DNA of 64,000 nucleotides, from positions 31,274 to 95,273 of the forward strand of contig CASDWJ010000025.1 in NCBI GenBank assembly GCA_949284695.1, in the 5' to 3' direction. Source of the stretch: an uncultured Christensenella sp. GTDB lineage: Bacteria > Bacillota > Clostridia > Christensenellales > UBA3700. Shown here piece after piece: positions 1 through 64,000 of the stretch. The translations under genes and the position numbers were made by a program. A model generated the notes under the pieces. That model searched no databases. It saw nothing but the letters and a program-made list of their open reading frames with translations, and was not told the origin of the DNA. Each line of letters begins with the position of its first letter. The first letter of the stretch is position 1.

Positions 1-3000
1 TCGGTCAGTTCCATCAGCGTGCAGACGGAGAATATGACGGCTACCGCCGCCGCAAAGATATCGTTCAACGCCAATCTGTCGGCTACGACGCAATCGGCGG
101 TCATACCCGCTCAGGTCGCGACTACGGACAGCGTTTTCGTCGCCAACGACGGCAATTACGCTCCCGCGGTCAAGCTGTATTACGATTATGACGTCAATCT
201 GTCGCAGTCGGCGAGCGACGCGGACGCTTCGATGTCCAAAACCTCGCTCGAAGCCTTCGTCTCGGGCGACGCTTCGTCGGCAAGCGGAGTGGGCACGCAC
301 AAGATAATCGCGGCGGGCGCAAACGGCGCTACGCTGACTTCGGATATGACCTTGAGCGTCACGATAGTCGCGGACTTCTCCAAGACGAGAGGTCTCGACG
401 GCGGCGGGCATACGGTCACTTACGTCCCCGGCGCGCTGGGCGGCGTCTCATACGATAAGGACGGCAGAACGCTTACGGCGATAGGCGTGCTCGCTTCGGT
501 CAACCGCACTTCTGTCAACAACGTGAACGTCGCGATAGGCAATTCCGTGACCGCGAACGTCGGCACGGCGTACGCGTTCGGCGGTATCGTCGGCGTAAAC
601 CTCGGCACGGTCGCGGGCACCGTATCTTACGGCTCTTACACGCTGTCGCTCAGCGGCAACAACGCTTACAGCTATTTCGGCGGCGCGGTGGGTATAAACG
701 CGGGCACGGCGGACGGCATAAGGATCTCGTTCGGCGGCGGCACGCTCTACGCAAACAACGGCTCGGGCACGAGGACGGTGCTCGGCGGCGCGATAGGCTT
801 GCAGGAATCGGCGGCTCTTACCGACGTGCAGGTGACGGGTAACGGCGCAAAACTGACCGTGGACGGCGCGGGTCTCGTCGGCGGCGTCGTAGGTCTCGCC
901 AATCTGGGCGACGGCGCGACGGTCGCGGGAATTACGGCGGCAAAGACTTCGCTCGTCAACGTCGCCAACGCGGTCTACGGCATGACGCTCAATTCTACGG
1001 GCGGTTACAAAGGACTTATCTCGGGCGCTCTGTCCGAGGGTGCGGTCACGGGCACGCTTTCGGGCATCGCGGCGCATTACCCCGACGGTACTGCGGCATA
1101 CGAAGTGCCCTGGAGGACTACGACGAGCAACGCGATCTCGATGTACGGCTTCGGCTCGTCCTCCGCAATGGAAGGAATCCTGTTCAAGATCACCGATTAC
1201 AGCAAAGACGGCGCGGCGGTATCGCTTGCCGACCGTGCTTTGTCGGTCAACGGCGCGAACAAGTCGTTTACTTTCGACACGTCTCAGTTGACCTCGCTTT
1301 CTTCGATCTCGTTCGACGTGAATTACCGTTATTACGACGGCGCGGGATTTGTGACCGACGAGAGCTATAGCGGCTCTCCGTCGCAGAGCGGCAACTCATA
1401 TACTGTCGCCGTGAACGGAGCGTATGCAAACAGCGCGGTCTACGTGCCTGTGCTCGACGTGCTGATCGACTATTCGGTGGTCATCAACAACGGTGAAAAT
1501 CAACAGCTCGTCGACTTTATGCGCGGCGAGGGAACGGGCTCGTATGCGGGCGCGCACAGCGCGACTCTCGCAAACGGCGCGGCATTCGCTCTCGACGCGG
1601 GAACGGCTTCTCAGCGTGCGGAAAGCCTTGCGGACAAGATACTTTCGGGCACGGGCAACAACGTGACCGTATCGGGTACGCTTCCGACCGCGAGCTACGC
1701 CGACGAGACGGTGAGCGGCGGCTTCTTTGCGATCAACAACGCTACGGTTAGCGGGATAAACGTGATCGCTTCTGCCGACCTCGGCGTTACGGCGTATGCG
1801 TTCGGTATGCTCGCAGGCGTAAACACGGGCGCGCTTTCCGGCGTGTCGGCGACGATGTCGGGCATTGCGATGACGGGCGGCGTGTTCGGCGCGCTGGTCG
1901 GCGTCAACTCCGCGTCGGTCGGCGGCGCGACGGTACAGCTTTCGGGCGAGTACGACTTCAGCGCGGGCACAATTTTCGCGGGCGGCGCTTTCGGTGAAAA
2001 CAGCGGCGCGGTAAGCAACGTGACCGTCACCTTCGCCAATTCGTCTTCGCTGAATGCTTCCGACTCGACGGTCGCGGCTGTCGGCGGCGTTATCGGCAAG
2101 CAGAACAGAGCGTCTGTCTCAAGTACCGGCACGTCGGGCGGAAGCGTTGCTCTGAGGGTAAATCAGGGCACGGGTTACGTCGGCGGTATAGTGGGTATAA
2201 TCAACACGGGCGCGGCAACCGCGGTAGTCGCGGGAGAGACGCTCGAGCCGTCCTCTCTCGGCGGCGTTTATGCGGGCGCATACACGATGTCGCTCGAGGG
2301 CGGCGGCGCATACAAAGGTCTCATCGCAGGGTGCGTCGGCGACATAAGGAGCGGCGGTATAACCGGCGCGGCGGCGCATTATTACGAGCGCGGAGAGTCC
2401 TACGGCATCGTCGGGATCCCGTGGTACGCGACGGACGCTTCCGAAGTATCCATGTACGGTTACGGCGGCACGGCGAGCGCGGCGGAAGCCAAAGGCGTAG
2501 TGTTCAGGATCAGCGATTACAGCGACGACGGCGCGGCGAACTTCATATCTTCGAGAAGTCTCGTGGCTACGTCGGGCAACGCGATTTTCACCTTCCCGAT
2601 GTCGGCTTTCGCGGGCGTCAGAGGCAACAGCGTCAACATACAGGTAACTTGGAACAGCTACACGGGCGACGAAATGACTTCTGCCGTCATCAACGGAGGG
2701 GACAGAAGCGCCGCGGGCGATTATTCGTATACGGTCTCCGGCTCCTATCTCAACGGCACGGGCGACCGCGTTCCTACGATCGACTTCTTCGCGACCTATT
2801 CTGTCGACATCGATTCGGGCACCGAAGCCGACTGGCAGAACGACTCCGGTATTTATCAGAGCAAACTTTATTCGTTTATCGACGGCGCGGGCGCGAATCA
2901 GCTTTATGCGGGCGCGCTGGCGGGCTATATCGTCGAAGATCTTCTGATAGACAAGCCGATGAACGGCTTCGTCACCATGAGAAGCGAGAAGACTCTCGAA

Positions 3001-6000
3001 GGTCAGGGACATACCCTGATGCTCAGCTGGGTGGGAAGCTATGACGGCAACTACGTTCTGCAACAGAACGACAGGACGGTCGACAACGCGACTTCGGGTA
3101 GCGGCGGCTACGTGCAGGCAGTCAACGGCGACGACGTCAAGGGAGCTGTGGGCGGACTTATCGCGGTCAACTACGGCACGGTCAAGGACCTCAACGTCGT
3201 GCACAGGAACGGGTCGACGGAGACGGGTACATACGCGTTTGCAGTCGTTGCAGACGCTTACGTGGGCGTGCTCGTCGGCGCCAACTACGGCACGGTAAAG
3301 GGTATCTCTTACAACAATTCGACGGCATCGGTGGCAACGAGGTTCGTCGGCAGAAATTCCGCAGACGTAGTATACGGCGGCATAGTCGGCGTAAACGCCG
3401 CGACGGGCACGGCAGAAGATCTCAGCGTGCAGAAATACAGCGCGGTCACCATAACGGGTGCATACAACGCGTTGTACGGCGGCGTCGTGGGGCAGAACTT
3501 CGGCACGGCGAGCGGCATAACGCTTGCCAATTACAGCCAGAACATGGTCGAACAGGTGGAAAACGGAGTGTACGGCGGCGCGGTCGGTTCCAACGGCGGC
3601 ACGCTCTCGGACGTATCCGTCACCGTCGGCACAGAGACTTTGCAGAGCGATTATCTGTCGAGACTCAGCAGTTCGCCCGCGCAGAGGACGATAACCTTCA
3701 CCGCCAACACAATGGCTGTATGGGGCGGCGTGGTAGGCTACAACGCAGGAAGCGTGACGGGGGCGACCTTGCTCGCGCACACTAACTACGGTTTGAGCGC
3801 AGGCTCGGGGCATCTTGCCGCGGGCGGCATGATAGGTATGAACGACGGCGGCTCGCTCGAAGGACTTAACGCGACGGGCTGGGGCGGCTTCTACGTCTAC
3901 TCGTCGATGATATCGGAGACCTCGACGAGGAGCGTATTCGTCGGAGGACTCGTCGGAGCGATGAACGCGGACGGCGCTTCTCAGATAGGCTTCGTCAGTT
4001 TCGCCAATACCGCAAAAGCCACGATCGCAGACAGTGTGTTCGCGCTCAGCGGCGGCATCGTGACGATGAACAACAACGCGGAGGGCAAGTCGAGATACGG
4101 CTATGTCAGCGGCGTTCTCGCGGCAGTTTACGGCAATATTCCCGAAAACGCGGTCAGCAATACGTTCTGGTTTATCTCCGACAAATTGCAGAGCGTCGAA
4201 GGCGACGACGCAGAGATACTTCCCGCGTTCCACGGCGGCAACGAGTCGCATCCGACGTATATAAGCGCGTTCGGCATGGTGCCGACAGGCTGGCTCGGCG
4301 ACGGCGCGACCAACAATAAAGCGGAATTCGCGACGGGAAGCTACGGCTTCACCTTCGTTGATTCGGACGACAACCCGATCAACTATCTTACGATGGACGC
4401 TTCGATCAACGCGGGAGTGCTCACTCTCACGGTCTACAAACCGTCCGGCGCGATGTTCATTCAGACGCCCGATTTCAACGGCAACGTCACGGGTAGCGGC
4501 GGCACGGGCAGCGGAAGCGTAGGCGCGGGCGGCAGTCAGTCTCAGATCCTGACCGTGTCCAACGTAGGACTGAACGGCATAGGCTATCTGACGTTCTCGT
4601 TCGAGTCCGAGGTTTACGCTCTGACGGGCACGTATTCCGAGTTTACGCAATATATGATCTTAAGCTTCCTCAGCACGAGACCGTTCGGTACGGTGACGGG
4701 CAGCGGCAGCGGCGAGTATTATACGTATTCCACGGTCGACGGCAGGGTGTCGAGGTCGATAGGAGACTCTTTCTACCGCGTCTATCAGGTATGGGCGGGC
4801 GCGACCGAAATGCAGATACAGGGAAGCAATCAGACGATCGAGATAAATGCCGTACCGTCGCAGGCTCTGATACTCAACGAAGGCAAGAGATTCAACGGCG
4901 GCGCGTCCAACGGGGTCAGGATATCGGTCTCTTCGTCGTTCGAGAACAACATCGCGCTGTACACGTTCGGCGGCGATCTTGACGGAACCAGGCAGACGTA
5001 CGTCGTGGTCAGCGAATTCCTCGCGATCAACTACGGCACGTTCACCAACGCCAACGTATCCATCACGGGCACGGACGGCGGGCACGACATAACAAGAAGC
5101 GCGACTCAGGTGCTCAACAGCGCGTTCGGCGCGGGGCTTGAAGTCGACGAGGCGAATCTGACGGGCTTGATCTACGGCATGCTCGTCGGCGTCAACGAAG
5201 GCGAGGTGTCCTATCTCGGCGGTTACAGTTTTGACAGGACGATAGAACTGGACAGCGACTCGAGCAGTTCGTACAACTCTATCTTCGGCGGCATGGTCGG
5301 CGCTCAGTCGGGCGCGGACGCACTCATTTCGAATATCGGAGATATCACTTTCGGCACGGCTGACAGGGCGGGCGGCATAACGATGAGCGGCTCTGCCAAC
5401 CTGGTAAGCGCGGGCGGCGTGGTAGGTATCGCGATCGACGGCGTGATAGAGAACTTCAGCGTGAAGCTCACCGCCAACAGCTTCCTGACTGTCACGGCTA
5501 CTCACAATACTGCGGTCGTCGGCGGCGTGGTCGGCGATCTCAGAGGCACTTTGAGAGACGTCACCTTTGAGTCGGAATATCAGTCAAAGATGATGATTTC
5601 GGGCACGAAGGCTACGGGCGTAGCGGCTCTTGCAAATCTCGTCGGCATAATCAACTCCTTCGAGTTCGCGGCAGCGCCCGCTTCGATAGAGAAGGTCAAG
5701 GTCATAGGCGTAGGATATCTGTACAACGGTCTCGACGCCAACGGCACCGTCACCACTCAGTCCACCAACCTCTATACCGCCGGCGTAGTGGCAATGGGCG
5801 CCAACTACGGCAACGTGGACGCAGAGAGCGTACAGGCGATGCCTGACGGCGACCTCAAGACGAGGACGCAACAGCTCGTGGCGGCTTACGGAGAGATCAG
5901 ACCCGCCTTGCTCGACAGCGTCTACGTGGATTTCGAAGGCTACGTCAGGGCAAAGGCAAATACCAACGTCGGAATGATCGCGGCGAGGATACTCGACGGC

Positions 6001-9000
6001 GTGACGACGGCAAAGGACGCGGACGGCAACGAAGTCACGGTATCCAACGTCAATACCGATTATCTTAAGAACCTCGTATGGCAGAATTCCTGCGAGGGCG
6101 ACAGTAACTGGGCGACTTCTGAAAATTATGCGGATTATACCGAGACGTTCGGCTCCAACGAAAACGTGGCGATACTCGGTTACGCTCCCGTGACCATAGA
6201 TTCCACGTCTCCCGATCTGCGCGGCTCGGGCATGAGGATATGGCTGACCAACAACCTCTACGCAACGAGGAGCACGGTCGCAGACATGGTGATCACCTGG
6301 ACGGCAACGGGTGTGCTCAACGTCGCGATCGACAGCTCGATGAGCTGGCAGAGCCTCACGCTCTCCACGGTATATTACGACGAAAGCGAGAGCGAGCTTT
6401 CCAACAGATTCAAACAGATAAACGATTACGGCAACCTCGGTTCTCTGTCGCAGACCTCTCTGTCGGTCAACGTGACCGACGCGCTTGCCGCCATCGCCAA
6501 TTCGGCGGCGACCTTCCCGCACGGGATATATATGCTCAAGGTAGCGTATAAAGAGGTTTATATTTACAATCAGAAAGAACTCATCGCGTTCTTCTCTCTG
6601 CCGACTTCTTACGACAATCTTGACGGTAGCGGCGGCAATCAGTATTACAGCGAGGTCGACGGGCTTATAGGCGCCTGGACGGGCGAGCACGGCACCAAAG
6701 AGGAGTACAGAAACGCAGAGATAGGCATTCTCGCCAACGACATCACGATCAGCTACGGTCTCGTACGCGTGACGATGAGCCCGCAGAAGATACTCGAAGG
6801 CAACGGCAAGACCGTGACCTTCGATTTCAGCGCGGACGGAGTGCTTTCGAGCGACGGCACGCTCGCGACAAAACGTCTGACCACGGATACCGACGACAAG
6901 AATTACAGTTTACTTATGCCTGCGGGCGTGACAGGAGCGGCTTCCGAATACGACGCCAACTATATCTACGGCAGCAGGAACGCAAGTTTTGCCCGTTATA
7001 TCGGCGGCACCAACGTACTCAGCGAATACAATATCAATACTATCAACACCCTCAGCAAGGTCGGTATCAGAGTGGGCGGCTTGTTCGTCGGCAGGAACCT
7101 CGGCACGATTCAGAACGTCAACTTCGTCGTGCCGCAGAGCGTCAAGATGAGCAACCAGAATTACGGCACGTTCACTCTGACCGGTATCGTCTGCGCGGTA
7201 AACGCGGGCACGATCGACAATTGCTCCGTGACGATTGAAGAAGACGTCAAGGTGGGCACTTACAGATACACCAACAGCAATAAAGACAACGCCAACGAAG
7301 TCGACACCAACAGCGTGTCCTCGCCGTGGATAAACACCGCGGCGGTATCGGGCGGTATAGCGGGACTTCAGTACGGCACGGCAGACAGACCTTCTTATAT
7401 CTCCAACAGTACCGTCACGCTGAGCGAGGGCAGTGAATTCAGGGCGGAATCTCAGGTCTCCTCGTTCTATTGGCTGAACAGACTCGACAACATCTACGCA
7501 TATGCGGGCGGCGTGGTCGGCTGGCTGACGAGCGACAGTACGATCTACAATATCACCGTCAACGGAAGCGGTACGATGACAGCGTGGGGCGAGCTGAACA
7601 TGGGCGGCAGCGGCAGCGGCTTCAGCAACGGCAGAAAGGTCACCAGCGCGGGCGCGATAGTCGGACTCAACTCCGACCACCAGAATTATTCGATGAGCCA
7701 GAACGACGGCGAGTACGGTCTGATCGACGGCGTCATCTGTAACTGGAACGGCGCGGCCTATTATCTGACGACTTCGGGCGACAACATCTACCAGTCGGGC
7801 AGGATGAACTATTATATGGGCGCACAGCTCGTCGGTATCGCAGAGCAGAACACTCTCAACAACATCTACTTCATGTACGGTATCGACAATTATCAGACCT
7901 TCCATCAGGACAACTGGTATTACGGCGACAACGCAGACGCGAGAAAGGCAAGCGAAGCGTTTGCGGAAAAATACGATTATATCGTGTCAAGAGCGGTCCA
8001 GCTTCTTGAAAGTGACACCTTCCCGTATTCAGCGGTCTACGCGATAGCCCAGAAGAGCGGCAGCAGCGCGGGTGTCACCGAGGTCGCTTACAGGAATGCG
8101 GACGGAAGCGTGACCGTCAATCTTGAAGACAAGGTGATAGACGGAACGACCGTTCCCGCGTTTACTTTTGAAAATTACGCGAATTATCAGGACGCCGTAG
8201 ACGCTTCTGCTGTTTCCGGCGCGACCAACTTCTCGCTGTATGTGGCTGAAGGCACCACGTTCTACGTCGCCAACCAGTATTTCCCGAGGATAACGTCGAC
8301 CATGGACAGCGGAGGGGATAAGAATCTCGACTTTGTCGGCGCGCGCGCGGCGGCGATGATCACGAGCAACAATACCACGGACTGGAACTGGACGTTCAAA
8401 CCCAACAACGTCTATCTGAACGAGGTCGGTTTCGGCGTGGACGAGACGAACGGTACTGAGATAGACGTCAACGACCCCGACACCACGGCATATCTGTCCT
8501 TCCAGACCACGAGTATCACATCGGACGTCGAAGTCAACGTCTCGCTCAAGACAGACAATATGGGCGCGCAGTTCGTCTGGAAGACGATAGAGGTGTGGTT
8601 CTTCGCCGACGGCGGTTCGACGCTCAGCGAGCTCACTTATTATGACAACGTGACCTCACTCGAGCAGGCGAAAGCCAACAACAGTTTCGTCAAGATATTC
8701 GACCGCGAAAACGACGGCACAGACTTCATGTTCACCTACGTCATGGGTATGGCGATCAGGGTAGCGATGGACGAAAACCGCTATTATTACGACGATACCG
8801 CGGGCGTATTCTATGACAGCGTTGCAAAGATTTACGACGGCACGACGATCGAAGACCCGATGTTGTATTACGCCGACGAGGACGGCAACAGGATAGAAAG
8901 CCTCGGCGAGGTCTCGGCTTCGCTGATGAGTCCCTCTTATTACCGCGACAGCGCGGACGGAAGCAGTACGGTCAAACTCGGAGGAAAGAATCAGACCGTG

Positions 9001-12000
9001 CAGGCGGGCGCGTACCGTATAAGAATCAGCTTCACGTCGGAGGGCGGAGAAAACTCCAAGGTCAATACGACCAACCGCACGATGATGTTCTCTGACTTCG
9101 ACCACATCGACATCTATACCGTCGTGCTTCCCAAGGGCGTGGCGCAGAACGGAGTAGCCGTCTCCAAGACGTATGACGGCACGACGGAGTACGGCGCGTC
9201 GACCACCGTGTTCTCGGGTATGATATCGGGAGACTCGGTTGCGCTGTCAGACGGCGTTTACTCGACATTCAATGCGGGATCGGGCAATATATTCAAGGCG
9301 ACGTTCAGCACCTTCGTATTCAGTTACGCGGTGATGACAGCCGACGGACTCGAAATAAAGGAAGTTGCGATCTCGCTGTTCGCGGGCGATTACGATACGC
9401 CCAATTACGCGCCCGTGACTACGGTGCAGACGGGCAATATCGTGCTCACAGACGGCGCGACCGATTTCTATAACACGCCGAGCGGCAACTATCAAGGCAC
9501 GATCAGGAAAAAACAGATATGGCTGACCGACGTCGATCTCGATATGTTCGGCAGGACGTTCACCGAGGGAGGCGTCAACCCGCCGATAGAGTACGACGCT
9601 CTGACCACTTACGATACCGAGGCGTTCGCGGAAGGCTCAACCATATTGCAGACGGAGCTTTCGCTCTCCTCCGACAAGTCGGAACTGACAATGAAGGGTT
9701 ACAGGGCAAGCGAGAACGTCAGATTCACGATCACGTTCCTGCCTGCGGGTAGCACAATATACGAAAGCAGCGTCAAGAACTACGGCACTTACCGCGTCTA
9801 CCTCAACATAATCGACAGCCAAAACTTCACTCTCTACGAGAACAGCGCCGAGACGACGCGCATGTATATCGGCCAGCTTTCGATCACGGAATACGAGATA
9901 CAGTCTGCCGACGTCACTTACGTCATATCTTCGGGATACCTCAGCAAGATATTCGACGGCAACGGCACGATACCGTTCACGTTCAATCCTTCCAACCTCA
10001 GGATAATCGCCAAGAACGGCTACAAGGTACAGCCCGACGAATACACGCTCACTACGGGCGCTATGTACACTACCTCCAAGAACGGCAACGCCAAGGTCAC
10101 GGCTAAAGACGCGGGCGAATACGATATCTACTTTGAGATCTCCAACTTCAACTGTCCTCTGGGCAACTACGTGCTCAACGACATGACCGTTTCGTTTGTC
10201 GATACAAACGGCAACAAGATCAGTTATTTCGTTCTGCCCAAAGAGATCAGGCTCGCTTCGGCGACCAAGGAATTTGACGGTAGTGCGAACGCGGACGCGT
10301 CTGCGACCACGTTCACATACGATTCGGGTTATGCGCCGATAAGCGGCAGCGGCGACGTGTTCGGGCTGCAATACGCTTCGGTCGACGCGGGCGCGAATAT
10401 AAACGTCACGTTCACAGGCGCTTCGACGCTTACTCTCAACGGCACGAGATACAACGTCGTTTCGGTCGTTGAAGGCGCGAACAAGGGCACGGACAACTAT
10501 TTCGTCAGCAACGTGACGGCGGCTAAGGGCAACATCACTCCCGTTCAGGTCACGCTCGTCAGCGCCACGATGACGTACAACAACAGGAATTATATAGATT
10601 ACCGCGCGGAGGGTACCGAGGTCGTCATCAACAACGCTTCGGGCGAAAGGGTCAACATCTATCCGTCCGCGACCTTCAACAATAAGAACGCGGGCACGAA
10701 CAAGACCGTCACATTCGCTACGGACAGCGAGACGATCGCGGGTAAGAGATACAACAAGCTGGTCAATTCGGCCTACGTGTCGTCGGCTTTGCCGGGTACG
10801 GGCGCAGGCTTTGCGGGCAACTATTACGTCCAGAGCACCGTGTGGAACAACGTGGGCGAGATCGTCAAGAACACACTGTCTCTCAGCGACATAGCGGGCA
10901 ATGTGACGATAATCCATACCAACGGCAACTCCACCGTTAGCGGTAGCGATCTGGCGTTTGAAAATCTGAGCGGGCAGTCTTATATTTACCGTTACGGATA
11001 TTATGTGGGATTCGAGATAAATCCCTCCGCCATCCTGCTCGAGGACGATCTGCTCTCGGATCACCTGACCGTCGCCGTCACCAACACGACCAACACCACC
11101 AACGGATACGTGGGCGCGTACAGGCTCGAGTTGCAGATAACGGGCAGTGACTACGACTGGGATATCGACGTGAGTACGGGCGACAGAGTGGTCACAGATT
11201 TCAGGGTGGAGAGACAGACGCTAGGCGTCGGCAACGTCAGCGCGACCCTGCCTTCTTACGAGTATACCTACGTGTCCAACACGACGCGCACCAATCTCAC
11301 TCCGACGGTGACGGTCACCGACCTCAACAACAGGGTGATCACCTCAAGCGACGGACTTACCTACAGCCTCAGCGCGTTCACTAATACCAACTACTATTTC
11401 AGCACGAACAGATATTCCAACAATTCCGTGCTTGACGTGGGCGATTATTACTTCACGGTAGCTCCCGTTTTCGCCGGCGCGGACAATATCAACTATTACT
11501 ATTCGGGCTCCGGATACAGGATAGATTTCTGCGTATATCCCTATACCGTGACGAGCATTAGGGCGACCAAGGAGTTCGACAACACCAACGCGTTTGACAC
11601 AGAGGGCAACGAAGCCGTGTTTGAATTCAGGGCGGGCGATCCGTTCACTCCCGCGGGCACGTATTCTTCGGCTACGGCGGGATCGGGTAAAGGACTCAAT
11701 CTCGATTACGTGCAGACCACGATAAACGGCACGACTTACAGGCTCCTCAGGGACGTCGGCGGCAGAGTGACCAACAATACCTGGAACACCGCGACGGGTA
11801 CGATCGAGAGATACACCATATCGTCGAGCGAGTTGAACGCCTATATCATGGGCTGGGTAAAGGACAGCACAGAGAGACAGCTCCTTTCGGTCAGTTCGGG
11901 TTCTCCGCAGCTTGAATACCGCTCGGATACCGCTGCGGGATATTCGGCTGATCACTTCCTGTTCGACGCTACGGGCATGAGTTACGGCTTTACCGCGTCG

Positions 12001-15000
12001 AGGAACGCGTCGTCTCTGAGAATAGTTCAGAACGGAAGCGTCGTCGAAACGCTGTCGTTGAGTATAGTGCTCAGCGGTGCGGGTACGTTTACGTTCAGAC
12101 AGGGCGATACGAGTCTGCAGGTGCTCCCGGCAGGTACGTACAACGGCGTTGTCTCGATAGTGTCTTCGCAGAACTTCGCGCTTGAAACCGGCGCGGGAAG
12201 AATAGGGTTCACCGTCAATAAACAGGAGATAAACGGCGGCGGAGCGACCGGCAGCGCCAACGTGGTCATAACGCTCGGCGGCGAATTCTCTTATATGTAC
12301 GGCGAGAGCGGCTTCAATCTGCCTGAGGCAAGCGACGCCAAGTTCGTCTATACGATGAACATAATCGACAAATACACGGGCAAGATCGCGGCGACCTATA
12401 CGCAGGCTGACGCGGTCATAGGCACTCTCGAATATACACTTGCCGCAGACGCGACAGACTACCTGACCTCGCTTGACGGACCGCTCTATATAGGCGGTTA
12501 CTACGTCTGGGCGAGCGATATAGCCGAGGAGATAATCGTCAACTACTCGATACCCGAGGGATCGCGCATTGCGGTCTATACCGCGGGTACGGCTGTGCCC
12601 GAAGTCCCCGACGAGGGTGAAGACGGCGGCGAGAGCGGAACGGGCGAGGGTACGGTCACGATCCCGTCGCTTGCGGCAGAGCCCGCATACTTCATCCTGC
12701 CGCGTACGCTCAATATCGAGAGCGTTGCCAAGACTTACGACGGCACTGATTCGTTCAACGGCGCGGTGCTTACGAGCGACGCTCTGGCGGCAGACGCTCT
12801 GACGGCAGAGACGCTCGGCGGAATTTACGCTTCGCCCAACGCGAATTACGACAGCACGGGCACGACGTATATCGACGGCAACAAGGGCAGCGATTATCTG
12901 CTCATCAACGTGACGGCGGTCACGGTCAACGGCGTTGCTTACTATACGCTTGCTACGGGCGGCGTGGCGGGCAACTACTGCCTGACGGGCGAATTCAACG
13001 GCACGGTGATGTCGGTCACTGGCGCAAAGATAATGAGAAAAGCCGTGGACGGGTCGGCGGTCACCCTGACTTCAGACACCTTCGAGACGGTCTACGGATC
13101 AGACTCTCCCGCAGAGCTTCCCGAAGTGACCGCGGACTTCGGCGGTGCGACGGAGATCGTCGTATACGCAGAAGAAAACGTCGTCTATAAGCAGGGCGGC
13201 GAGGTCGTGGATATGCCCGCAAACGTGGGCGGCTACGAGATGTATCTTACGGGTATCGCGTTCGACAACTACGAAGTGTCGGGCGGCATCAGCGAAGTGC
13301 TCGTCAACGCGGGCAGGAATTCCGCGGGAGAAGGCGAGGAAGGCGCAGGCGGAGAGACCGGGGGCGCCGAAAGCGGCGGAGAGACCGGAGGCACCGACAG
13401 CGGCGAAGAAGGCGGAGAGGAAGAAGCTCAGCCCGAGACGTATACATATTATATTGTACCGCAGACGGTCGTCATCTCGAGCGTCGTCAGGTTCTACGAC
13501 AAGGGTACGGAACTGGGATATCTCGCAGAGGGCGAGGACGGAGTCTCGGCACAGGTCACCGTGACGGACGCAGAAGGCAACGTGATAACCGACGAGGCGG
13601 GAGATCCCGTCGTACTGCGCGTGCAGGGCAGGTTCGTCGACGCGGGCGCGGGCAAGAACAAGGACGTGCTCGCAGACTTCACGCCGTTCGGATATTACGT
13701 CAACTTTGAGACGAGCACGGTCAATATGTATTACAGACTGATCGTGGTCGGCGAGGACGGCACGGGCAACGTGGCGAGCAACTATTGTCTGGCGACGTCG
13801 GACAGCGTTCTGCTCCCGGGTCAGTTCGACGAGGGTTATGTGCCCGAGGATCCCGACAACGACGACACCCCCGTCGTCAACAACAACATCATATATAATA
13901 TGACGCTCGCGGGCGCGGGCACGATGATACCTGCTCCGCTGACGGTCGAGGGCATAAGCAAGGTCTACGACGGCACTTACGCGATCACCGCGGGTACGGT
14001 CACGGGTATGCTCGCAGGCGACGAAGCGCTGACGGTCGCAAAGTGGAGATACGAAGACAAGAACGCCGGCATAGGCAAGGCGGTCGGCATAGAGACTGAC
14101 GGCGAGGTATACGAATACGACGGCGTGACCTATTATGCGGTCTACATGACGTCCGGGGACGAAAAGATATTGTCCGATTACGGCGTAGCGGCGACCGGTT
14201 TTGTAAGCATAGCCGAGACGACGGTCAACGAGGACGGTCAGGAGGTCGAGGAGACGGTGATCTACGCGGTCGTCGCAGGTGCGGGAGAGATCACTCCTTA
14301 CGCGCTGACGACGGCGGACTTCTCGGGCGTGAACGTCGCGGGTATCGCGGCAAACCGCATCGAATACAATTCTTCGAGGACATACACGGTCGGAGAAGTG
14401 AGGGCTATGCTCTCCGCGCTCGGATTCAGCGCGTGGGCGGCGAACGTCAACGGCACGCTTACGTTCACGTTCGACAACGGGGACGAGCTGACCTTCACGG
14501 CGACGCTGGGCGGAGGAACGACAGCGCACGACGCGGGCACTTACACCGTATCGCTGACGCTTACAAGCGCGGGCAACTACACGATGGCGGCGCCTTATAC
14601 CGTCGACTTCGTGATCGTAAAACAGCATATATCGGCGGTCTACGTGATCACGGGCGATCTCTGGAAAGAATACGACGGCACGGGCACGCTTCCCGCGTAT
14701 ACTACCGACGGCTGGACGGTCTATGCGGTAGACAGACAGGGCGCGCTCATAGATCCGTCCGCATTCGAAGGCGCAGATCTGTCGGCGGCGCAGATAGTGT
14801 TCAGGAGATACGTAGAGGAGGAGGCGGCATACGAGTACTTCTCGCCCGTCAACGCGTATACCGACCCCGGTTACGAGATCTACGTCAACGGAATTACGCT
14901 TGACTCGACCAACTACACGTTCGCGTCCACAGACGACGCGGCGGGTTGCGTCTCCTTCGATCAGGATACGCTGACGGCGCAGAGGGCGCATTACGTGATC

Positions 15001-18000
15001 CGCCCGTTCGTGATAACGCTTGCCGACGGCGCGTTCGACAGCAAGAAGTTCGACGGCGCGTTCTCCCTGAGGATAGAGGGAGTGAACGGCGAGACGGTGA
15101 TTGTCGGCGACAGCGGCGGGGTCAACGCTTCGCTCGCGGGCATTTACGGCAATCTTTCGATCAACCCTTATATCAGCGGCGTGGCGGTCTCTGACGAGGC
15201 GCTCAATCAGGAGAGCGCGGCGGGCAACTACGCGCTGTATTACGACGGCTCCGAGGTCGGCGCGGATACCGTTCTGCAGATAACCGGGTATACCGTGACG
15301 AGCGCGGACGTACTCGTCGCAGAGCGCGAACACACGACCTACAGAATAGGAATAAGCGGTTTGCAGGGTCTCGACTTCCTGTTCGCAAAGACGACGGATA
15401 TCTCCGACGAGGCGCGCGGACGCATCGAGGAGAAACTGATGACGGGCGAGACGTGGACGGGCGGCAGTTTTGATTCCGCATCCGACTTCGCGCTCCTCAA
15501 CAAGGCGGTTGCCGACGTGTTCGCACTTTATGTGAACAACGGCGCGGGCGCGGTAGTTCCGTCTACAGACGTCGCTTACGCGTTCGATTCGTTCGGATAC
15601 AAGGCGCAGGGCGACGGGTACGTGCTCACGTTTACCTTCGCCGGCATAAGCGGCTACGATAACGATACCGCGACGGACAGATACACCTTCGTGATAACGG
15701 GCGCTTCCGACGACGTGAAGTCCACCAACTATTCGACGACTTCTTCCGAGCTCGAGAGCGGTCAGCTCACGGTCCCGGCGGCGGGCGCGGGAGTTGCGGT
15801 CTCCACAAGCGAAGAACTCGTCGACGCGATAAAGAACAACAAGACGTTCTATCTCGCCAACAGCATTTACGGCGCAGATCTTTCCTCGGTCGCCGACGCG
15901 ACGTTCACGGGCACGATGGACGGCAGAGGATATGTGCTGTCGATCTCGGGCGGGGCTTCGGTCAACGCGGCGAGCGGCGCGGCGGGATTGCTTGTCGCGG
16001 TCAACAACGGTACGATACGCAACCTCTCGGTAAAACTGATTTCGGATAATACGATCGGCGCGGCTAAGGCGGGAGGTCTTGTGGGAGTCAACAACGGCAC
16101 GATAGAAAACGTGTCTGTCGAGCTCGTCGGAGACGTCACGTATACCGGCGCGACGTACGCGGGCGGCATCGCGGGTGAGAACACGGTAAGCGGCGTTATC
16201 GACAACGTCAGCTTCGTATATTCCGCAGACGTGACGGCGAGCGGAGCGACGTTCGGCGGCATCGCGGGCAACAACGCGGGCACGCTGCAAGAAGTCGCGG
16301 TCAGAGTCAACGAGAGCGCGGGCGCGGGCAATTATACCGTGAGCGCGGGTCCGGCGGGCTACATCGCGGGAGTGTCGACGGGCACGGCGAGCGGCGTTAT
16401 CGTGGCGATACAGACGGGCAGACTCGTCGGCGCGAGCGCGCTGTGGGCGGGCGGTACGACGACGGCAACGGGCGTATATGCATACTTCGCGGTCGACGGT
16501 GCGGAGGGAGAAGATCTGTCTCTGCTCGAGCCTTATCCCGAGGGATATATCGGCTATTACTTCGCGACGGCAGACGACTATACGACGGACGGCGCGGCGC
16601 ACAACGAGCTGACCTCGGCGGGCGAATATAACAAGTCTTATTACGTCGACTATACTAATGGCGGCGCGGGATACGTCGCGATCGAGGCGATCGCCGCATA
16701 CAACAGATTTATCTGGGACGGTTACGGCGTCAGCTACCGCACCGCGTTCGGTGACGGCAACGTCGGATCTTCGCTCAACAGGATAGTCGCGCTCTTCGCG
16801 GCGGGCGGTATCGCGGCGCAGTTCGACGGCACGACTGTCGTCACTTCGGGAGTCGACGCGTTCAACGTCGCAACCGGCGTGCGCGGCGGTACGGTGGACG
16901 TCGAGGGCGACGTCGAGACGAGCGTCAAAGAGGTCGTCTATACGGGCGAAGTGCAGGTCTACAAAGTCAACATGACGGTCACGACGGGCGGCGTATCCGA
17001 GACCAAAGAGCTGTCTGTCGCGGGCACCGACGCGGGCTATTACAGCAAGGCGAGTCTTGAGGGCATCATCGGCGGCGGCGCGGGCGGCGAGACGATTGGC
17101 AACGTCACCTACGACAGCGGTTCGAGGACGGAATACACGTTCTCGGGCGGCGGCGCAACGGTCGCAAGCGGTATCGCGCTCGTAATATATCCCGAACAGA
17201 TAAACGCAGACGACGTCTCGGCGAGCAAGTATTACGACACGACTTCGGCGGGCACGCTCACGCTTACGGACGGAGATAAGACCGCGGGCACGCTCGTGGG
17301 CAATTATTACGACGAAGCGGGCGCAACGACTTCTCAGGTCGCGTCGGCTGTGAAATTCGGCTTCGCGTCGTTCGGCGCGCTGACGAGAAGCGTTCTCTCC
17401 AAGAGCGGCGTGCTCTACGGCATAACCGAGAAAACGGACGACGAAGGAGTCGTCACATACGATATCCAGCCGATAAGCGTGGGCTCGGGCGACGACGCGG
17501 TGCAGTTCACGGTCAATACTACGGTCGGCTCGGCAAGCGTGCGCGATCTGATGATAGCTTACAGCAGGCTCGTCGACGAGGATCGCGCCAACGAATTGCT
17601 CGGCGCAGAGCAGTTGTCGGGCTACACGTTCGTCAAAGTATACGACTTTACGGCTGACGTCTCCGCAGGTGCGGGCAACGTCGCGACGGTCGGCGGCAAT
17701 ATCGTGTTCAGACCCGTGCTCTCGGGCGACAACGGCGGCAATTATTCGCTGTATTCGGCAGAGTGGGTCGTCTCGCCCGATACGACCGTCGGAGCGGACG
17801 AAAGCGGATTTACGATGGACGAAAACGCGATGACCGTAGCGGGCGCGATCATCCCGATAGATCTCGGAGTGACGGCACAGTACGCGATCGGCAGAGATCA
17901 GTCTTACAACTCGGCGATGCTCGATCCCGAGATCGTCGCCGATAAGACGGTCACCGTCACTCAGGAGCAGGCGGCGGCGCTCGGCATTTCGGCAGAAAAT

Positions 18001-19083
18001 TATGCAAGACTCGTCGCCGAGGTCGGAGCGGGAATAACGGTTACCGCGGGCGCCGGCTTCTACGACGCTCTCGTAAGCGAAGGCGTGCTCGAAAAACGCG
18101 CGGACGGCAAATACTACACGACCGCGGCGTATTCGCAGTACGGCAATGCTCAGCTCCCCGATACCGCAGACGGCGGCAACTTCGTCGTTACCGTCACCGA
18201 CAACACGGTCACGTTCAGATACTTCGCGACCACGCTCAGAGACGGCAAGGCGTTCTACACGCTGACGGGCGAAAACGACTATTACAAGTGGATAGACAAC
18301 GAGACGGGCACGGCAGATTATTACGCGATAGACATGTTGCTGACCGTTGACGTGAACTTCGGCGGCAAAGTCACCGATATGCTCGCATGGCGCGACGCGG
18401 AAGGCAACGTCGTCGGCTATCAGGGCACGTTTGACGGCGACGGACACGCGTTCAGCGAAATGATAATAGACAGGGCGGGAAGCGCGGCGCTGTTCGAGAG
18501 AGTGGACGAGGGCGGCGTTGTCAGGAATCTGACCGTAGCGGACACCGTGATCATTTCTACGGGCGCGGGATCTGTCGCGGGCGGCATAGTTGTCGACAAC
18601 TACGGCAGGATAGAAAACTGCGCGTTCGAGGGCGTGCTCAGCGCGAATGCGGCGACGGGCGGCATCGCGGCGACCAATTACGGCGAGATAACGGGCGGCG
18701 TGAGCGTCAACAGAGCTTACGTTGACGACGGCGGCGTGGCAGAGGGTATCGCCGCGGACGGCGACGACGGCAACAACGTCGGCACTACCGAAGGTATAAG
18801 TGTCACCGAGAGCGTTGAAGGAAGCGGAGAGAGCGCAGTCGTGAACACCGTGATCGAAAACGCGGACGAGAGCGCGGCAGACTGGAGCGACAGCGCGTTC
18901 ACGCCCGTGATAAGCGCATACGTGTTCGACGAAAGGTACGTCAAGGTCGACGGCAACGGCAAGTTCGTGACCGACAACTTCTTCAAACTCAACGCGGTAA
19001 GCAAGCTGTTCGGCTGGGTCGGCAAAGGCGCGGTCACCAATTCGTCGCAGACGGGATTTTACGGGACGGTCTCCTTGTCGTGA
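1..19083 (+). CDS. Giant secreted repeat protein (GLUG-like and YDG/MBG repeats), 5' partial
   Basis: The frame is open from base 1, so the true start lies upstream; at least 6,360 residues are visible. Residues ~1-3000 are dominated by degenerate beta-helix/GLUG-like units of the type GGIVGVNxGTV. From about residue 3040 (base ~9150) to 5300 there are repeated YDG/MBG-type domains, seen as SKTYDGT, TKEFDGS, AKTYDGT, SKVYDGT and WKEYDGT at bases ~9160, 10260, 12730, 13960 and 14660. A second GLUG block follows at bases ~15900-16400 and a last one at ~18400-18700. Two Gly/Glu-rich linkers sit at bases ~12600-12660 and ~13320-13440. These families are typical of secreted, adhesin-like proteins of gut Firmicutes. 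The C terminus has no LPxTG motif, membrane helix or SLH domain, so surface attachment is unexplained. Any signal peptide is outside the window. Role in adhesion is inferred. Confidence 0.85.
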   Translation, partial: SVSSISVQTENMTATAAAKISFNANLSATTQSAVIPAQVATTDSVFVANDGNYAPAVKLYYDYDVNLSQSASDADASMSKTSLEAFVSGDASSASGVGTHKIIAAGANGATLTSDMTLSVTIVADFSKTRGLDGGGHTVTYVPGALGGVSYDKDGRTLTAIGVLASVNRTSVNNVNVAIGNSVTANVGTAYAFGGIVGVNLGTVAGTVSYGSYTLSLSGNNAYSYFGGAVGINAGTADGIRISFGGGTLYANNGSGTRTVLGGAIGLQESAALTDVQVTGNGAKLTVDGAGLVGGVVGLANLGDGATVAGITAAKTSLVNVANAVYGMTLNSTGGYKGLISGALSEGAVTGTLSGIAAHYPDGTAAYEVPWRTTTSNAISMYGFGSSSAMEGILFKITDYSKDGAAVSLADRALSVNGANKSFTFDTSQLTSLSSISFDVNYRYYDGAGFVTDESYSGSPSQSGNSYTVAVNGAYANSAVYVPVLDVLIDYSVVINNGENQQLVDFMRGEGTGSYAGAHSATLANGAAFALDAGTASQRAESLADKILSGTGNNVTVSGTLPTASYADETVSGGFFAINNATVSGINVIASADLGVTAYAFGMLAGVNTGALSGVSATMSGIAMTGGVFGALVGVNSASVGGATVQLSGEYDFSAGTIFAGGAFGENSGAVSNVTVTFANSSSLNASDSTVAAVGGVIGKQNRASVSSTGTSGGSVALRVNQGTGYVGGIVGIINTGAATAVVAGETLEPSSLGGVYAGAYTMSLEGGGAYKGLIAGCVGDIRSGGITGAAAHYYERGESYGIVGIPWYATDASEVSMYGYGGTASAAEAKGVVFRISDYSDDGAANFISSRSLVATSGNAIFTFPMSAFAGVRGNSVNIQVTWNSYTGDEMTSAVINGGDRSAAGDYSYTVSGSYLNGTGDRVPTIDFFATYSVDIDSGTEADWQNDSGIYQSKLYSFIDGAGANQLYAGALAGYIVEDLLIDKPMNGFVTMRSEKTLEGQGHTLMLSWVGSYDGNYVLQQNDRTVDNATSGSGGYVQAVNGDDVKGAVGGLIAVNYGTVKDLNVVHRNGSTETGTYAFAVVADAYVGVLVGANYGTVKGISYNNSTASVATRFVGRNSADVVYGGIVGVNAATGTAEDLSVQKYSAVTITGAYNALYGGVVGQNFGTASGITLANYSQNMVEQVENGVYGGAVGSNGGTLSDVSVTVGTETLQSDYLSRLSSSPAQRTITFTANTMAVWGGVVGYNAGSVTGATLLAHTNYGLSAGSGHLAAGGMIGMNDGGSLEGLNATGWGGFYVYSSMISETSTRSVFVGGLVGAMNADGASQIGFVSFANTAKATIADSVFALSGGIVTMNNNAEGKSRYGYVSGVLAAVYGNIPENAVSNTFWFISDKLQSVEGDDAEILPAFHGGNESHPTYISAFGMVPTGWLGDGATNNKAEFATGSYGFTFVDSDDNPINYLTMDASINAGVLTLTVYKPSGAMFIQTPDFNGNVTGSGGTGSGSVGAGGSQSQILTVSNVGLNGIGYLTFSFESEVYALTGTYSEFTQYMILSFLSTRPFGTVTGSGSGEYYTYSTVDGRVSRSIGDSFYRVYQVWAGATEMQIQGSNQTIEINAVPSQALILNEGKRFNGGASNGVRISVSSSFENNIALYTFGGDLDGTRQTYVVVSEFLAINYGTFTNANVSITGTDGGHDITRSATQVLNSAFGAGLEVDEANLTGLIYGMLVGVNEGEVSYLGGYSFDRTIELDSDSSSSYNSIFGGMVGAQSGADALISNIGDITFGTADRAGGITMSGSANLVSAGGVVGIAIDGVIENFSVKLTANSFLTVTATHNTAVVGGVVGDLRGTLRDVTFESEYQSKMMISGTKATGVAALANLVGIINSFEFAAAPASIEKVKVIGVGYLYNGLDANGTVTTQSTNLYTAGVVAMGANYGNVDAESVQAMPDGDLKTRTQQLVAAYGEIRPALLDSVYVDFEGYVRAKANTNVGMIAARILDGVTTAKDADGNEVTVSNVNTDYLKNLVWQNSCEGDSNWATSENYADYTETFGSNENVAILGYAPVTIDSTSPDLRGSGMRIWLTNNLYATRSTVADMVITWTATGVLNVAIDSSMSWQSLTLSTVYYDESESELSNRFKQINDYGNLGSLSQTSLSVNVTDALAAIANSAATFPHGIYMLKVAYKEVYIYNQKELIAFFSLPTSYDNLDGSGGNQYYSEVDGLIGAWTGEHGTKEEYRNAEIGILANDITISYGLVRVTMSPQKILEGNGKTVTFDFSADGVLSSDGTLATKRLTTDTDDKNYSLLMPAGVTGAASEYDANYIYGSRNASFARYIGGTNVLSEYNINTINTLSKVGIRVGGLFVGRNLGTIQNVNFVVPQSVKMSNQNYGTFTLTGIVCAVNAGTIDNCSVTIEEDVKVGTYRYTNSNKDNANEVDTNSVSSPWINTAAVSGGIAGLQYGTADRPSYISNSTVTLSEGSEFRAESQVSSFYWLNRLDNIYAYAGGVVGWLTSDSTIYNITVNGSGTMTAWGELNMGGSGSGFSNGRKVTSAGAIVGLNSDHQNYSMSQNDGEYGLIDGVICNWNGAAYYLTTSGDNIYQSGRMNYYMGAQLVGIAEQNTLNNIYFMYGIDNYQTFHQDNWYYGDNADARKASEAFAEKYDYIVSRAVQLLESDTFPYSAVYAIAQKSGSSAGVTEVAYRNADGSVTVNLEDKVIDGTTVPAFTFENYANYQDAVDASAVSGATNFSLYVAEGTTFYVANQYFPRITSTMDSGGDKNLDFVGARAAAMITSNNTTDWNWTFKPNNVYLNEVGFGVDETNGTEIDVNDPDTTAYLSFQTTSITSDVEVNVSLKTDNMGAQFVWKTIEVWFFADGGSTLSELTYYDNVTSLEQAKANNSFVKIFDRENDGTDFMFTYVMGMAIRVAMDENRYYYDDTAGVFYDSVAKIYDGTTIEDPMLYYADEDGNRIESLGEVSASLMSPSYYRDSADGSSTVKLGGKNQTVQAGAYRIRISFTSEGGENSKVNTTNRTMMFSDFDHIDIYTVVLPKGVAQNGVAVSKTYDGTTEYGASTTVFSGMISGDSVALSDGVYSTFNAGSGNIFKATFSTFVFSYAVMTADGLEIKEVAISLFAGDYDTPNYAPVTTVQTGNIVLTDGATDFYNTPSGNYQGTIRKKQIWLTDVDLDMFGRTFTEGGVNPPIEYDALTTYDTEAFAEGSTILQTELSLSSDKSELTMKGYRASENVRFTITFLPAGSTIYESSVKNYGTYRVYLNIIDSQNFTLYENSAETTRMYIGQLSITEYEIQSADVTYVISSGYLSKIFDGNGTIPFTFNPSNLRIIAKNGYKVQPDEYTLTTGAMYTTSKNGNAKVTAKDAGEYDIYFEISNFNCPLGNYVLNDMTVSFVDTNGNKISYFVLPKEIRLASATKEFDGSANADASATTFTYDSGYAPISGSGDVFGLQYASVDAGANINVTFTGASTLTLNGTRYNVVSVVEGANKGTDNYFVSNVTAAKGNITPVQVTLVSATMTYNNRNYIDYRAEGTEVVINNASGERVNIYPSATFNNKNAGTNKTVTFATDSETIAGKRYNKLVNSAYVSSALPGTGAGFAGNYYVQSTVWNNVGEIVKNTLSLSDIAGNVTIIHTNGNSTVSGSDLAFENLSGQSYIYRYGYYVGFEINPSAILLEDDLLSDHLTVAVTNTTNTTNGYVGAYRLELQITGSDYDWDIDVSTGDRVVTDFRVERQTLGVGNVSATLPSYEYTYVSNTTRTNLTPTVTVTDLNNRVITSSDGLTYSLSAFTNTNYYFSTNRYSNNSVLDVGDYYFTVAPVFAGADNINYYYSGSGYRIDFCVYPYTVTSIRATKEFDNTNAFDTEGNEAVFEFRAGDPFTPAGTYSSATAGSGKGLNLDYVQTTINGTTYRLLRDVGGRVTNNTWNTATGTIERYTISSSELNAYIMGWVKDSTERQLLSVSSGSPQLEYRSDTAAGYSADHFLFDATGMSYGFTASRNASSLRIVQNGSVVETLSLSIVLSGAGTFTFRQGDTSLQVLPAGTYNGVVSIVSSQNFALETGAGRIGFTVNKQEINGGGATGSANVVITLGGEFSYMYGESGFNLPEASDAKFVYTMNIIDKYTGKIAATYTQADAVIGTLEYTLAADATDYLTSLDGPLYIGGYYVWASDIAEEIIVNYSIPEGSRIAVYTAGTAVPEVPDEGEDGGESGTGEGTVTIPSLAAEPAYFILPRTLNIESVAKTYDGTDSFNGAVLTSDALAADALTAETLGGIYASPNANYDSTGTTYIDGNKGSDYLLINVTAVTVNGVAYYTLATGGVAGNYCLTGEFNGTVMSVTGAKIMRKAVDGSAVTLTSDTFETVYGSDSPAELPEVTADFGGATEIVVYAEENVVYKQGGEVVDMPANVGGYEMYLTGIAFDNYEVSGGISEVLVNAGRNSAGEGEEGAGGETGGAESGGETGGTDSGEEGGEEEAQPETYTYYIVPQTVVISSVVRFYDKGTELGYLAEGEDGVSAQVTVTDAEGNVITDEAGDPVVLRVQGRFVDAGAGKNKDVLADFTPFGYYVNFETSTVNMYYRLIVVGEDGTGNVASNYCLATSDSVLLPGQFDEGYVPEDPDNDDTPVVNNNIIYNMTLAGAGTMIPAPLTVEGISKVYDGTYAITAGTVTGMLAGDEALTVAKWRYEDKNAGIGKAVGIETDGEVYEYDGVTYYAVYMTSGDEKILSDYGVAATGFVSIAETTVNEDGQEVEETVIYAVVAGAGEITPYALTTADFSGVNVAGIAANRIEYNSSRTYTVGEVRAMLSALGFSAWAANVNGTLTFTFDNGDELTFTATLGGGTTAHDAGTYTVSLTLTSAGNYTMAAPYTVDFVIVKQHISAVYVITGDLWKEYDGTGTLPAYTTDGWTVYAVDRQGALIDPSAFEGADLSAAQIVFRRYVEEEAAYEYFSPVNAYTDPGYEIYVNGITLDSTNYTFASTDDAAGCVSFDQDTLTAQRAHYVIRPFVITLADGAFDSKKFDGAFSLRIEGVNGETVIVGDSGGVNASLAGIYGNLSINPYISGVAVSDEALNQESAAGNYALYYDGSEVGADTVLQITGYTVTSADVLVAEREHTTYRIGISGLQGLDFLFAKTTDISDEARGRIEEKLMTGETWTGGSFDSASDFALLNKAVADVFALYVNNGAGAVVPSTDVAYAFDSFGYKAQGDGYVLTFTFAGISGYDNDTATDRYTFVITGASDDVKSTNYSTTSSELESGQLTVPAAGAGVAVSTSEELVDAIKNNKTFYLANSIYGADLSSVADATFTGTMDGRGYVLSISGGASVNAASGAAGLLVAVNNGTIRNLSVKLISDNTIGAAKAGGLVGVNNGTIENVSVELVGDVTYTGATYAGGIAGENTVSGVIDNVSFVYSADVTASGATFGGIAGNNAGTLQEVAVRVNESAGAGNYTVSAGPAGYIAGVSTGTASGVIVAIQTGRLVGASALWAGGTTTATGVYAYFAVDGAEGEDLSLLEPYPEGYIGYYFATADDYTTDGAAHNELTSAGEYNKSYYVDYTNGGAGYVAIEAIAAYNRFIWDGYGVSYRTAFGDGNVGSSLNRIVALFAAGGIAAQFDGTTVVTSGVDAFNVATGVRGGTVDVEGDVETSVKEVVYTGEVQVYKVNMTVTTGGVSETKELSVAGTDAGYYSKASLEGIIGGGAGGETIGNVTYDSGSRTEYTFSGGGATVASGIALVIYPEQINADDVSASKYYDTTSAGTLTLTDGDKTAGTLVGNYYDEAGATTSQVASAVKFGFASFGALTRSVLSKSGVLYGITEKTDDEGVVTYDIQPISVGSGDDAVQFTVNTTVGSASVRDLMIAYSRLVDEDRANELLGAEQLSGYTFVKVYDFTADVSAGAGNVATVGGNIVFRPVLSGDNGGNYSLYSAEWVVSPDTTVGADESGFTMDENAMTVAGAIIPIDLGVTAQYAIGRDQSYNSAMLDPEIVADKTVTVTQEQAAALGISAENYARLVAEVGAGITVTAGAGFYDALVSEGVLEKRADGKYYTTAAYSQYGNAQLPDTADGGNFVVTVTDNTVTFRYFATTLRDGKAFYTLTGENDYYKWIDNETGTADYYAIDMLLTVDVNFGGKVTDMLAWRDAEGNVVGYQGTFDGDGHAFSEMIIDRAGSAALFERVDEGGVVRNLTVADTVIISTGAGSVAGGIVVDNYGRIENCAFEGVLSANAATGGIAATNYGEITGGVSVNRAYVDDGGVAEGIAADGDDGNNVGTTEGISVTESVEGSGESAVVNTVIENADESAADWSDSAFTPVISAYVFDERYVKVDGNGKFVTDNFFKLNAVSKLFGWVGKGAVTNSSQTGFYGTVSLS

Positions 19084-19141
19084 CGCGTTCTGACGCAGTA
19101 TAGGTAGGGTATCGTCTTTTGCCGCCTTACGGTTTATAGAC

Positions 19142-19172
19142 AAAAAAGAGCGCCGCGTTTGCGGTGCTCTTT
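19142..19172. terminator. Bidirectional intrinsic terminator
   Basis: A 12-bp stem (19145-19156 with 19161-19172, one G-U pair) with a GTTT loop has A residues before it and T residues after it. It lies between two convergent genes: the giant protein gene (+) and the zinc-ribbon gene (-). It can therefore end transcription from both sides. Confidence 0.8.
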
Positions 19173-19205
19173 GATTATAAAGTTCTTATTCTGCGTTATC
19201 CGATC

Positions 19206-19718
19206 TTATTCCTCGTCATCGTCGTCGGAGTCGTTTTCTTCGTCCTCGTCGTCATCTTCGACGACGTTGATGTCGTAGTTGAAGTCGTCGTCGAGTTCGT
19301 CCTTGTATTCTTCCTCGTCTTCCTCTTCTTCTTCCTCGTCGTCGAACGTCTCGCCGTAATCTTCGCTGTCGAAGTCGTCGCTGTCGTCGAAGGGCTCGTC
19401 GTAGTCGTTCCAGGTCTCCTCTTCGGCGAGTTCGTCGAAAGAGACTTCGCTCTCGTCCTTTTCTACGGGCTGGTCGTCCTTCTCGTACTCCTCGTCCACG
19501 TCGGATTTGCCTGCCTTGCGGGCACATTCGGAGCAGATCTTTTCACCGGGTTCGAGATAGTTGGTGTGGCATACGGGGCAGAGGAGTTCGTCGTCGTCCT
19601 CATCCTCGAGCAGAGTCGCGCCGCCGATCTTGAGTTCGGCTTTGCACACGTCGCAATAGTCCTCGTCGACGGGAATCCAGTTGAGTTCGCATCTGGGACA
19701 TTTTTTGTATTTTGCCAT
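19206..19718 (-). CDS. Zinc-ribbon protein with long acidic tail
   Basis: 170 residues. The start at 19718 has a GAGG ribosome binding site 6-8 bases upstream; a longer frame to 19766 lacks one. The N terminus holds two CxxC pairs (KCPRCELNW and DYCDVCKAE), then another two (LLCPVCHTN and KICSECARK), consistent with two zinc ribbons. From about residue 75 on the chain is almost only Asp and Glu with Tyr/Phe, ending in a run of D/E. I do not recognise a named family. Acidic tails of this kind occur on proteins that contact basic partners or mimic nucleic acid; that role is only a guess here. It is transcribed alone from a clear promoter (19782-19810), convergent with the giant gene. Confidence 0.8.
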   Translation of the reverse strand: MAKYKKCPRCELNWIPVDEDYCDVCKAELKIGGATLLEDEDDDELLCPVCHTNYLEPGEKICSECARKAGKSDVDEEYEKDDQPVEKDESEVSFDELAEEETWNDYDEPFDDSDDFDSEDYGETFDDEEEEEEDEEEYKDELDDDFNYDINVVEDDDEDEENDSDDDDEE

Positions 19719-19781
19719 AATCTTAACCTCACAATTTTTCCTGAAACAAAGGTAAAAATCTCCCATACCTTTGCGTGTAGT

Positions 19782-19810
19782 ATTATATTCACTATTTGAC
19801 CGTTTGTAAA
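19782..19810 (-). promoter_or_regulatory. Sigma-A promoter of the zinc-ribbon gene
   Basis: On the minus strand TTTACA (19805-19810) is followed after 17 bases by TATAAT (19782-19787). This gives a transcript start about 55 bases upstream of the 19718 start codon. Confidence 0.65.
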
Positions 19811-19872
19811 CACTTTTTTGTAAATTTTCGCATATTTTACATATTATCTTAATCAGGCGCCCGCGCGGGCGT

Positions 19873-19905
19873 AAAACAGCGGCGGATCAAAGAAATCCGC
19901 GCCGC
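19873..19905 (-). terminator. Probable terminator of spo0A
   Basis: Minus-strand hairpin (arms 19895-19905 and 19879-19887, one bulged base) followed by GTTTTAC, about 80 bases after the spo0A stop. The T-tract is short, so efficiency is uncertain. The rest of 19811-19985 holds only other GC-rich inverted repeats, including a GGTACC-TGTC-GGTACC dyad near 19936. Confidence 0.5.
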
Positions 19906-19985
19906 AAGAGGAGCGGCGCGGGTAAGAGGGGGTTGGTACCTGTCGGTACCGGGTGAAAGTCGTTGCAAACGCGTTGAAAGAGCGC

Positions 19986-20777
19986 TCAGACCGCGCCTTC
20001 CATGATCATTTTGTCGGCGAGCAGAGCGATGAATTCTCCGTTGGTCGGCTTGTCGTTTGCCGAATATATCTTTATGCCGAAGATCTGATTGATGTTTTCT
20101 ATCTTGCCTCTGTTCCAGGCGACTTCTATCGCGTGACGGATCGCGCGTTCCACCTTGGACGGCGACGTACTGAAGTTTTCCGCAATGCCCGGGTACAGCT
20201 TTTTGGTGATGCTGTTGATCACTTCGGGGCAGTCTATCGTCATCTTGATCGCCTCGCGCAGGAACTGATACCCCTTGATATGCGCGGGTATACCCACAGA
20301 TATGAAGACGTTCGCCAGCTTCTCGTCGAGCGTGTGGCGGGAGCGACGTATCGCCTGTCTCATCTCAGACTCGTCGTCCCTTACGGCGACGGGCGAGTAT
20401 TTCACGCGCGAGCACTCCACGAGCCTTTCCTTGAGAGCCTTGGGAGAGACGGGCTTGAGCATATAGTAGTCCGCGCCCGCGTTGATCGCCTTGCGTATGA
20501 ACGCGTCTCCCGTAAGACCCGAAGTCACGATGAACACCGGTCTCTTGCGCAGTTTGGCGAAGTCCACGTTGGAGAGCACGCCGTAGCCGTCAAGATGGGG
20601 CATTACTATGTCGAGCGCGACCGCGTCGGGTTGGAGAGTCTCTATCTTCGCGACGGCGTCAAGGCCGTCCTTTGCCGTAGCGATGACTTCTACGTCTGCG
20701 TCGCCGTCGAGAGCGCGGGCGAGCGCCTCTGCGCATTCCTTTTCGTCGTCGGCGATCAAAAGTCTGATTTTCTGCAT
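19986..20777 (-). CDS. spo0A: Sporulation master regulator Spo0A
   Basis: 263 residues, close to the 267 of Bacillus Spo0A. The start at 20777 is set by a GGAGGT ribosome binding site 7 bases upstream. Residues 1-125 are a receiver domain with acidic pocket D10-D11, phospho-acceptor D56 (ALDIVMPHLDG) and the conserved Lys in YYMLKP. Residues ~150-263 are the Spo0A DNA-binding domain, with the recognition-helix region VERAIRHAIEVAWNRG and the C-terminal KPTNGEFIALLADK signature. It is a phosphorelay-controlled transcription factor for sporulation entry and transition-state genes. Its presence supports a Clostridia/Bacilli host. It is monocistronic, and a terminator-like hairpin lies in its leader. 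Confidence 0.95.
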   Translation of the reverse strand: MQKIRLLIADDEKECAEALARALDGDADVEVIATAKDGLDAVAKIETLQPDAVALDIVMPHLDGYGVLSNVDFAKLRKRPVFIVTSGLTGDAFIRKAINAGADYYMLKPVSPKALKERLVECSRVKYSPVAVRDDESEMRQAIRRSRHTLDEKLANVFISVGIPAHIKGYQFLREAIKMTIDCPEVINSITKKLYPGIAENFSTSPSKVERAIRHAIEVAWNRGKIENINQIFGIKIYSANDKPTNGEFIALLADKMIMEGAV

Positions 20778-20836
20778 AATGTTACCTCCGTTTTCTGACA
20801 AAATCCATTTTATTGCATTCGCTTTCGCTATCAAAG

Positions 20837-20864
20837 AAAAAACCGCTTCAAAAAGCGCGGTTTT
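20837..20864 (-). terminator. Terminator-like hairpin in the spo0A leader
   Basis: An 8-bp stem AAAACCGC (20857-20864 with 20839-20846, minus-strand reading) is followed on the minus strand by TTTTTT. It lies between the spo0A promoter (20901-20929) and the spo0A start codon. It could attenuate spo0A transcription; no alternative antiterminator fold was obvious. Confidence 0.45.
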
Positions 20865-20900
20865 GGCTTATATTTCGCGGTAATATCACAATTGTAATAT

Positions 20901-20929
20901 TTTATAATTATTATTATTTCGATTTGCAA
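20901..20929 (-). promoter_or_regulatory. Probable spo0A promoter
   Basis: Minus-strand TTGCAA (20924-20929), 17-base spacer, TATAAA (20901-20906). It lies in the AT-rich divergent region between spo0A and the XRE gene, whose own -10 box is at 20947-20952. Confidence 0.5.
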
Positions 20930-20946
20930 TATCTGCGGCAGTGTGA

Positions 20947-20952
20947 TAGAAT
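20947..20952 (+). promoter_or_regulatory. -10 box of the XRE gene, implying a leaderless mRNA
   Basis: TAGAAT with an 18-base spacer from TTTGCA (20923-20928). The -10 box ends 6 bases before the ATG at 20959, so transcription would begin at or next to the start codon. No Shine-Dalgarno sequence is present. Confidence 0.45.
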
Positions 20953-20958
20953 ATCGAT

Positions 20959-21297
20959 ATGGATTTTGGCACAAAACTCAGATTGCTCCGTGAAGAGGAG
21001 GGAGATACACAGGCGCGACTTGCCGAAAAGCTGAAAGTGGCGCAGTCTACGGTCGCGCAATGGGAAGCGGGTATGCGCAGACCGTCCGCCGAAGCCGTTG
21101 TCGCCGTTGCGCGATGTTTCGACACTTCGGCAGATTTTCTGCTCGGGCTTGTGGACGAAAGGCTTCGCCTTGTACCTTATTATAAAGATCTGTCGGAGAG
21201 CGAGCAGACATTTATGCAGGCTTACGCACAGCTTTCGGCAGACCGCAAAAACGCGGTGGGGGAAATAGTCAGGCTCTTTCTGGAAGGAGAAGCGTGA
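20959..21297 (+). CDS. XRE/Cro-type helix-turn-helix regulator
   Basis: 112 residues. Residues ~5-60 form a classic HTH_3 domain (LREEEGDTQARLAEKLKVAQ, then STVAQWEAGMRRPS), ending in the common FDTSADFLLGL. The remaining ~45 residues are helical and probably mediate dimerisation. It is divergent from spo0A and directly upstream of the DUF1624 gene. Target unknown; autoregulation of the divergent region is plausible. No ribosome binding site precedes the ATG, and the -10 box lies only 6 bases away. Confidence 0.85.
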   Translation: MDFGTKLRLLREEEGDTQARLAEKLKVAQSTVAQWEAGMRRPSAEAVVAVARCFDTSADFLLGLVDERLRLVPYYKDLSESEQTFMQAYAQLSADRKNAVGEIVRLFLEGEA

Positions 21298-21396
21298 ATC
21301 TGCGCCCGACGGCGGTTTCGGGACATATAAAGCGATAACCTCGACCGTCAGACCGGAGGGCGATGCTGAGAGGCGTGTTTTGAAGCGGCAATATCA

Positions 21397-21425
21397 TTGA
21401 CTAACGCAATGGGCAATGTTATAAT
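21397..21425 (+). promoter_or_regulatory. Strong sigma-A promoter abutting the DUF1624 start
   Basis: TTGACT (21397-21402), 17-base spacer, TATAAT (21420-21425). The ATG at 21432 lies 6 bases after the -10 box, predicting a leaderless transcript. Confidence 0.65.
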
Positions 21426-21431
21426 TTTTTT

Positions 21432-22283
21432 ATGCAAAAGCAAGCGGTAAGGGCATTGAAGCCGAGAAGAAACAGAATATGGGAGCTTGATTTTCTGCGC
21501 GGAGTATGCGTGCTGCTGATGATTTTCGATCACTTTATGTTCGATATCGGCGACATATTCGGCGGACCGTGGGCGGCTGCGCAGGACACCGACTTTTTTA
21601 TAGGTCTGTACGAGCGCGCGCAGGTGTATGCCGAAAGTCCGCTTAGGCTAGTCACCCGAGATATCGTCGTATGGATATTCGCGCTTCTTTGCGGGATCTC
21701 CTGTTCGTTTTCGAGAAGCAATCTCAAGCGCGGCGTAGAAGTCGCGGTGTTTGCTCTGATAATCACGGCGGTCACCACGTATATGGAAATGCCGATAAAA
21801 TTCGGCATTCTGCATATGTTCGCGGTCGCGATACTTTTGTGGGTGCTCATCAACTTCATAGCGCGCAAGGACGCGTGGAGAACGGCTGTGATATGTCTGG
21901 CAGTCGGAATTATGATAATAATAATAAACGAATTCTGCAAGGCAAGATACGCGTTGGACGAACAGGCTTTTGCGGACAACAACGACTGGTATTTCATTGC
22001 GGAGTGGATGCTGGGCAACGAAAGGAGTTTCTATTCTGCCGACTATTACCCGATATTCCCGTCGGTCGGGTATATGCTTATCGGTGCGGGCGTTGCGCCT
22101 CTGTTGTACCCGAAGAAGCGATCGCTCCTGCCGTGGCTGGGGGAGTACGACTGGCACGCGCCTTTCGACTTCTGGGGCAGGATCGCGATCTGGGTGTACG
22201 TGCTTCATCAGGTTGTCATCGCGGTGATACTTGCGGCGATAAGCTGGCTTTTCATCACTCCGGGCGATTTTGTTATAATATAG
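21432..22283 (+). CDS. DUF1624 / heparan-alpha-glucosaminide N-acetyltransferase-like membrane protein
   Basis: 283 residues with about seven hydrophobic segments. The N-terminal RIWELDFLRGVCVLLMIFDH is the hallmark of the HGSNAT catalytic-domain family (DUF1624), related to membrane acyltransferases. LLCGISCSFSRSNLKRG and KFGILHMFAVAILL match further conserved blocks. Members are thought to move acetyl groups across the membrane onto surface sugars; the substrate here is unknown. No start codon with a ribosome binding site is visible: the ATG follows a TATAAT box by 6 bases and no later ATG precedes the conserved motif, so translation may be leaderless. Confidence 0.85.
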   Translation: MQKQAVRALKPRRNRIWELDFLRGVCVLLMIFDHFMFDIGDIFGGPWAAAQDTDFFIGLYERAQVYAESPLRLVTRDIVVWIFALLCGISCSFSRSNLKRGVEVAVFALIITAVTTYMEMPIKFGILHMFAVAILLWVLINFIARKDAWRTAVICLAVGIMIIIINEFCKARYALDEQAFADNNDWYFIAEWMLGNERSFYSADYYPIFPSVGYMLIGAGVAPLLYPKKRSLLPWLGEYDWHAPFDFWGRIAIWVYVLHQVVIAVILAAISWLFITPGDFVII

Positions 22284-22361
22284 GAAACAGACACGGGTAC
22301 GAAAAAACCGTGCGCATATAATCAGTAAAATAAAGGCGCGTAAAGCGTTTTCGGAGGCTAT

Positions 22362-23192
22362 ATGGAGTGCAATCACGACTGTTCGTCATGCGCGTCCGCA
22401 AGTTGCGGCGAGCGTAAAGAGGAACAAAAGAAAGAGGGCGCAAAATTTGTAAAAAAGGTCATTGCCGTAGTCAGCGGCAAGGGCGGCGTGGGCAAGTCTC
22501 TCGTCAGCGCGTTGACGGCGAGCGCTCTCGGCAAACAGGGCGCAAAAGTAGCCGTACTCGACGCTGACGTGACCGGTCCTTCGATGGGCAAGGTGTTCGG
22601 CGTTACGGCTAAGGCGTACAGCGACGGCAACATGATAGTGCCTGCGGTCACCAAGGGCGGCGCAAAGCTGATATCGGTCAACATGATGCTCGCCAGCGAG
22701 GACGATCCCGTCATATGGCGCGGTCCGCTCATCGCGAACATGGTGCAGCAGTTCTGGAGCGACGTCAACTGGGGAGAGGTGGATTACATGGTGGTCGATA
22801 TGCCTCCCGGCACGGGGGACGTGCCGCTGACCGTGTTCCAGAGCCTGCCCGTCGACGGCATACTCATCGTCACTTCTCCGCAGGAACTCGTCTCGATGAT
22901 AGTTGCCAAGGCGCTCAAAATGGCATCTATGATGGACGTGCCCGTACTCGGAGTCGTCGAGAACATGAGTTATTTCGAGTGCGACGGATGCGGTAAAAGA
23001 CATTATATTTACGGCGAGTCGAAAGCGGAAGAAGTCTGTAAAAAGTACGGCGTGAAACTCCTTGCGAGGCTGCCGATCGACCCGGGTCTCGCAAAACTGT
23101 GCGACGAGGGCAGGATAGAGGACGCGGAGTGCAAAGAACTCGCGCCCGCGGTCGAAGCCGTAGTCAAGGCAAAAAAGCGCAAGCGTGCATAA
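22362..23192 (+). CDS. mrp: Mrp/NBP35-family Fe-S cluster carrier ATPase
   Basis: 276 residues, start supported by GGAGG 6 bases upstream. The N terminus is a Cys cluster (ECNHDCSSCASASCGE), as in NBP35-like proteins. Residues ~30-45 carry the deviant Walker A SGKGGVGKS, followed by DADVTGPSMGKVFG and the MPPGTGD loop. A CxxC pair (FECDGCGKRH) near residue 210 is the dimer-interface Fe-S scaffold. It binds and transfers Fe-S clusters to apo-proteins in the cytoplasm. It appears to be the last gene of its unit, with a terminator at 23228-23259. The assignment is firm; its client proteins are not indicated by the neighbours. Confidence 0.92.
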   Translation: MECNHDCSSCASASCGERKEEQKKEGAKFVKKVIAVVSGKGGVGKSLVSALTASALGKQGAKVAVLDADVTGPSMGKVFGVTAKAYSDGNMIVPAVTKGGAKLISVNMMLASEDDPVIWRGPLIANMVQQFWSDVNWGEVDYMVVDMPPGTGDVPLTVFQSLPVDGILIVTSPQELVSMIVAKALKMASMMDVPVLGVVENMSYFECDGCGKRHYIYGESKAEEVCKKYGVKLLARLPIDPGLAKLCDEGRIEDAECKELAPAVEAVVKAKKRKRA

Positions 23193-23227
23193 AAATTCAT
23201 TGCAAACGCGATTATTCGTAAAATAAT

Positions 23228-23259
23228 ATCCGTCCGCAACTTTGGTGGGCGGATTTTTG
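23228..23259 (+). terminator. Intrinsic terminator after mrp
   Basis: ATCCGTCC (23228-23235) pairs with GGGCGGAT (23247-23254, one G-U), followed by TTTTG. Confidence 0.7.
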
Positions 23260-23390
23260 TCGTAAAAAGAGGCTTGGAGAGAGCAAAACGTAGCGGTTTT
23301 GTAAAAAATTCCGTTATGCAACAAAAAAACGAAAAAACTCTTTTATTTTATCGGATATCTATGCTATAATATTTCCAATATTCAAAAAAT

Positions 23391-23403
23391 CCGTATAATA
23401 CGG
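23391..23403 (+). repeat. Perfect dyad CCGTAT-A-ATACGG before the importer operon
   Basis: A 6-bp perfect inverted repeat lies just before the AAGGAG ribosome binding site and downstream of a TATAAT box (23365-23370). It could be an operator or a small mRNA hairpin that modulates initiation. Confidence 0.5.
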
Positions 23404-23415
23404 AAGGAGAGAATT

Positions 23416-24405
23416 ATGAAGAAGATTTTAGTTTTAACTATATTGCTCGTAGTGCTCGTTACGGGTTGTTTCGCGCTTGTGGCATGTCGTCCAGATGCTG
23501 ATTATGTAATAGGTATAATACAGCCGCAGGAGCACGTTGCTCTTTCAAACGCAAGAACGAGTTTTCAGGACGAATTAACAAAATTAATAGAGAATGATGG
23601 AAAAACTGTTCATTTTGACTATCAGAATGCTAATAACGATGCATCTATGATCGGTACGATGATCGATAAATTTGTAAATGCGAAATACGATATGATTTAT
23701 GCGATCGCAACGCCGGCGGCTCAGGTTGCAGCGGATAAAACCGTTGAAAACAAAATACCGGTTTTGTTCAATGCGGTTACAGATGCTGCCTCTGCCAACA
23801 TTATTGAAGATAATAATGCACCCGGAGCAAATGTTACCGGCGTGTCAGATATGAATCCTATGGAAGAACAGGTGTCTTTGATGCAGCTTCTTATGGGGGG
23901 AGGTACTGATTTTAAGGTCGGCATCATGTATTCTACAAACGAAGACAATTCCAAGATTCAGAAAGACACGATAGAATCAATTTGTGCAGAACGCGGCATT
24001 GAGACTGTTTCGGTTGGAGTTATGGATTACAACGAAATAGACGGAAAATTGGCTTCGCTTAAAAACAGCGGTGCAGACATCGTATATTTGCCCACTGATA
24101 ATATGCTTGCTGAAAACGCAACGACAGTAAACGATTGCAATATTGAGAACGGCTATATGCTGCCTATCGTTTGCGGCGAGGGCGGTATGAACGATGCTTG
24201 CGGGGTTGCAACTGTAAGCGTTGATTATAAAGAGCTCGGCAAAATAGCTGCTCAAATGGCTTACGAAATCCTCGTGGAAGGAAAAGATCCCTCTACGATG
24301 GCTGTACGTTATCAGACTGAAGGGATCAAATATTCTATAAATACTAAAGTAGCTGGCGAAATCGGATTCGATATTCCCGATTCCGTTATCGAATTGGCTC
24401 AATAA
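23416..24405 (+). CDS. ABC transporter substrate-binding lipoprotein (TrpX-like, ABC_sub_bind)
   Basis: 329 residues. It has a signal peptide with two possible lipobox cysteines (VTGC and LVAC near residues 18 and 25). The body matches the ABC_sub_bind/TrpX family: YVIGIIQPQEHVALSNAR, the repeated YDMIYAIATPAAQVAAD-type strands, and GADIVYLPTDNMLAENATT. It captures a small ligand, possibly an aromatic amino acid, outside the membrane. The ribosome binding site is AAGGAGAG. It heads a three-gene operon with a permease and an ATPase (8 bases to the next gene). Its codon use is clearly more AT-rich (TTA/TTG Leu, ATA Ile, GAT) than nearly all neighbours. Confidence 0.88.
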   Translation: MKKILVLTILLVVLVTGCFALVACRPDADYVIGIIQPQEHVALSNARTSFQDELTKLIENDGKTVHFDYQNANNDASMIGTMIDKFVNAKYDMIYAIATPAAQVAADKTVENKIPVLFNAVTDAASANIIEDNNAPGANVTGVSDMNPMEEQVSLMQLLMGGGTDFKVGIMYSTNEDNSKIQKDTIESICAERGIETVSVGVMDYNEIDGKLASLKNSGADIVYLPTDNMLAENATTVNDCNIENGYMLPIVCGEGGMNDACGVATVSVDYKELGKIAAQMAYEILVEGKDPSTMAVRYQTEGIKYSINTKVAGEIGFDIPDSVIELAQ

Positions 24406-24413
24406 GGATTATA

Positions 24414-25583
24414 ATGGACACTTTATTAAACGGTTTAAATCAGGGAATAGTCTGGGCAGTGCTTGCTTTGGGAGTATTTATATCGTTCAGATTGCTTGAC
24501 TTTGCTGATTTGACTTGCGAGGGAAGTTTTACTCTCGGAGCGATAACGAGTTCGGTGTTGCTTATGGATTCGCAAATGAATCCCATTTTGACTTGTATTA
24601 TTGCTTTCTTGGTAGGCGCATTGGCAGGTCTTATAACAGGTGTATTAAATACTAAATTGAAGATACCTGCTATATTGTCGGGCATCCTTACTCTTACCGC
24701 GTTGTCATCTATCAATTTGTTAGTATCTGGCGCCAGGTCATCAATTGGGCTTAGAGGAGCAGATAGATTTTATTCTTGGCTTAATATAGGCATTAAAAAT
24801 GCTACGTTGGTTTCGGGAATCATCATTTTAATAGTGATAATCGGCGCCATGTATTGGTTTTTCGGGACAGAAGCCGGAAGCGCTATAAGAGCTACGGGTG
24901 ATAATGAAAAGATGTGTCGTGCTCAGGGCATAAATACTGACAATACCAAGATAATCGGGCTTATGCTGTCAAACGCACTTATATCATTGTCGGGAGCCCT
25001 TGTGGCACAGCAACAGGGTACGGCTACATTAAGCATGGGCACGGGTGCTATCGTAATAGGACTTGCATCTGTAATAATCGGAGAAACTTTGATACCTATT
25101 AAAAGAAACTTTGCATTAACTCTTGTAAGCATTATTATAGGTAGCATAGTATACCGCATAATATTCGTTTATGTGCTTCTCGTCGGACTCGATACAGAAT
25201 ATATCAAGCTGATAACCGCGATAATAGTCGTCATAGCTCTCTGCCTGCCTATGATAAAGGCAAAGACGCTTGCGTTTGTAAAGACTACTGATAAGTATCT
25301 GATAAACAAGTACCCGAAATACGCAGAATACGCAAAGAAGCGAGACGACAACAAAGAGGCTAAAAAGCAGGCGGCGAAGGAAAAACTGCTTGCCGACATA
25401 AAATCGCTGACAGAACAGCTGAAGACGTGCACGGACGAAAAGACTGTCAGAAAACAGCACGCAAAGCTGGTCAGAGCAAAAGAAAAGTATGTTGAAAAAT
25501 ACGGCTCCAAAGAACTTGAAGAAGCTGAAGAAAAAGAAGTCGGATCGATTTCTGTCGCCGCGGTCGGAGGTGAGGACAAATGA
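24414..25583 (+). CDS. ABC transporter permease (TrpY-like, BPD_transp_2) with charged C-terminal tail
   Basis: 389 residues. Residues 1-285 contain about nine membrane helices of the branched-chain/sugar permease type (LLDFADLTCEGSFTLGAITS, GVLNTKLKIPAILSGILTLT, ARSSIGLRG). Residues ~290-389 are a soluble Lys/Glu-rich coiled tail, unusual for the family, whose members are usually ~300 residues. The DNA changes character within the gene: to about base 25170 it is AT-rich like the upstream binding-protein gene, afterwards it uses GC-rich CTC/CTG/GCG codons like the rest of the window. It overlaps the ATPase gene by 4 bases. Confidence 0.88.
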   Translation: MDTLLNGLNQGIVWAVLALGVFISFRLLDFADLTCEGSFTLGAITSSVLLMDSQMNPILTCIIAFLVGALAGLITGVLNTKLKIPAILSGILTLTALSSINLLVSGARSSIGLRGADRFYSWLNIGIKNATLVSGIIILIVIIGAMYWFFGTEAGSAIRATGDNEKMCRAQGINTDNTKIIGLMLSNALISLSGALVAQQQGTATLSMGTGAIVIGLASVIIGETLIPIKRNFALTLVSIIIGSIVYRIIFVYVLLVGLDTEYIKLITAIIVVIALCLPMIKAKTLAFVKTTDKYLINKYPKYAEYAKKRDDNKEAKKQAAKEKLLADIKSLTEQLKTCTDEKTVRKQHAKLVRAKEKYVEKYGSKELEEAEEKEVGSISVAAVGGEDK

Positions 25584-26362
25584 CGATGCTCAGTCTTAAA
25601 AACGTGTCCAAGACCTTCAACATAGGCACGATAAACGAAAAGAAGGCGATAATCAATCTGTCGCTCGACGTCGAAGAGGGCGATTTCATCACCGTTATCG
25701 GCGGCAACGGCGCGGGCAAGTCTACGCTTCTCAACCTGATCGCGGGCGTATATATCCCCGAAGAAGGCACGATAGAGCTTGACGGGCAGAACGTCACGAA
25801 ACTCAAGGAATACAAACGCGCGAAGTATCTCGGCAGAGTCTTTCAGGATCCGATGACGGGTACCGCGGCGAATATGGAGATACAGGAAAATCTCGCACTC
25901 GCATACCGCAGAGGCAAATTCCGCGGTCTGTCCTGGGGCGTTACGCACAGGGAGAAAGTCGAGTTCAAGAGCCAGCTCAAAATACTCGGTCTCGGTCTCG
26001 AGGACAGGCTGACCGCCAAGGTCGGACTGCTGTCGGGCGGGCAGAGACAGGCTCTGACTCTGCTTATGGCGACGATGAAGAAACCCAAGGTATTGCTTCT
26101 CGACGAACACACGGCGGCGCTCGACCCCAAGACTGCCGAGAAGGTGCTCTCCGTCACAGAGGAACTCGCGGGCAGGAACAACCTGACGACCGTGATGATC
26201 ACGCACAATATGAAAGACGCGATACGTTACGGCAACCGTCTGATAATGATGAACGAGGGAAATATCATCTACGACGTGCGCGGAGAGGAAAAGAAAAACC
26301 TGACCGTCGCTCAGCTTCTCGACAAATTCAAGATAGAAAGCGACAAGATGCTGATGATATAA
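25580..26362 (+). CDS. ABC transporter ATPase (TrpZ-like)
   Basis: 260 residues; ATG within GGAGGTGAGGACAAATG. Walker A GGNGAGKST, Q-loop region RVFQDPMTGTAANM, signature LLSGGQRQALTLLMAT, Walker B KVLLLDEHTAALD and H-loop MITHNM are all intact. The family energises uptake by the preceding permease and binding protein. The 4-base overlap with the permease stop suggests translational coupling. The transcript ends at the hairpin at 26374-26397. Confidence 0.93.
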   Translation: MTMLSLKNVSKTFNIGTINEKKAIINLSLDVEEGDFITVIGGNGAGKSTLLNLIAGVYIPEEGTIELDGQNVTKLKEYKRAKYLGRVFQDPMTGTAANMEIQENLALAYRRGKFRGLSWGVTHREKVEFKSQLKILGLGLEDRLTAKVGLLSGGQRQALTLLMATMKKPKVLLLDEHTAALDPKTAEKVLSVTEELAGRNNLTTVMITHNMKDAIRYGNRLIMMNEGNIIYDVRGEEKKNLTVAQLLDKFKIESDKMLMI

Positions 26363-26373
26363 GACTTCAGACC

Positions 26374-26397
26374 GCCGCGGTACGCCGCGGCTTTTTT
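26374..26397 (+). terminator. Intrinsic terminator of the TrpXYZ-like operon
   Basis: GCCGCGG (26374-26380) pairs with CCGCGGC (26385-26391), followed by six T. From here to 26601 I see no recognisable riboswitch or gene before luxS. Confidence 0.85.
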
Positions 26398-26601
26398 ATC
26401 GGGAAATTTTGCGTTGCACCGACCGATACGAAGGGAAAGCCGACGGAAAACTGAAAGAAGCGAAAAAGCGGACAGACCGCGCCCGCATGCTCTGCGACGC
26501 GACGAGGGCATAAACAAACGACCGTAGTGCGTGTGCGACAACAGGAGAAGACATGCGCGCCCGCTTGCGGAAAAAGGAGAAAAACGTAAAAAGGAGAAAA
26601 T

Positions 26602-27069
26602 ATGAAAAAAATAGCCAGCTTTTGCATAGATCATACAAAACTCATGCCCGGCATATATCTGTCGAGGAAGGACAGGAGAGACTGCGTCACAGTCTCCACG
26701 TTTGACGTCCGGATCACCGCGCCCAACAGGGAGCCGGTGATAGACATGCCCGCTCTGCACACGATAGAACACCTTGCGGCTACCTGGCTGAGAAATTCTG
26801 CGATAAAGGACGATGTCGTATATTTCGGACCCATGGGTTGCCGTACGGGTTGTTATCTGCTCGTGTTCGGAGAGCCTTCGCCCGAGGACGTGGCGTATTA
26901 TATAAAGGGCGCGTTCGCGTTCATAGCCGACTACGATGGGGAGATCCCCGGCGCAAAGGCGGAAGAATGCGGCAATTACCTTGAACAAAACCTCGCCATG
27001 GCGAAGTATTATGCAAGAAGGTATCTGAAAGAGCTTGAAGAAAACCCGCGTTTCGAATATCCGGTCTGA
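26602..27069 (+). CDS. luxS: S-ribosylhomocysteine lyase LuxS
   Basis: 155 residues, the usual family length, with ribosome binding site AAAGGAG. Metal ligands H53 and H57 (HTIEH) and C124 (EECGNYL) are present, as are E56 and the catalytic C81 (GCRTGCY). It cleaves S-ribosylhomocysteine to homocysteine and the autoinducer-2 precursor DPD, part of the activated methyl cycle. No pfs (mtnN) or methionine gene is adjacent, so it is a stand-alone gene. A strong terminator follows at 27106-27140. Confidence 0.95.
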   Translation: MKKIASFCIDHTKLMPGIYLSRKDRRDCVTVSTFDVRITAPNREPVIDMPALHTIEHLAATWLRNSAIKDDVVYFGPMGCRTGCYLLVFGEPSPEDVAYYIKGAFAFIADYDGEIPGAKAEECGNYLEQNLAMAKYYARRYLKELEENPRFEYPV

Positions 27070-27105
27070 CGTTTTAACTTGACGACTTCCGATAAAAACG
27101 GTTTG

Positions 27106-27140
27106 CGCCCCGCGCCACGAGCGATCGGGGCGATTTTTTT
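27106..27140 (+). terminator. Intrinsic terminator of luxS
   Basis: CGCCCCG (27106-27112) pairs with CGGGGCG (27126-27132), followed after one base by seven T. The stretch 27141-27598 contains no gene. It holds a second T-rich hairpin (ACAAAG/CTTTGT, 27210-27236) and the promoter at 27462-27490. It also has a 17-base copy of the string at 22286-22302 (AGACACGGGTACGAAAA). Confidence 0.85.
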
Positions 27141-27461
27141 GCACGTCGTGAGAGGAACGCCGTCCGGCGGGACGAGAGCTTTGCCTCGGCTTGCGTTGGC
27201 GCAAACGGCACAAAGAAGTGTTTTTCTTTGTTTTTTGTCGATGACGGATATCCGAAAAATGCGCTTATATAGACACGGGTACGAAAATTATTTTCTATGC
27301 GTCGGGCGCGTTTCCGATTTGCCGTGCGGCGCGGGGGGACGCAGAAAAGCGCACGTTTTTGCGACGGCAAGCAGGACGGTATGCGCTTATATGCGGCACG
27401 CGCGCGCACATTTTATGGACAAAGCGGTCACGCGCGCATTAAATATTTTACATTCACCGCG

Positions 27462-27490
27462 TTGCTTTTTTAAAAAACGTATAATATAAT
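27462..27490 (+). promoter_or_regulatory. Promoter of the InlB-repeat lipoprotein
   Basis: TTGCTT (27462-27467), 17-base spacer, TATAAT (27485-27490), giving a leader of about 100 bases. Confidence 0.55.
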
Positions 27491-27598
27491 ATAAGCGCAT
27501 TAAAACACATACCAAAAGTTTTATCTCGCCGCAAAAAACCGTGCGGCAACGAAAAAAGGGGTTCAAAGACGCCGCGGGTGCGGCGCAAGGAGCAAAAT

Positions 27599-30500
27599 AT
27601 GAAAAAGATCGTTTGGGTTCTGATTATCTTATCCGTGGCGCTTTCAGGCGTTTTCGCTTTTGCGGCATGCGATACCGAGGAGAACGGCGAACAGACAGTA
27701 TTGTCCGACTCGGGCATAAACGCGGTGCTCTGGGAGGGCAACGCGCTCAACGTCGCGTTTGACGAGGTGGCGACGTTGTTCGGATCCGTGCCGCAGAGAG
27801 ACGGTTACGTGTTTGGCGGCTGGTATTTCGACGCGGAGATCTGGCAGGAGCCTGCCGACTACAACGCGGTAGCGGCGGCGGACGACGGCACAGTGGTCTA
27901 CGCGAGATGGCTGGATATGGACGAGGTCGTCAAAGTCACTTTCTACGACTGGTCGGACTCGCTCGTGATATACAGCGCTTATTTCCCGATCGGGAGCGAT
28001 CTCAACGGTTACGTATCCGCTTCAGACAAGCCGTCCGACGGGCAGTACGAATACCGTTTTGCGGGATGGGATCAGCCGCTTTCCGACGTCACCGAAGATC
28101 TTGAGGTGCGTCCCGTCTACGACGAGAGGCTGAGGACGTTCACGGTCACGTTCGTCGTGGACGACGTGGTCGTCAGCACGCAGGAGGTCGAGTACGGCGG
28201 CGCGGCAACCGCGCCTTCGGATAAGCAGATAGACGCGGCGCTTCCCACGCAGAAAGGCATGGTCTACGGCTTTGCCGGCTGGAACAAGGCTTTCTCCAAC
28301 GTGACTTCCGATCTCACGGTCAGCGCAGATCTCACCTGCGAGTACGCGTTTTATACCGTGACTTTCAATTACGGCGACGGCAAGAGCGAGACTCAGAAGG
28401 TCAGATACGGCAGCGACGCGGTCGCGCCGACCAACGAAAGCGGCAAACTTGACAAGTCGCCCACCGAGAACAACGATTATCTGTTCGTCGGCTGGGACAA
28501 CAATTACTGTTATGTGACCGAGGACAGGGTCGTCAATGCGATATACAACGACAACGTCAGATATTTTACCGTCGATTTCTATGACGGAGACGTGCTGTTC
28601 TGCCGCAGATACGTACCGCTCGGCGGCACGGCGCAGTATCCCGAAGCCGACCCCGTCAAACTTTCTGACGCGACTTACGACTATACTTTCAGCGGTTGGA
28701 GCGGCGACGTGACAAACGTGAACAGCGACAGAAAGATTTATGCCGAGTACGAGCCGAGCACGAGGAGGTACACCGTGTCGTTCTATGTGGACGGAGTGCT
28801 CAAGGGCACGAGGACGGTGGATTACGGCGGCAGGGTCGAGAGCGTGCCCGAGTTCACTTATGACCAAAGCGTCTATACGTTCAAAGGCTGGGATCAGAAT
28901 CTCAACAACGTGACGACCGATCTCAAAGTCAACGCGGTGCTCGAGCTCAACAAGTTTACCGTGACGTTCCAGTACGGCGTCGAGGGCAGTTATGCTACAT
29001 ACACGGTCAGAGACGTCGTCTACGGACACGCCGCAAAGGCGCCCGCGAGCATAGATTTTTCGTCGCACGACACCGATCAGTATCACTATGTGTTCACCGG
29101 CTGGAACAAGAATTTCTCCTGCGTGACAGAAAACCTGCTGGTCACGGCTACTTACGAAAAGCTGACGAGGGTCTACGCTGTGGATTTTGTCGACGGCGAG
29201 GGCAACAGACTTGCGGCGACGCAGTATATCGAATACGGAAGCGCGGCGGCAGAGCCGGGCGCAGAGCAGGTAGCCAAGGCAAGCGACGCGCAGTACGATT
29301 ACACTTTCACGGGTTGGGACACAGAAGCGTGGAAAAACGTGACCGGCGCGGTCACCGCGGTCGCGCAATACGACCAACAGATCAGATATTACGATATCGT
29401 GTTTATCGCGAAGAACGCGGCGGGCGAGGACGTCAGATACGCGAACTCTCTCGCTTACGGCAGTGCGATAACGCTTCCCGAAAGCGTTGAGTCGTACAGC
29501 GACGAAAAATACGACTATACGTTCGACGGCTGGCAGACCGCGGACGGCGCGACGGTTACGGGCGCGGTCAGCGAGACGGCAAGTTATACCAAGACTCTCA
29601 GAAAGTTTACCGTGACGTTCAATTACGGCGACGGCAAGAGCGACGTGCAGACGGTCGGATACGGCTCGTCCGCGACAGAGCCGACGACGGGACTCGAAAA
29701 GAGCGAGACGGCGGAATACGAGTATATATTCAAGGGTTGGGACAGCTCCAACTGGCTCAACGTGACCTCCGATCTGACCGTCAACGCGGTCTACATCGAG
29801 ATGGAAAACTACCACGAGGTGCGCTTCGTCGCAGATGACGGCGCAACTCTGCTTGCCGAGGTGCAGTACGTCAGATACGGGAAAGACAGCGTGACTCTGC
29901 CTTCCGCAGACGGACTCGAAAAGGCTTCGACGGCGCAGTACGACTATGCGTTCGACGGCTGGAGTTATGAGAACGCGGCGGGCGAGACCGTAACGGTCGC
30001 GACGGACGACGCGATATTCTCCAATATCGACAGAGACTATACGTTCACCGTGCATTTCGCGGCGACTACCAGAAGCTATGAGATAGCGTTCGTCAGCGAC
30101 GGAGCCGACGTGCTCGTCACGAGCGCGCTTTACGGAACGACGCTCTCGGAGATCGCTCCCGCAGATCCCGTCAAAGCGGCGACCGCAAAATATACTTACA
30201 CTTTCGCAAACTGGGCGGACGAGAGCGGAAGGGCGGTCGACCTTGCCGCGACTCAGGTCACGGGAGATACGACGCTCAGCGCGGTATTCGACGCGACCGT
30301 CAACAAATACACCGTGACTTTCAAATACGGCGACGGTCTGACAAAGGAAGTCGAGGTCGGGTACGGCAACGCGGCAACCGCGCCGACTGCGGAAGAAGCC
30401 GCAAAAGAGACCACCGCGACGACCAAGTACATATTCCAAGGGTGGGAGAACGCCAACTGGCTCAACGTGACCGAGGACATAACGGTCAACGCGGTCTACC

Positions 30501-33211
30501 TCGAGATAGAGGTCTACCACACGGTCAGCTTCTACGCCGAGGACGGCACGACCCTGCTCACCGCGCCGCAGTACGTCAGATACGAAAAAGACTCTCTGAC
30601 CCTGCCCGACACGACGCAGATAGTCAAACAGCAGACCGTGCAATACACCTATGCGTTCGACGGCTGGAACTATAAGACGGCGAGAGGCGAGGAAGGCTTC
30701 ATTCTGCATTCCGATCTCGAGGAGAAGGTCAACCTTATCGACGACAGCTACACGTTCACCGCGCATTTCGCCGCGACGGTACGTCAGTACACCGTCACCT
30801 TCCTTGACGACGACGGCACGACGATAGAGGCGGCGACCGTGGATTACGGCACCTTGATAAGCACGATCGAGCCGCCGACCCCGACCAAGGATATGACTGA
30901 GCAGTACGTCTACACGTTCGCGGGCTGGGTCAACGCGGCGGGCGAGCCTTTCGACACTTCGGTTTCGACAGTTGGCGGAGACGTATACCTCAAGGCGACT
31001 TACAGCAAAGAACTCAGACCGTATACGGTGACTTTCGTATACGGAGACAACGTCACCGAGACGCAGACGGTGCGCTACGGCTACGCGGCAGACCCGAGCG
31101 GTATCACGGCAGAAGAACTTGCCAAGACGTCGACTGTCAAGTACGACTTTGCGTTCAGCGGCTGGGATAAGCCGATGACGATATACTCCGACACGACCAT
31201 TACCGCGCTCTACAACAAGACGGTGCGCAACTATACGGTCACCTATTACGACCTCAACAACGGCGCTTACGAGGGCACCAACACGTTGCCTTACGGCAGT
31301 CTTATCGACCGCACGATGGCTGAGGCGGGTTACGAATGGGACAGCTGGTATCTGTCCGACGGCAACGGCGGCTATTACGCGCTCGCTCTGCCCGAGGAGA
31401 TAACCGAAGTCGACGAGGACGGCTTGTCCGTCGGACACGTACAGGGCGATATGGTGCTCTACGGCAACCTCGTTATGGAAGGCTTTGATTTCGACGCCGA
31501 CAACAATATCGAATCTTACGGCGGCGCTGCAAGTTTCGTCATACTGCCGACGTACGCTAACCGTCAGAAGGTATCCGAGGTCAAGCCCAAGATGTTCTGG
31601 GGCAGAACTCAGGACGAGATCAGCGCGGTCTATATACCTGAAGGTCTCAAGTTGCAGAAAGAGGCGTTCCGCTCAGACAATACTTATACGATTGAGGAAG
31701 ATTTCTGGCATGCGGGACAGGTAAAGGATACCGATGTCGCCAAGACGATTCTCGTCCTGTTCGCTTGCGAAAGACCTGCAGGAGGATTGGCTGCATCTGT
31801 CGGCGATTTCTCGGCAAACTGGTCGAGCGGACTTGAGAGCGAAAGAGTATTCTGGGATGTCAGCACCGCAGTCGCGATAGGCGATTACGAAGTAATACTT
31901 TACGGCGGTACGGGAGCAATACTTTACAAGTTCCTCAACGCGACGACCGCTTACGTCAATATTCCGCTTGAGATCACTTATAAGGGAGAGACCGATACTG
32001 AGGCCAAGACGTATACGGTAACCAATATTTCGGATTACTGCTATGCAGACAAGACTAATATACAGACGGTGTTCGTACCTGCGGAAGCGGCGAACATGAA
32101 GCTGGGCGCTTACCTGTTCAAGAATGTGACGGCGACCGTCTATCTCGCTATGGAGAGACCGTCTGCCGGACTGTTCGAGTACGACTACGTGCTCGGCAAG
32201 TGGAGCGTGTTCTGGAATTACAACACCTGGTCGAGCAAGAACGACGACCTCACCCTCGAGTGGAACTGCGACGGACTCGTCGAAATAGACAACGTTACAT
32301 ACCTGCTGAGAGGCACGGGCGAAGCGGTTGCGATAGCGCAGAATCTGACTTTCGTCGGCGCGTTGACCAACTATACGATACCGTCCTCGGTGACGTATAA
32401 AGACAAGACATATACCGTGACCGAACTGGGCGCTCAATTGTTCAAGGACGAATATCTGCTCTCGGTCGTGACGATACCCGATACGATCAACGTGATAGGC
32501 GATCAGGCGTTCTACGGCACCAACCTCGAGAGCCTGACTCTGCCCGAGGGCGTGACGACGATAGGCGATCTCGCGTTCGCGATGAACACCAATCTCAAAT
32601 ATGTCTACGTGCCGGCTACGTGCGACGAGATCGGATACTTCGCGTTCACGGGCGCGAACAACGTCGAGCTGTTCATGGGCAGAGATTCCGCGCCGACCGC
32701 GTCCGGTCTTATCGGATACAAGATGGGTTGGAACTATACGACCTCTCTGACCGGCATAGACCTCAGCAACATAGCGGGAGCTGTGGAGACGTTGTTCAAG
32801 AACGGCACCGAACTGCCGACATATTGGAGCGCAAAAGGCAAGGTGCAGGAGAAGAAAGACAATCTCGGCTCTGTCCCGTATAAGGAAATTTATATAAATT
32901 ACGTGGTAAAAACGGACGGTACGGCTTACGTTTACGGTTGTGCGCAGACATCGTCCATAATGCCGCTGCTCGACAAATTCGCGCTTTCGTCAACGGTCAC
33001 GTTCAACGGAGAGAGCGTTACTGTCACTACGATAAAGGCAAATGCGTTCGGAAGCTCTGTCAGCGAGATATTCATACCGTCCACCGTCACTACGATCGAA
33101 CCCAATGCGTTCAGCAACGCGGTAACCGTAAAGACGGACGCGACAGAAGCGCCCGCAGGCTGGAATCTCCCCGAAGGCTCGACCGTCGTTACGGGCGCGA
33201 GCGGTCTGTGA
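27599..33211 (+). CDS. Large InlB B-repeat / BspA-type LRR surface lipoprotein
   Basis: 1,870 residues from the ATG at 27599, which has AAGGAG 6 bases upstream (a GTG at 27578 is less likely). The signal peptide ends in FAFAAC, so C24 is the probable lipidated Cys. Residues ~60-1260 contain about 15-17 tandem Listeria-Bacteroides (InlB B, Flg_new) repeats of ~75 residues, pattern YTVTFNYGDGKSETQ...YGS...Y.F.GWD...NVT.D...NA.Y. Residues ~1300-1870 are leucine-rich repeats of the BspA/LRR_5 type (VVTIPDTINVIGDQAF, SLTLPEGVTTIGDLAF). Such proteins stick out from the cell surface and bind host or matrix ligands in related bacteria; the ligand here is unknown. Confidence 0.9.
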   Translation: MKKIVWVLIILSVALSGVFAFAACDTEENGEQTVLSDSGINAVLWEGNALNVAFDEVATLFGSVPQRDGYVFGGWYFDAEIWQEPADYNAVAAADDGTVVYARWLDMDEVVKVTFYDWSDSLVIYSAYFPIGSDLNGYVSASDKPSDGQYEYRFAGWDQPLSDVTEDLEVRPVYDERLRTFTVTFVVDDVVVSTQEVEYGGAATAPSDKQIDAALPTQKGMVYGFAGWNKAFSNVTSDLTVSADLTCEYAFYTVTFNYGDGKSETQKVRYGSDAVAPTNESGKLDKSPTENNDYLFVGWDNNYCYVTEDRVVNAIYNDNVRYFTVDFYDGDVLFCRRYVPLGGTAQYPEADPVKLSDATYDYTFSGWSGDVTNVNSDRKIYAEYEPSTRRYTVSFYVDGVLKGTRTVDYGGRVESVPEFTYDQSVYTFKGWDQNLNNVTTDLKVNAVLELNKFTVTFQYGVEGSYATYTVRDVVYGHAAKAPASIDFSSHDTDQYHYVFTGWNKNFSCVTENLLVTATYEKLTRVYAVDFVDGEGNRLAATQYIEYGSAAAEPGAEQVAKASDAQYDYTFTGWDTEAWKNVTGAVTAVAQYDQQIRYYDIVFIAKNAAGEDVRYANSLAYGSAITLPESVESYSDEKYDYTFDGWQTADGATVTGAVSETASYTKTLRKFTVTFNYGDGKSDVQTVGYGSSATEPTTGLEKSETAEYEYIFKGWDSSNWLNVTSDLTVNAVYIEMENYHEVRFVADDGATLLAEVQYVRYGKDSVTLPSADGLEKASTAQYDYAFDGWSYENAAGETVTVATDDAIFSNIDRDYTFTVHFAATTRSYEIAFVSDGADVLVTSALYGTTLSEIAPADPVKAATAKYTYTFANWADESGRAVDLAATQVTGDTTLSAVFDATVNKYTVTFKYGDGLTKEVEVGYGNAATAPTAEEAAKETTATTKYIFQGWENANWLNVTEDITVNAVYLEIEVYHTVSFYAEDGTTLLTAPQYVRYEKDSLTLPDTTQIVKQQTVQYTYAFDGWNYKTARGEEGFILHSDLEEKVNLIDDSYTFTAHFAATVRQYTVTFLDDDGTTIEAATVDYGTLISTIEPPTPTKDMTEQYVYTFAGWVNAAGEPFDTSVSTVGGDVYLKATYSKELRPYTVTFVYGDNVTETQTVRYGYAADPSGITAEELAKTSTVKYDFAFSGWDKPMTIYSDTTITALYNKTVRNYTVTYYDLNNGAYEGTNTLPYGSLIDRTMAEAGYEWDSWYLSDGNGGYYALALPEEITEVDEDGLSVGHVQGDMVLYGNLVMEGFDFDADNNIESYGGAASFVILPTYANRQKVSEVKPKMFWGRTQDEISAVYIPEGLKLQKEAFRSDNTYTIEEDFWHAGQVKDTDVAKTILVLFACERPAGGLAASVGDFSANWSSGLESERVFWDVSTAVAIGDYEVILYGGTGAILYKFLNATTAYVNIPLEITYKGETDTEAKTYTVTNISDYCYADKTNIQTVFVPAEAANMKLGAYLFKNVTATVYLAMERPSAGLFEYDYVLGKWSVFWNYNTWSSKNDDLTLEWNCDGLVEIDNVTYLLRGTGEAVAIAQNLTFVGALTNYTIPSSVTYKDKTYTVTELGAQLFKDEYLLSVVTIPDTINVIGDQAFYGTNLESLTLPEGVTTIGDLAFAMNTNLKYVYVPATCDEIGYFAFTGANNVELFMGRDSAPTASGLIGYKMGWNYTTSLTGIDLSNIAGAVETLFKNGTELPTYWSAKGKVQEKKDNLGSVPYKEIYINYVVKTDGTAYVYGCAQTSSIMPLLDKFALSSTVTFNGESVTVTTIKANAFGSSVSEIFIPSTVTTIEPNAFSNAVTVKTDATEAPAGWNLPEGSTVVTGASGL

Positions 33212-33266
33212 CAACGCGCAATCATACGGGAGTTGCATTTCTGAGTACGGTTTGCCCCAAGCAAAA

Positions 33267-33294
33267 GAAAGAGTCGCCGAAAAGCTGCTCTTTT
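33267..33294 (+). terminator. Possible terminator after the InlB-repeat gene
   Basis: AAAGAG-TC-GC pairs with GC-TG-CTCTTT around a CGAAAA loop, ending in TTTT. The internal mismatches make it weak. Confidence 0.4.
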
Positions 33295-33422
33295 CAATGC
33301 GCCGAGCCGTGCGCGGGATATTTCGCGCGTATAAAAAATGCGCACGCGGTATGCACGCGCCAAAAAATATGATATCATAATAATATAGACAAACTTTTGC
33401 GGTTTTTGCAAAGCGAGATAAT

Positions 33423-34031
33423 ATGACAGAAAAGGAAAAGGGAAAGGCAGGTTTTTTTTACAACCCCAATTACGACCCGCAGCTTACAAAAGAAAGAGAG
33501 TGGGTGAAAGACAGGTGCTTTGAGTACAACAATATCGCGCCGTCCCGCCGCGAGGAGAGAAAGGCGAAGATGAAAGAGATACTCGGCGGCACCAAAGGCG
33601 AATTTCTGATCGAGTCGCCGTTTGAGTGCGATTACGGCTACAACACCTTCGTCGGCGAAAATTTCTATGCCAACCACGGGTTGGTCATACTCGATACCGC
33701 GCGCGTTACTATAGGCGACAACGTGTTCTTCGCGCCCAACTGCGGCATTTACTGCGCGGGTCATCCGATTGACAAGGACGAGCGCAACGAGGGGATAGAG
33801 TACGCGCTCCCCGTCACGATAGGCGACGACGTCTGGATAGGCGGCAACGTGGCAATACTTCCCGGGGTGACTGTGGGAAGCAACGTCGTGATAGGCGCGG
33901 GCAGCGTGGTGACCAAGGATATACCCTCGGGAGTGATAGCGGCAGGCAATCCGTGCAGGGTGATACGTAAGATAACGGCAGAGGACAAAGGCCGCTTCCC
34001 GTCGATCGCCGCAAAATTCGGCAAAAAGTGA
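33423..34031 (+). CDS. Sugar O-acetyltransferase (maltose/galactoside acetyltransferase type)
   Basis: 202 residues. An N-terminal helical Mac domain (LTKEREWVKDRCFEYNN) is followed by a left-handed beta-helix of hexapeptide repeats (VTIGDNVFFAPNCGIY, VTIGDDVWIGGNVAIL). H114 in CAGHPID is the expected catalytic His. The end GVIAAGNPCRVIRKI is characteristic of the Maa/LacA family. It transfers acetyl from acetyl-CoA to a sugar hydroxyl. The ribosome binding site is weak (GCGAGATAAT). Monocistronic; exact sugar unknown. Confidence 0.92.
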   Translation: MTEKEKGKAGFFYNPNYDPQLTKEREWVKDRCFEYNNIAPSRREERKAKMKEILGGTKGEFLIESPFECDYGYNTFVGENFYANHGLVILDTARVTIGDNVFFAPNCGIYCAGHPIDKDERNEGIEYALPVTIGDDVWIGGNVAILPGVTVGSNVVIGAGSVVTKDIPSGVIAAGNPCRVIRKITAEDKGRFPSIAAKFGKK

Positions 34032-34104
34032 AGATTTTCGGCGACGGCTCGCGGGAAAAACGCTCCCTTGTTATGTAAAATGGCGTTTGACCGCGTTCCC
34101 GCGC

Positions 34105-34133
34105 TTGACAGATTTTTCCGAATACATTACAAT
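34105..34133 (+). promoter_or_regulatory. Strong promoter for the decarboxylase leader
   Basis: TTGACA (34105-34110), 17 bases, TACAAT (34128-34133). Transcription would start near 34140, directly before the structured leader. Confidence 0.75.
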
Positions 34134-34149
34134 ATAATCGTGATCCTCG

Positions 34150-34271
34150 ACGCGGGGAGTAGTCGGCGCGACAACGCGCAATTAAATCGCTAACACGGAG
34201 TCATCTCCCGGTTTAATTTGAAATGACGAGACCGCACCAAGCCGCTATTGTCGGCTCGGTGCGGCTTTTTT
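34150..34271 (+). ncRNA. Structured leader RNA with terminator; candidate riboswitch
   Basis: The ~160-base leader begins with GGGGAGTAG (34154-34162), a motif characteristic of yybP-ykoY (Mn2+) aptamers. Hairpins follow: GTCG/CGAC near 34162, and AATTAAATCG/CGGTTTAATT (34180-34218) enclosing GGAG-TCAT-CTCC. ATGACGAGACC then precedes an intrinsic terminator: CCGCACC and AGCCG (34232-34244) pair with CGGCT and GGTGCGG (34252-34264), then six T. GCGG at 34152-34155 can pair with CCGC at 34232-34235 to close the aptamer, which would break the terminator; this is an ON-switch layout. The downstream Na+ pump subunit also makes a Na+-sensing class possible. The class assignment is inference. Confidence 0.6.
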
Positions 34272-34298
34272 AATAATATAGAGGAGAAAAGTTGCGTT

Positions 34299-35429
34299 AT
34301 GGATTTTTTGATTGAGTCCGTATCACAGGTGTCGTGGCAGAACGTAGTGATGTGGGTCATCGGCGGTATCCTCATTTTTCTTGCGATAAAGAAAGATATG
34401 GAGCCCGCATTGTTGCTGCCGATAGGTTTCGGAGCGATACTCGTCAACATACCGCTTTCCAACGTGGTCAACGAGGTCGTGGACGGTCAAGTTGTATCGT
34501 CAGGTATCATCGACTGGATGTTCGAGATAGGAGTGGAGGCGAGCGAAGCGATGCCGATACTTCTGTTTATAGGTATAGGCGCGATGATAGACTTCGGACC
34601 GCTGCTTTCCAATCCCAAGCTGTTCCTGCTGGGCGGCGCGGCGCAGTTCGGCATCTTCCTGACCATACTATTAGCTACGATGATAGGCTTCAATATCAAC
34701 GACGCGGCGGCGATCGGCATTATAGGCGCGGCTGACGGACCAACTTCGATACTTGTGGCGATGAAACTGGGCAGTCAGTATCTGGGACCGATCACGGTCG
34801 TCGCGTATTCTTATATGGCGTTAGTGCCGATCATTCAGCCTGCTGTGATAAAGTGTATAACTACCAAGAAGGAAAGGCTTATCAGAATGGAGTACAACCC
34901 TGTATCCGTCTCTCATACGACCAAGGTGCTTTTCCCGATCGTGGTCACGCTGATTGCGGGTCTCATCGCACCCAAGTCGCTCGCTCTCGTCGGCTTCCTG
35001 ATGTTCGGCAACCTTCTGAGAGAGTGCGGCGTGCTGAGACTTCTCAGCGAGACGGCGCAGAATATACTCGCCAATCTGATAACCCTGCTTCTCGGCATTA
35101 CGATAGCTTCGCAGATGAAGGCGGAGAGCTTCGTGACCTGGGAGACGCTGATGATACTCGGGCTCGGGCTTCTCGCGTTCGTGTTCGACACGTTCGCGGG
35201 CGTCATGTTCACCAAGTTCATGAACCTGTTCTCCAAGAAGAAGATCAACCCGATGATAGGCGCGGCGGGCATATCGGCTTTCCCGATGTCGGCGCGCGTG
35301 ATTCAGAAGATGGGACTCAAGGAGGACCCGAGCAACCATTTGCTTATGCACGCGATAGGTGCAAACGTGTCGGGGCAGATCGCTTCGGCTATTGTGGGCG
35401 GCCTTATAATAGGTCTCGCCCTCGCTTGA
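34299..35429 (+). CDS. Na+-translocating decarboxylase beta subunit (OadB/GcdB family)
   Basis: 376 residues from the ATG at 34299 (GAGGAG upstream); a longer frame from 34248 would start inside the terminator. Around ten membrane helices. GIIGAADGPTSILVAMKLG contains the conserved Asp of the Na+ channel region, and the C-terminal AAGISAFPMSARVIQKMG also fits. The beta subunit couples decarboxylation of a carboxybiotin intermediate to Na+ export. A gamma-like gene follows after 13 bases. The alpha (carboxyltransferase) and biotin-carrier genes are not in this window. Expression is probably controlled by the structured leader just upstream. Confidence 0.93.
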   Translation: MDFLIESVSQVSWQNVVMWVIGGILIFLAIKKDMEPALLLPIGFGAILVNIPLSNVVNEVVDGQVVSSGIIDWMFEIGVEASEAMPILLFIGIGAMIDFGPLLSNPKLFLLGGAAQFGIFLTILLATMIGFNINDAAAIGIIGAADGPTSILVAMKLGSQYLGPITVVAYSYMALVPIIQPAVIKCITTKKERLIRMEYNPVSVSHTTKVLFPIVVTLIAGLIAPKSLALVGFLMFGNLLRECGVLRLLSETAQNILANLITLLLGITIASQMKAESFVTWETLMILGLGLLAFVFDTFAGVMFTKFMNLFSKKKINPMIGAAGISAFPMSARVIQKMGLKEDPSNHLLMHAIGANVSGQIASAIVGGLIIGLALA

Positions 35430-35442
35430 CGGAGGTGAAATC

Positions 35443-35676
35443 ATGAATATGTACTCTATAATCGCCGCGGTCGCCAATCTCGACCCGATGAACAAGGAAA
35501 ACGTGCTCAAGTCTCTCGAGATAATGTGGAAGGGAGTGCTTGCGATATTCGTCACGATAGCGATCATACTTTTCGTGTCCTGGGCGATCAATACGATCTG
35601 CAACAAGGCGCGCGTCGCGATAGAAAAGAAAAAAGCAGAACAGAGCAAAGACGCGCCTGACGACAAAAAGCAATGA
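35443..35676 (+). CDS. OadG-like small membrane subunit
   Basis: 77 residues. One membrane helix (MWKGVLAIFVTIAIILFVSW) is followed by a Lys/Asp-rich soluble tail, the typical plan of decarboxylase gamma subunits, which help assemble the complex. Ribosome binding site GGAGGTG. The position directly after the beta gene supports the call; sequence similarity alone would be weak in so short a protein. The unit ends at the terminator at 35686-35710. Confidence 0.75.
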   Translation: MNMYSIIAAVANLDPMNKENVLKSLEIMWKGVLAIFVTIAIILFVSWAINTICNKARVAIEKKKAEQSKDAPDDKKQ

Positions 35677-35685
35677 AACGAAAGG

Positions 35686-35710
35686 GAACGCCTTCGGGCG
35701 TTCTTTTTTT
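35686..35710 (+). terminator. Intrinsic terminator of the decarboxylase unit
   Basis: GAACGCC-TTCG-GGCGTTC hairpin with a stable UUCG tetraloop, followed by eight T. Confidence 0.92.
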
Positions 35711-35867
35711 TGTCCCGATTCAGGCGCGCCGCACACGTTCCCGTTGCGGGCAAGCCGCGCGCAACGGTCAGAAACGGCTAAAATACGTGTCGTTATACCT
35801 TATGACCGACAAAACGGAGACGGAAAAAAATTATAAAAAAAAGTATGCTTTTACCAGTTAAAATGTA

Positions 35868-35896
35868 TTGACAATATATTTTCTTGCACTTATAAT
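35868..35896 (+). promoter_or_regulatory. Consensus promoter of the MarR-ABC operon
   Basis: Perfect TTGACA (35868-35873), 17-base spacer, perfect TATAAT (35891-35896). It overlaps an upstream in-frame ATG, which excludes that ATG as the real start of the MarR gene. Confidence 0.9.
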
Positions 35897-35932
35897 GTTA
35901 GTAATCCTAACAAACATGTTAGTAAACCTAAC
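35897..35932 (+). promoter_or_regulatory. Tandem MarR operators GTTAG-N5-CTAAC
   Basis: Two near-identical dyads, GTTAGTAATCCTAAC (35897-35911) and GTTAGTAAACCTAAC (35918-35932), are 21 bases centre to centre (two helical turns). They lie immediately downstream of the -10 box, covering the transcription start. Binding by the MarR product would block its own operon. Confidence 0.85.
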
Positions 35933-35957
35933 AAATATAATTATGAAGGCAAGGCTG

Positions 35958-36407
35958 ATGAGAAAAAATCTCGGTTACGAAATCAAAACGCTCGCGCGTA
36001 TGATGAAGCAATGCATCGACAGCACAGAATTTATGCGCACCAACGAGCAGATGACGGGCATGCAAGGATGGGTGCTCGGCTATTTTACGCATCACGACGG
36101 ACAGGAGATATTTCAGAGAGATCTCGAGGCGGAGTTCCGCGTGCGCCGCTCGACGATGACGCAACTTCTCAACACTATGGAAAAGGGCGGGCTTATCGAA
36201 AGGGTGGAATGCGAGAAAGACCGCAGACTCAAAAAGATAGTGCCGACGCCGCTCGCCCGCGACTATATGCGCAGGAGCGAGGAAGCGATCCTGATCGCAG
36301 AGCAACAGCTGACGCGCGGTTTTTCAAAGGAAGAAATTGACACTTTTTATTCTTTTATAGAAAAATGCAAATACAATCTTGGCGGTAAATCCGCACAAAA
36401 GGAGTGA
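35958..36407 (+). CDS. MarR-family transcriptional repressor
   Basis: 149 residues from the ATG at 35958 (AAGG 8 bases upstream); 35943 is an alternative without a ribosome binding site. The winged helix includes FQRDLEAEFRVRRSTMTQLL and the wing EKGGLIERVECEKDRRLKKI with the conserved D-R pair. N- and C-terminal helices form the dimer interface. It probably represses the exporter operon it heads through the twin operators, and would release on binding a toxic ligand. It ends 10 bases before the first ABC gene. Confidence 0.92.
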   Translation: MRKNLGYEIKTLARMMKQCIDSTEFMRTNEQMTGMQGWVLGYFTHHDGQEIFQRDLEAEFRVRRSTMTQLLNTMEKGGLIERVECEKDRRLKKIVPTPLARDYMRRSEEAILIAEQQLTRGFSKEEIDTFYSFIEKCKYNLGGKSAQKE

Positions 36408-36417
36408 AGAAACGGAT

Positions 36418-38190
36418 ATGTTAAAAACTTTGGCAAAGAGCATACGGCAATACAAAAAGACGTCCATACTGTCGCCCGTATGCGTTACGTTCGAAGTTGC
36501 GCTCGAATGTATACTTCCGTTCTATATGGCGGAGATGCTCGAACAGATCCAGGCAGACAATTCTCTCGCAAATATCATCAAGTGGGGCGCGATCCTGCTG
36601 GTGTTCGCGGCGCTCTCGCTCGTATTCGGCATGCTTGCGGGAAAGTTCGCGGCGACCGCATCTGCGGGTTTTTCGCGCAATCTGAGAGAGGATATGTATT
36701 ACAATATTCAGGATTTCTCGTTCGCCAACATCGACAAGTTTTCCACGTCAAGCCTTGTCACGAGAATGACGACCGACGTCACCAACGTGCAGAACGCGTA
36801 CATGATGCTGATAAGAGTGGCGGTCAGAAGCCCGATAATGCTCGTTTTCTCGATGATAATGGCGTTCTTTATCGATCCTGTCGTATCGCTCGTCTTCCTC
36901 GTACTCGTTCCCGTACTTGGTGCAGGCCTTTTCGTGATATTCAAAAAGAGCTGGCCTATATTCGACAAGGTGTTCAAGAAGTACGACGCGATGAACGAAT
37001 CGATACAGGAGAACATCAAGGGCATCAGAGTCGTCAAGTCCTACGTCAGAGAGGATTATGAAAAGAGTAAGTTCGCAGATACGGCAGAAAACGTCAAGAA
37101 AGACTTCGTCCGCGGCGAGAAGCTGATCGCTCTTGCCAACCCGCTGATGCAGTTCTGCTTCTGGGCGGCGACGCTGTTCATCTGCTTTATGTCGCCCATG
37201 GTGGGTCTGACCCGCGGAGTTGAAGCGATCGACGCAAAGATGAGTTCGCTCATCGTCTATTCTGCGCAGATACTCTCCAGCCTCATGATGCTCTCGATGG
37301 TGCTCGTCATGTTCTCGATAGCGCGTACGTCGGCAGAGCGTATCGTCGAGGTCATCACCGAAGAAAGCACACTGCATAACCCCGAAAACCCCGTGACCGA
37401 GGTCAAGGACGGCTCCGTCAGGTTCGAGAACGTGTCGTTCAAGTACAGCGAGACGGCAGAGCGCCGCGCTCTCAAAGAGGTCAACCTCGACATAAAGTCG
37501 GGCGAGACGGTCGGCATACTCGGCGGTACGGGAAGCAGTAAGACTTCTCTCGTCAACCTGATCCCGAGGCTTTACGACGTCAGCGAAGGCGCGGTATACG
37601 TGGGCGGCGTCAACGTCAAGGACTACGACCTCGAGACGCTGAGAAATCAGGTGTCGGTCGTGCTTCAGAAGAACCTGCTTTTCTCGGGTACGATCAAGGA
37701 GAATCTGCGCTGGGGCAATCCCGACGCTACCGACGAGGAGATCGTCAAAGCGTGCAGACTCGCGCAGGCAGACGACTTCGTGCAGTCCTTCCCCGACAAG
37801 TACGACACGCATATAGAGCAGGGCGGCACCAACGTATCCGGCGGTCAGAAGCAGAGGCTGTGCATAGCGCGCGCCCTTCTCAAAAAACCCAAGATACTTA
37901 TCCTCGACGACTCTACGAGCGCGGTCGATACCAAGACGGACGCGCTGATCAGAAAGGCGTTCAGAGAGGAGATCCCCGACACGACCAAATTCATCATCGC
38001 GCAGAGGGTGTCTTCGGTCATGGAGGCAGACAAGATAATACTCATGAAAAACGGCACGATAAGCGACGTGGGCACGCACGAAGAACTGCTCGCACGCAAC
38101 CCCGTATATCAGGAAGTGTATTATTCTCAGAACAAGATAGGCGGCGCTGCGGGCGCAGGCGAGGCAAAAGGAGGTGAGGATCGTGAATAA
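36418..38190 (+). CDS. Heterodimeric ABC exporter, half with degenerate ATPase site (YheI/BmrC-like)
   Basis: 590 residues; start supported by AAAGGAG upstream. Residues 1-310 hold the six-helix exporter domain and 330-590 the nucleotide-binding domain. Walker A is GGTGSSKT (369-376), with Ser in place of the second conserved Gly. The signature is VSGGQ. D498 replaces the catalytic Glu (LILDDSTSA) and Q529 replaces the H-loop His (IIAQRVSS). This is the usual picture for the degenerate partner of heterodimeric exporters. It pairs with the next gene, which it overlaps by 8 bases. Likely drug or peptide export under MarR control. Confidence 0.92.
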   Translation: MLKTLAKSIRQYKKTSILSPVCVTFEVALECILPFYMAEMLEQIQADNSLANIIKWGAILLVFAALSLVFGMLAGKFAATASAGFSRNLREDMYYNIQDFSFANIDKFSTSSLVTRMTTDVTNVQNAYMMLIRVAVRSPIMLVFSMIMAFFIDPVVSLVFLVLVPVLGAGLFVIFKKSWPIFDKVFKKYDAMNESIQENIKGIRVVKSYVREDYEKSKFADTAENVKKDFVRGEKLIALANPLMQFCFWAATLFICFMSPMVGLTRGVEAIDAKMSSLIVYSAQILSSLMMLSMVLVMFSIARTSAERIVEVITEESTLHNPENPVTEVKDGSVRFENVSFKYSETAERRALKEVNLDIKSGETVGILGGTGSSKTSLVNLIPRLYDVSEGAVYVGGVNVKDYDLETLRNQVSVVLQKNLLFSGTIKENLRWGNPDATDEEIVKACRLAQADDFVQSFPDKYDTHIEQGGTNVSGGQKQRLCIARALLKKPKILILDDSTSAVDTKTDALIRKAFREEIPDTTKFIIAQRVSSVMEADKIILMKNGTISDVGTHEELLARNPVYQEVYYSQNKIGGAAGAGEAKGGEDRE

Positions 38191-40096
38191 GACAGAAAAG
38201 AAAGGCGGCACGCTTGCGATCCTCGTCAGGCTTCTCAAGTATATGTTCAGGTTCTACAAGTGGGAACTTGCGGCGGTCATCGTCTGCATCACGATAAACG
38301 CGGTGGCGGCGATCAGCTCGTCCATATTCCTCGAGATAATCGTCAACGAGGTCGTCTATCCCGGCATGGAAAGCGGCTGGGAAGCGGTCAAGGGCACGAT
38401 GCTCAACACAGGTCTCATCATGGCGGGCGTGTTCGCGCTGGGCGTTGTCTGCTCGTTTGCCTACAACAGGATAATGGCATACGTGACGCAGGGCTTCCTC
38501 AAGCATATGAGACTTGAGATGTTCAACAAGATGCAGTCTCTGCCGATAAGGTATTTCGACACAAATACGCACGGCGACATAATGAGTACCTACACCAACG
38601 ACATCGACGCGCTCAGACAGCTCGTGTCGCAGAGCCTGCCGCAGATGTACTACTCGGCGGTCGCGCTGATAACGCTGATATTCAGCATGTTGCAGTCAAG
38701 CGTCTGGCTCTTCCTCGTCGTACTCGTAGGATGCGTTGCGATGCTGTTCGTCACCAAGGCTGTCGGCGGCAAGAGCGCGAAATTCTTCATACGTCAGCAA
38801 CGCTCGATGGGCAAGACCGAAGGTTTCGTCGAGGAGATGATGAACGGTCAGAAGGTCATCAAAGTGTTCTGCCACGAGGAGCAGTCCAAGCGCGATTTCG
38901 ACAAGATAAACGCTCAGCTCTTCAAGGACAGCGAAAACGCGAACAAGTACGCCAACGTGCTGATGCCGACGATCAACAATATCGGACACGTGCTGTACGT
39001 GCTCGTCGCGATAGTCGGCGGTCTGCTCGTACTCGCGGGAGTGCACAATTTCAGCATTACGGGTCTCGAAGCCGACGCGATCAAGATGGGTGCGATCGTC
39101 GCGTTCCTCAATATGAGCCGTCAGTTCACGATCAACATAGGTCAGCTCTCGATGCAGCTCAACTCGGTCGTCATGGGTACCGCGGGCGCGAAGCGTATGT
39201 TCGAGCTTCTCGATCAGGAATCCGAGACGGACGACGGTTACGTCACTCTCGTCAACGCCGAGATAGACGAAAAGGGCAATATCCGCGAGAGCGCGACCCG
39301 CACGGGCAAGTGGGCGTGGAGACATCCCCACAAGGCAGACGGCACCGTCACTTATCAGGAACTCAAAGGCGATATACAGCTCTTTGACGTAGACTTCGGT
39401 TACGTGCCCGAGAAGATAGTCCTGCACGACGTATCACTCTATGCGAAACCCGGTCAGAAGATAGCGTTCGTCGGCGCGACGGGTGCGGGCAAGACGACGA
39501 TAACCAACCTTATCAACCGCTTCTACGACATCGCGGACGGCAAGATACGTTATGACGGCATCAACATCAACAAGATAAAGAAAGCCGATCTGCGCCGCTC
39601 GCTGGGCATGGTGCTTCAGGATACCAACCTGTTCACGGGCACGATAATGGACAATATCCGTTACGGCAAGCTCGACGCGTCTGACGACGAATGCGTCGCG
39701 GCGGCAAAACTCGCCAACGCGCACGACTTCATCACGAGGCTTCCCGAGGGCTACAATACGATGCTGACGGGAGACGGCGCCAACCTGTCGCAGGGACAGA
39801 AACAGCTCCTCTCGATAGCGCGCGCGGCGGTCGCCAACGCCCCCGTGCTGATACTCGACGAGGCGACGTCCTCTATCGATACGCGTACCGAAGCGCTCGT
39901 ACAGCAGGGCATGGATCACCTTATGGAGGGCAGGACGGTGTTCGTCATAGCGCACAGACTGTCGACTATACAGAACTCGGACGCGATAATGGTGCTCGAC
40001 CACGGCAGGATAATAGAGCGCGGCTCGCACGATCAGCTTATCGCTCAGAAGGGAGTCTATTATCAGCTCTATACCGGCGCGTTCGAACTCGAATAA
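38183..40096 (+). CDS. Heterodimeric ABC exporter, catalytic half (YheH/BmrD-like)
   Basis: 637 residues. The GTG at 38183 is placed 7 bases after GGAGG; a GTG at 38174 overlaps that site. The six-helix domain spans ~1-330. A ~60-residue insert (DGYVTLVNAEIDEKGNIRES) before the nucleotide-binding domain is typical of the larger partner. The site is canonical: Walker A GATGAGKT (431-438), LSQGQKQLLSIARA signature, E560 in LILDEATSS and H591 in IAHRLST. It forms the ATP-hydrolysing consensus site of the exporter with the preceding protein. A terminator follows directly. Confidence 0.93.
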   Translation: MNKTEKKGGTLAILVRLLKYMFRFYKWELAAVIVCITINAVAAISSSIFLEIIVNEVVYPGMESGWEAVKGTMLNTGLIMAGVFALGVVCSFAYNRIMAYVTQGFLKHMRLEMFNKMQSLPIRYFDTNTHGDIMSTYTNDIDALRQLVSQSLPQMYYSAVALITLIFSMLQSSVWLFLVVLVGCVAMLFVTKAVGGKSAKFFIRQQRSMGKTEGFVEEMMNGQKVIKVFCHEEQSKRDFDKINAQLFKDSENANKYANVLMPTINNIGHVLYVLVAIVGGLLVLAGVHNFSITGLEADAIKMGAIVAFLNMSRQFTINIGQLSMQLNSVVMGTAGAKRMFELLDQESETDDGYVTLVNAEIDEKGNIRESATRTGKWAWRHPHKADGTVTYQELKGDIQLFDVDFGYVPEKIVLHDVSLYAKPGQKIAFVGATGAGKTTITNLINRFYDIADGKIRYDGININKIKKADLRRSLGMVLQDTNLFTGTIMDNIRYGKLDASDDECVAAAKLANAHDFITRLPEGYNTMLTGDGANLSQGQKQLLSIARAAVANAPVLILDEATSSIDTRTEALVQQGMDHLMEGRTVFVIAHRLSTIQNSDAIMVLDHGRIIERGSHDQLIAQKGVYYQLYTGAFELE

Positions 40097-40115
40097 ATCA
40101 TCGGAAGCAAAAGAA

Positions 40116-40142
40116 AAACGACGGGCAACCGTCGTTTTTTTT
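40116..40142 (+). terminator. Intrinsic terminator of the exporter operon
   Basis: AAACGACGG (40116-40124) pairs with CCGTCGTTT (40129-40137), with the T-run continuing to 40142. Confidence 0.9.
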
Positions 40143-40289
40143 ATGCGACGGTTGCTTGTCTCGAAGCGAAGTCTTTCCGCCCGAATTTATATGATCGCCA
40201 AACCGCACGATAAAATCGCCGACTGCGACGGCATGCTGTCTTAAGCCGTATTTAACTCAACCGAATCGCATAACGCGAAGCCTTTTGAT

Positions 40290-40574
40290 GCTCCGTCACA
40301 CGGGCAAGACAAACGTCAGCGTCAGCGCTTAGATACCTACGGCGGGGTCGCAAAAACCGTTAGCTGAAAACTCCGTCCGCTATACGTGACGTAATTTAAG
40401 GCAGGAAATAGACCCCTTTCGTGGGGGGAGAGAAAGGGGTCTGATGTGGAAGTTCGGCTTGATTATGATTTGCCGAAGAGAGAAAGCATCTTGTTTTTTG
40501 TTTTAAAGCGCGTATATTTCTCAAAAACCGCGTTTTCGCGTGGGTTTATGTGCGTTTTCGCAAACCCGTTTTTT
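40290..40574 (+). ncRNA. Candidate structured non-coding RNA
   Basis: This gene-free stretch carries several strong hairpins in series on the plus strand. They are CGTCAC (near 40296) pairing with GTGACG (near 40386), a perfect 11-bp stem (40410-40420 with 40432-40442) with a G-rich loop, and TTCGGC/GCCGAA (40453-40477). Last is an intrinsic terminator, GGGTTT...AAACCC followed by TTTTTT (40542-40574). The exporter operon already has its own terminator at 40116-40142, so a second one suggests a separate transcript. I did not find tmRNA, RNase P, SRP or 6S signatures, nor a clear promoter. Strand and boundaries are tentative. Confidence 0.35.
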
Positions 40575-40669
40575 GAATATACATCGCTGATCTGTATATA
40601 AATTTACCACTAAAAAACCGTTTTGTCAACAAAAATTCCCACAAAATGAATAAATTTTTGTTGCACGGC

Positions 40670-41476
40670 TCACAGAGTGCCGTCTGCAGGCGTTTTCGCG
40701 TCGTCGGAGGCGGGGATTTCGTACGGCTCGTTCATGTCCTTCGCGCCCGCGTCTCTTATCATCGCGCCCATAAGCAGATCACGTCCGCTTATCCTGTGAA
40801 CGAGGAAGTGCACGGAGAATACGAGCGATCCCAGAGCGTGACAAGCCATATCCGTGTCGGTGTCGAGCACTCCGACGTATTTCAGCTTTTCGAGGTTGGC
40901 TCTGATGCCCGTATATCCCTGTTCCGCGATCTTTGCGAGGACTTCGTCGGGCACGTGTCCCTGACCGTTATGCCCGAGCAGCCAATCGAAAAGAAATTCG
41001 ATCACTTCCCAGGCGCAGGCGGTGCCGAGGCTGAACGCAAACATAAACATTATCAACACGGGCGCGTTTATTTTGTCAAAATCCTTTATAAAAAAGGCAA
41101 AAAGTCCGAGTATGAATATCATCAGCAGATAGCCGCTGAATCCGTGCGCGAGCTTGTCGTAAGGTCCCCACGTCTCGAATACGTAAAAGACCGATCCGAT
41201 CACGCACGAGGTCAGCATTATGAACGCGTAGACGAGGTGCTGGAAAAAGGAAAATCTGTGTCTAAGAATCCTTTCCGCGACGAACGGGAGCCATACGGCG
41301 AGCGCGGTGTTTATGCAGTTGGCGGTGCGTTTGTAGGGATCGCCGACCGTGTTGTAATATATCAGCATTACGAGCGAGACCGCGCACATTGCCGCGTACA
41401 GAGCCGCGAGAACGTATATCTGTATGCGCGCGCTTTTTTTCAGTTTGCCGAGCGGGGTGAGTTTACGTCCTGACAA
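40670..41476 (-). CDS. Polytopic membrane protein (DUF2238/YjdF-like)
   Basis: 268 residues, TTG start at 41476 with AAGGAGG 6 bases upstream, overlapping the preceding gene by 14 bases. About six hydrophobic helices. The blocks YDKLAHGFSGYLLMIF, AWEVIEFLFDWLLG and DTDTDMACHALGSLV resemble the conserved His/Glu/Asp motifs of the DUF2238 membrane family, of unknown function. Conserved polar residues inside helices hint at a transport or enzymatic site. Coupled to the O-antigen-ligase-like gene, so a cell-surface role is possible but unproven. Confidence 0.7.
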   Translation of the reverse strand: MSGRKLTPLGKLKKSARIQIYVLAALYAAMCAVSLVMLIYYNTVGDPYKRTANCINTALAVWLPFVAERILRHRFSFFQHLVYAFIMLTSCVIGSVFYVFETWGPYDKLAHGFSGYLLMIFILGLFAFFIKDFDKINAPVLIMFMFAFSLGTACAWEVIEFLFDWLLGHNGQGHVPDEVLAKIAEQGYTGIRANLEKLKYVGVLDTDTDMACHALGSLVFSVHFLVHRISGRDLLMGAMIRDAGAKDMNEPYEIPASDDAKTPADGTL

Positions 41477-42839
41477 AGTTTACCTCCTTGCGAAGCGGCA
41501 GTTCGTCGTCGCAGTCGTGAGGACAGAACGGGTACGCTTCGGCTATTACGAAAATATGGGTCAACAGCAATACGAACGGTATCGGCACGAAGTCGCTCGC
41601 GTCCACGAGCTGATACGCTTCGTATCCGATGAACGAAACTGCGAGAAAGATCCCGAAAAGGCTTTTTGCCGACCATATAAGTCTGAGTCTGGCAACGTAG
41701 AGCCAGGCGTATGCGGCGACTCCGACGAGCCCCGCGGTGCCTATTATCTGAAACGGCGTGCTGTGATACCAGTACATATTTCCGGTCTGCGGGTTGAAGA
41801 ACTTGCCTCTGAATCCCACTCCCGCGCCGAACACGGGGTTGGCGAGGAAGTTGTGCACCGCTTCTTTCCACAGATTTATCCGCGCTTCCGACGTTGACAC
41901 CTGCATTCTGGCGATCAACGCGTCGTGCAGACCCGTTGCAAATACCGCGACGACCGCGCAAACCGCGAGCGCGGCGGAAAATACGAGATAGAGCGCTCTG
42001 CGGCGTCTGCGCGTGAAAACGCAACACAATATCACAGAGACCGCGAGAGCGGGAAGTCCGAAGAAGATCCCTCCGCGCGAAAAAGTCAGCGCCGCGGCAG
42101 AATACCCCGCACAGCCCAGCGCAAAGTGCGCCGCGGCTTTGAGCGTGCGTTCCTCCTTCGCCGCGACGTAAAAGGCAAAAGGCGACGAAAGGAGCAGGAA
42201 GGTCGTCAGAGTGTTCTTCCAGGTGAAGAACCAATCGGACTTGCCGCGCGCGACGTAGGGCGCAACCTGACTGATCACGATCAGCACGATGCCGAGGGTC
42301 AGATAATTCATCTGCACGGTCAGAGCGCGCGCGGGCGGTATCGGCGGGCGGGTGTAGGAATAGAACGCAAGACAGGCGACGACGGTGCCCGGACCGAGCA
42401 TAAGCGTATAGTAGAGGGTCACGGGCGCAAAATAGTCCTTTGCGCTTATCGTGAACAGACCTCCCGCAAGGAGAGCGGCGGCAACCGCAATGCAGGGCAG
42501 AAAGAGTTTTCCCGGTCTGAAAACGGGCGGGTAAAGCAGGAGATGTCCGAACGCGCAGACCGCGAGTATGACGACGAAAGGTATATACGCAAAATAGTCC
42601 TCGGGTTTGCTCCCGTATTGCCCCGTGAGCGACGCCGCGAGAAGGGATACGGGAAGTATCGCGGGGGTGAGATCGTCGCTTAATATCAGCATTGCAGACA
42701 GATAAAGCGCGAAAAACACAATTGAAAGAGGCATGCAGTTCAACGTGAAAGCCAGCGCCGCCACCACAGCCTGCGCCATCATCAGATGGTCCGAATAAAA
42801 GACGCTTTTGAATTTCGGAGATATAACCGTTTTATACAT
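41463..42839 (-). CDS. O-antigen ligase / Wzy-type polymerase-like membrane protein
   Basis: 458 residues, about eleven membrane helices. The segment MQVSTSEARINLWKEA, then FLANPVFGAGVGF, followed by a large loop with WYHSTPFQIIGTAGLVG, is the Wzy_C signature shared by O-antigen ligases, polymerases and related glycan-handling enzymes. In a Gram-positive host this points to capsule, teichoic-acid or exopolysaccharide assembly rather than LPS. No glycosyltransferases are adjacent. It has its own promoter (42863-42891) and a short leader. It is translationally coupled to the DUF2238-like gene. Confidence 0.85.
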   Translation of the reverse strand: MYKTVISPKFKSVFYSDHLMMAQAVVAALAFTLNCMPLSIVFFALYLSAMLILSDDLTPAILPVSLLAASLTGQYGSKPEDYFAYIPFVVILAVCAFGHLLLYPPVFRPGKLFLPCIAVAAALLAGGLFTISAKDYFAPVTLYYTLMLGPGTVVACLAFYSYTRPPIPPARALTVQMNYLTLGIVLIVISQVAPYVARGKSDWFFTWKNTLTTFLLLSSPFAFYVAAKEERTLKAAAHFALGCAGYSAAALTFSRGGIFFGLPALAVSVILCCVFTRRRRRALYLVFSAALAVCAVVAVFATGLHDALIARMQVSTSEARINLWKEAVHNFLANPVFGAGVGFRGKFFNPQTGNMYWYHSTPFQIIGTAGLVGVAAYAWLYVARLRLIWSAKSLFGIFLAVSFIGYEAYQLVDASDFVPIPFVLLLTHIFVIAEAYPFCPHDCDDELPLRKEVNFVRT

Positions 42840-42862
42840 AAATTTTACCGATATGTTTATAA

Positions 42863-42891
42863 ATCATATCATCGATGGAGAGCGGTGTCAA
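42863..42891 (-). promoter_or_regulatory. Promoter of the O-antigen-ligase-like operon
   Basis: Minus-strand TTGACA (42886-42891), 17-base spacer, TATGAT (42863-42868). The divergent region 42892-43127 shows no gene or clear structure. Confidence 0.75.
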
Positions 42892-43127
42892 ACAAAAAAC
42901 GCGTGCTGAAAACGCTGAATATCGGCAGAAATCGCTTTAAAACGGTGCAAAACCGTCGTAAAAGCGCAGATATAACCCGTTTAAGGATAAGAAAGTATGC
43001 GGCTGAAAAATCCGTTCGTACATTTAGCGCAATAATGTAGATTTTCGTACTGCGCGTATCGTACAGGAGCGTGTGCGCGGAAAAATGAGGTATAAGTTAT
43101 CTTATTCGTCATAGAGCATACAGTATA

Positions 43128-43157
43128 TTGACAAATTTTTCGCGCGCGGTTTATAAT
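43128..43157 (+). promoter_or_regulatory. Promoter of the nitroreductase operon
   Basis: TTGACA (43128-43133), 18-base spacer, TATAAT (43152-43157), about 30 bases before the start codon. Confidence 0.8.
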
Positions 43158-43188
43158 TGTAATATAAATATACAAGGCGGTGACGGCA

Positions 43189-43713
43189 ATGGACGTGACT
43201 AAGGCTTGCGAAAGCAGATTCAGTTGCAGGAAATACAAGGCGGACGACGTGGGCAACGGGCTGATCGAGCAGTGTCTCGAATGTGCGAGGATAGCCCCTT
43301 CGGCACGCAACAAACAGCCGTGGAAGTTTTACGTTACGCGCGGAGAACTCAAGGCGAAAATAGCCAAAGAGACCCAGCTCTTCGGCGCCAACGGGTTTAC
43401 CGACGAGGCTCCCGTGCTCGTCGTGGTCACGGCTAAACCCGTGATCTCAGACAAGCTCGTTGACAAGATAAAAGGTCAGGATTTCTCGTCGATAGATCTC
43501 GGCATAGCGGTGCAGAGCTTCTGCCTCAAGGCGGCGGAACTCGGTCTCGGCACCTGCATAATCGGCTGGCTGCAGGCAAAAAACGTGGACAAGATGATAG
43601 GCACGTCGATCGGAGAAAAGACGAGACTGATAATATCGGTCGGATATCCCGCGTGCGAACAGCCTCCTAAACACAGGAAGTCAATGGAGGAAATAGCAGT
43701 CTATCTGTCGTGA
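43189..43713 (+). CDS. Nitroreductase-family FMN oxidoreductase
   Basis: 174 residues from the ATG at 43189 (GGCGGTG upstream); a GTG at 43180 is inside the ribosome binding site. The N-terminal SRFSCRKYKADDV and the ARIAPSARNKQPWKFYV block bind FMN, and LGTCIIGWLQ and ISVGYPA complete the fold. Members reduce nitro compounds, quinones or flavins with NAD(P)H; the true substrate cannot be told. The next gene begins within a few bases of the stop. Confidence 0.92.
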   Translation: MDVTKACESRFSCRKYKADDVGNGLIEQCLECARIAPSARNKQPWKFYVTRGELKAKIAKETQLFGANGFTDEAPVLVVVTAKPVISDKLVDKIKGQDFSSIDLGIAVQSFCLKAAELGLGTCIIGWLQAKNVDKMIGTSIGEKTRLIISVGYPACEQPPKHRKSMEEIAVYLS

Positions 43714-43721
43714 GAGGATAT

Positions 43722-44255
43722 ATGGAAGAAAAAAATATCAAAAACGCGGGCAAGAACGTAAAAAACAATTTTTACATAGCGCTCGTCCTATCGCTCATGC
43801 TCATCGTCGGGGTGCCGATGATAGTGCTCGGAGCGAGCAACAAGATATGGGCGGTTATGGCGATAGGCATAGCTTTTACGGTGCTCGGCTTTTACGGCTG
43901 TCCGCTTGCCTGGGTTATGTACGGCGAAGCCAGATTCCGCGCGTCGCTCGTCAGCGCGATAGAATGCGAGGGCACGGTGACGGTAGCAGGTCTCAGCGCG
44001 CAGTTCGGCAAGCCGAGGCAGAAAATCGTCGCGGATATACGCAAGCTGATAGAAAAGAGGTATCTCGTCGGCTACGTGTTCGACGGCGAGGTGCTGTCGT
44101 TCGCAGAGAAGAAGGAGCGTCCGCGGGAGAGGATAGCGATCGGCAAGTGCCCGTCCTGCAATGCGGTCATGGAGTACGTCGACGGCAAGGTCAGATGTCC
44201 TTACTGCGGGTATGTCCGCGAAGCCACGCTCGAAGAAATGAGAAACGAACGGTAA
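43722..44255 (+). CDS. Membrane-anchored winged-helix-like zinc-ribbon protein
   Basis: 177 residues from the ATG at 43722 (GAGAGG upstream). Two adjacent membrane helices (FYIALVLSLMLIVGVPMIVL, WAVMAIGIAFTVLGFYG) are followed by a helix-turn-helix-like segment (TVTVAGLSAQFGKPRQKI, then KLIEKRYLVGYVFDG). It ends in a CxxC-CxxC zinc ribbon (KCPSCNAVMEY, RCPYCGYV). The order membrane-winged helix-zinc ribbon is seen in uncharacterised Firmicutes proteins. Function unknown; a membrane-tethered regulator is one possibility. It is in an operon with the nitroreductase and ends at a strong terminator. Confidence 0.75.
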   Translation: MEEKNIKNAGKNVKNNFYIALVLSLMLIVGVPMIVLGASNKIWAVMAIGIAFTVLGFYGCPLAWVMYGEARFRASLVSAIECEGTVTVAGLSAQFGKPRQKIVADIRKLIEKRYLVGYVFDGEVLSFAEKKERPRERIAIGKCPSCNAVMEYVDGKVRCPYCGYVREATLEEMRNER

Positions 44256-44264
44256 AGATGACGC

Positions 44265-44289
44265 GCGCCGCATAAGCGGCGCTTTTTTT
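44265..44289 (+). terminator. Intrinsic terminator of the nitroreductase operon
   Basis: GCGCCGC-ATAA-GCGGCGC stem-loop followed by seven T. Confidence 0.92.
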
Positions 44290-44377
44290 ATGCGCGCGTG
44301 CGGCAAATCCGTTGACCTTGTGCGTTTATAGGTATATACTCATTGTCGAAAAAGCCTTATACGGAGAAGGGGCGACT

Positions 44378-45712
44378 ATGGAAGAAGAAAAAGAAAAGGA
44401 CATCAATAGCGTGGATAACATACACGGGCAGGAAAATTCTGCAAGCATATCCGACGAGGCGGCAGGCGGAGAACGCAGGGACGACGCATTGCTCGGCGCG
44501 CCTGAGGACGTGGCGACGGGCGCAGATCTGAAGGCGCCTCTCAGAGGAGAGGAAGCGCATGCCGAGAGATTGCGCATACGCAAGTTGTTCCGCAAGCAGG
44601 ACGTAAAGAATTTTCTCAAAGCCAACGCCGTGCTGATCATCGCGATAATCGCCGCGGCGGTCACTTGCTTTTTCGTGCCTTTCGACGCGCAGTACGCGGA
44701 TTATTTCGACTGGCGCACGCTGAGTTGCCTTTTCTGCACGCTCGCGGTGGTCGCGGCATTCAAGAACATCCGCTTTTTCGTATGGCTCGCCGACGTTATA
44801 GTCAGGCGGTTCAAGAACTTCAGGACGGTCGTAGTATCGCTCGTATTCGTGACCTATTTCGGGTCGATGATAATGGCAAACGACATGGCGCTCGTGACCT
44901 TCCTGCCTCTCGGCTACTTTGTGCTCGAGTCGTGCGGCGGCAAACGCTATATGGCGTTCACTTTCATAATGCAGAACATCGCCGCAAATCTCGGCGGTAT
45001 GCTCACCCCGTTCGGCAATCCGCAGAACCTTTATCTGTACTCCTTTTTCAATATAGGCGCGGGCGAATTTTTCAAGATAATGGCGATACCTTTCGCGGCG
45101 GCGTTTTTGCTCATTCTGGCAACGTGTATGTTCGTAAAGCCGGAAAAAGTGGAAGTGACGACAAAAAAGAAGCCCGCTCCCACAGCCTGGAGAGCAGCGG
45201 TATACGGCGTGTTGTTCGTCGTGTCGGTGCTGATAGTCTTTCGCATATTCCCGTACTACTGGGGACTTCTCGCGGTGACTGTAGCCCTGCTCGCGCTCGA
45301 CTTCAAAGCGATACTCAAGGTGGATTACGGCCTGCTTCTCACGTTCTCAGCGTTCTTCGTGTTTTCGGGCAATATGGCGAGGATAGAACCGGTGCAGAAC
45401 TTCCTCGGCAAGCTGATGGAGATAGATCCTCTCGCGTTCGGCGTGCTGTCGTGTCAGGTGATAAGCAACGTGCCCAGCGCGGTGCTTCTGTCGAGGTTCA
45501 CTACGGATTACGCGAGACTGCTGATCGCGGTCAATCTGGGCGGTCTCGGCACTCCGATAGCTTCGCTCGCAAGCCTGATAACGCTCAACACGTACAGAAA
45601 ACTTATGCCGGGAGACACGAAAAGATACGTGTTGCTTTTCCTCGCGCTCAACTTCGGATTTCTGATAATACTTATGGGCTTCGGATATCTGACCTGCTAT
45701 ACGGTGATCTGA
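44378..45712 (+). CDS. Anion / dicarboxylate transporter (CitMHS-ArsB/SLC13 type)
   Basis: 444 residues from the ATG at 44378 (GGAGAAGGGG upstream); the 66 bases before it are in frame but lack a ribosome binding site. Residues 1-75 are a charged, probably disordered tail. About ten membrane helices follow, with two pseudo-symmetric motif pairs: IMANDMALVTFLPLG with GGMLTPFGNPQNLYLY, and VISNVPSAVLLS with GGLGTPIASLASLI. These are the re-entrant loop signatures of the ion-transporter superfamily (citrate, arsenite, dicarboxylates). Substrate unknown. It could supply the dicarboxylate used by the decarboxylase at 34.3 kb, but that is speculative. Confidence 0.85.
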   Translation: MEEEKEKDINSVDNIHGQENSASISDEAAGGERRDDALLGAPEDVATGADLKAPLRGEEAHAERLRIRKLFRKQDVKNFLKANAVLIIAIIAAAVTCFFVPFDAQYADYFDWRTLSCLFCTLAVVAAFKNIRFFVWLADVIVRRFKNFRTVVVSLVFVTYFGSMIMANDMALVTFLPLGYFVLESCGGKRYMAFTFIMQNIAANLGGMLTPFGNPQNLYLYSFFNIGAGEFFKIMAIPFAAAFLLILATCMFVKPEKVEVTTKKKPAPTAWRAAVYGVLFVVSVLIVFRIFPYYWGLLAVTVALLALDFKAILKVDYGLLLTFSAFFVFSGNMARIEPVQNFLGKLMEIDPLAFGVLSCQVISNVPSAVLLSRFTTDYARLLIAVNLGGLGTPIASLASLITLNTYRKLMPGDTKRYVLLFLALNFGFLIILMGFGYLTCYTVI

Positions 45713-45713
45713 C

Positions 45714-45770
45714 AGGTGAGTCGTACCGTGACCCGACCGTCGCGCTGTAAGGTGATATACGTGACCCGAC
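45714..45770. repeat. Imperfect direct repeat pair
   Basis: AGGTGA...GTGACCCGAC occurs at 45714-45737 and again, 3 bases shorter, at 45750-45770. The shared core CGTGACCCGAC is exactly 33 bases apart, about three helical turns. It lies between the anion transporter stop and the terminator at 45816. It could be a regulator site or a remnant of insertion at the edge of the following cluster. Confidence 0.55.
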
Positions 45771-45815
45771 TCATATTATGCCTTTTGGCGACGGCTTTGC
45801 GTTCAGCAATCGGCT

Positions 45816-45840
45816 ATCCCCTCGACGAGGGGATTTTTTT
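45816..45840 (+). terminator. Intrinsic terminator
   Basis: ATCCCCTC-GAC-GAGGGGAT hairpin followed by six T. It insulates the upstream transporter from the helicase cluster. Confidence 0.92.
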
Positions 45841-45894
45841 GTCGGCTTCTGATAACCAATGATAATAATTTTACCTGAATTTAACAAAAAAGCA

Positions 45895-45924
45895 TTGTAA
45901 AACATACGGTTTACGTGATATGAT
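45895..45924 (+). promoter_or_regulatory. Probable promoter of the helicase gene
   Basis: TTGTAA (45895-45900), 18-base spacer, TATGAT (45919-45924). A moderate match to the sigma-A consensus. Confidence 0.5.
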
Positions 45925-45971
45925 TATAGCTGTAAAAAAGAATTCTGCGCGTAATGCGGAAGGAGCACAAT

Positions 45972-48900
45972 TTGGAAGAAGCAAAAAGGAATAAAGCGAT
46001 CGCCGTTCTTGACGCAATGAAGAAAAAATTGCTCGATCTCGGTGCAGGCAATCCTCTTATCAGTTTCAACAATAAGCGCAAAAACGTACTTTTCGTATAT
46101 TATCCGTCGCCCAAAGAATTGTTCAGGGAGTTCATGCTGGCGAAGAAATACAATGCCCGCGTCGTCGATCCGGACAGCGTCTCTGCTGCGACAAAGTCGA
46201 CGGGCATAGGCGACATTCTGCAGAATGCGGGGTCGTTGAGAGGGCAGATACTTCTTTACAATCCCAATCAGAAGACAAGCAGGGCGCTTGACAATCTCTA
46301 CAAAAAAGCCAAGGAGATGATGGACGAGAGAGGCTCGAAAGTGCTGTATTTCGCATTCGACTTCATCGTATGGAAGGACGAGGACGGAGAGCATCTGGCG
46401 CCGCTTCTGCTCGTACCCGCCGTGATAACGAAAGGCAAGGGAGGCAGGGAGTTTTTCGTCGGAGAATACGAGGACGAAGTGATAGTCAACCCGGCGTTCA
46501 GGCTCAAACTCAAGCGCGAGGGGATAGACCTCCCGGATTTCGAGAGCGGGACGGAATACGACGAATATCTGCTTGCCGTGTCAAAGGCGGTCAGCCCCGC
46601 AGGAATGAGACTTCTGAGAGAAACCGTGCTTGCAGTATTCTCGTATGAAAAGCTGTCGATGTACGAGGATATAGAAAAACACAAGGATGAGATGGCAGAG
46701 CACGAGGTGATAAGCTCTTTGCTCCTCGGTGGCGACATGCGCACGGTCACGCCTCCCGCGATAGATTACGACACGATCGTCGAGCACAACGTCGTAGACG
46801 CCGACTCGAGTCAGCTCGACGCGATAGGGTATGCGTTGTCTGGCAGGAGTTTTGTGTTGCAGGGACCTCCCGGTACGGGCAAATCGCAGACGATAACCAA
46901 TATGATAGCGGCGTTCCTCGAGCAGGGCAAGAGGGTGCTTTTCGTGTCCGAAAAGATGACCGCGCTCAAGGTCGTACAGAAAAAACTTGCAGAAGCGGGG
47001 CTTGGCGATTATTGTCTCGAACTGCACAGCAACAAGGCGAGCAAGAAGGAGTTCATCGCAGAGCTGCACAGGGTCGCGGGTCTCGCCGCAGAGAGGTCTG
47101 TCGCCGCAGAAGCGGCGCTGATAAGGACGGAGAGAAAGGCGGCGGAGGACAAACTCAACAGATACGGCAAAGAGCTCGCGAGGTTCATACCCGAGCTCAA
47201 CGTCACGGTGTTCGATCTGTTCGGCATTTATAGCGAGGTGCTCGGGTGCGCGGACGTCGACTTCTTTGTTTCAGAGATAGAGACAAAAGATTTCGGGAGC
47301 CTTCAGAAAGTACTCGACAAGCTGGGCGAATACGCATATTACTGCAGCGCGGGCGCAGACCCCGATTACAAGGCAAGCCCGTGGGCATGCCTCAGGGAAA
47401 GCGCGGTCGTCACGGATAAGATGGCGATACACTCGCTTCTCAGAGACGCCCGCGACGCGGCGCAGGCGCTGAACAAGGTTGCCTCGGAGCTCTCGCCTTA
47501 CGGCATTGTATTTACATACCGCGACGAAGACAGCGCGATACTCGACTTTGCCGACGCGGCGGCAGGTTGCAGGATAGAGGGAGGCGTAGCGTTCGAAGAA
47601 GCAAAACGCAAGGCGGCGATCGCCGCGATGGAAGAGTATCTGATCGTCAAGGCAGAAAACGACAAGTTGCGCGCGGAGACGGGCGCTATATTCGACGACG
47701 GGATCACTACGGTCGACGTCGACGCGATGGCGACGCGTTTTATCACGTACTCGGCATGGGACAGGATGTTCGACAAGCAATACAAAGCGGACAAGGCGAC
47801 GCTTGCGTTCTATACGAAACCGGGTCAGCCCAAGGCCAACTTCGCCACGCTCAGCCGTCGGCTGACGCTTCTCAGAAGGAGAAAGGAGTCGGATGCGAAA
47901 ACGGCGGCGGCAGAGGCAAAACTCTCCGCGCTCGGTCTCAAGGTCGCGGCGGCGGCAGAGATAGACGCGCTGAGACGTCTCGACGAGGTCATAACGCGCT
48001 ACGGCGTCGCAACGGACAAACTCGCCGCGCTTCTGCCGAGAGAACTCAAAGTCGCGCGTTCGGTATTCGCCGCCGGCGCAAAAGCGATAAGAAACAATAT
48101 GCCCGCGCTTGAAAAGGCGCTCGGGGGACTGGACGCTTATTTTGTCGATTTCGCGGACGCGCTGACAGATATCGCCACTATAGAAAAGAACGCCGCCGCT
48201 CTGTTGCCGATGACCGGGTTCGAGACCTACGTCGCAATGAGAGACATCGCGACGAAGCTCAGGGAGACCAACGACGACGGATTTATAGCGGACGCGGTGA
48301 GAAAGGGCGTTTCGCCCGATCAGTGGCAGGGCTGTTACAGGAAGTGCTTTATCTTCCAATGGGTGAAAAAGGTCGTCGACGAAAGTGCGGAACTCAGGGT
48401 GTTCGACGCAGGCGACCACAACGACCTCGTCAGACGGTTCTGCGACAAGGACGAGGAGACGCTCAGGGCGTCGAGGAGAGAAATACCTCAGAAGCTCAAC
48501 GCCAGGAGAGAGGGCGCTCCCGAGAGTCAGAGAATCGTACTCGAAAAGGAGGCGAACAAACCGAGGAGACAGATGCCGGTCAAAGAACTTCTTGAAAAGA
48601 TGACGGCGCTCATCCAGAAGCTCAAGCCGTGCTTTATGATGTCGCCGCTCAGCATAAGCACTTACTTCAAGGACGCGGCGATAGAATTCGACGTCGTCAT
48701 TTTCGACGAGGCTTCGCAGGTGCTCCCCGAGGACGCTCTGTGCGCGATCTTCAGAGGAAAACAGACGGTCATCGTCGGGGACTCCAGGCAGATGCCGCCG
48801 TGCGATATATTCTCGGTCAGCTCCGAAGAACCCGACGAGGACGAGAACGCCTCCGAAACCGTCGCAGAGTCCGACGAGTCGATCCTCGCGCTCGGAGCAA

Positions 48901-49919
48901 GGATAATGAACGATATTTGTCTTAAGTGGCACTACCGCAGCAGGAACGAGAGTCTTATAGCTTTCTCCAACGCGATGTTCTACGAAGGAAATCTGCAGAC
49001 TTTCCCGTCCAACGTCGTCAGCCGTCCCGACTGGGGAGTCGAGCACGTATACGTCGCGGACGGCGTATATGAGAACAACGTCAACATAAAAGAGGCAGAA
49101 AAGGTGGTCGATCTCGTCATAGAGCATATCGTGAAGTACCCCGAGAGGAGCCTCGGCGTGGTCGCGTTCGGTATCAAGCAGAGAGATCTTATCGAGGAAA
49201 GGCTGGGCGCGAGATTAGCCTCGCTTGCGGATCCCGCCGCAGTCGCTGCGGCAAGGACGTTTTTTGCAGACGACGTGTCTGAACCCTTCTTCATCAAAAA
49301 TCTCGAGACGGTGCAGGGAGACGAAAGAGACACGATCATCTTCAGCATGGGTTACGGCAAGGATCCCGCCGGCAAATTCTCGCACAACTTCGGTCTGCTC
49401 AACAGGGCGGGCGGAGAGAGAAGGCTCAACGTCGCGGTGACCAGAGCGAAATACAATATCAAGATGGTGACTTCCGTGCGCCCCGACGAGATAAGGGCGA
49501 GCAAGGATTCGTCGATGGGAGTGCAGATGCTCAAGGCATACGTGACCTACGCGGCAAACGGCGGCGTTATCGGAGTAAAGACGGGCAGCGGCGCGGGACT
49601 GATAAGAAGCGTGGAGGACGACATCTACGACTGCCTCGTCGCGGCGGGATATACTGTCGAAAGGAACGTCGGCGCTTCAAAATACAAGGTAGATCTTGCC
49701 GTCAAACGTCCGGGCACGGACGAATATGCCGTGGCGATAGAATGCGACGGCAAGGAGTATCAGGATTCGGACAGCGCGAGGGACCGCGACAGACTGAGGA
49801 CGGCGGTGCTCGTATCCATGGGCTGGAAGGTGTACAGGATCTGGTCTCCGCAGTGGATAAAGAGCAGGGACGAAGAAAAATGCAGACTGCTCAATTTCGT
49901 GCAGTTCGCGATAAAATAA
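45972..49919 (+). CDS. DUF4011 - SF1 helicase - Vsr-like nuclease (Hhe-type defence protein)
   Basis: 1,315 residues from a TTG at 45972 placed 6 bases after AAGGAG; an ATG at 45954 is in frame but has no ribosome binding site. Residues ~1-200 are a DUF4011-type domain (LLDLGAGNPLISFNNKRKN, FALDFIVW-like core). The SF1 helicase follows: Walker A GPPGTGKS (298-305), a ~550-residue helical insert, Walker B FDEASQVLPED (D912), then GDSRQMPP, WHYRSRNESL and ETVQGDERDTIIFS. The last ~100 residues form a PD-(D/E)xK nuclease of the Vsr/MTES_1575 kind (D1241, E1257-C-D-G-K). The same architecture is known as a single-gene antiphage system (Hhe). Here it sits beside a TerY-P-like triad. Confidence 0.88.
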   Translation: MEEAKRNKAIAVLDAMKKKLLDLGAGNPLISFNNKRKNVLFVYYPSPKELFREFMLAKKYNARVVDPDSVSAATKSTGIGDILQNAGSLRGQILLYNPNQKTSRALDNLYKKAKEMMDERGSKVLYFAFDFIVWKDEDGEHLAPLLLVPAVITKGKGGREFFVGEYEDEVIVNPAFRLKLKREGIDLPDFESGTEYDEYLLAVSKAVSPAGMRLLRETVLAVFSYEKLSMYEDIEKHKDEMAEHEVISSLLLGGDMRTVTPPAIDYDTIVEHNVVDADSSQLDAIGYALSGRSFVLQGPPGTGKSQTITNMIAAFLEQGKRVLFVSEKMTALKVVQKKLAEAGLGDYCLELHSNKASKKEFIAELHRVAGLAAERSVAAEAALIRTERKAAEDKLNRYGKELARFIPELNVTVFDLFGIYSEVLGCADVDFFVSEIETKDFGSLQKVLDKLGEYAYYCSAGADPDYKASPWACLRESAVVTDKMAIHSLLRDARDAAQALNKVASELSPYGIVFTYRDEDSAILDFADAAAGCRIEGGVAFEEAKRKAAIAAMEEYLIVKAENDKLRAETGAIFDDGITTVDVDAMATRFITYSAWDRMFDKQYKADKATLAFYTKPGQPKANFATLSRRLTLLRRRKESDAKTAAAEAKLSALGLKVAAAAEIDALRRLDEVITRYGVATDKLAALLPRELKVARSVFAAGAKAIRNNMPALEKALGGLDAYFVDFADALTDIATIEKNAAALLPMTGFETYVAMRDIATKLRETNDDGFIADAVRKGVSPDQWQGCYRKCFIFQWVKKVVDESAELRVFDAGDHNDLVRRFCDKDEETLRASRREIPQKLNARREGAPESQRIVLEKEANKPRRQMPVKELLEKMTALIQKLKPCFMMSPLSISTYFKDAAIEFDVVIFDEASQVLPEDALCAIFRGKQTVIVGDSRQMPPCDIFSVSSEEPDEDENASETVAESDESILALGARIMNDICLKWHYRSRNESLIAFSNAMFYEGNLQTFPSNVVSRPDWGVEHVYVADGVYENNVNIKEAEKVVDLVIEHIVKYPERSLGVVAFGIKQRDLIEERLGARLASLADPAAVAAARTFFADDVSEPFFIKNLETVQGDERDTIIFSMGYGKDPAGKFSHNFGLLNRAGGERRLNVAVTRAKYNIKMVTSVRPDEIRASKDSSMGVQMLKAYVTYAANGGVIGVKTGSGAGLIRSVEDDIYDCLVAAGYTVERNVGASKYKVDLAVKRPGTDEYAVAIECDGKEYQDSDSARDRDRLRTAVLVSMGWKVYRIWSPQWIKSRDEEKCRLLNFVQFAIK

Positions 49920-49944
49920 CGCGGTCCCGAGCCGCTTTAAAAAC

Positions 49945-49982
49945 CGACCGTATTGACAACGGTCGGCACTTTATTGTAAAAT
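49945..49982 (+). promoter_or_regulatory. Hairpin overlapping a promoter, upstream of the RyR pair
   Basis: A perfect 8-bp dyad, CCGACCGT/ACGGTCGG (~49944-49967), follows the helicase gene. It overlaps TTGACA (49953-49958), which with an 18-base spacer leads to TAAAAT (49977-49982). It may serve both as weak terminator for the helicase and as operator-covered promoter for the next operon. Confidence 0.6.
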
Positions 49983-50052
49983 AAAACTGTTGTATACCAC
50001 GCGTCGTTGCACATGCGCGCAAAAGGCGCAGTCAGGCATAAGGATTCAGATC

Positions 50053-51480
50053 ATGAAAAGACTCAACGATTCAAAAAAGGACGTCTCTCAGACGACGTTT
50101 CTCGTCCGCGGCGCCGCTCGGGCGCGCGCCTGCGCAAAGAGGTTGTCTGCGCTCGGCGACAAAGAACGCGAGAGGGCGCTTGTCGTCTGCGACGCAGCGG
50201 CTGAAAAGGAACGGGCTTTTGACTGTTTCGGCGAATACGCGCCCGAAAGGGTAACGTTCGGACAGGCGGCGGCGATCGCGCTTCTGTGGAAATATCCGCC
50301 CGCGCTTTTTCTCGGGAAAAAGGCTTTCGATCCCGAGGACGGCACGCTGAAAGGCGAAGTAAGACCCGTCGTCGCTTTTTTCGGCTTCGACGAGACTGTC
50401 GGGGAGATATTCAAGGCGCTCGTCTCAACCTTTGTCGCAACTGAGAAAAAGGGAGGAGAGATATGCGAAAGGCGCATACCGGTCCGCTTTTTCGCAAGGG
50501 GCAGGCAGAGAGAGCAGATCGGGGAGACTCCTTATTCGGACGCGGCGAAAAGGTTGCGCGAATGCGGAGAAAACAAAGACGCTTATTACGAACTTCCCGT
50601 GCTTCCGTACGACGCGGCAACGGTCAAGACGACAGACGCGCGAGCGGTCGCGTCGCTTGCCGGGGAGAGCACTTTCGTGTGGGCGGTCGTCGCGCACGGC
50701 AATCGCGAGAGAGCGGGAAAGATCGCTTCGATGCTGGCAGACAACGGGACAGAAGGTCGCGTGTTCTACGCGGCGAAAGACGGAGAGGAGAGTTTTAACG
50801 GCGCGATCGGCTTCGACGCGGGAGCGCGGTGCGCGGAATTTTTCCTTCTTGCGGAGAAGATGGCGTACGTCAGAAATCTCGTTTACGACGCAGAGGCGGC
50901 AAAAGGCGGGGAAAGCTATGCAAAAGCGCTCGACGAAGCCAGAACAAAATGGAAAAGATTGGCGTGCGACAAGGTGGGCAGGATCAAGAGAGATTCCAAT
51001 CTGTACGCGGCGGTGGCGATAAGACAGATACTTTTGTCGGTCGGTTTTGACTGCGCAGAGAGCGGAGAGGACGCAAAAGATGAGTTCGACGCTATATACG
51101 ACGCGGGCAATCCGCGTGTCAGAGACGGCAACGGGGTCATAGTTTACGACAACGCGACCTGCGCGAGAAAGAGCCTGAGAACGGCGCTTGCCGTCAGAGA
51201 GCACGTCAGATGGAACGCGTATATGCTCGCTTCGGGCGTGAGCCCCGCGACTAAGGAAGAATACCGCACTGTCAACAAGAATGTTTTGCTCGGCGCGGGC
51301 AGACATATCAATCTGACTACCTGGAAGGGTCTTGAAGACTTCAGAAAGGAAGAAGCGCGGGCAAAAGGTACCGACGAGGAAAGCACGGATGTGCAGAGAT
51401 ACGATTTTCAGCTTGCGGACGAAGCGGCGTTCATACTTGAAAACAGCGGCTTCGGGATAGTGCGGGCGAGGAGTTGCTGA
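50053..51480 (+). CDS. Soluble Rossmann-like protein with C-terminal RyR domain
   Basis: 475 residues from the ATG at 50053 (AAGGA upstream). Residues ~10-140 and ~200-260 look like Rossmann-type alpha/beta units (TTFLVRGAARARACAKRLSA; FVWAVVAHGNRERAGKIASM). Residues ~375-475 fit the prokaryotic RyR (ryanodine-receptor repeat) domain: REHVRWNAYM (E383-W387), RHINLTTWKGLEDFR and the closing QLADEAAFILENSGFGI. In bacteria RyR domains occur in predicted nucleotide-signalling and conflict systems, often with TrkA-N/RCK folds. It ends one base before the start of the channel-like gene, whose C terminus also carries a RyR domain, so the two products probably work together. No catalytic motif is evident. 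Confidence 0.75.
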   Translation: MKRLNDSKKDVSQTTFLVRGAARARACAKRLSALGDKERERALVVCDAAAEKERAFDCFGEYAPERVTFGQAAAIALLWKYPPALFLGKKAFDPEDGTLKGEVRPVVAFFGFDETVGEIFKALVSTFVATEKKGGEICERRIPVRFFARGRQREQIGETPYSDAAKRLRECGENKDAYYELPVLPYDAATVKTTDARAVASLAGESTFVWAVVAHGNRERAGKIASMLADNGTEGRVFYAAKDGEESFNGAIGFDAGARCAEFFLLAEKMAYVRNLVYDAEAAKGGESYAKALDEARTKWKRLACDKVGRIKRDSNLYAAVAIRQILLSVGFDCAESGEDAKDEFDAIYDAGNPRVRDGNGVIVYDNATCARKSLRTALAVREHVRWNAYMLASGVSPATKEEYRTVNKNVLLGAGRHINLTTWKGLEDFRKEEARAKGTDEESTDVQRYDFQLADEAAFILENSGFGIVRARSC

Positions 51481-51481
51481 T

Positions 51482-54400
51482 ATGCCGATATTTTTATATT
51501 TTCTTGCGATAGCCGCAACCGTAGGGCTTTGTTTTGTCGATTCGTCCAATATGAGCGTCGCCGCTCATGCGGTCGCTCTCGGCGTCGTCAGAGGGATTTT
51601 GCTGGTCGCCGTGTTTTACGTCGCGGCAATATGGCTTTACTTCAGACTCAGAAAAAACTGGCAGAAAAGGTACGCGGCAGAAATTGTCGTGATAGGCATC
51701 GTAGTCGTATTCAGCGTGGTCGGCAAGATGCTGATATCTTATTTCAACGAAGTTGGCAGCATGACTTTCGTCGACGTTCCTCGCGACGCATGGGACAACA
51801 CGGCGAAGTTCTATTATTCGGTTTATCAGGCGTTCGGCGGCATTTCTTTCGAAGGACTTGCGAAATACGAGCTGTACGAGACCTGGCGTACGATGATATA
51901 TGCGGGCGGATCGCTTCTTGCGGGCGCTGTCGCGATCAGCATACTTACTTTCAGTATCAGTTACGAGATATACAGCTTTTTTTCCTGGAAGAGTTTCCGC
52001 GGCAGAAAAAGGGCGAAGATATATATCTTTACCGCCGTTACCGAGGACGCGGTCACGCTGGCGCACAGCATAGACGAATACAATAAAAAATTAAAGAAAG
52101 AGCAGACTTTCGCAAAGAGACTCGATGACGAGATAAGTATCGCTTCGTGCAAAGCGGGGTGGGAAAAAGTAAGATATCTCACTTATGCCGAAGCGGCGGA
52201 CAAGTTCTGCCCCGTGGACGGCGATACAGGGGGAGAGGGAAAGAGCAGACCGTTCAATACGGTTGCTTTCGCTTACTGGGCGGCAAGAGCGGTCGTATCG
52301 TTCTTTGCTTATCTGCCGCTGTGGTTGCGTGCCTTTTTACGGTTTTTCAGACGCAATAAACACATAATAGTTTTTCTGAGAACGGAAGGAGAAGAAGGCT
52401 TCGACGCCAAGAACGCGCTCCATGCCGACATAATGCACTCGGGTTTTCTCTTTACGAGTTACAATCCCGGCAAGAAAAACAAGTCGATCGCAAAATTCCT
52501 TCACATAAAGTCGAACAACGATCTGCCCGTCAGAATCATAGCGTTGAGAGAAGCGCTCGAGGGATGCGGGGAGAAAGATCCTCATAAGCCTGTTTATCAA
52601 AATATGATAAATCAGCTTGAAAAAGAATACAGAGAAAGACTCAGACGGGACGAGATGGGAGAAGTGAGGATATTCGCTCTCGACTGGGAAAAGGACAAGA
52701 CGAGCGTCAACGACAGCATAGTTACAGAGGATATTGCAAGAGTCGCGAGGGAAACTTTCGGTCGTGGTGGCTTTTTGCAGAAGATGAAGCGTCGCGACTT
52801 TGTCAAGGAAGTTGAGAAAAAACAATATGCGGTAGCGGATAAGATCGTCAAAGAACTTGACCTTCTGGTCCTCAGATGCGACAAAAGGACTCTCGGAGAG
52901 ATAAAGAGATCGCTCCCGACAGACAGGGAAAAAGCGTTTTCCATGATAAGAAAACTCACCGCAAACGAGAAGATCTTCAATATCGTCGCAGAGATCGCAG
53001 AAGGAGAATATCTCGGCATCGAAAATTGTATAAAGCAGGCGATGGGCTATCTGTTCTTCACCGAGACCGTGATAAATTATCACTATCTTCTCAGCGAAGA
53101 GATAGATCTGTCCAACGTGGATATGCGCTTTGACAACGAGATCGCAAAATTCAGGGACAAGGAATGCGTAGCAGGTAAGCGCGTCGATTTTCTTGCGATC
53201 GCGGGCAACGAGGCGTATGACAATATAGGCGGCAGGAAAGACGGAGAATATGCGCCGTTTTACAAAAATTTCAAACGTCATTTCAGGCTCAACGCGCTCA
53301 ACGAAGCCAATATGGCGGCTATGCTGTACGTGAAGGCGAAAGGAGAACTCGTCAGGAGTTGCCCCGATCTTTACAGAGACGAAGTGGAAGGCAAAGAATA
53401 CAAGGCGATGGTCATCGGCTTCGGTCTCAACGGTCAGCAGACGCTCAAGGCGGCGTATATATTCTCCGCTGCGGGTAAATTTGCTCAGCAGAACGGCTTG
53501 TTTATACCCGACGGCTCCGATTGGTTGACACTGTTGAGGAATTCTCCGCTGGCGGATTATACAACTCAGCCTTTCAATGCCGACGTCTACGACAAGAATG
53601 CCGCAGAGCTCGGCGGACTGTTCAAGATGAAGAATCCGTCGTTTTATGTTGAATTGCCGTCCGACAGAGAGCGCACCGTAAACGAAGCCCTTTCTGAAGA
53701 TATAAAATCGAAGCGCAAAAAGAATCTGTATCCGTACGCTCCCGTTACGGTAAGACTGTATCAGGAGTCGGCATACAGCGATTCTATACTCAGAATGCTT
53801 GATAGGAACCTCGGCGAAGAAAAGAGCGATTACGATCTGATCGTCATCGCGCTCGGCGACGACGACAGCAACGTCAGCATTGCCAATGCCCTGCTCGAGG
53901 ACTACAAACACGAGTTCGTTCCGATAGGAAAGAAAAAGAACGGCAAACGGCAGGTGTTCGCCGTCAATCTGCGCGATAAGCTCAATTACGACCGCGTCAA
54001 CTGGTGCAGAAAAGACGAGGAGGATTATCCCGGTCTCGAAGTCGTTATCTACGGCGCCGCCGAGGATATGTACAGCTATGAAAATATCGTCGATCAGACC
54101 GCGGCGAAGATATGGAACAGCGGTTATGCGGCGATACAGGGCGACAACGGCAAAAAGCTGGAAAACGACATCCTGCACGTCCTGAAAGGCGAGCAAAAAG
54201 TGACCGCGGCAAGTTACGTCGACAGGATATTGCAAGAGCCCGAAGACGTAATGAATATGGAGATCCGCTGGATGAACGCCGCGTCCAACAGAATGTACAA
54301 TATGACTTCGAGCAAATACGCTTCGTATTTCAGCCCGTTCGCGGCAGAATATTGCAGGATAGTCGAAGCAAAGTATACGGGCAGGAAGGTCGTCGATCTG

Positions 54401-54634
54401 AAAGACGTGTCGCTCGAGACTCTTATAATGATCGGTGCGGCAGAGCACGACAGATGGATCAGATTCGTGCTCAGCAACGGGTATATCAAGGCTGATCTGA
54501 AGAGCAAACACGCAAAAGCGCATTCCGACATAGTGCCTTACTCGGAGCTCACCTCGCAACCCAACGACATAACCAACGTGATCAACGCGCTGGCTACCGA
54601 GCAGGCGCGATACACGCGCGGCGGGCGCATGTAA
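51482..54634 (+). CDS. Channel-like membrane protein with RCK-like Rossmann folds and RyR domain
   Basis: 1,050 residues. The N-terminal ~170 residues hold about four membrane helices. Between the third and fourth lies a pore-like loop (YYSVYQAFGGISFEGLAKYE) in the place where K+ channels carry TVGYG, which is absent. A first Rossmann unit starts near residue 178 (AKIYIFTAVTEDAVTLAHSI). A second near 640 has the glycine signature VIGFGLNGQQT (G646), as in RCK/TrkA-N domains of SLO/BK-type channels. The C-terminal RyR domain begins with AAEHDRWIRF (E988-W992) and KAHSDIVPYSEL. I infer a ligand-gated membrane pore or sensor. It is paired with the preceding RyR protein and 47 bases upstream of the AAA protease gene. 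Confidence 0.75.
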   Translation: MPIFLYFLAIAATVGLCFVDSSNMSVAAHAVALGVVRGILLVAVFYVAAIWLYFRLRKNWQKRYAAEIVVIGIVVVFSVVGKMLISYFNEVGSMTFVDVPRDAWDNTAKFYYSVYQAFGGISFEGLAKYELYETWRTMIYAGGSLLAGAVAISILTFSISYEIYSFFSWKSFRGRKRAKIYIFTAVTEDAVTLAHSIDEYNKKLKKEQTFAKRLDDEISIASCKAGWEKVRYLTYAEAADKFCPVDGDTGGEGKSRPFNTVAFAYWAARAVVSFFAYLPLWLRAFLRFFRRNKHIIVFLRTEGEEGFDAKNALHADIMHSGFLFTSYNPGKKNKSIAKFLHIKSNNDLPVRIIALREALEGCGEKDPHKPVYQNMINQLEKEYRERLRRDEMGEVRIFALDWEKDKTSVNDSIVTEDIARVARETFGRGGFLQKMKRRDFVKEVEKKQYAVADKIVKELDLLVLRCDKRTLGEIKRSLPTDREKAFSMIRKLTANEKIFNIVAEIAEGEYLGIENCIKQAMGYLFFTETVINYHYLLSEEIDLSNVDMRFDNEIAKFRDKECVAGKRVDFLAIAGNEAYDNIGGRKDGEYAPFYKNFKRHFRLNALNEANMAAMLYVKAKGELVRSCPDLYRDEVEGKEYKAMVIGFGLNGQQTLKAAYIFSAAGKFAQQNGLFIPDGSDWLTLLRNSPLADYTTQPFNADVYDKNAAELGGLFKMKNPSFYVELPSDRERTVNEALSEDIKSKRKKNLYPYAPVTVRLYQESAYSDSILRMLDRNLGEEKSDYDLIVIALGDDDSNVSIANALLEDYKHEFVPIGKKKNGKRQVFAVNLRDKLNYDRVNWCRKDEEDYPGLEVVIYGAAEDMYSYENIVDQTAAKIWNSGYAAIQGDNGKKLENDILHVLKGEQKVTAASYVDRILQEPEDVMNMEIRWMNAASNRMYNMTSSKYASYFSPFAAEYCRIVEAKYTGRKVVDLKDVSLETLIMIGAAEHDRWIRFVLSNGYIKADLKSKHAKAHSDIVPYSELTSQPNDITNVINALATEQARYTRGGRM

Positions 54635-54681
54635 ACAGCATTCGGTTTTCGGAAGCATAAATATCATCACAGAGGAAGAAC

Positions 54682-57600
54682 ATGAAAATTATATTCAGAT
54701 TGGAAAAAGTCAGAGACGGCAAGATCGAGGACGTCTTTATCGACGCGGCGCATTTTATCAAAGACGTGCTCGATTCGTTCGATATCAACGTGGAGAAGGA
54801 CGGGACTGTCGTATGCGAATCGGACGAACTCGATATTGTCTCTAAAGAACAAGCGGATAAGATAATACAATATTTCGACGATCTTCAAATAAGCGCGGAC
54901 ATACAATGCGTTTATACGGATCAGGAGCGGAAAGCTCTGGAAAGGTCGGGGGGAGCTGACAGAGACTTTTTCCGCTCTAAGGGAAAAAAGAAAGAAGAAA
55001 GTGCAGAGGTAAAAGACGAAGACCCCGATAAAGACGACGAGGGGATAGACATTACGACATTGCTCAAGAAATGGAAGAAAGAAGAAGAGGGCAGGCAGAA
55101 AGGCGCCGACGGTAAGAGTGCGCAGCCTGAAAAAGAAAAACTCACCTTCGGGCAGAAACAGCAGAATATCGCTTTGCTCAAGGCAGCTTTGCTTGACAAG
55201 GTAAAAGGACAACAACACGCGGTGGACGCGTTCGTCAGGGCGTATTTCGGCGCCGAGACCCTTGTGGCGAAAGAGCACAAAGGGCCTCTCGCCACGTTTT
55301 TGTTCGCGGGACCTCCGGGATGCGGCAAGACCTATCTTTCGGAATGTGCGGCAGAATTTATCAAGGACAGGAAGTTCGCAAGATTCGATATGTCGGAGTA
55401 CAGCGAGTATGGCGCAAGCGTCAACAGCGGTCCGATAATGTCGTTTATTGCAGGCAATCCCGACGGGATCCTGCTTTTTGACGAGATAGAAAAGGCATCG
55501 ATGAGCAATCTCAAAATGTTCTTGCAGATACTCGACGCAGGGTCTATAAGGACCTATATGGGAGATGAAGTGAGCTTTAAGAACGCTATACTCATATTTA
55601 CCACCAACGTCGCGAAAAATCTGTACGACGAAGAAGCAAGCGGCAATCTGTCGGGAGTAAGCAAGAGTACTATAATATCCGCGCTCGAAAGCGATATAAA
55701 TCCCATGAACGGTAAGCCGTACTTTCCCAGAGAACTCGTATCGAGGTGGGCGAAAGGCACCGTCGTGCTTTTCAACAGGCTGGAGCCGTACGCGCTCAAG
55801 GAGATCGTGCTCAAGGAGCTTGAAAACAGACTGGCTACGGCAAAAGAGAATACGGGACTTCAGATAGAGTGCGATAACGACATAATAGCTTCTCTGATAA
55901 TGTATTCTGCGGGAGGAGCCGCCGACGCGCGTACCATGGTCGGCGAAGTGATGAGGTTTGTCGAAAGCGAACTTTTCGATGCGGTAAGTCAGTTGACGCG
56001 CAGAAATATGAATGTCGACGCGCTGAAAAAGGTGTATATCGACGTCGATTACCGCAAACCTCAGGTAAGAGATCTGTTCGAACAGACGGGAAAACTTCCC
56101 GTTCTGTTTGCGGCGGAGCAGGGCTATGTCAGAGAGATCAGACGCGTAGAAGGCAGACAAGGAAAAATAAAGGTGATGCCAGGCAAAGATCTCGCCTCGG
56201 TCATATCGTGTTGCGACGGCGAAGTGGGCGCGGTCGTGCTCGACGTGTTGCTCAAAGAGAAAAACCCGGGAGACAGACCCAGCGACCTTGAGGACGTCAA
56301 TTCCGCAGGCGTGGATATATTCGAATATCTGACAGGCAATCATCCCGATATACCCGTGTACATACTCAACGACGAGGAGAGAGGTTTTGAAGACGCCGAG
56401 TTAGATTCCTTCCTTGCGAGGGGAGCGAAAGGCATTATGCATTTCAGAAAGGGCGACGACGCTTATATCGCCAAACAGATTGAGTTTATAAGGAACTCGA
56501 CCGTCACGGGCAACAGTTTTTACAAGATGGCGAAGGCAAGTTACGTGCTCCGCTACAACTGCGCTCAGCAGATAGAAGAAGACGGGGCGGCGATACGCAT
56601 AAGCGTGCGCAGACTTGAGAAAAAACGCGCCGTGCGGGCAGACGACGTGAACAGCTTAGTCGCCGACGTCAGCAGACCCAGGATAAAGTTCGCCGACGTG
56701 GTCGGGGCGACCGATGTGAAAAACGCGATGAAAGCCTGCGTCGACTATCTTCTCAATCCCAAGAAGTTTGCGGGCAGCGGGTTGAAATCGCCCAAGGGCA
56801 TATTGCTGTACGGACCTCCCGGCACGGGCAAGACCATGCTTGCAAAGGCTCTCGCAGGAGAAACTGACGTTGCGTTTATCGAGAAGAACGGCACCGAATT
56901 CTTTAAGAAATACGTCGGAGAGGGACCTGAGTCGATCAGAAGAATGTTCAGTACGGCGAGAAAATACGCGCCTGCGATAATTTTCATTGACGAGGTCGAC
57001 GCGTTCGCGAAAAAGAGGATCGGATCGGAGTTTACTCATTACAGCGAACAGCTCCTCACTACCTTTCTGTCCGAAATGGACGGTTTCAAAAGCAATCCCG
57101 ACAAGCCCGTGATACTCGTTTGCGCGACGAATTACTCGATCAAGGACGGAGATCCCGGTTCGGGAAAAGCAGGAGCGCTCGATCCGGCGTTTGTCAGACG
57201 ATTTGACAGGAAGATACTCGTAGGATTGCCCGAGCTTGACGACAGACGCGCTCTGATACGTCATTTTCTGAGACTGTGCGGCGCAGACGTCGCCGCGCTC
57301 GAAAAGGGAATAGACGTTCTCGCCAAGAAGTCGGAAGGATACAACAACGACGCGCTGAGACAGCTTATAGAAAACCTCGTCAAGGAGAAAGGGGTAAAGA
57401 ACGTCACCGTCAAGGATCTCGAGGAGGCATATGACGGAGAGACTTGCGGCAAAGAAAGACAACGCTCGGATAAGGCAAGGCTCCGCACCGCAAGGCACGA
57501 AACGGGACACGCCATAGTCTCGTGGGCGTGCGGCATAGTCCCGTCTTACGTGACGATAATCTCGCGCGGCGACTACGGCGGTTATATGATGAGTTACGAG

Positions 57601-58008
57601 GAAGAACGCGGCATCCGGAAATCCGATATGTTCGACGGGATATGCATTTCTCTCGGCGGCAGGGCGGCAGAACTCGTATATTACGGCAAAGAAGACGGGT
57701 TGAGCGCAGGACCTTCGGAGGATCTCCGTTCGGCGACCCGACTTGCCGCGAATATCGTGGGAAACTTCGGTATGACCGAAGGAAGGCTTGCCGTTGCCGA
57801 CGACTTCGGAGACGAGGTGGCGAAAGAAGTTTACGACGAGGCAAACGCGATACTCCTTGCGCAGTGCGACCGTGCGGTCGGAATAGTGACCGGATACAGA
57901 GACGCCGCCGACAAACTGGTCGAAGCGCTCATGCAATACAACAGCATAGACGGGAAGGAGATAACCGACATTCTCGGTCAACCGCCGTGTCGGGTCGACG
58001 AAGTCTGA
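54682..58008 (+). CDS. Soluble double-AAA+ protease: ClpB-like AAA, receiver-like linker, FtsH-like AAA and M41 peptidase
   Basis: 1,108 residues, ribosome binding site AGAGGAAG. Residues 1-75 are a small alpha/beta domain of unknown type. Residues ~155-460 are a ClpA/ClpB D2-type AAA+ module (Walker A GPPGCGKT 210-217, Walker B LLFDE 267-268). Residues ~465-640 resemble a degenerate receiver domain: a strand ending in D521, then DIFEYLTGNHPDIPVYIL, but no acidic pocket. Residues ~660-900 are an FtsH-type AAA+ (GPPGTGKT 711-718, D770-E771, RRFDRKI). Residues ~925-1108 are an M41 zinc peptidase with HETGH at 939-943 and the third-ligand region PSEDLRSAT. No membrane helix or N-terminal FtsH domain exists. 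It should be an ATP-driven cytoplasmic unfoldase-protease; this domain combination is not one I know. Confidence 0.85.
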   Translation: MKIIFRLEKVRDGKIEDVFIDAAHFIKDVLDSFDINVEKDGTVVCESDELDIVSKEQADKIIQYFDDLQISADIQCVYTDQERKALERSGGADRDFFRSKGKKKEESAEVKDEDPDKDDEGIDITTLLKKWKKEEEGRQKGADGKSAQPEKEKLTFGQKQQNIALLKAALLDKVKGQQHAVDAFVRAYFGAETLVAKEHKGPLATFLFAGPPGCGKTYLSECAAEFIKDRKFARFDMSEYSEYGASVNSGPIMSFIAGNPDGILLFDEIEKASMSNLKMFLQILDAGSIRTYMGDEVSFKNAILIFTTNVAKNLYDEEASGNLSGVSKSTIISALESDINPMNGKPYFPRELVSRWAKGTVVLFNRLEPYALKEIVLKELENRLATAKENTGLQIECDNDIIASLIMYSAGGAADARTMVGEVMRFVESELFDAVSQLTRRNMNVDALKKVYIDVDYRKPQVRDLFEQTGKLPVLFAAEQGYVREIRRVEGRQGKIKVMPGKDLASVISCCDGEVGAVVLDVLLKEKNPGDRPSDLEDVNSAGVDIFEYLTGNHPDIPVYILNDEERGFEDAELDSFLARGAKGIMHFRKGDDAYIAKQIEFIRNSTVTGNSFYKMAKASYVLRYNCAQQIEEDGAAIRISVRRLEKKRAVRADDVNSLVADVSRPRIKFADVVGATDVKNAMKACVDYLLNPKKFAGSGLKSPKGILLYGPPGTGKTMLAKALAGETDVAFIEKNGTEFFKKYVGEGPESIRRMFSTARKYAPAIIFIDEVDAFAKKRIGSEFTHYSEQLLTTFLSEMDGFKSNPDKPVILVCATNYSIKDGDPGSGKAGALDPAFVRRFDRKILVGLPELDDRRALIRHFLRLCGADVAALEKGIDVLAKKSEGYNNDALRQLIENLVKEKGVKNVTVKDLEEAYDGETCGKERQRSDKARLRTARHETGHAIVSWACGIVPSYVTIISRGDYGGYMMSYEEERGIRKSDMFDGICISLGGRAAELVYYGKEDGLSAGPSEDLRSATRLAANIVGNFGMTEGRLAVADDFGDEVAKEVYDEANAILLAQCDRAVGIVTGYRDAADKLVEALMQYNSIDGKEITDILGQPPCRVDEV

Positions 58009-58126
58009 GCGCACGTCGCGATACGGTCTCCGAAGGCGGAGAACGAACGCCGCAAGCAGTTTTGAGTAAGATAACTCCGACTGTGTAAACTGTTTGTAAA
58101 AACTGTTGATTATAACATAAAAAGTA

Positions 58127-58156
58127 TTGACATCGTATATCTCAAGGTGATAATAT
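58127..58156 (+). promoter_or_regulatory. Upstream promoter of the VWA-phosphatase-kinase unit
   Basis: TTGACA (58127-58132), 18-base spacer, TAATAT (58151-58156). A perfect 7-bp dyad lies just downstream, over the expected start of transcription. Confidence 0.65.
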
Positions 58157-58168
58157 TGCTTTAGCAAA

Positions 58169-58185
58169 GGCAAGGATACCTTGCC
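58169..58185 (+). promoter_or_regulatory. Perfect dyad GGCAAGG-ATA-CCTTGCC
   Basis: A 7-bp inverted repeat with a 3-base centre sits 12 bases after the -10 box of the upstream promoter, a typical repressor position. It could instead form a 5' mRNA hairpin. No T-run follows, so it is not a terminator. Confidence 0.55.
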
Positions 58186-58268
58186 GCTCCCGCGGTGAAC
58201 GGGCATTTTATCGGAGATAAGAAGATGTAGAGAGGAACCTTTCGTGAAGCAAAAAATCAATAGTGATA

Positions 58269-58297
58269 TTGACAACGCTACGTTGTAATGTTATAAT
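58269..58297 (+). promoter_or_regulatory. Consensus proximal promoter of the VWA gene
   Basis: Perfect TTGACA (58269-58274), 17-base spacer, perfect TATAAT (58292-58297), giving a short leader before the ATG at 58330 with AAGGAGG. Two promoters therefore drive the triad in addition to any read-through from the protease gene. Confidence 0.85.
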
Positions 58298-58329
58298 TAT
58301 TTCATAAGTTTGCGACAAAGGAGGAATTT

Positions 58330-59031
58330 ATGGTCGAAACAAAAGAATATTGCGTCGATATAGTTTTTTGTATTGACGTTACGGGAAGCATGTCCCCTAT
58401 AATCGATAAAGTAAAGCAGTGTGCGCTCGATTTTTATGTTGACACGAAGAAAGAGCTCGATGCGGCGGGCAAGACGGTCAGCCAGCTCAGAGTCAAGGTC
58501 ATCACGTTCAGAGATTTCGGTTGCGACGGCGCGGGAGCGATGGATCAGTCGAGATTCTTCATTCTCGACGACGAAAAGGCAGATTTTGAGTCTTACGTCG
58601 CCGGCATAACCGTATCGGGCGGCGGCGATCCCCCGGAGAACGCTCTCGAGGCAATCGTCGAAGCTATCAGAAGCGACTGGACTCTCGAGGGTCTCAAAAG
58701 GCGTCAGATCATCGTTGTATTTACCGACGCTCCTGCGCTCAATCTCGGTGAGAGAGCTTCTGCTCCCAACTATCCCTTCGAGATGCCCGCTACGCTCGAC
58801 GACCTCGAGCTGATGTGGCTGGGTAACGAGCCTTATGGCGCTACTTCTTACGACCCCGAGGCGGCGAGACTCGTTCTCTTCGCGCCCAACGTCGAGCCGT
58901 GGACTACCATCGTGTCGAGATTTGACAGAAAATGGTACAACGAAGTCGACAGCGGCAAGGGCCTCAAGGATATTGAGATGAAACAGGTCATTGACCTTAT
59001 CGTGCGCTCGATCGCGGCAGTAAGGCAGTAA
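58330..59031 (+). CDS. TerY-like von Willebrand factor A domain protein
   Basis: 233 residues, a single VWA domain. The metal-binding (MIDAS) site is D16-V-T18-G-S20 (a DxTxS variant of DxSxS), with a second Thr/Asp region in VSGGGDPPENAL and D133 in VVFTDAPAL. It is cytoplasmic, with no signal peptide or membrane helix. It lies directly upstream of a PP2C phosphatase and a Ser/Thr kinase, the order of the TerY-P triad described as an antiphage system. VWA partners of this kind usually serve as protein-binding or phospho-regulated adaptors; it may link the kinase and phosphatase to the neighbouring AAA+ protease. Confidence 0.88.
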   Translation: MVETKEYCVDIVFCIDVTGSMSPIIDKVKQCALDFYVDTKKELDAAGKTVSQLRVKVITFRDFGCDGAGAMDQSRFFILDDEKADFESYVAGITVSGGGDPPENALEAIVEAIRSDWTLEGLKRRQIIVVFTDAPALNLGERASAPNYPFEMPATLDDLELMWLGNEPYGATSYDPEAARLVLFAPNVEPWTTIVSRFDRKWYNEVDSGKGLKDIEMKQVIDLIVRSIAAVRQ

Positions 59032-59049
59032 AAAAGCATCGTATAGCTG

Positions 59050-59081
59050 CAGAGCCGTCACAACAGACGGCTCTGTTTGTT
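59050..59081 (+). terminator. Terminator-like hairpin between the VWA and phosphatase genes
   Basis: A perfect 10-bp stem (CAGAGCCGTC 59050-59059 with GACGGCTCTG 59066-59075) is followed by TTTGTT. It begins ~20 bases after the VWA stop and ends 13 bases before the phosphatase ATG. It is probably a partial terminator that lowers phosphatase and kinase expression relative to VWA. Confidence 0.6.
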
Positions 59082-59094
59082 AAATGGAGAGACA

Positions 59095-60789
59095 ATGAAG
59101 ATCACGGTAAACGTACAGAGAAAGAACAAGCAAGGATATTATATCGGAGAGGACGCCGTTCCTTACGCCGCGGACGATATGGTCATAGTTGCAGACGGTC
59201 TCGGAGGAATGGGCGGCTTTGTTCACGAGGAGATGGATCAGGCGTTTTTCGACGAGGAAAAGGGCGTCGGCATGTTGCTGTCTGTCTTTCCGGACGCGGC
59301 AAAAGACGGATTGGTCGCAGAATATGTGAGGAAGGCTTTTTCCGATATATTTGAAGAAAAAAGGCCGAGAGAGAGCGCATATTTCGCGTCCCGTTTTGCC
59401 GTTACCGCAATGCTTTACGCGATAAAAGAGGCAAAGATCTTCGGCGTTGAAAAGTTTTTGTATCCGCAGACGGAATCCGACGATCAGCTCGCAGACGCTA
59501 TCGCGGAATATCTTATCGGGACGATGTCCAAACTCGCGGGTGCGATCGGTCTCGACGCAAAACTCATAAGCCCAAACCAGTATTTTTTGCCCACTACGCT
59601 GACGATGGCGGTCTTCGGCAAAAGAGAGGACGGCAAACTCGACGTGGTCACGCTCAACGCGGGAGACTCGCGCACCTATTGCTGGAGCGGCGAGGGGCTC
59701 AGAGTTCTGACTCGCGACGACGTCTCGGAGTCAACGGCGGTCATGAACAATCTCGTCTGTCTGTCGGTCAGGTTTTCGTTGAATATCAGGCGCTTTGTCA
59801 TAGACGTGCCCTGCGCGATATTCTCGGCTTCTGACGGAGTGCACGATTCAATGGCTTTCCAGAGCAAACTCTACTTCGAGTCTACGCTGTGCGGACTTAT
59901 TGCGGAGTGCGGAGAGAAAAAGAGTTCCGCCGTGCAGCAGAAGTCGGGAAAAGACGAAGTTGATCAGGGCGTTATGCCGTCGCAGATACCCGCAGGAGAA
60001 GAAGTCGCAGACAGGCAGAAGCCTTTGCAGGACGTCGCTCAGTCGGCGTGCGTCGACGAAGAACAGAAAAAGGCAGACGCGTGCGCGGCGCATATCGCAG
60101 AGGCGTATCTGCAAAAATACGGCTGTCACGACGACGGCAACACGATCGCGATGGCGTTGATCGGGTTCAGGGATTTTGAGGATTTTGTCGATACGGCAGA
60201 AAAGAGACTGGCAAAGATCAGATCCGCTCATCAGGAGTGGGATAAATATATAGGTTACAGAGCCGTGCTTCGCAAAATGGAGAGTGCGATCAACAGGTCA
60301 ATGCTCGTGAATCTGTTAAATAATTACGGCGACAAGATCGCGCGCGTGTCGTCGGAAGCGACGGGCGGAGCAGATCAGAGCGCGGCGAGAAAAGCAAAGA
60401 ACAGCTGTCTGAAGGATTTCGGCATCGTGGAGTCGGAAGATCGGGTCCTGTCTTTTGAGCAACTCGTCGAGAGTATGATGCTTTGCGCATATGCGGACTA
60501 TACGCCGGCGGAGCTTCCCTCGGGGTTCCTCTCTTACGATGAAATAAAGAAGCGCAGCAACATGCGGGCGGTCAGCAATTATTGGTACCGGAACGGCGCC
60601 CGTCTCGTATGCGAGAGCATAGCAAAAGTAGGCACAGGCGCGGCGCTCGATTTCGATATGAGTTCTCTGATCCTTCCCAAGATGGAAGAGGAGATCAGGG
60701 ACGTGTACGGGAATGCATACAAAGTTTACAGCGAACTCAGCGAAATGATGAGTTCATACGACAAAAAATACGGAGAACTGATAAAATAA
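59095..60789 (+). CDS. PP2C-family serine/threonine phosphatase of the TerY-P-like triad
   Basis: 564 residues from the ATG at 59095 (GGAGA upstream; TTG at 59077 less likely). The PP2C motifs are in order: GEDA (21-24), VADGLGGMGG (D34), NAGDSRTYCW (D191), SASDGVHD (D247) and HDDGNTIAMAL (D346-D347). These are the metal-binding acidic residues of an active Mn/Mg-dependent phosphatase. A ~90-residue low-complexity insert lies between the SDG and DDGN motifs. The C-terminal ~200 residues are helical and not recognisable, perhaps a binding module for the kinase or VWA partner. The kinase gene starts 10 bases after its stop. Confidence 0.88.
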   Translation: MKITVNVQRKNKQGYYIGEDAVPYAADDMVIVADGLGGMGGFVHEEMDQAFFDEEKGVGMLLSVFPDAAKDGLVAEYVRKAFSDIFEEKRPRESAYFASRFAVTAMLYAIKEAKIFGVEKFLYPQTESDDQLADAIAEYLIGTMSKLAGAIGLDAKLISPNQYFLPTTLTMAVFGKREDGKLDVVTLNAGDSRTYCWSGEGLRVLTRDDVSESTAVMNNLVCLSVRFSLNIRRFVIDVPCAIFSASDGVHDSMAFQSKLYFESTLCGLIAECGEKKSSAVQQKSGKDEVDQGVMPSQIPAGEEVADRQKPLQDVAQSACVDEEQKKADACAAHIAEAYLQKYGCHDDGNTIAMALIGFRDFEDFVDTAEKRLAKIRSAHQEWDKYIGYRAVLRKMESAINRSMLVNLLNNYGDKIARVSSEATGGADQSAARKAKNSCLKDFGIVESEDRVLSFEQLVESMMLCAYADYTPAELPSGFLSYDEIKKRSNMRAVSNYWYRNGARLVCESIAKVGTGAALDFDMSSLILPKMEEEIRDVYGNAYKVYSELSEMMSSYDKKYGELIK

Positions 60790-60799
60790 GGGGAAGTAG

Positions 60800-62515
60800 A
60801 TGGATATCAACGGTTATATTGTAAAAGCATGGTCCAACGCGACGAGCGGAGAAGTTGCGATATGCGAAAAAGACGGCAAACAGTACTTTCTGAAAAGATA
60901 CAACGTTGCCATGAAGCCGCACGACGGTTGTTCTCCGAAACTCAAGGCGATCAAAGAAAAAGATTTCAACAGATTCGTCGACAGACGCAAGCTGATCAAT
61001 AAAACCATAGCCGCTATCGGAGATCCTTCGGTCGTTGCGGTAGTGGATACGTTCGTGCACGACAACATGTTCGTCGAAGTCAACGAATTTCTGACCGGCA
61101 TCATGGACGTTTCGCAGGTCTCGAGACTTCCCGTTGCGGTAAAGATCGAGGCTATGAAGTCGGCTTTCCGCGCTATGGCGCTGCTGCACGCGGCAACGCT
61201 GATACATTCAGATATAAAACCCGCCAATCTGCCTTTTGTCAGAGAAGGCTCAGTCGTGTCCGCAAGGATAATCGACTTCGACAACAGCTATATGCTGTCA
61301 GAAAAAGGTACCGTCAAAGCCATAGGCGGCGACAACTATTTCGTCGCGCCGGAAGCGCAGACCGCGGGGCCTGCGGGCAGTCCGGGCAGAGACAAACTGG
61401 GGCTTAATTCCGACGTGTTTTCGCTTGCGCTGACGTTGTACGAATATTTTACAGGCAAAAAGCTGGACACCGGCGTGCCGGGAGTGACAGAACCGTGGCA
61501 GGTGATTGTTGCGGGCAAAACTCTCAAGGTGGGGAGCGAGATACCCGAGCCTCTTAGAAGCATTCTGGAAAAGATGCTCGCACCCGAGGCTTGCGACAGG
61601 ATCTCGGCGCGCGAAGCGTACGACATTATGTGCGGCGCGTCGTCCTTGCCCTCGGCAAGCGCTTCTTCGACGGCGGCTGCGCCTTCCGCTCCCAAAGCGG
61701 CTCCTGCGGCTCCCTCGGCTTCTGCGAGTGCGGCAAAGGGAAGCGGCAAGCTCGTTGATCCCGACGACGGTCTGCCTTTTGACATGCCTTGGCGCGAGGA
61801 CGGTATAGAATTTGTGCCCGAAGGCTTCTCCTTAAGAGGGTTTGTCACGGCGGTGAGGAAGATGGATTCCGCTTCCCGCGAGCGTTACTACAAGGTAGAG
61901 ACGGTGAGAGGTTTCAGCCGTCATCTGAAGAAAGAACAGCTCATCGCTCTCGGCTGTGCGAGACCCGCAGCGTCTGCGGCGGCGACGCCCGTAAAGACGG
62001 AGTCGCCCGCAACAACCGTTGCAAAGCCTGTCTCAAAACCCGATGATAAAGGCGCAACTCCGATCGTTGCAACACCCGCGACGCATTGCGAAGTATGCGA
62101 GCCGTGGGAAGGAGACCCGATAGAGTTCGACGTCGCCGCATTGACGGGCTTAGGATTTGTAAGAGTGGAAAGAAACAATGCCGAAAGAAGGGATTACAAA
62201 CTCATCTACGGCAAGAACTATTCGGTAAAAAGCTCAAAGAAGTGCGTTGAGGAAGGATATGCAAAAGAGGTTGTCCTCGCTCCTCCGCACGGTTCGGCTG
62301 TAAAAGACTGCGGAGAAAACGTGCTTTGGGAAGGCGACAAGGGCACGATAGACCCTGAGGTCGTCAAAAGACTTTCGATCATCAGGATAATACGTTGTGA
62401 AGTCGACGGCAAAAAACGTTACAGAATAGAAGCCGAAAAGACATCCGATTATTACAATCCCGAGGCGGTACTCGATTACGGCAGTCTTAAAATGCTCGGC
62501 ATAATAAAAGACTGA
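60800..62515 (+). CDS. Serine/threonine protein kinase of the TerY-P-like triad
   Basis: 571 residues, ribosome binding site AGGGGAAG. Residues ~1-280 form a Hanks-type kinase: ATP-anchoring K32 (QYFLKRY), catalytic HSD loop H136-S-D138 with K140 and N143 (HSDIKPANL; HSD replaces HRD), and DFD at 159-161 in place of DFG. All three key residues (K32, D138, D159) are kept, so activity is expected. An Ala/Ser/Pro linker (~285-315) is followed by three related modules (~315-390, ~430-490, ~495-571), each beginning with a short W/acidic segment (MPWREDGIEF, CEPWEGDPIEF, NVLWEGDKGTI). There is no membrane helix. It probably phosphorylates triad or protease partners; the substrate is unknown. Confidence 0.9.
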   Translation: MDINGYIVKAWSNATSGEVAICEKDGKQYFLKRYNVAMKPHDGCSPKLKAIKEKDFNRFVDRRKLINKTIAAIGDPSVVAVVDTFVHDNMFVEVNEFLTGIMDVSQVSRLPVAVKIEAMKSAFRAMALLHAATLIHSDIKPANLPFVREGSVVSARIIDFDNSYMLSEKGTVKAIGGDNYFVAPEAQTAGPAGSPGRDKLGLNSDVFSLALTLYEYFTGKKLDTGVPGVTEPWQVIVAGKTLKVGSEIPEPLRSILEKMLAPEACDRISAREAYDIMCGASSLPSASASSTAAAPSAPKAAPAAPSASASAAKGSGKLVDPDDGLPFDMPWREDGIEFVPEGFSLRGFVTAVRKMDSASRERYYKVETVRGFSRHLKKEQLIALGCARPAASAAATPVKTESPATTVAKPVSKPDDKGATPIVATPATHCEVCEPWEGDPIEFDVAALTGLGFVRVERNNAERRDYKLIYGKNYSVKSSKKCVEEGYAKEVVLAPPHGSAVKDCGENVLWEGDKGTIDPEVVKRLSIIRIIRCEVDGKKRYRIEAEKTSDYYNPEAVLDYGSLKMLGIIKD

Positions 62516-62538
62516 CAGAGAAAAAAGCCAGAAACAAA

Positions 62539-62573
62539 CCGCTCCCGTGTTTTCCGGGGGCGGTCGGGTTTTT
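62539..62573 (+). terminator. Intrinsic terminator of the triad
   Basis: CCGCTCCCG pairs with CGGGGGCGG (one G-U), followed by a short GC stretch and five T. Confidence 0.75.
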
Positions 62574-62644
62574 GAAAAAAGCGGGAAAACGGCGGGCATT
62601 TTTGCTTTCAGACTCAACTAAAAACGAAATACGCGCCATTTTAG

Positions 62645-62673
62645 TTGCAAAAAAAACTCGTTTATGGTAATAT
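62645..62673 (+). promoter_or_regulatory. Probable tRNA-Ser promoter
   Basis: TTGCAA (62645-62650), 17-base spacer, TAATAT (62668-62673), ~25 bases before the mature tRNA 5' end. Confidence 0.6.
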
Positions 62674-62697
62674 TGCTTTTGCAACAAAATACAATGT

Positions 62698-62788
62698 GCA
62701 GAGATGGCTGAGCTGGCCTAAGGCGCACGATTGGAAATCGTGTGTACGGTAACACGTACCGAGGGTTCGAATCCCTCTCTCTGCGCCA
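62698..62788 (+). tRNA. tRNA-Ser (anticodon GGA)
   Basis: 91 bases including encoded CCA. The acceptor stem GCAGAGA pairs with TCTCTGC, the discriminator is G, the anticodon loop TTGGAAA gives GGA (reads UCC/UCU), there is a long variable arm typical of Ser, and a T-loop GGTTCGAATCC. It marks the right end of the defence-like cluster and is a common integration target for mobile elements. Confidence 0.97.
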
Positions 62789-62789
62789 A

Positions 62790-62825
62790 GCGGAACCGTG
62801 TTTGAACCCACGGTTCCATTATTTT
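62790..62825 (+). terminator. Intrinsic terminator of the tRNA
   Basis: GGAACCGTG (62792-62800) pairs with CACGGTTCC (62809-62817), followed by ATTATTTT. Confidence 0.85.
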
Positions 62826-62935
62826 ACTTTCAAAGGCATTTCTGGCTTTATATGTAAAACAACAAGATACATACCGAAATTGTCAGATAAATATCTTAAG
62901 CAAAAACGCAATAAATTCGGAGTTTTCACAAAATA

Positions 62936-62964
62936 AGACGGCTTTTATGCCGTCTATTTTTATT
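62936..62964 (+). terminator. Second intrinsic terminator after the tRNA
   Basis: AGACGGC-TTTTAT-GCCGTCT stem-loop followed by ATTTTTATT. The stretch 62789-63266 has no convincing gene; it is AT-richer than the rest of the window and contains three hairpins of this type. Confidence 0.75.
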
Positions 62965-63098
62965 CATCTTCTTTATCCAATTATTACATAGTTCAAATAA
63001 TTATCTCCAATTTTTTGAAGCCGTTTCGTTGAGGCTATCGTAGCGCGTATTTCTCATAAGCCAAGGCGAAAAAAATTGTTTACGAGCATAATCTGTAT

Positions 63099-63129
63099 AA
63101 CCGGGAAGGTAACCTCTCGGTTATTTTTT
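63099..63129 (+). terminator. Third intrinsic terminator in the intergenic stretch
   Basis: AACCGGGA (63099-63106) pairs with TCTCGGTT (63115-63122, one mismatch), followed by ATTTTTTT. Confidence 0.7.
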
Positions 63130-63266
63130 TGTATGTTTAATTAAACAATTTTTTGTCCTTTTTCCTTGACTTATGAACGGTATGAACAACAAGACTTTAC
63201 CTTTTATCAATACGGGCTCCTTGCCTTCTGCCGAAAGGCATATCAAAAACTTGGAGGTAAAGAAAA

Positions 63267-63566
63267 ATGAAAAAAGTGGTTTTCTCAGTTACAAAAGCTG
63301 GAAAAAACTCAAACAGAGTGTCGGGAGTTGGATATGTAACCGACGAAGATTTGCTTATCCCGATGATAAGCAAAAACGGTAAGGCGTATATAAGAGTCTT
63401 TGAGGACTGTATAAAGCAATGCCATCAGATACCCGGAGAATTGGATGAATTCAAAGGAACGTTCTATGAGATCCGTGAAATCGAATTTGAAACCAAGAAC
63501 GATGCCGGATACGAAAAGCGTGAAATTGAAATCAGCTATTACATCTGGTACAAACTCGCAGATTAA
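63267..63566 (+). CDS. Small hypothetical protein, probable mobile-element cargo
   Basis: 99 residues, ribosome binding site GGAGGTAAAG. The protein is mostly predicted beta-strands (MKKVVFSVTKAG, FKGTFYEIREIEFETK, REIEISYYIWYKLAD). I do not recognise the family. It lies 10 bases before the next gene, in a tight unit typical of phage or integrative-element early genes. Confidence 0.75.
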   Translation: MKKVVFSVTKAGKNSNRVSGVGYVTDEDLLIPMISKNGKAYIRVFEDCIKQCHQIPGELDEFKGTFYEIREIEFETKNDAGYEKREIEISYYIWYKLAD

Positions 63567-63576
63567 GGAGGAAGAT

Positions 63577-63990
63577 ATGAAACTTACATTAGCTAACGTC
63601 AAAGACCTTAAAAAAGACAGCGATAACAAGCTGACCAAAAGAGTCTGCAATTACGTCATATCCAGATGGAGCGACTACGACGATAAAAAGCATATCTTTA
63701 CGGACGTGCTCAATTACGGCTGTCAATCCGGAGTGGTAGGAGAACTTATATACTACTCCGACACGACGCGCTTCTACAAGCAGTATAAAGACGAAATAAA
63801 CGCTCTTTTGTATGACGCAATGTACGGAACGGGACTTTATGCTCCGTCCGACCTGTTCGGCGATAAGTGGGATAAGGAAGATCCCCTGGCGCAGGACACT
63901 TACAATCAGAATCTTCTGGCGTGGTTCGGATTTGAAGAAACGCTCAGAAATATCGGTTACAACTTCGAGAAACTCGAAAATTATATCTAA
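63577..63990 (+). CDS. Small phage/ICE-type conserved protein (DUF7222-like)
   Basis: 137 residues from the ATG at 63577, fixed by AAGGAGG 6 bases upstream; the same frame is open further up but overlaps the preceding gene. The body (RVCNYVISRWSDYDD, NYGCQSGVVGELIYYSDTT, LLAWFGFEETLRNI) resembles a conserved family from phages and conjugative elements, of unknown function. A further ribosome binding site (AAGGAGG) follows the stop at the very end of the window, so the operon continues. Confidence 0.75.
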   Translation: MKLTLANVKDLKKDSDNKLTKRVCNYVISRWSDYDDKKHIFTDVLNYGCQSGVVGELIYYSDTTRFYKQYKDEINALLYDAMYGTGLYAPSDLFGDKWDKEDPLAQDTYNQNLLAWFGFEETLRNIGYNFEKLENYI

Positions 63991-64000
63991 GGAGGAAAAA

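Follow-up and report, generated by a model that had tools for sequence, protein, structure and literature searches.

Seven consecutive genes, encoding a DUF4011 helicase, two RyR proteins, a double-AAA protease and a VWA-PP2C-kinase triad, raise the question of whether such a combination acts together and, if so, what it does. A sequence-only reading had proposed one functional unit on account of gene order, even spacing and a tRNA-Ser border. ORF calling in the window (the whole 64-kb stretch of DNA analysed here) confirmed seven consecutive plus-strand ORFs, with the tRNA-Ser gene on their right (Table 1); the spacing proved uneven, with intergenic gaps, from helicase to kinase, of ~133, 1, 47, 321, 63 and 10 bp.

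Table 1. Features of the cassette and its borders (window coordinates)
Feature	Position	Strand	Remarks
CitMHS-type transporter	44312..45712	+	Left border, outside cassette; Pfam CitMHS 1.3e-25
Promoter-like site, helicase gene	45895..45924	+	9/12 consensus matches, TG before -10
Helicase: DUF4011, SF1 helicase, MTES_1575 nuclease	45954..49919	+	Pfam; accessory neighbour
Promoter-like site, ryrA-ryrB-protease unit	49953..49982	+	TTGACA-18-TAAAAT
RyrA: soluble, Rossmann-like, C-terminal RyR-like domain	50053..51480 (ORF from 49990)	+	ATG 50053 likely start, from promoter/RBS and homologues
RyrB: predicted channel, C-terminal RyR domain	51482..54634	+	
Protease: AAA_2 (ClpB-type), AAA (FtsH-type), M41 zinc protease	54682..58008	+	Pfam
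Second promoter-like site 5' of vwa	58127..58154	+	11/12 consensus matches; similar in L007 (by eye)
Promoter-like site (consensus sigma-70), VWA-PP2C-kinase unit	58269..58297	+	12/12, TG before -10
VWA, TerY-like, MIDAS-type DVTGS	58330..59031	+	Pfam VWA_4 6e-11
PP2C-type phosphatase, long C-terminal extension	59095..60789 (ORF 59077-60789)	+	Start given as ATG 59095; NCBIfam Stp1 1.7e-5, motifs
Ser/Thr kinase, three C-terminal W-E/R-x-D repeats	60800..62515	+	Pfam Pkinase 8.3e-19
Terminator-like hairpin 3' of kinase gene	62538..62564	+	
tRNA-Ser(GGA)	62698..62788	+	Right border

Order, site and modules of the cassette

Conservation of the order in close relatives, on which the sequence-only reading depended, was found: the seven-gene order is identical in one genome of the same genus, G168 (locus L043), and the 6/6 genes visible on a related MAG contig (L007) follow it, with an extra VWA. 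Since the order recurs in these two and RyrB-VWA or RyrB-triad neighbourhoods are found in other genera and families, sequence comparison supports a combination that is not accidental. At the same site, between the citrate-type transporter and tRNA-Ser, G285 carries ryrA-ryrB-protease only and G294 ryrB-protease only, and neither genome has a VWA match. The CitMHS gene adjoins the cassette in G168, G285 and G294 and was matched in 6/6 genomes searched (the window's own and five congeners); tRNA-Ser likewise flanks the cassette in L007, L041 and L042 and was not seen in L043 or L103, both stretches of G168.

Judging from consensus matches, the genes probably form three transcription units: helicase, RyrA-RyrB-protease and VWA-PP2C-kinase. 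A sequence resembling the helicase promoter-like site also lies upstream of the helicase gene in L043, and a TTGACA ... TAAAAT site occupies the equivalent position in 5 compared loci (both by eye); in the window, the latter site overlaps a terminator-like hairpin (49944-49966). The site at 58269..58297 is conserved in L007 together with its ACAACGnTACGTTGT palindrome. The idea of a single operon or obligate unit of seven was rejected in view of these separate promoter-like sites and the same-site subsets, and the proposed single functional unit is not supported either, the helicase being moreover mostly found elsewhere. The cassette is modular.

It also has the look of a signalling device that evolves fast and may act against viruses. 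Compared with their counterparts in G168, G285 or G294, its proteins in the window show 38-62% identity, against 72-95% (79-94% for G168) for the near flanking genes (two ABC, nitroreductase, zinc-ribbon, CitMHS); two genes further left are less conserved, at 65% and 50% in G294.

The helicase combines DUF4011, AAA_11/12 and an MTES_1575 nuclease by Pfam, which upholds the DUF4011-helicase architecture first read from the sequence; the Hhe label attached to it fell short of its NCBIfam cut-off (721 vs 2000 bits), as did ProA (993 vs 1500), and PADLOC gave 1057 bits for PDC-S37 and 517 for Hhe. The family was matched (E up to 1e-40) in at least 128 of 297 genomes of the order, with two candidates scored per genome. 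As a core member the helicase was rejected because the window and G168 were the only fetched RyrB loci that its profile matched.

RyR domains, predicted channel, protease and triad

Both RyR proteins of the earlier reading were recovered, RyrB by profile match to RyR structures and RyrA by motif and paralogy to RyrB, although neither reaches a Pfam, NCBIfam or PADLOC model at its threshold. Against PF02026, whose gathering cut-off is 27.4 bits, the C-terminal domain of RyrB (about nt 54404-54616) scores 15.4 bits (E = 0.023) and RyrA gives no match, the best score among the relatives scanned being that of L048 (26.0 bits, E = 1.1e-5). A 26-member RyrB profile matched the PDB entries 6UHI (RyR1 chimera, 1.4e-15), 3NRT (bacterial RyR, 3.7e-7) and 35TM (1.7e-4). 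Because a profile of 8 RyrA proteins matched no RyR structure in the PDB up to E = 1, the RyR-like part of RyrA (about 51151-51429) is assigned from the shared EHxRW...H...D pattern, found in 8/8 RyrA. Comparison of the RyrA and RyrB profiles (98.7%, E = 2e-16) spans the Rossmann part only.

A recent preprint describes RyDEP, a phage RyR protein in which H, W, H and D contact ADP-ribose (PMC13232231). This set is complete in 8/8 RyrA and in 23/26 RyrB (26 of 28 loci, the contig-cut ORFs L061 and L063 being left out); W, the second H and D are kept in 26/26 RyrB, and the first H is replaced by K in L045, L047 and L053. The spacing of H989-W992-H1014 in RyrB is identical to that of H75-W78-H100 in RyDEP, and this part of RyrB aligns with PDB 35tm. 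RyR domains may be hydrolases or sponges as well as sensors, a point that counts against a channel-effector reading.

The 5' part of ryrB (nt 51482-51952) encodes four hydrophobic segments and a P-loop-like stretch, with a conserved IGGLxFEGL between segments 3 and 4; a potassium-type selectivity filter was not seen in RyrB. The cytosolic domains are Rossmann-like, with a GFGLNG motif at 646, and RyrA is a soluble paralogue. The RCK assignment is by motif only, the best Pfam TrkA_N match in the RyrB family being E = 0.096 in one member (L062), and AlphaFold models from two-sequence alignments (pLDDT 33 for RyrB, 40 for RyrA) gave no usable structure.

The chimeric AAA+/M41 protease was borne out: Pfam finds AAA_2, AAA and M41, the first AAA being ClpB-type with intact Walker motifs, and the M41 peptidase, 3' of the second AAA, contains HETGH (M41 HExxH). 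It misses the NCBIfam FtsH cut-off (302 vs 600 bits) and has no N-terminal hydrophobic segment, with one weak segment at 506-524. A receiver-like domain suspected by eye between the AAA modules was not confirmed (Pfam OKR_DC_1_N at E = 0.1, one PDB globin chain at E = 0.12). Four plasmid records matched the protease (E up to 1e-60), each over 40% of the query, three annotated as FtsH and one unannotated, whereas RyrB was not found in plasmids, phages or viral contigs (the last searched with six peptide patterns), nor VWA in viral contigs or PP2C in plasmids.

The VWA-PP2C-kinase triad likewise stood, its three genes being adjacent with intact catalytic and MIDAS motifs. The phosphatase has no Pfam match and a weak NCBIfam one (Table 1), and carries DGLGG, GDSR, SDG and HDD. 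In the C-terminal 288 aa of the kinase, which hold the three repeats, Pfam finds nothing up to E = 1; neither a zinc ribbon nor an OB-fold is recognised there, though an OB-fold may have escaped detection. With a limit of E = 10, VWA and PP2C matched none of the PADLOC models, and the kinase matched (E up to 0.001) those of mad6, PD-T4-6, MkoA and C3a189 kinases, none of them a TerY-named model.

Co-occurrence, proposed mechanism and alternatives

Among 297 genomes of the order, RyrB occurs with VWA in 13 (expected 2.2, p = 1.7e-9; genus level p = 1e-9) and with the protease in 11 (expected 1.6, p = 3.6e-9; genus level p = 1.4e-5), these p-values being without phylogenetic correction. The two genes lie within 12 kb in 7/13 genomes for VWA (expected 0.24) and in 5/11 for the protease (expected 0.17). 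Co-occurrence, the check suggested with the sequence-only reading, is above expectation for these pairs, but it is partial: 14/27 RyrB genomes have no VWA match, VWA lies away from RyrB in 6/13, and protease and RyrB are on different contigs in 6/11 genomes having both.

TIR domains are present in 26/27 RyrB genomes against 41/80 RyrB-negative genomes of the same families (p = 7e-6), the latter a non-random sample, hand-picked mostly from the helicase-positive list; within-genus permutation gave p = 0.0006 for presence and 0.018 for counts. Helicase presence as a control for general defence richness was discarded, since that hand-picked set is mostly helicase-positive (70/80). TIR genes directly adjoin ryrB in G288 and G296; in G174 the distance from TIR to the VWA gene is 2 kb. 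Of 29 genomes searched, 3 have a TIR match no more than about 10 kb away from RyrB, against ~1 expected by density (a hand estimate), so that proximity does not clearly exceed chance. The window cassette has no TIR, the 10 TIR_2 matches of its genome all being off its contig, and the correlation could stem from defence-rich genomes.

We propose, with a probability of about 0.4, that the cassette encodes a channel effector gated by an ADP-ribose-type signal, controlled by a protease and a phospho-switch and probably defensive. Its core would be ryrA-ryrB-protease, in which RyrB forms an ion channel of P-loop type in the plasma membrane; the RyR domains would sit on its cytosolic Rossmann (RCK-like) ring, of which the soluble RyrA is probably a part. 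The ligand of these domains would be a nucleotide of the ADP-ribose type (ADPR, 2'- or 3'cADPR), for which TIR NADases acting in trans within the cell are the most likely source; once bound, it would open the channel, collapse ion gradients and arrest or kill the infected cell. By degrading RyrA/RyrB or an inhibitor, the protease, a soluble ClpB/FtsH-like double ring, may restrain or reset the channel. In cassettes that have the VWA-PP2C-kinase module, which would be transcribed separately, it could phosphorylate core components and so set the threshold. The helicase-nuclease further upstream would be an independent defence gene sharing the site. A stronger claim, which we regard as doubtful, is that of a new class of bacterial immune device: a two-subunit RyR channel gated by TIR-made cADPR-type signals, checked by a double-AAA+ protease and tuned by kinase, phosphatase and VWA, with ryanodine-receptor-like nucleotide gating.

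Two other explanations, both unlikely in our view, have to be weighed. One holds that the Ter-like triad senses metal or envelope stress, that phosphorylation controls an RyR/RCK-type cation channel and that the protease clears damaged complexes, with no special part for phages. Some RyrB copies do have neighbours that hint at ion stress and count against a channel effector, namely a TerD gene between triad and ryrB in G279 (L055, Pfam; BLAST-cluster mate at the same position in G174, L066) and a P-type cation ATPase adjoining VWA-ryrB in G005 (L059, Pfam; cluster mate in G180, L099), and TerY-P triads are proposed as hypothetical metal-sensing switches in PMC11090510. However, the window genome had no TerD match (six genomes searched), TerD in G168 lies at a second, separate triad away from the cassette, the cassette genes diverge much faster than their near neighbours, RyrB correlates with TIR genes and the nucleotide ligand residues are kept. 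The other sees helicase, RyR/protease core and triad as three independent modules piled up at a transporter/tRNA-Ser hotspot without joint action; the separate promoter-like sites, the subsets in G285 and G294 and the scarcity of the widespread helicase among RyrB loci fit it, as do the complete triads without a RyrB match in the stretch at 15/20 fetched VWA loci. For the helicase this reading is the likelier one. For the core and triad, it has to face the RyrB-VWA adjacency away from this site in G279, G174, G189, G005 and G296, the last, from another family, again grouping protease, ryrB, two VWAs, kinase and PP2C.

Much less probable is a role of the RyR domains as hydrolases or sponges of cADPR that restrain host TIR systems (autoimmunity control), the membrane part being an anchor only. 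Counterparts of the RyDEP catalytic pair H75/D117 are present in 8/8 RyrA and 23/26 RyrB, RyrB genomes are TIR-rich, and 6/8 tested phage homologues bind while none besides RyDEP cut, according to that preprint (PMC13232231). But a sponge has no need of tandem Rossmann-like domains or of a four-segment membrane domain in which a P-loop-like motif is conserved, and the H is lost in three RyrB copies, one of which (L045) adjoins a TIR gene.

If the nucleotide-gated channel is the correct reading, a single bacterial cassette would combine nucleotide signalling with regulated proteolysis and protein phosphorylation. It has long been asked whether ryanodine receptors respond directly to cyclic ADP-ribose. 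The RyDEP preprint raises this question as well (PMC13232231). Because the predicted RyrB channel is compact and keeps the RyDEP ligand residues, it would allow direct tests of cyclic ADP-ribose binding and gating of RyR-domain channels.

Relation to known systems

A 2015 survey of nucleotide-centred conflict systems is relevant here and may already mention bacterial RyR channels. Among the literature matches listed for RyR domains with TerY, TIR, RCK or defence, PMC13232231 was the sole fit; PMC7016017 discusses eukaryotic RyRs. The PDC-S37 and ProA models align with most of the window helicase, which stays below the ProA and Hhe NCBIfam cut-offs and merely adjoins the core. Adjacent VWA, PP2C and Ser/Thr kinase are common to TerY-P triads and the window, but in the window kinase W-E/R-x-D repeats were found and a zinc ribbon or OB-fold was not detected, and its triad, whose VWA and PP2C matched no PADLOC model, is linked to a predicted RyR channel and a protease. 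The MoxR-vWA-FtsH ternary conflict systems, as described in PMC7159879, share a vWA protein and a double-AAA protein with one FtsH-type AAA; the window cassette differs in having no MoxR, a ClpB-type first AAA with intact Walker motifs, M41 after the second AAA, and a PP2C and kinase.

With Thoeris, in which a TIR producer of cADPR acts with an effector, the likeness is the predicted ADPR-type signal and the TIR gene near ryrB in three relatives, whereas the cassette has no TIR (ThsB) gene and its effector would be an RyR channel instead of a SIR2-SLOG or macro-domain protein. The calcium channels formed by animal RyRs are giant and differ from RyrB in architecture. The closest likeness within the R12/RyR family (PF02026; animal RyR R12, bacterial 3NRT) is to RyDEP, which shares the RyR domain with its H, W, H and D and the H-W-H spacing of RyrB; RyDEP is a small phage protein, whereas here a chromosomal cassette encodes a channel-like membrane protein with the RyR domain at its end and a soluble paralogue that, by motif, ends in one as well.

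Gene content and the RyR pair

The sequence-only reading had claimed seven consecutive plus-strand genes, and these are indeed present (see table), with tRNA-Ser(GGA) next. The helicase-nuclease, the AAA_2 + AAA + M41 protease and the kinase are all recognised (Pfam, NCBIfam, PADLOC), as is the VWA protein by Pfam; the PP2C, without a Pfam match, has phosphatase motifs and a weak library match (NCBIfam Stp1, E=1.7e-5). The protease carries two Walker A/B pairs along with HETGH and a third M41-type motif; DVTGS is present in the VWA protein, and HSDIKPAN and DFD in the kinase. Three tandem repeats beginning W-E/R-x-D, without a Pfam match, occupy residues ~330-571 at the kinase C-terminus.

The RyR pair is nearly invisible to Pfam, where RyrB reaches only E=0.023 and RyrA has no RyR match. 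A RyrB profile of 26 members (from 28 loci, the contig-cut L061 and L063 being excluded) nevertheless found solved RyR domains, namely 6UHI (RyR1 chimera, E=1.4e-15), the bacterial structure 3NRT (E=3.7e-7) and 35TM (E=1.7e-4). Of these, 35TM is presumably the phage protein RyDEP. Its entry names a 'Ryr domain-containing protein', and the spacing of its residues agrees with that of RyDEP apart from an offset of one residue. The ligand contacts reported for RyDEP in a preprint are H75, W78, H100 and D117 (PMC13232231). RyrB H989, W992, H1014 and D1029 match these residues, and all four are kept in 23 of the 26 members, the first histidine being a lysine in L045, L047 and L053; counterparts of all four occur in 8/8 RyrA proteins. 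We infer the channel nature and RCK identity of RyrB, which has four hydrophobic segments (residues 1-19, 32-50, 68-86 and 139-157). The last two of these flank a conserved IGGLxFEGL stretch, and some relatives show fewer than four segments at the threshold used. A TrkA_N match (E=0.096) was obtained in one member only. The same segment scan found no hydrophobic segment in the window RyrA, and in a comparison of profiles RyrA matches the Rossmann part that RyrB has on its cytosolic side (98.7%, E=2e-16). RyrA thus appears to be a soluble paralogue of the channel-like protein, the N-terminal membrane part being kept in two relatives (L048 and L051). The RyrA profile matched no RyR structure, and AlphaFold models of RyrB and RyrA gave no usable structure.

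Coordinates of the cassette and of other features seen in the window and in compared genomes
Feature	Location	Observation
Seven-gene cassette	window 45954-62515, plus strand	
Kinase gene	window 60800-62515	
Giant ORF	window 1-19083	at least 6360 aa, runs off the window start; YDG domain matches only within the 4999 aa scanned; perhaps a surface protein
1877-aa ORF	window 27578-33211	Listeria-Bacteroides repeats and BspA-type leucine-rich repeats
Second double-AAA M41 protease, own genome	G000:C35:28727-31609 (L008)	39% identity; no RyrB or triad match within the fetched stretch
Second triad of G168	G168:C3:1-14000 (L081)	three tandem VWAs, TerD gene 1.5 kb downstream; contig differs from that of the RyR cassette
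TIR-NACHT protein	L045:4419-8219 (G296)	directly adjoins the RyrB gene
TIR-TPR protein	L050:11181-14876 (G288)	directly adjoins the RyrB gene
ThiF (E1-like) protein	L047:5813-8221 (G128)	downstream of RyrB
AAA_2-type ATPase gene	L047:8007-9302 (G128)	downstream of RyrB
Single-AAA protein	L062:11628-13043 (G262)	near RyrB; M41 match weak and under the cut-off; may be a minimal version of the protease partner
RyrB ORF	L046:6736-10689 (G085)	runs on into an M20-type peptidase domain; either a fusion or an assembly artefact

Conservation, site and linkage

The congeneric genome G168 has all seven genes in identical order, at identities of 46% (helicase), 43% (ryrA), 38-54% by segment (ryrB), 58% (protease), 62% (VWA), 39% (PP2C) and 40% (kinase), compared with 79-94% for five near left-flank genes; no tRNA was found adjoining its cassette. 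A MAG contig of an uncultured Christensenellaceae (L007) reads ryrA-ryrB-protease-VWA-VWA-PP2C-kinase-tRNA-Ser, and its helicase cannot be judged because the contig starts 182 bp before ryrA. At the same site, to the right of a nitroreductase, a zinc-ribbon gene and the CitMHS transporter, G285 has ryrA-ryrB-protease with tRNA-Ser 110 bp further, and G294 has ryrB-protease, a 621-aa zinc-ribbon gene and then tRNA-Ser on the opposite strand; both genomes are without a VWA match. Across these loci, ryrB-protease is therefore present in 5/5, ryrA in 4/5, the triad in 3/5 and the helicase in 2/4 judgeable loci. Elsewhere, G080 carries ryrA-ryrB on a different contig with no protease nearby, and G275, with no RyrB match, has other ORFs after the transporter. 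By eye, a TTGACA-N-TAAAAT site precedes ryrA (ryrB in G294) in 5/5 loci. In the window and L007, vwa is preceded by a 12/12 sigma-70 site and a ACAACGnTACGTTGT palindrome; the helicase has its own, weaker promoter-like site, and a terminator-like hairpin lies 3' of the kinase gene. The promoter scan scored consensus match only (26 promoter-like sites vs 11.1 in shuffles).

Among 297 genomes of the order, evenly drawn from a larger group and including our own, a single-sequence search found RyrB in 27; the profile reached 37, the additional ten having partial matches only and not being counted. The two-AAA M41 protease occurs in 17 (matches across both AAA modules, hand-counted from the 36 genomes that matched at all at 1e-60), and VWA profile matches, with a profile built without the L045 VWAs, in 24 (E up to 1e-15). 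RyrB coincides with VWA in 13 genomes (expected 2.2, p=1.7e-9) and with the protease in 11 (expected 1.6, p=3.6e-9), and at genus level (n=125) the values are p=1e-9 and p=1.4e-5, all uncorrected for phylogeny. The genes lie within 12 kb in 7/13 genomes for VWA (expected 0.24; G000 and G168 of the same genus, G005, G174, G189, G279, G296) and in 5/11 for the protease (expected 0.17; G000, G168, G285, G294, G296). Thus, beyond the genus, the protease link stands on G296, of another family, with protease, TIR-NACHT protein, ryrB, two VWAs, kinase and PP2C, and on G012 (L072), where a shorter RyrB relative (71.7 bits) follows the protease. Against linkage, 14/27 RyrB genomes have no VWA match, and VWA and protease lie elsewhere in 6/13 and 6/11 genomes, respectively. 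The triad also occurs on its own, since 15 of 20 VWA loci fetched have complete triads without a RyrB match in the stretch. At E up to 1e-40 the RyrB family appears to be limited to this order, its profile having found only our own genome among 371 genomes of the class (some of the same order).

Candidate mechanism and known systems

In our best reading, RyrB would act, probably in defence, as a nucleotide-gated channel effector, which the protease would reset and on which a phospho-switch would act; we infer every functional step, from evidence that is anatomical and statistical. TIR proteins are candidate producers of an ADP-ribose-type signal. A TIR_2 match occurs in 26/27 RyrB genomes vs 41/80 RyrB-negative genomes of the same families (p=7e-6), the latter hand-picked from listed genomes and mostly helicase-positive; within-genus permutation (24 vs 22 genomes) gave p=0.0006 for presence and p=0.018 for counts. 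Physical linkage is weak, with TIR near RyrB cassette genes in 3 of 29 genomes searched (G288, G296, G174); the adjoining proteins in G296 and G288 are candidate producer-channel pairs. The main rival is a role in ion or metal stress. Its basis is the presence of TerD near some RyrB copies (L055, assigned with Pfam; L066, through its cluster) and of a P-type ATPase near others (L059, assigned with Pfam; L099, through its cluster), but no TerD match was obtained in the window genome, and the TerD of G168 sits at its second triad.

Among the papers listed in searches that covered part of the literature, none joined RyR channels with such modules. The MoxR-vWA-FtsH systems (PMC7159879) pair a vWA with a double-AAA protein, as in the cassette, but include MoxR, unlike it, and the window triad matches the description of TerY-P (PMC11090510) except at the kinase C-terminus.
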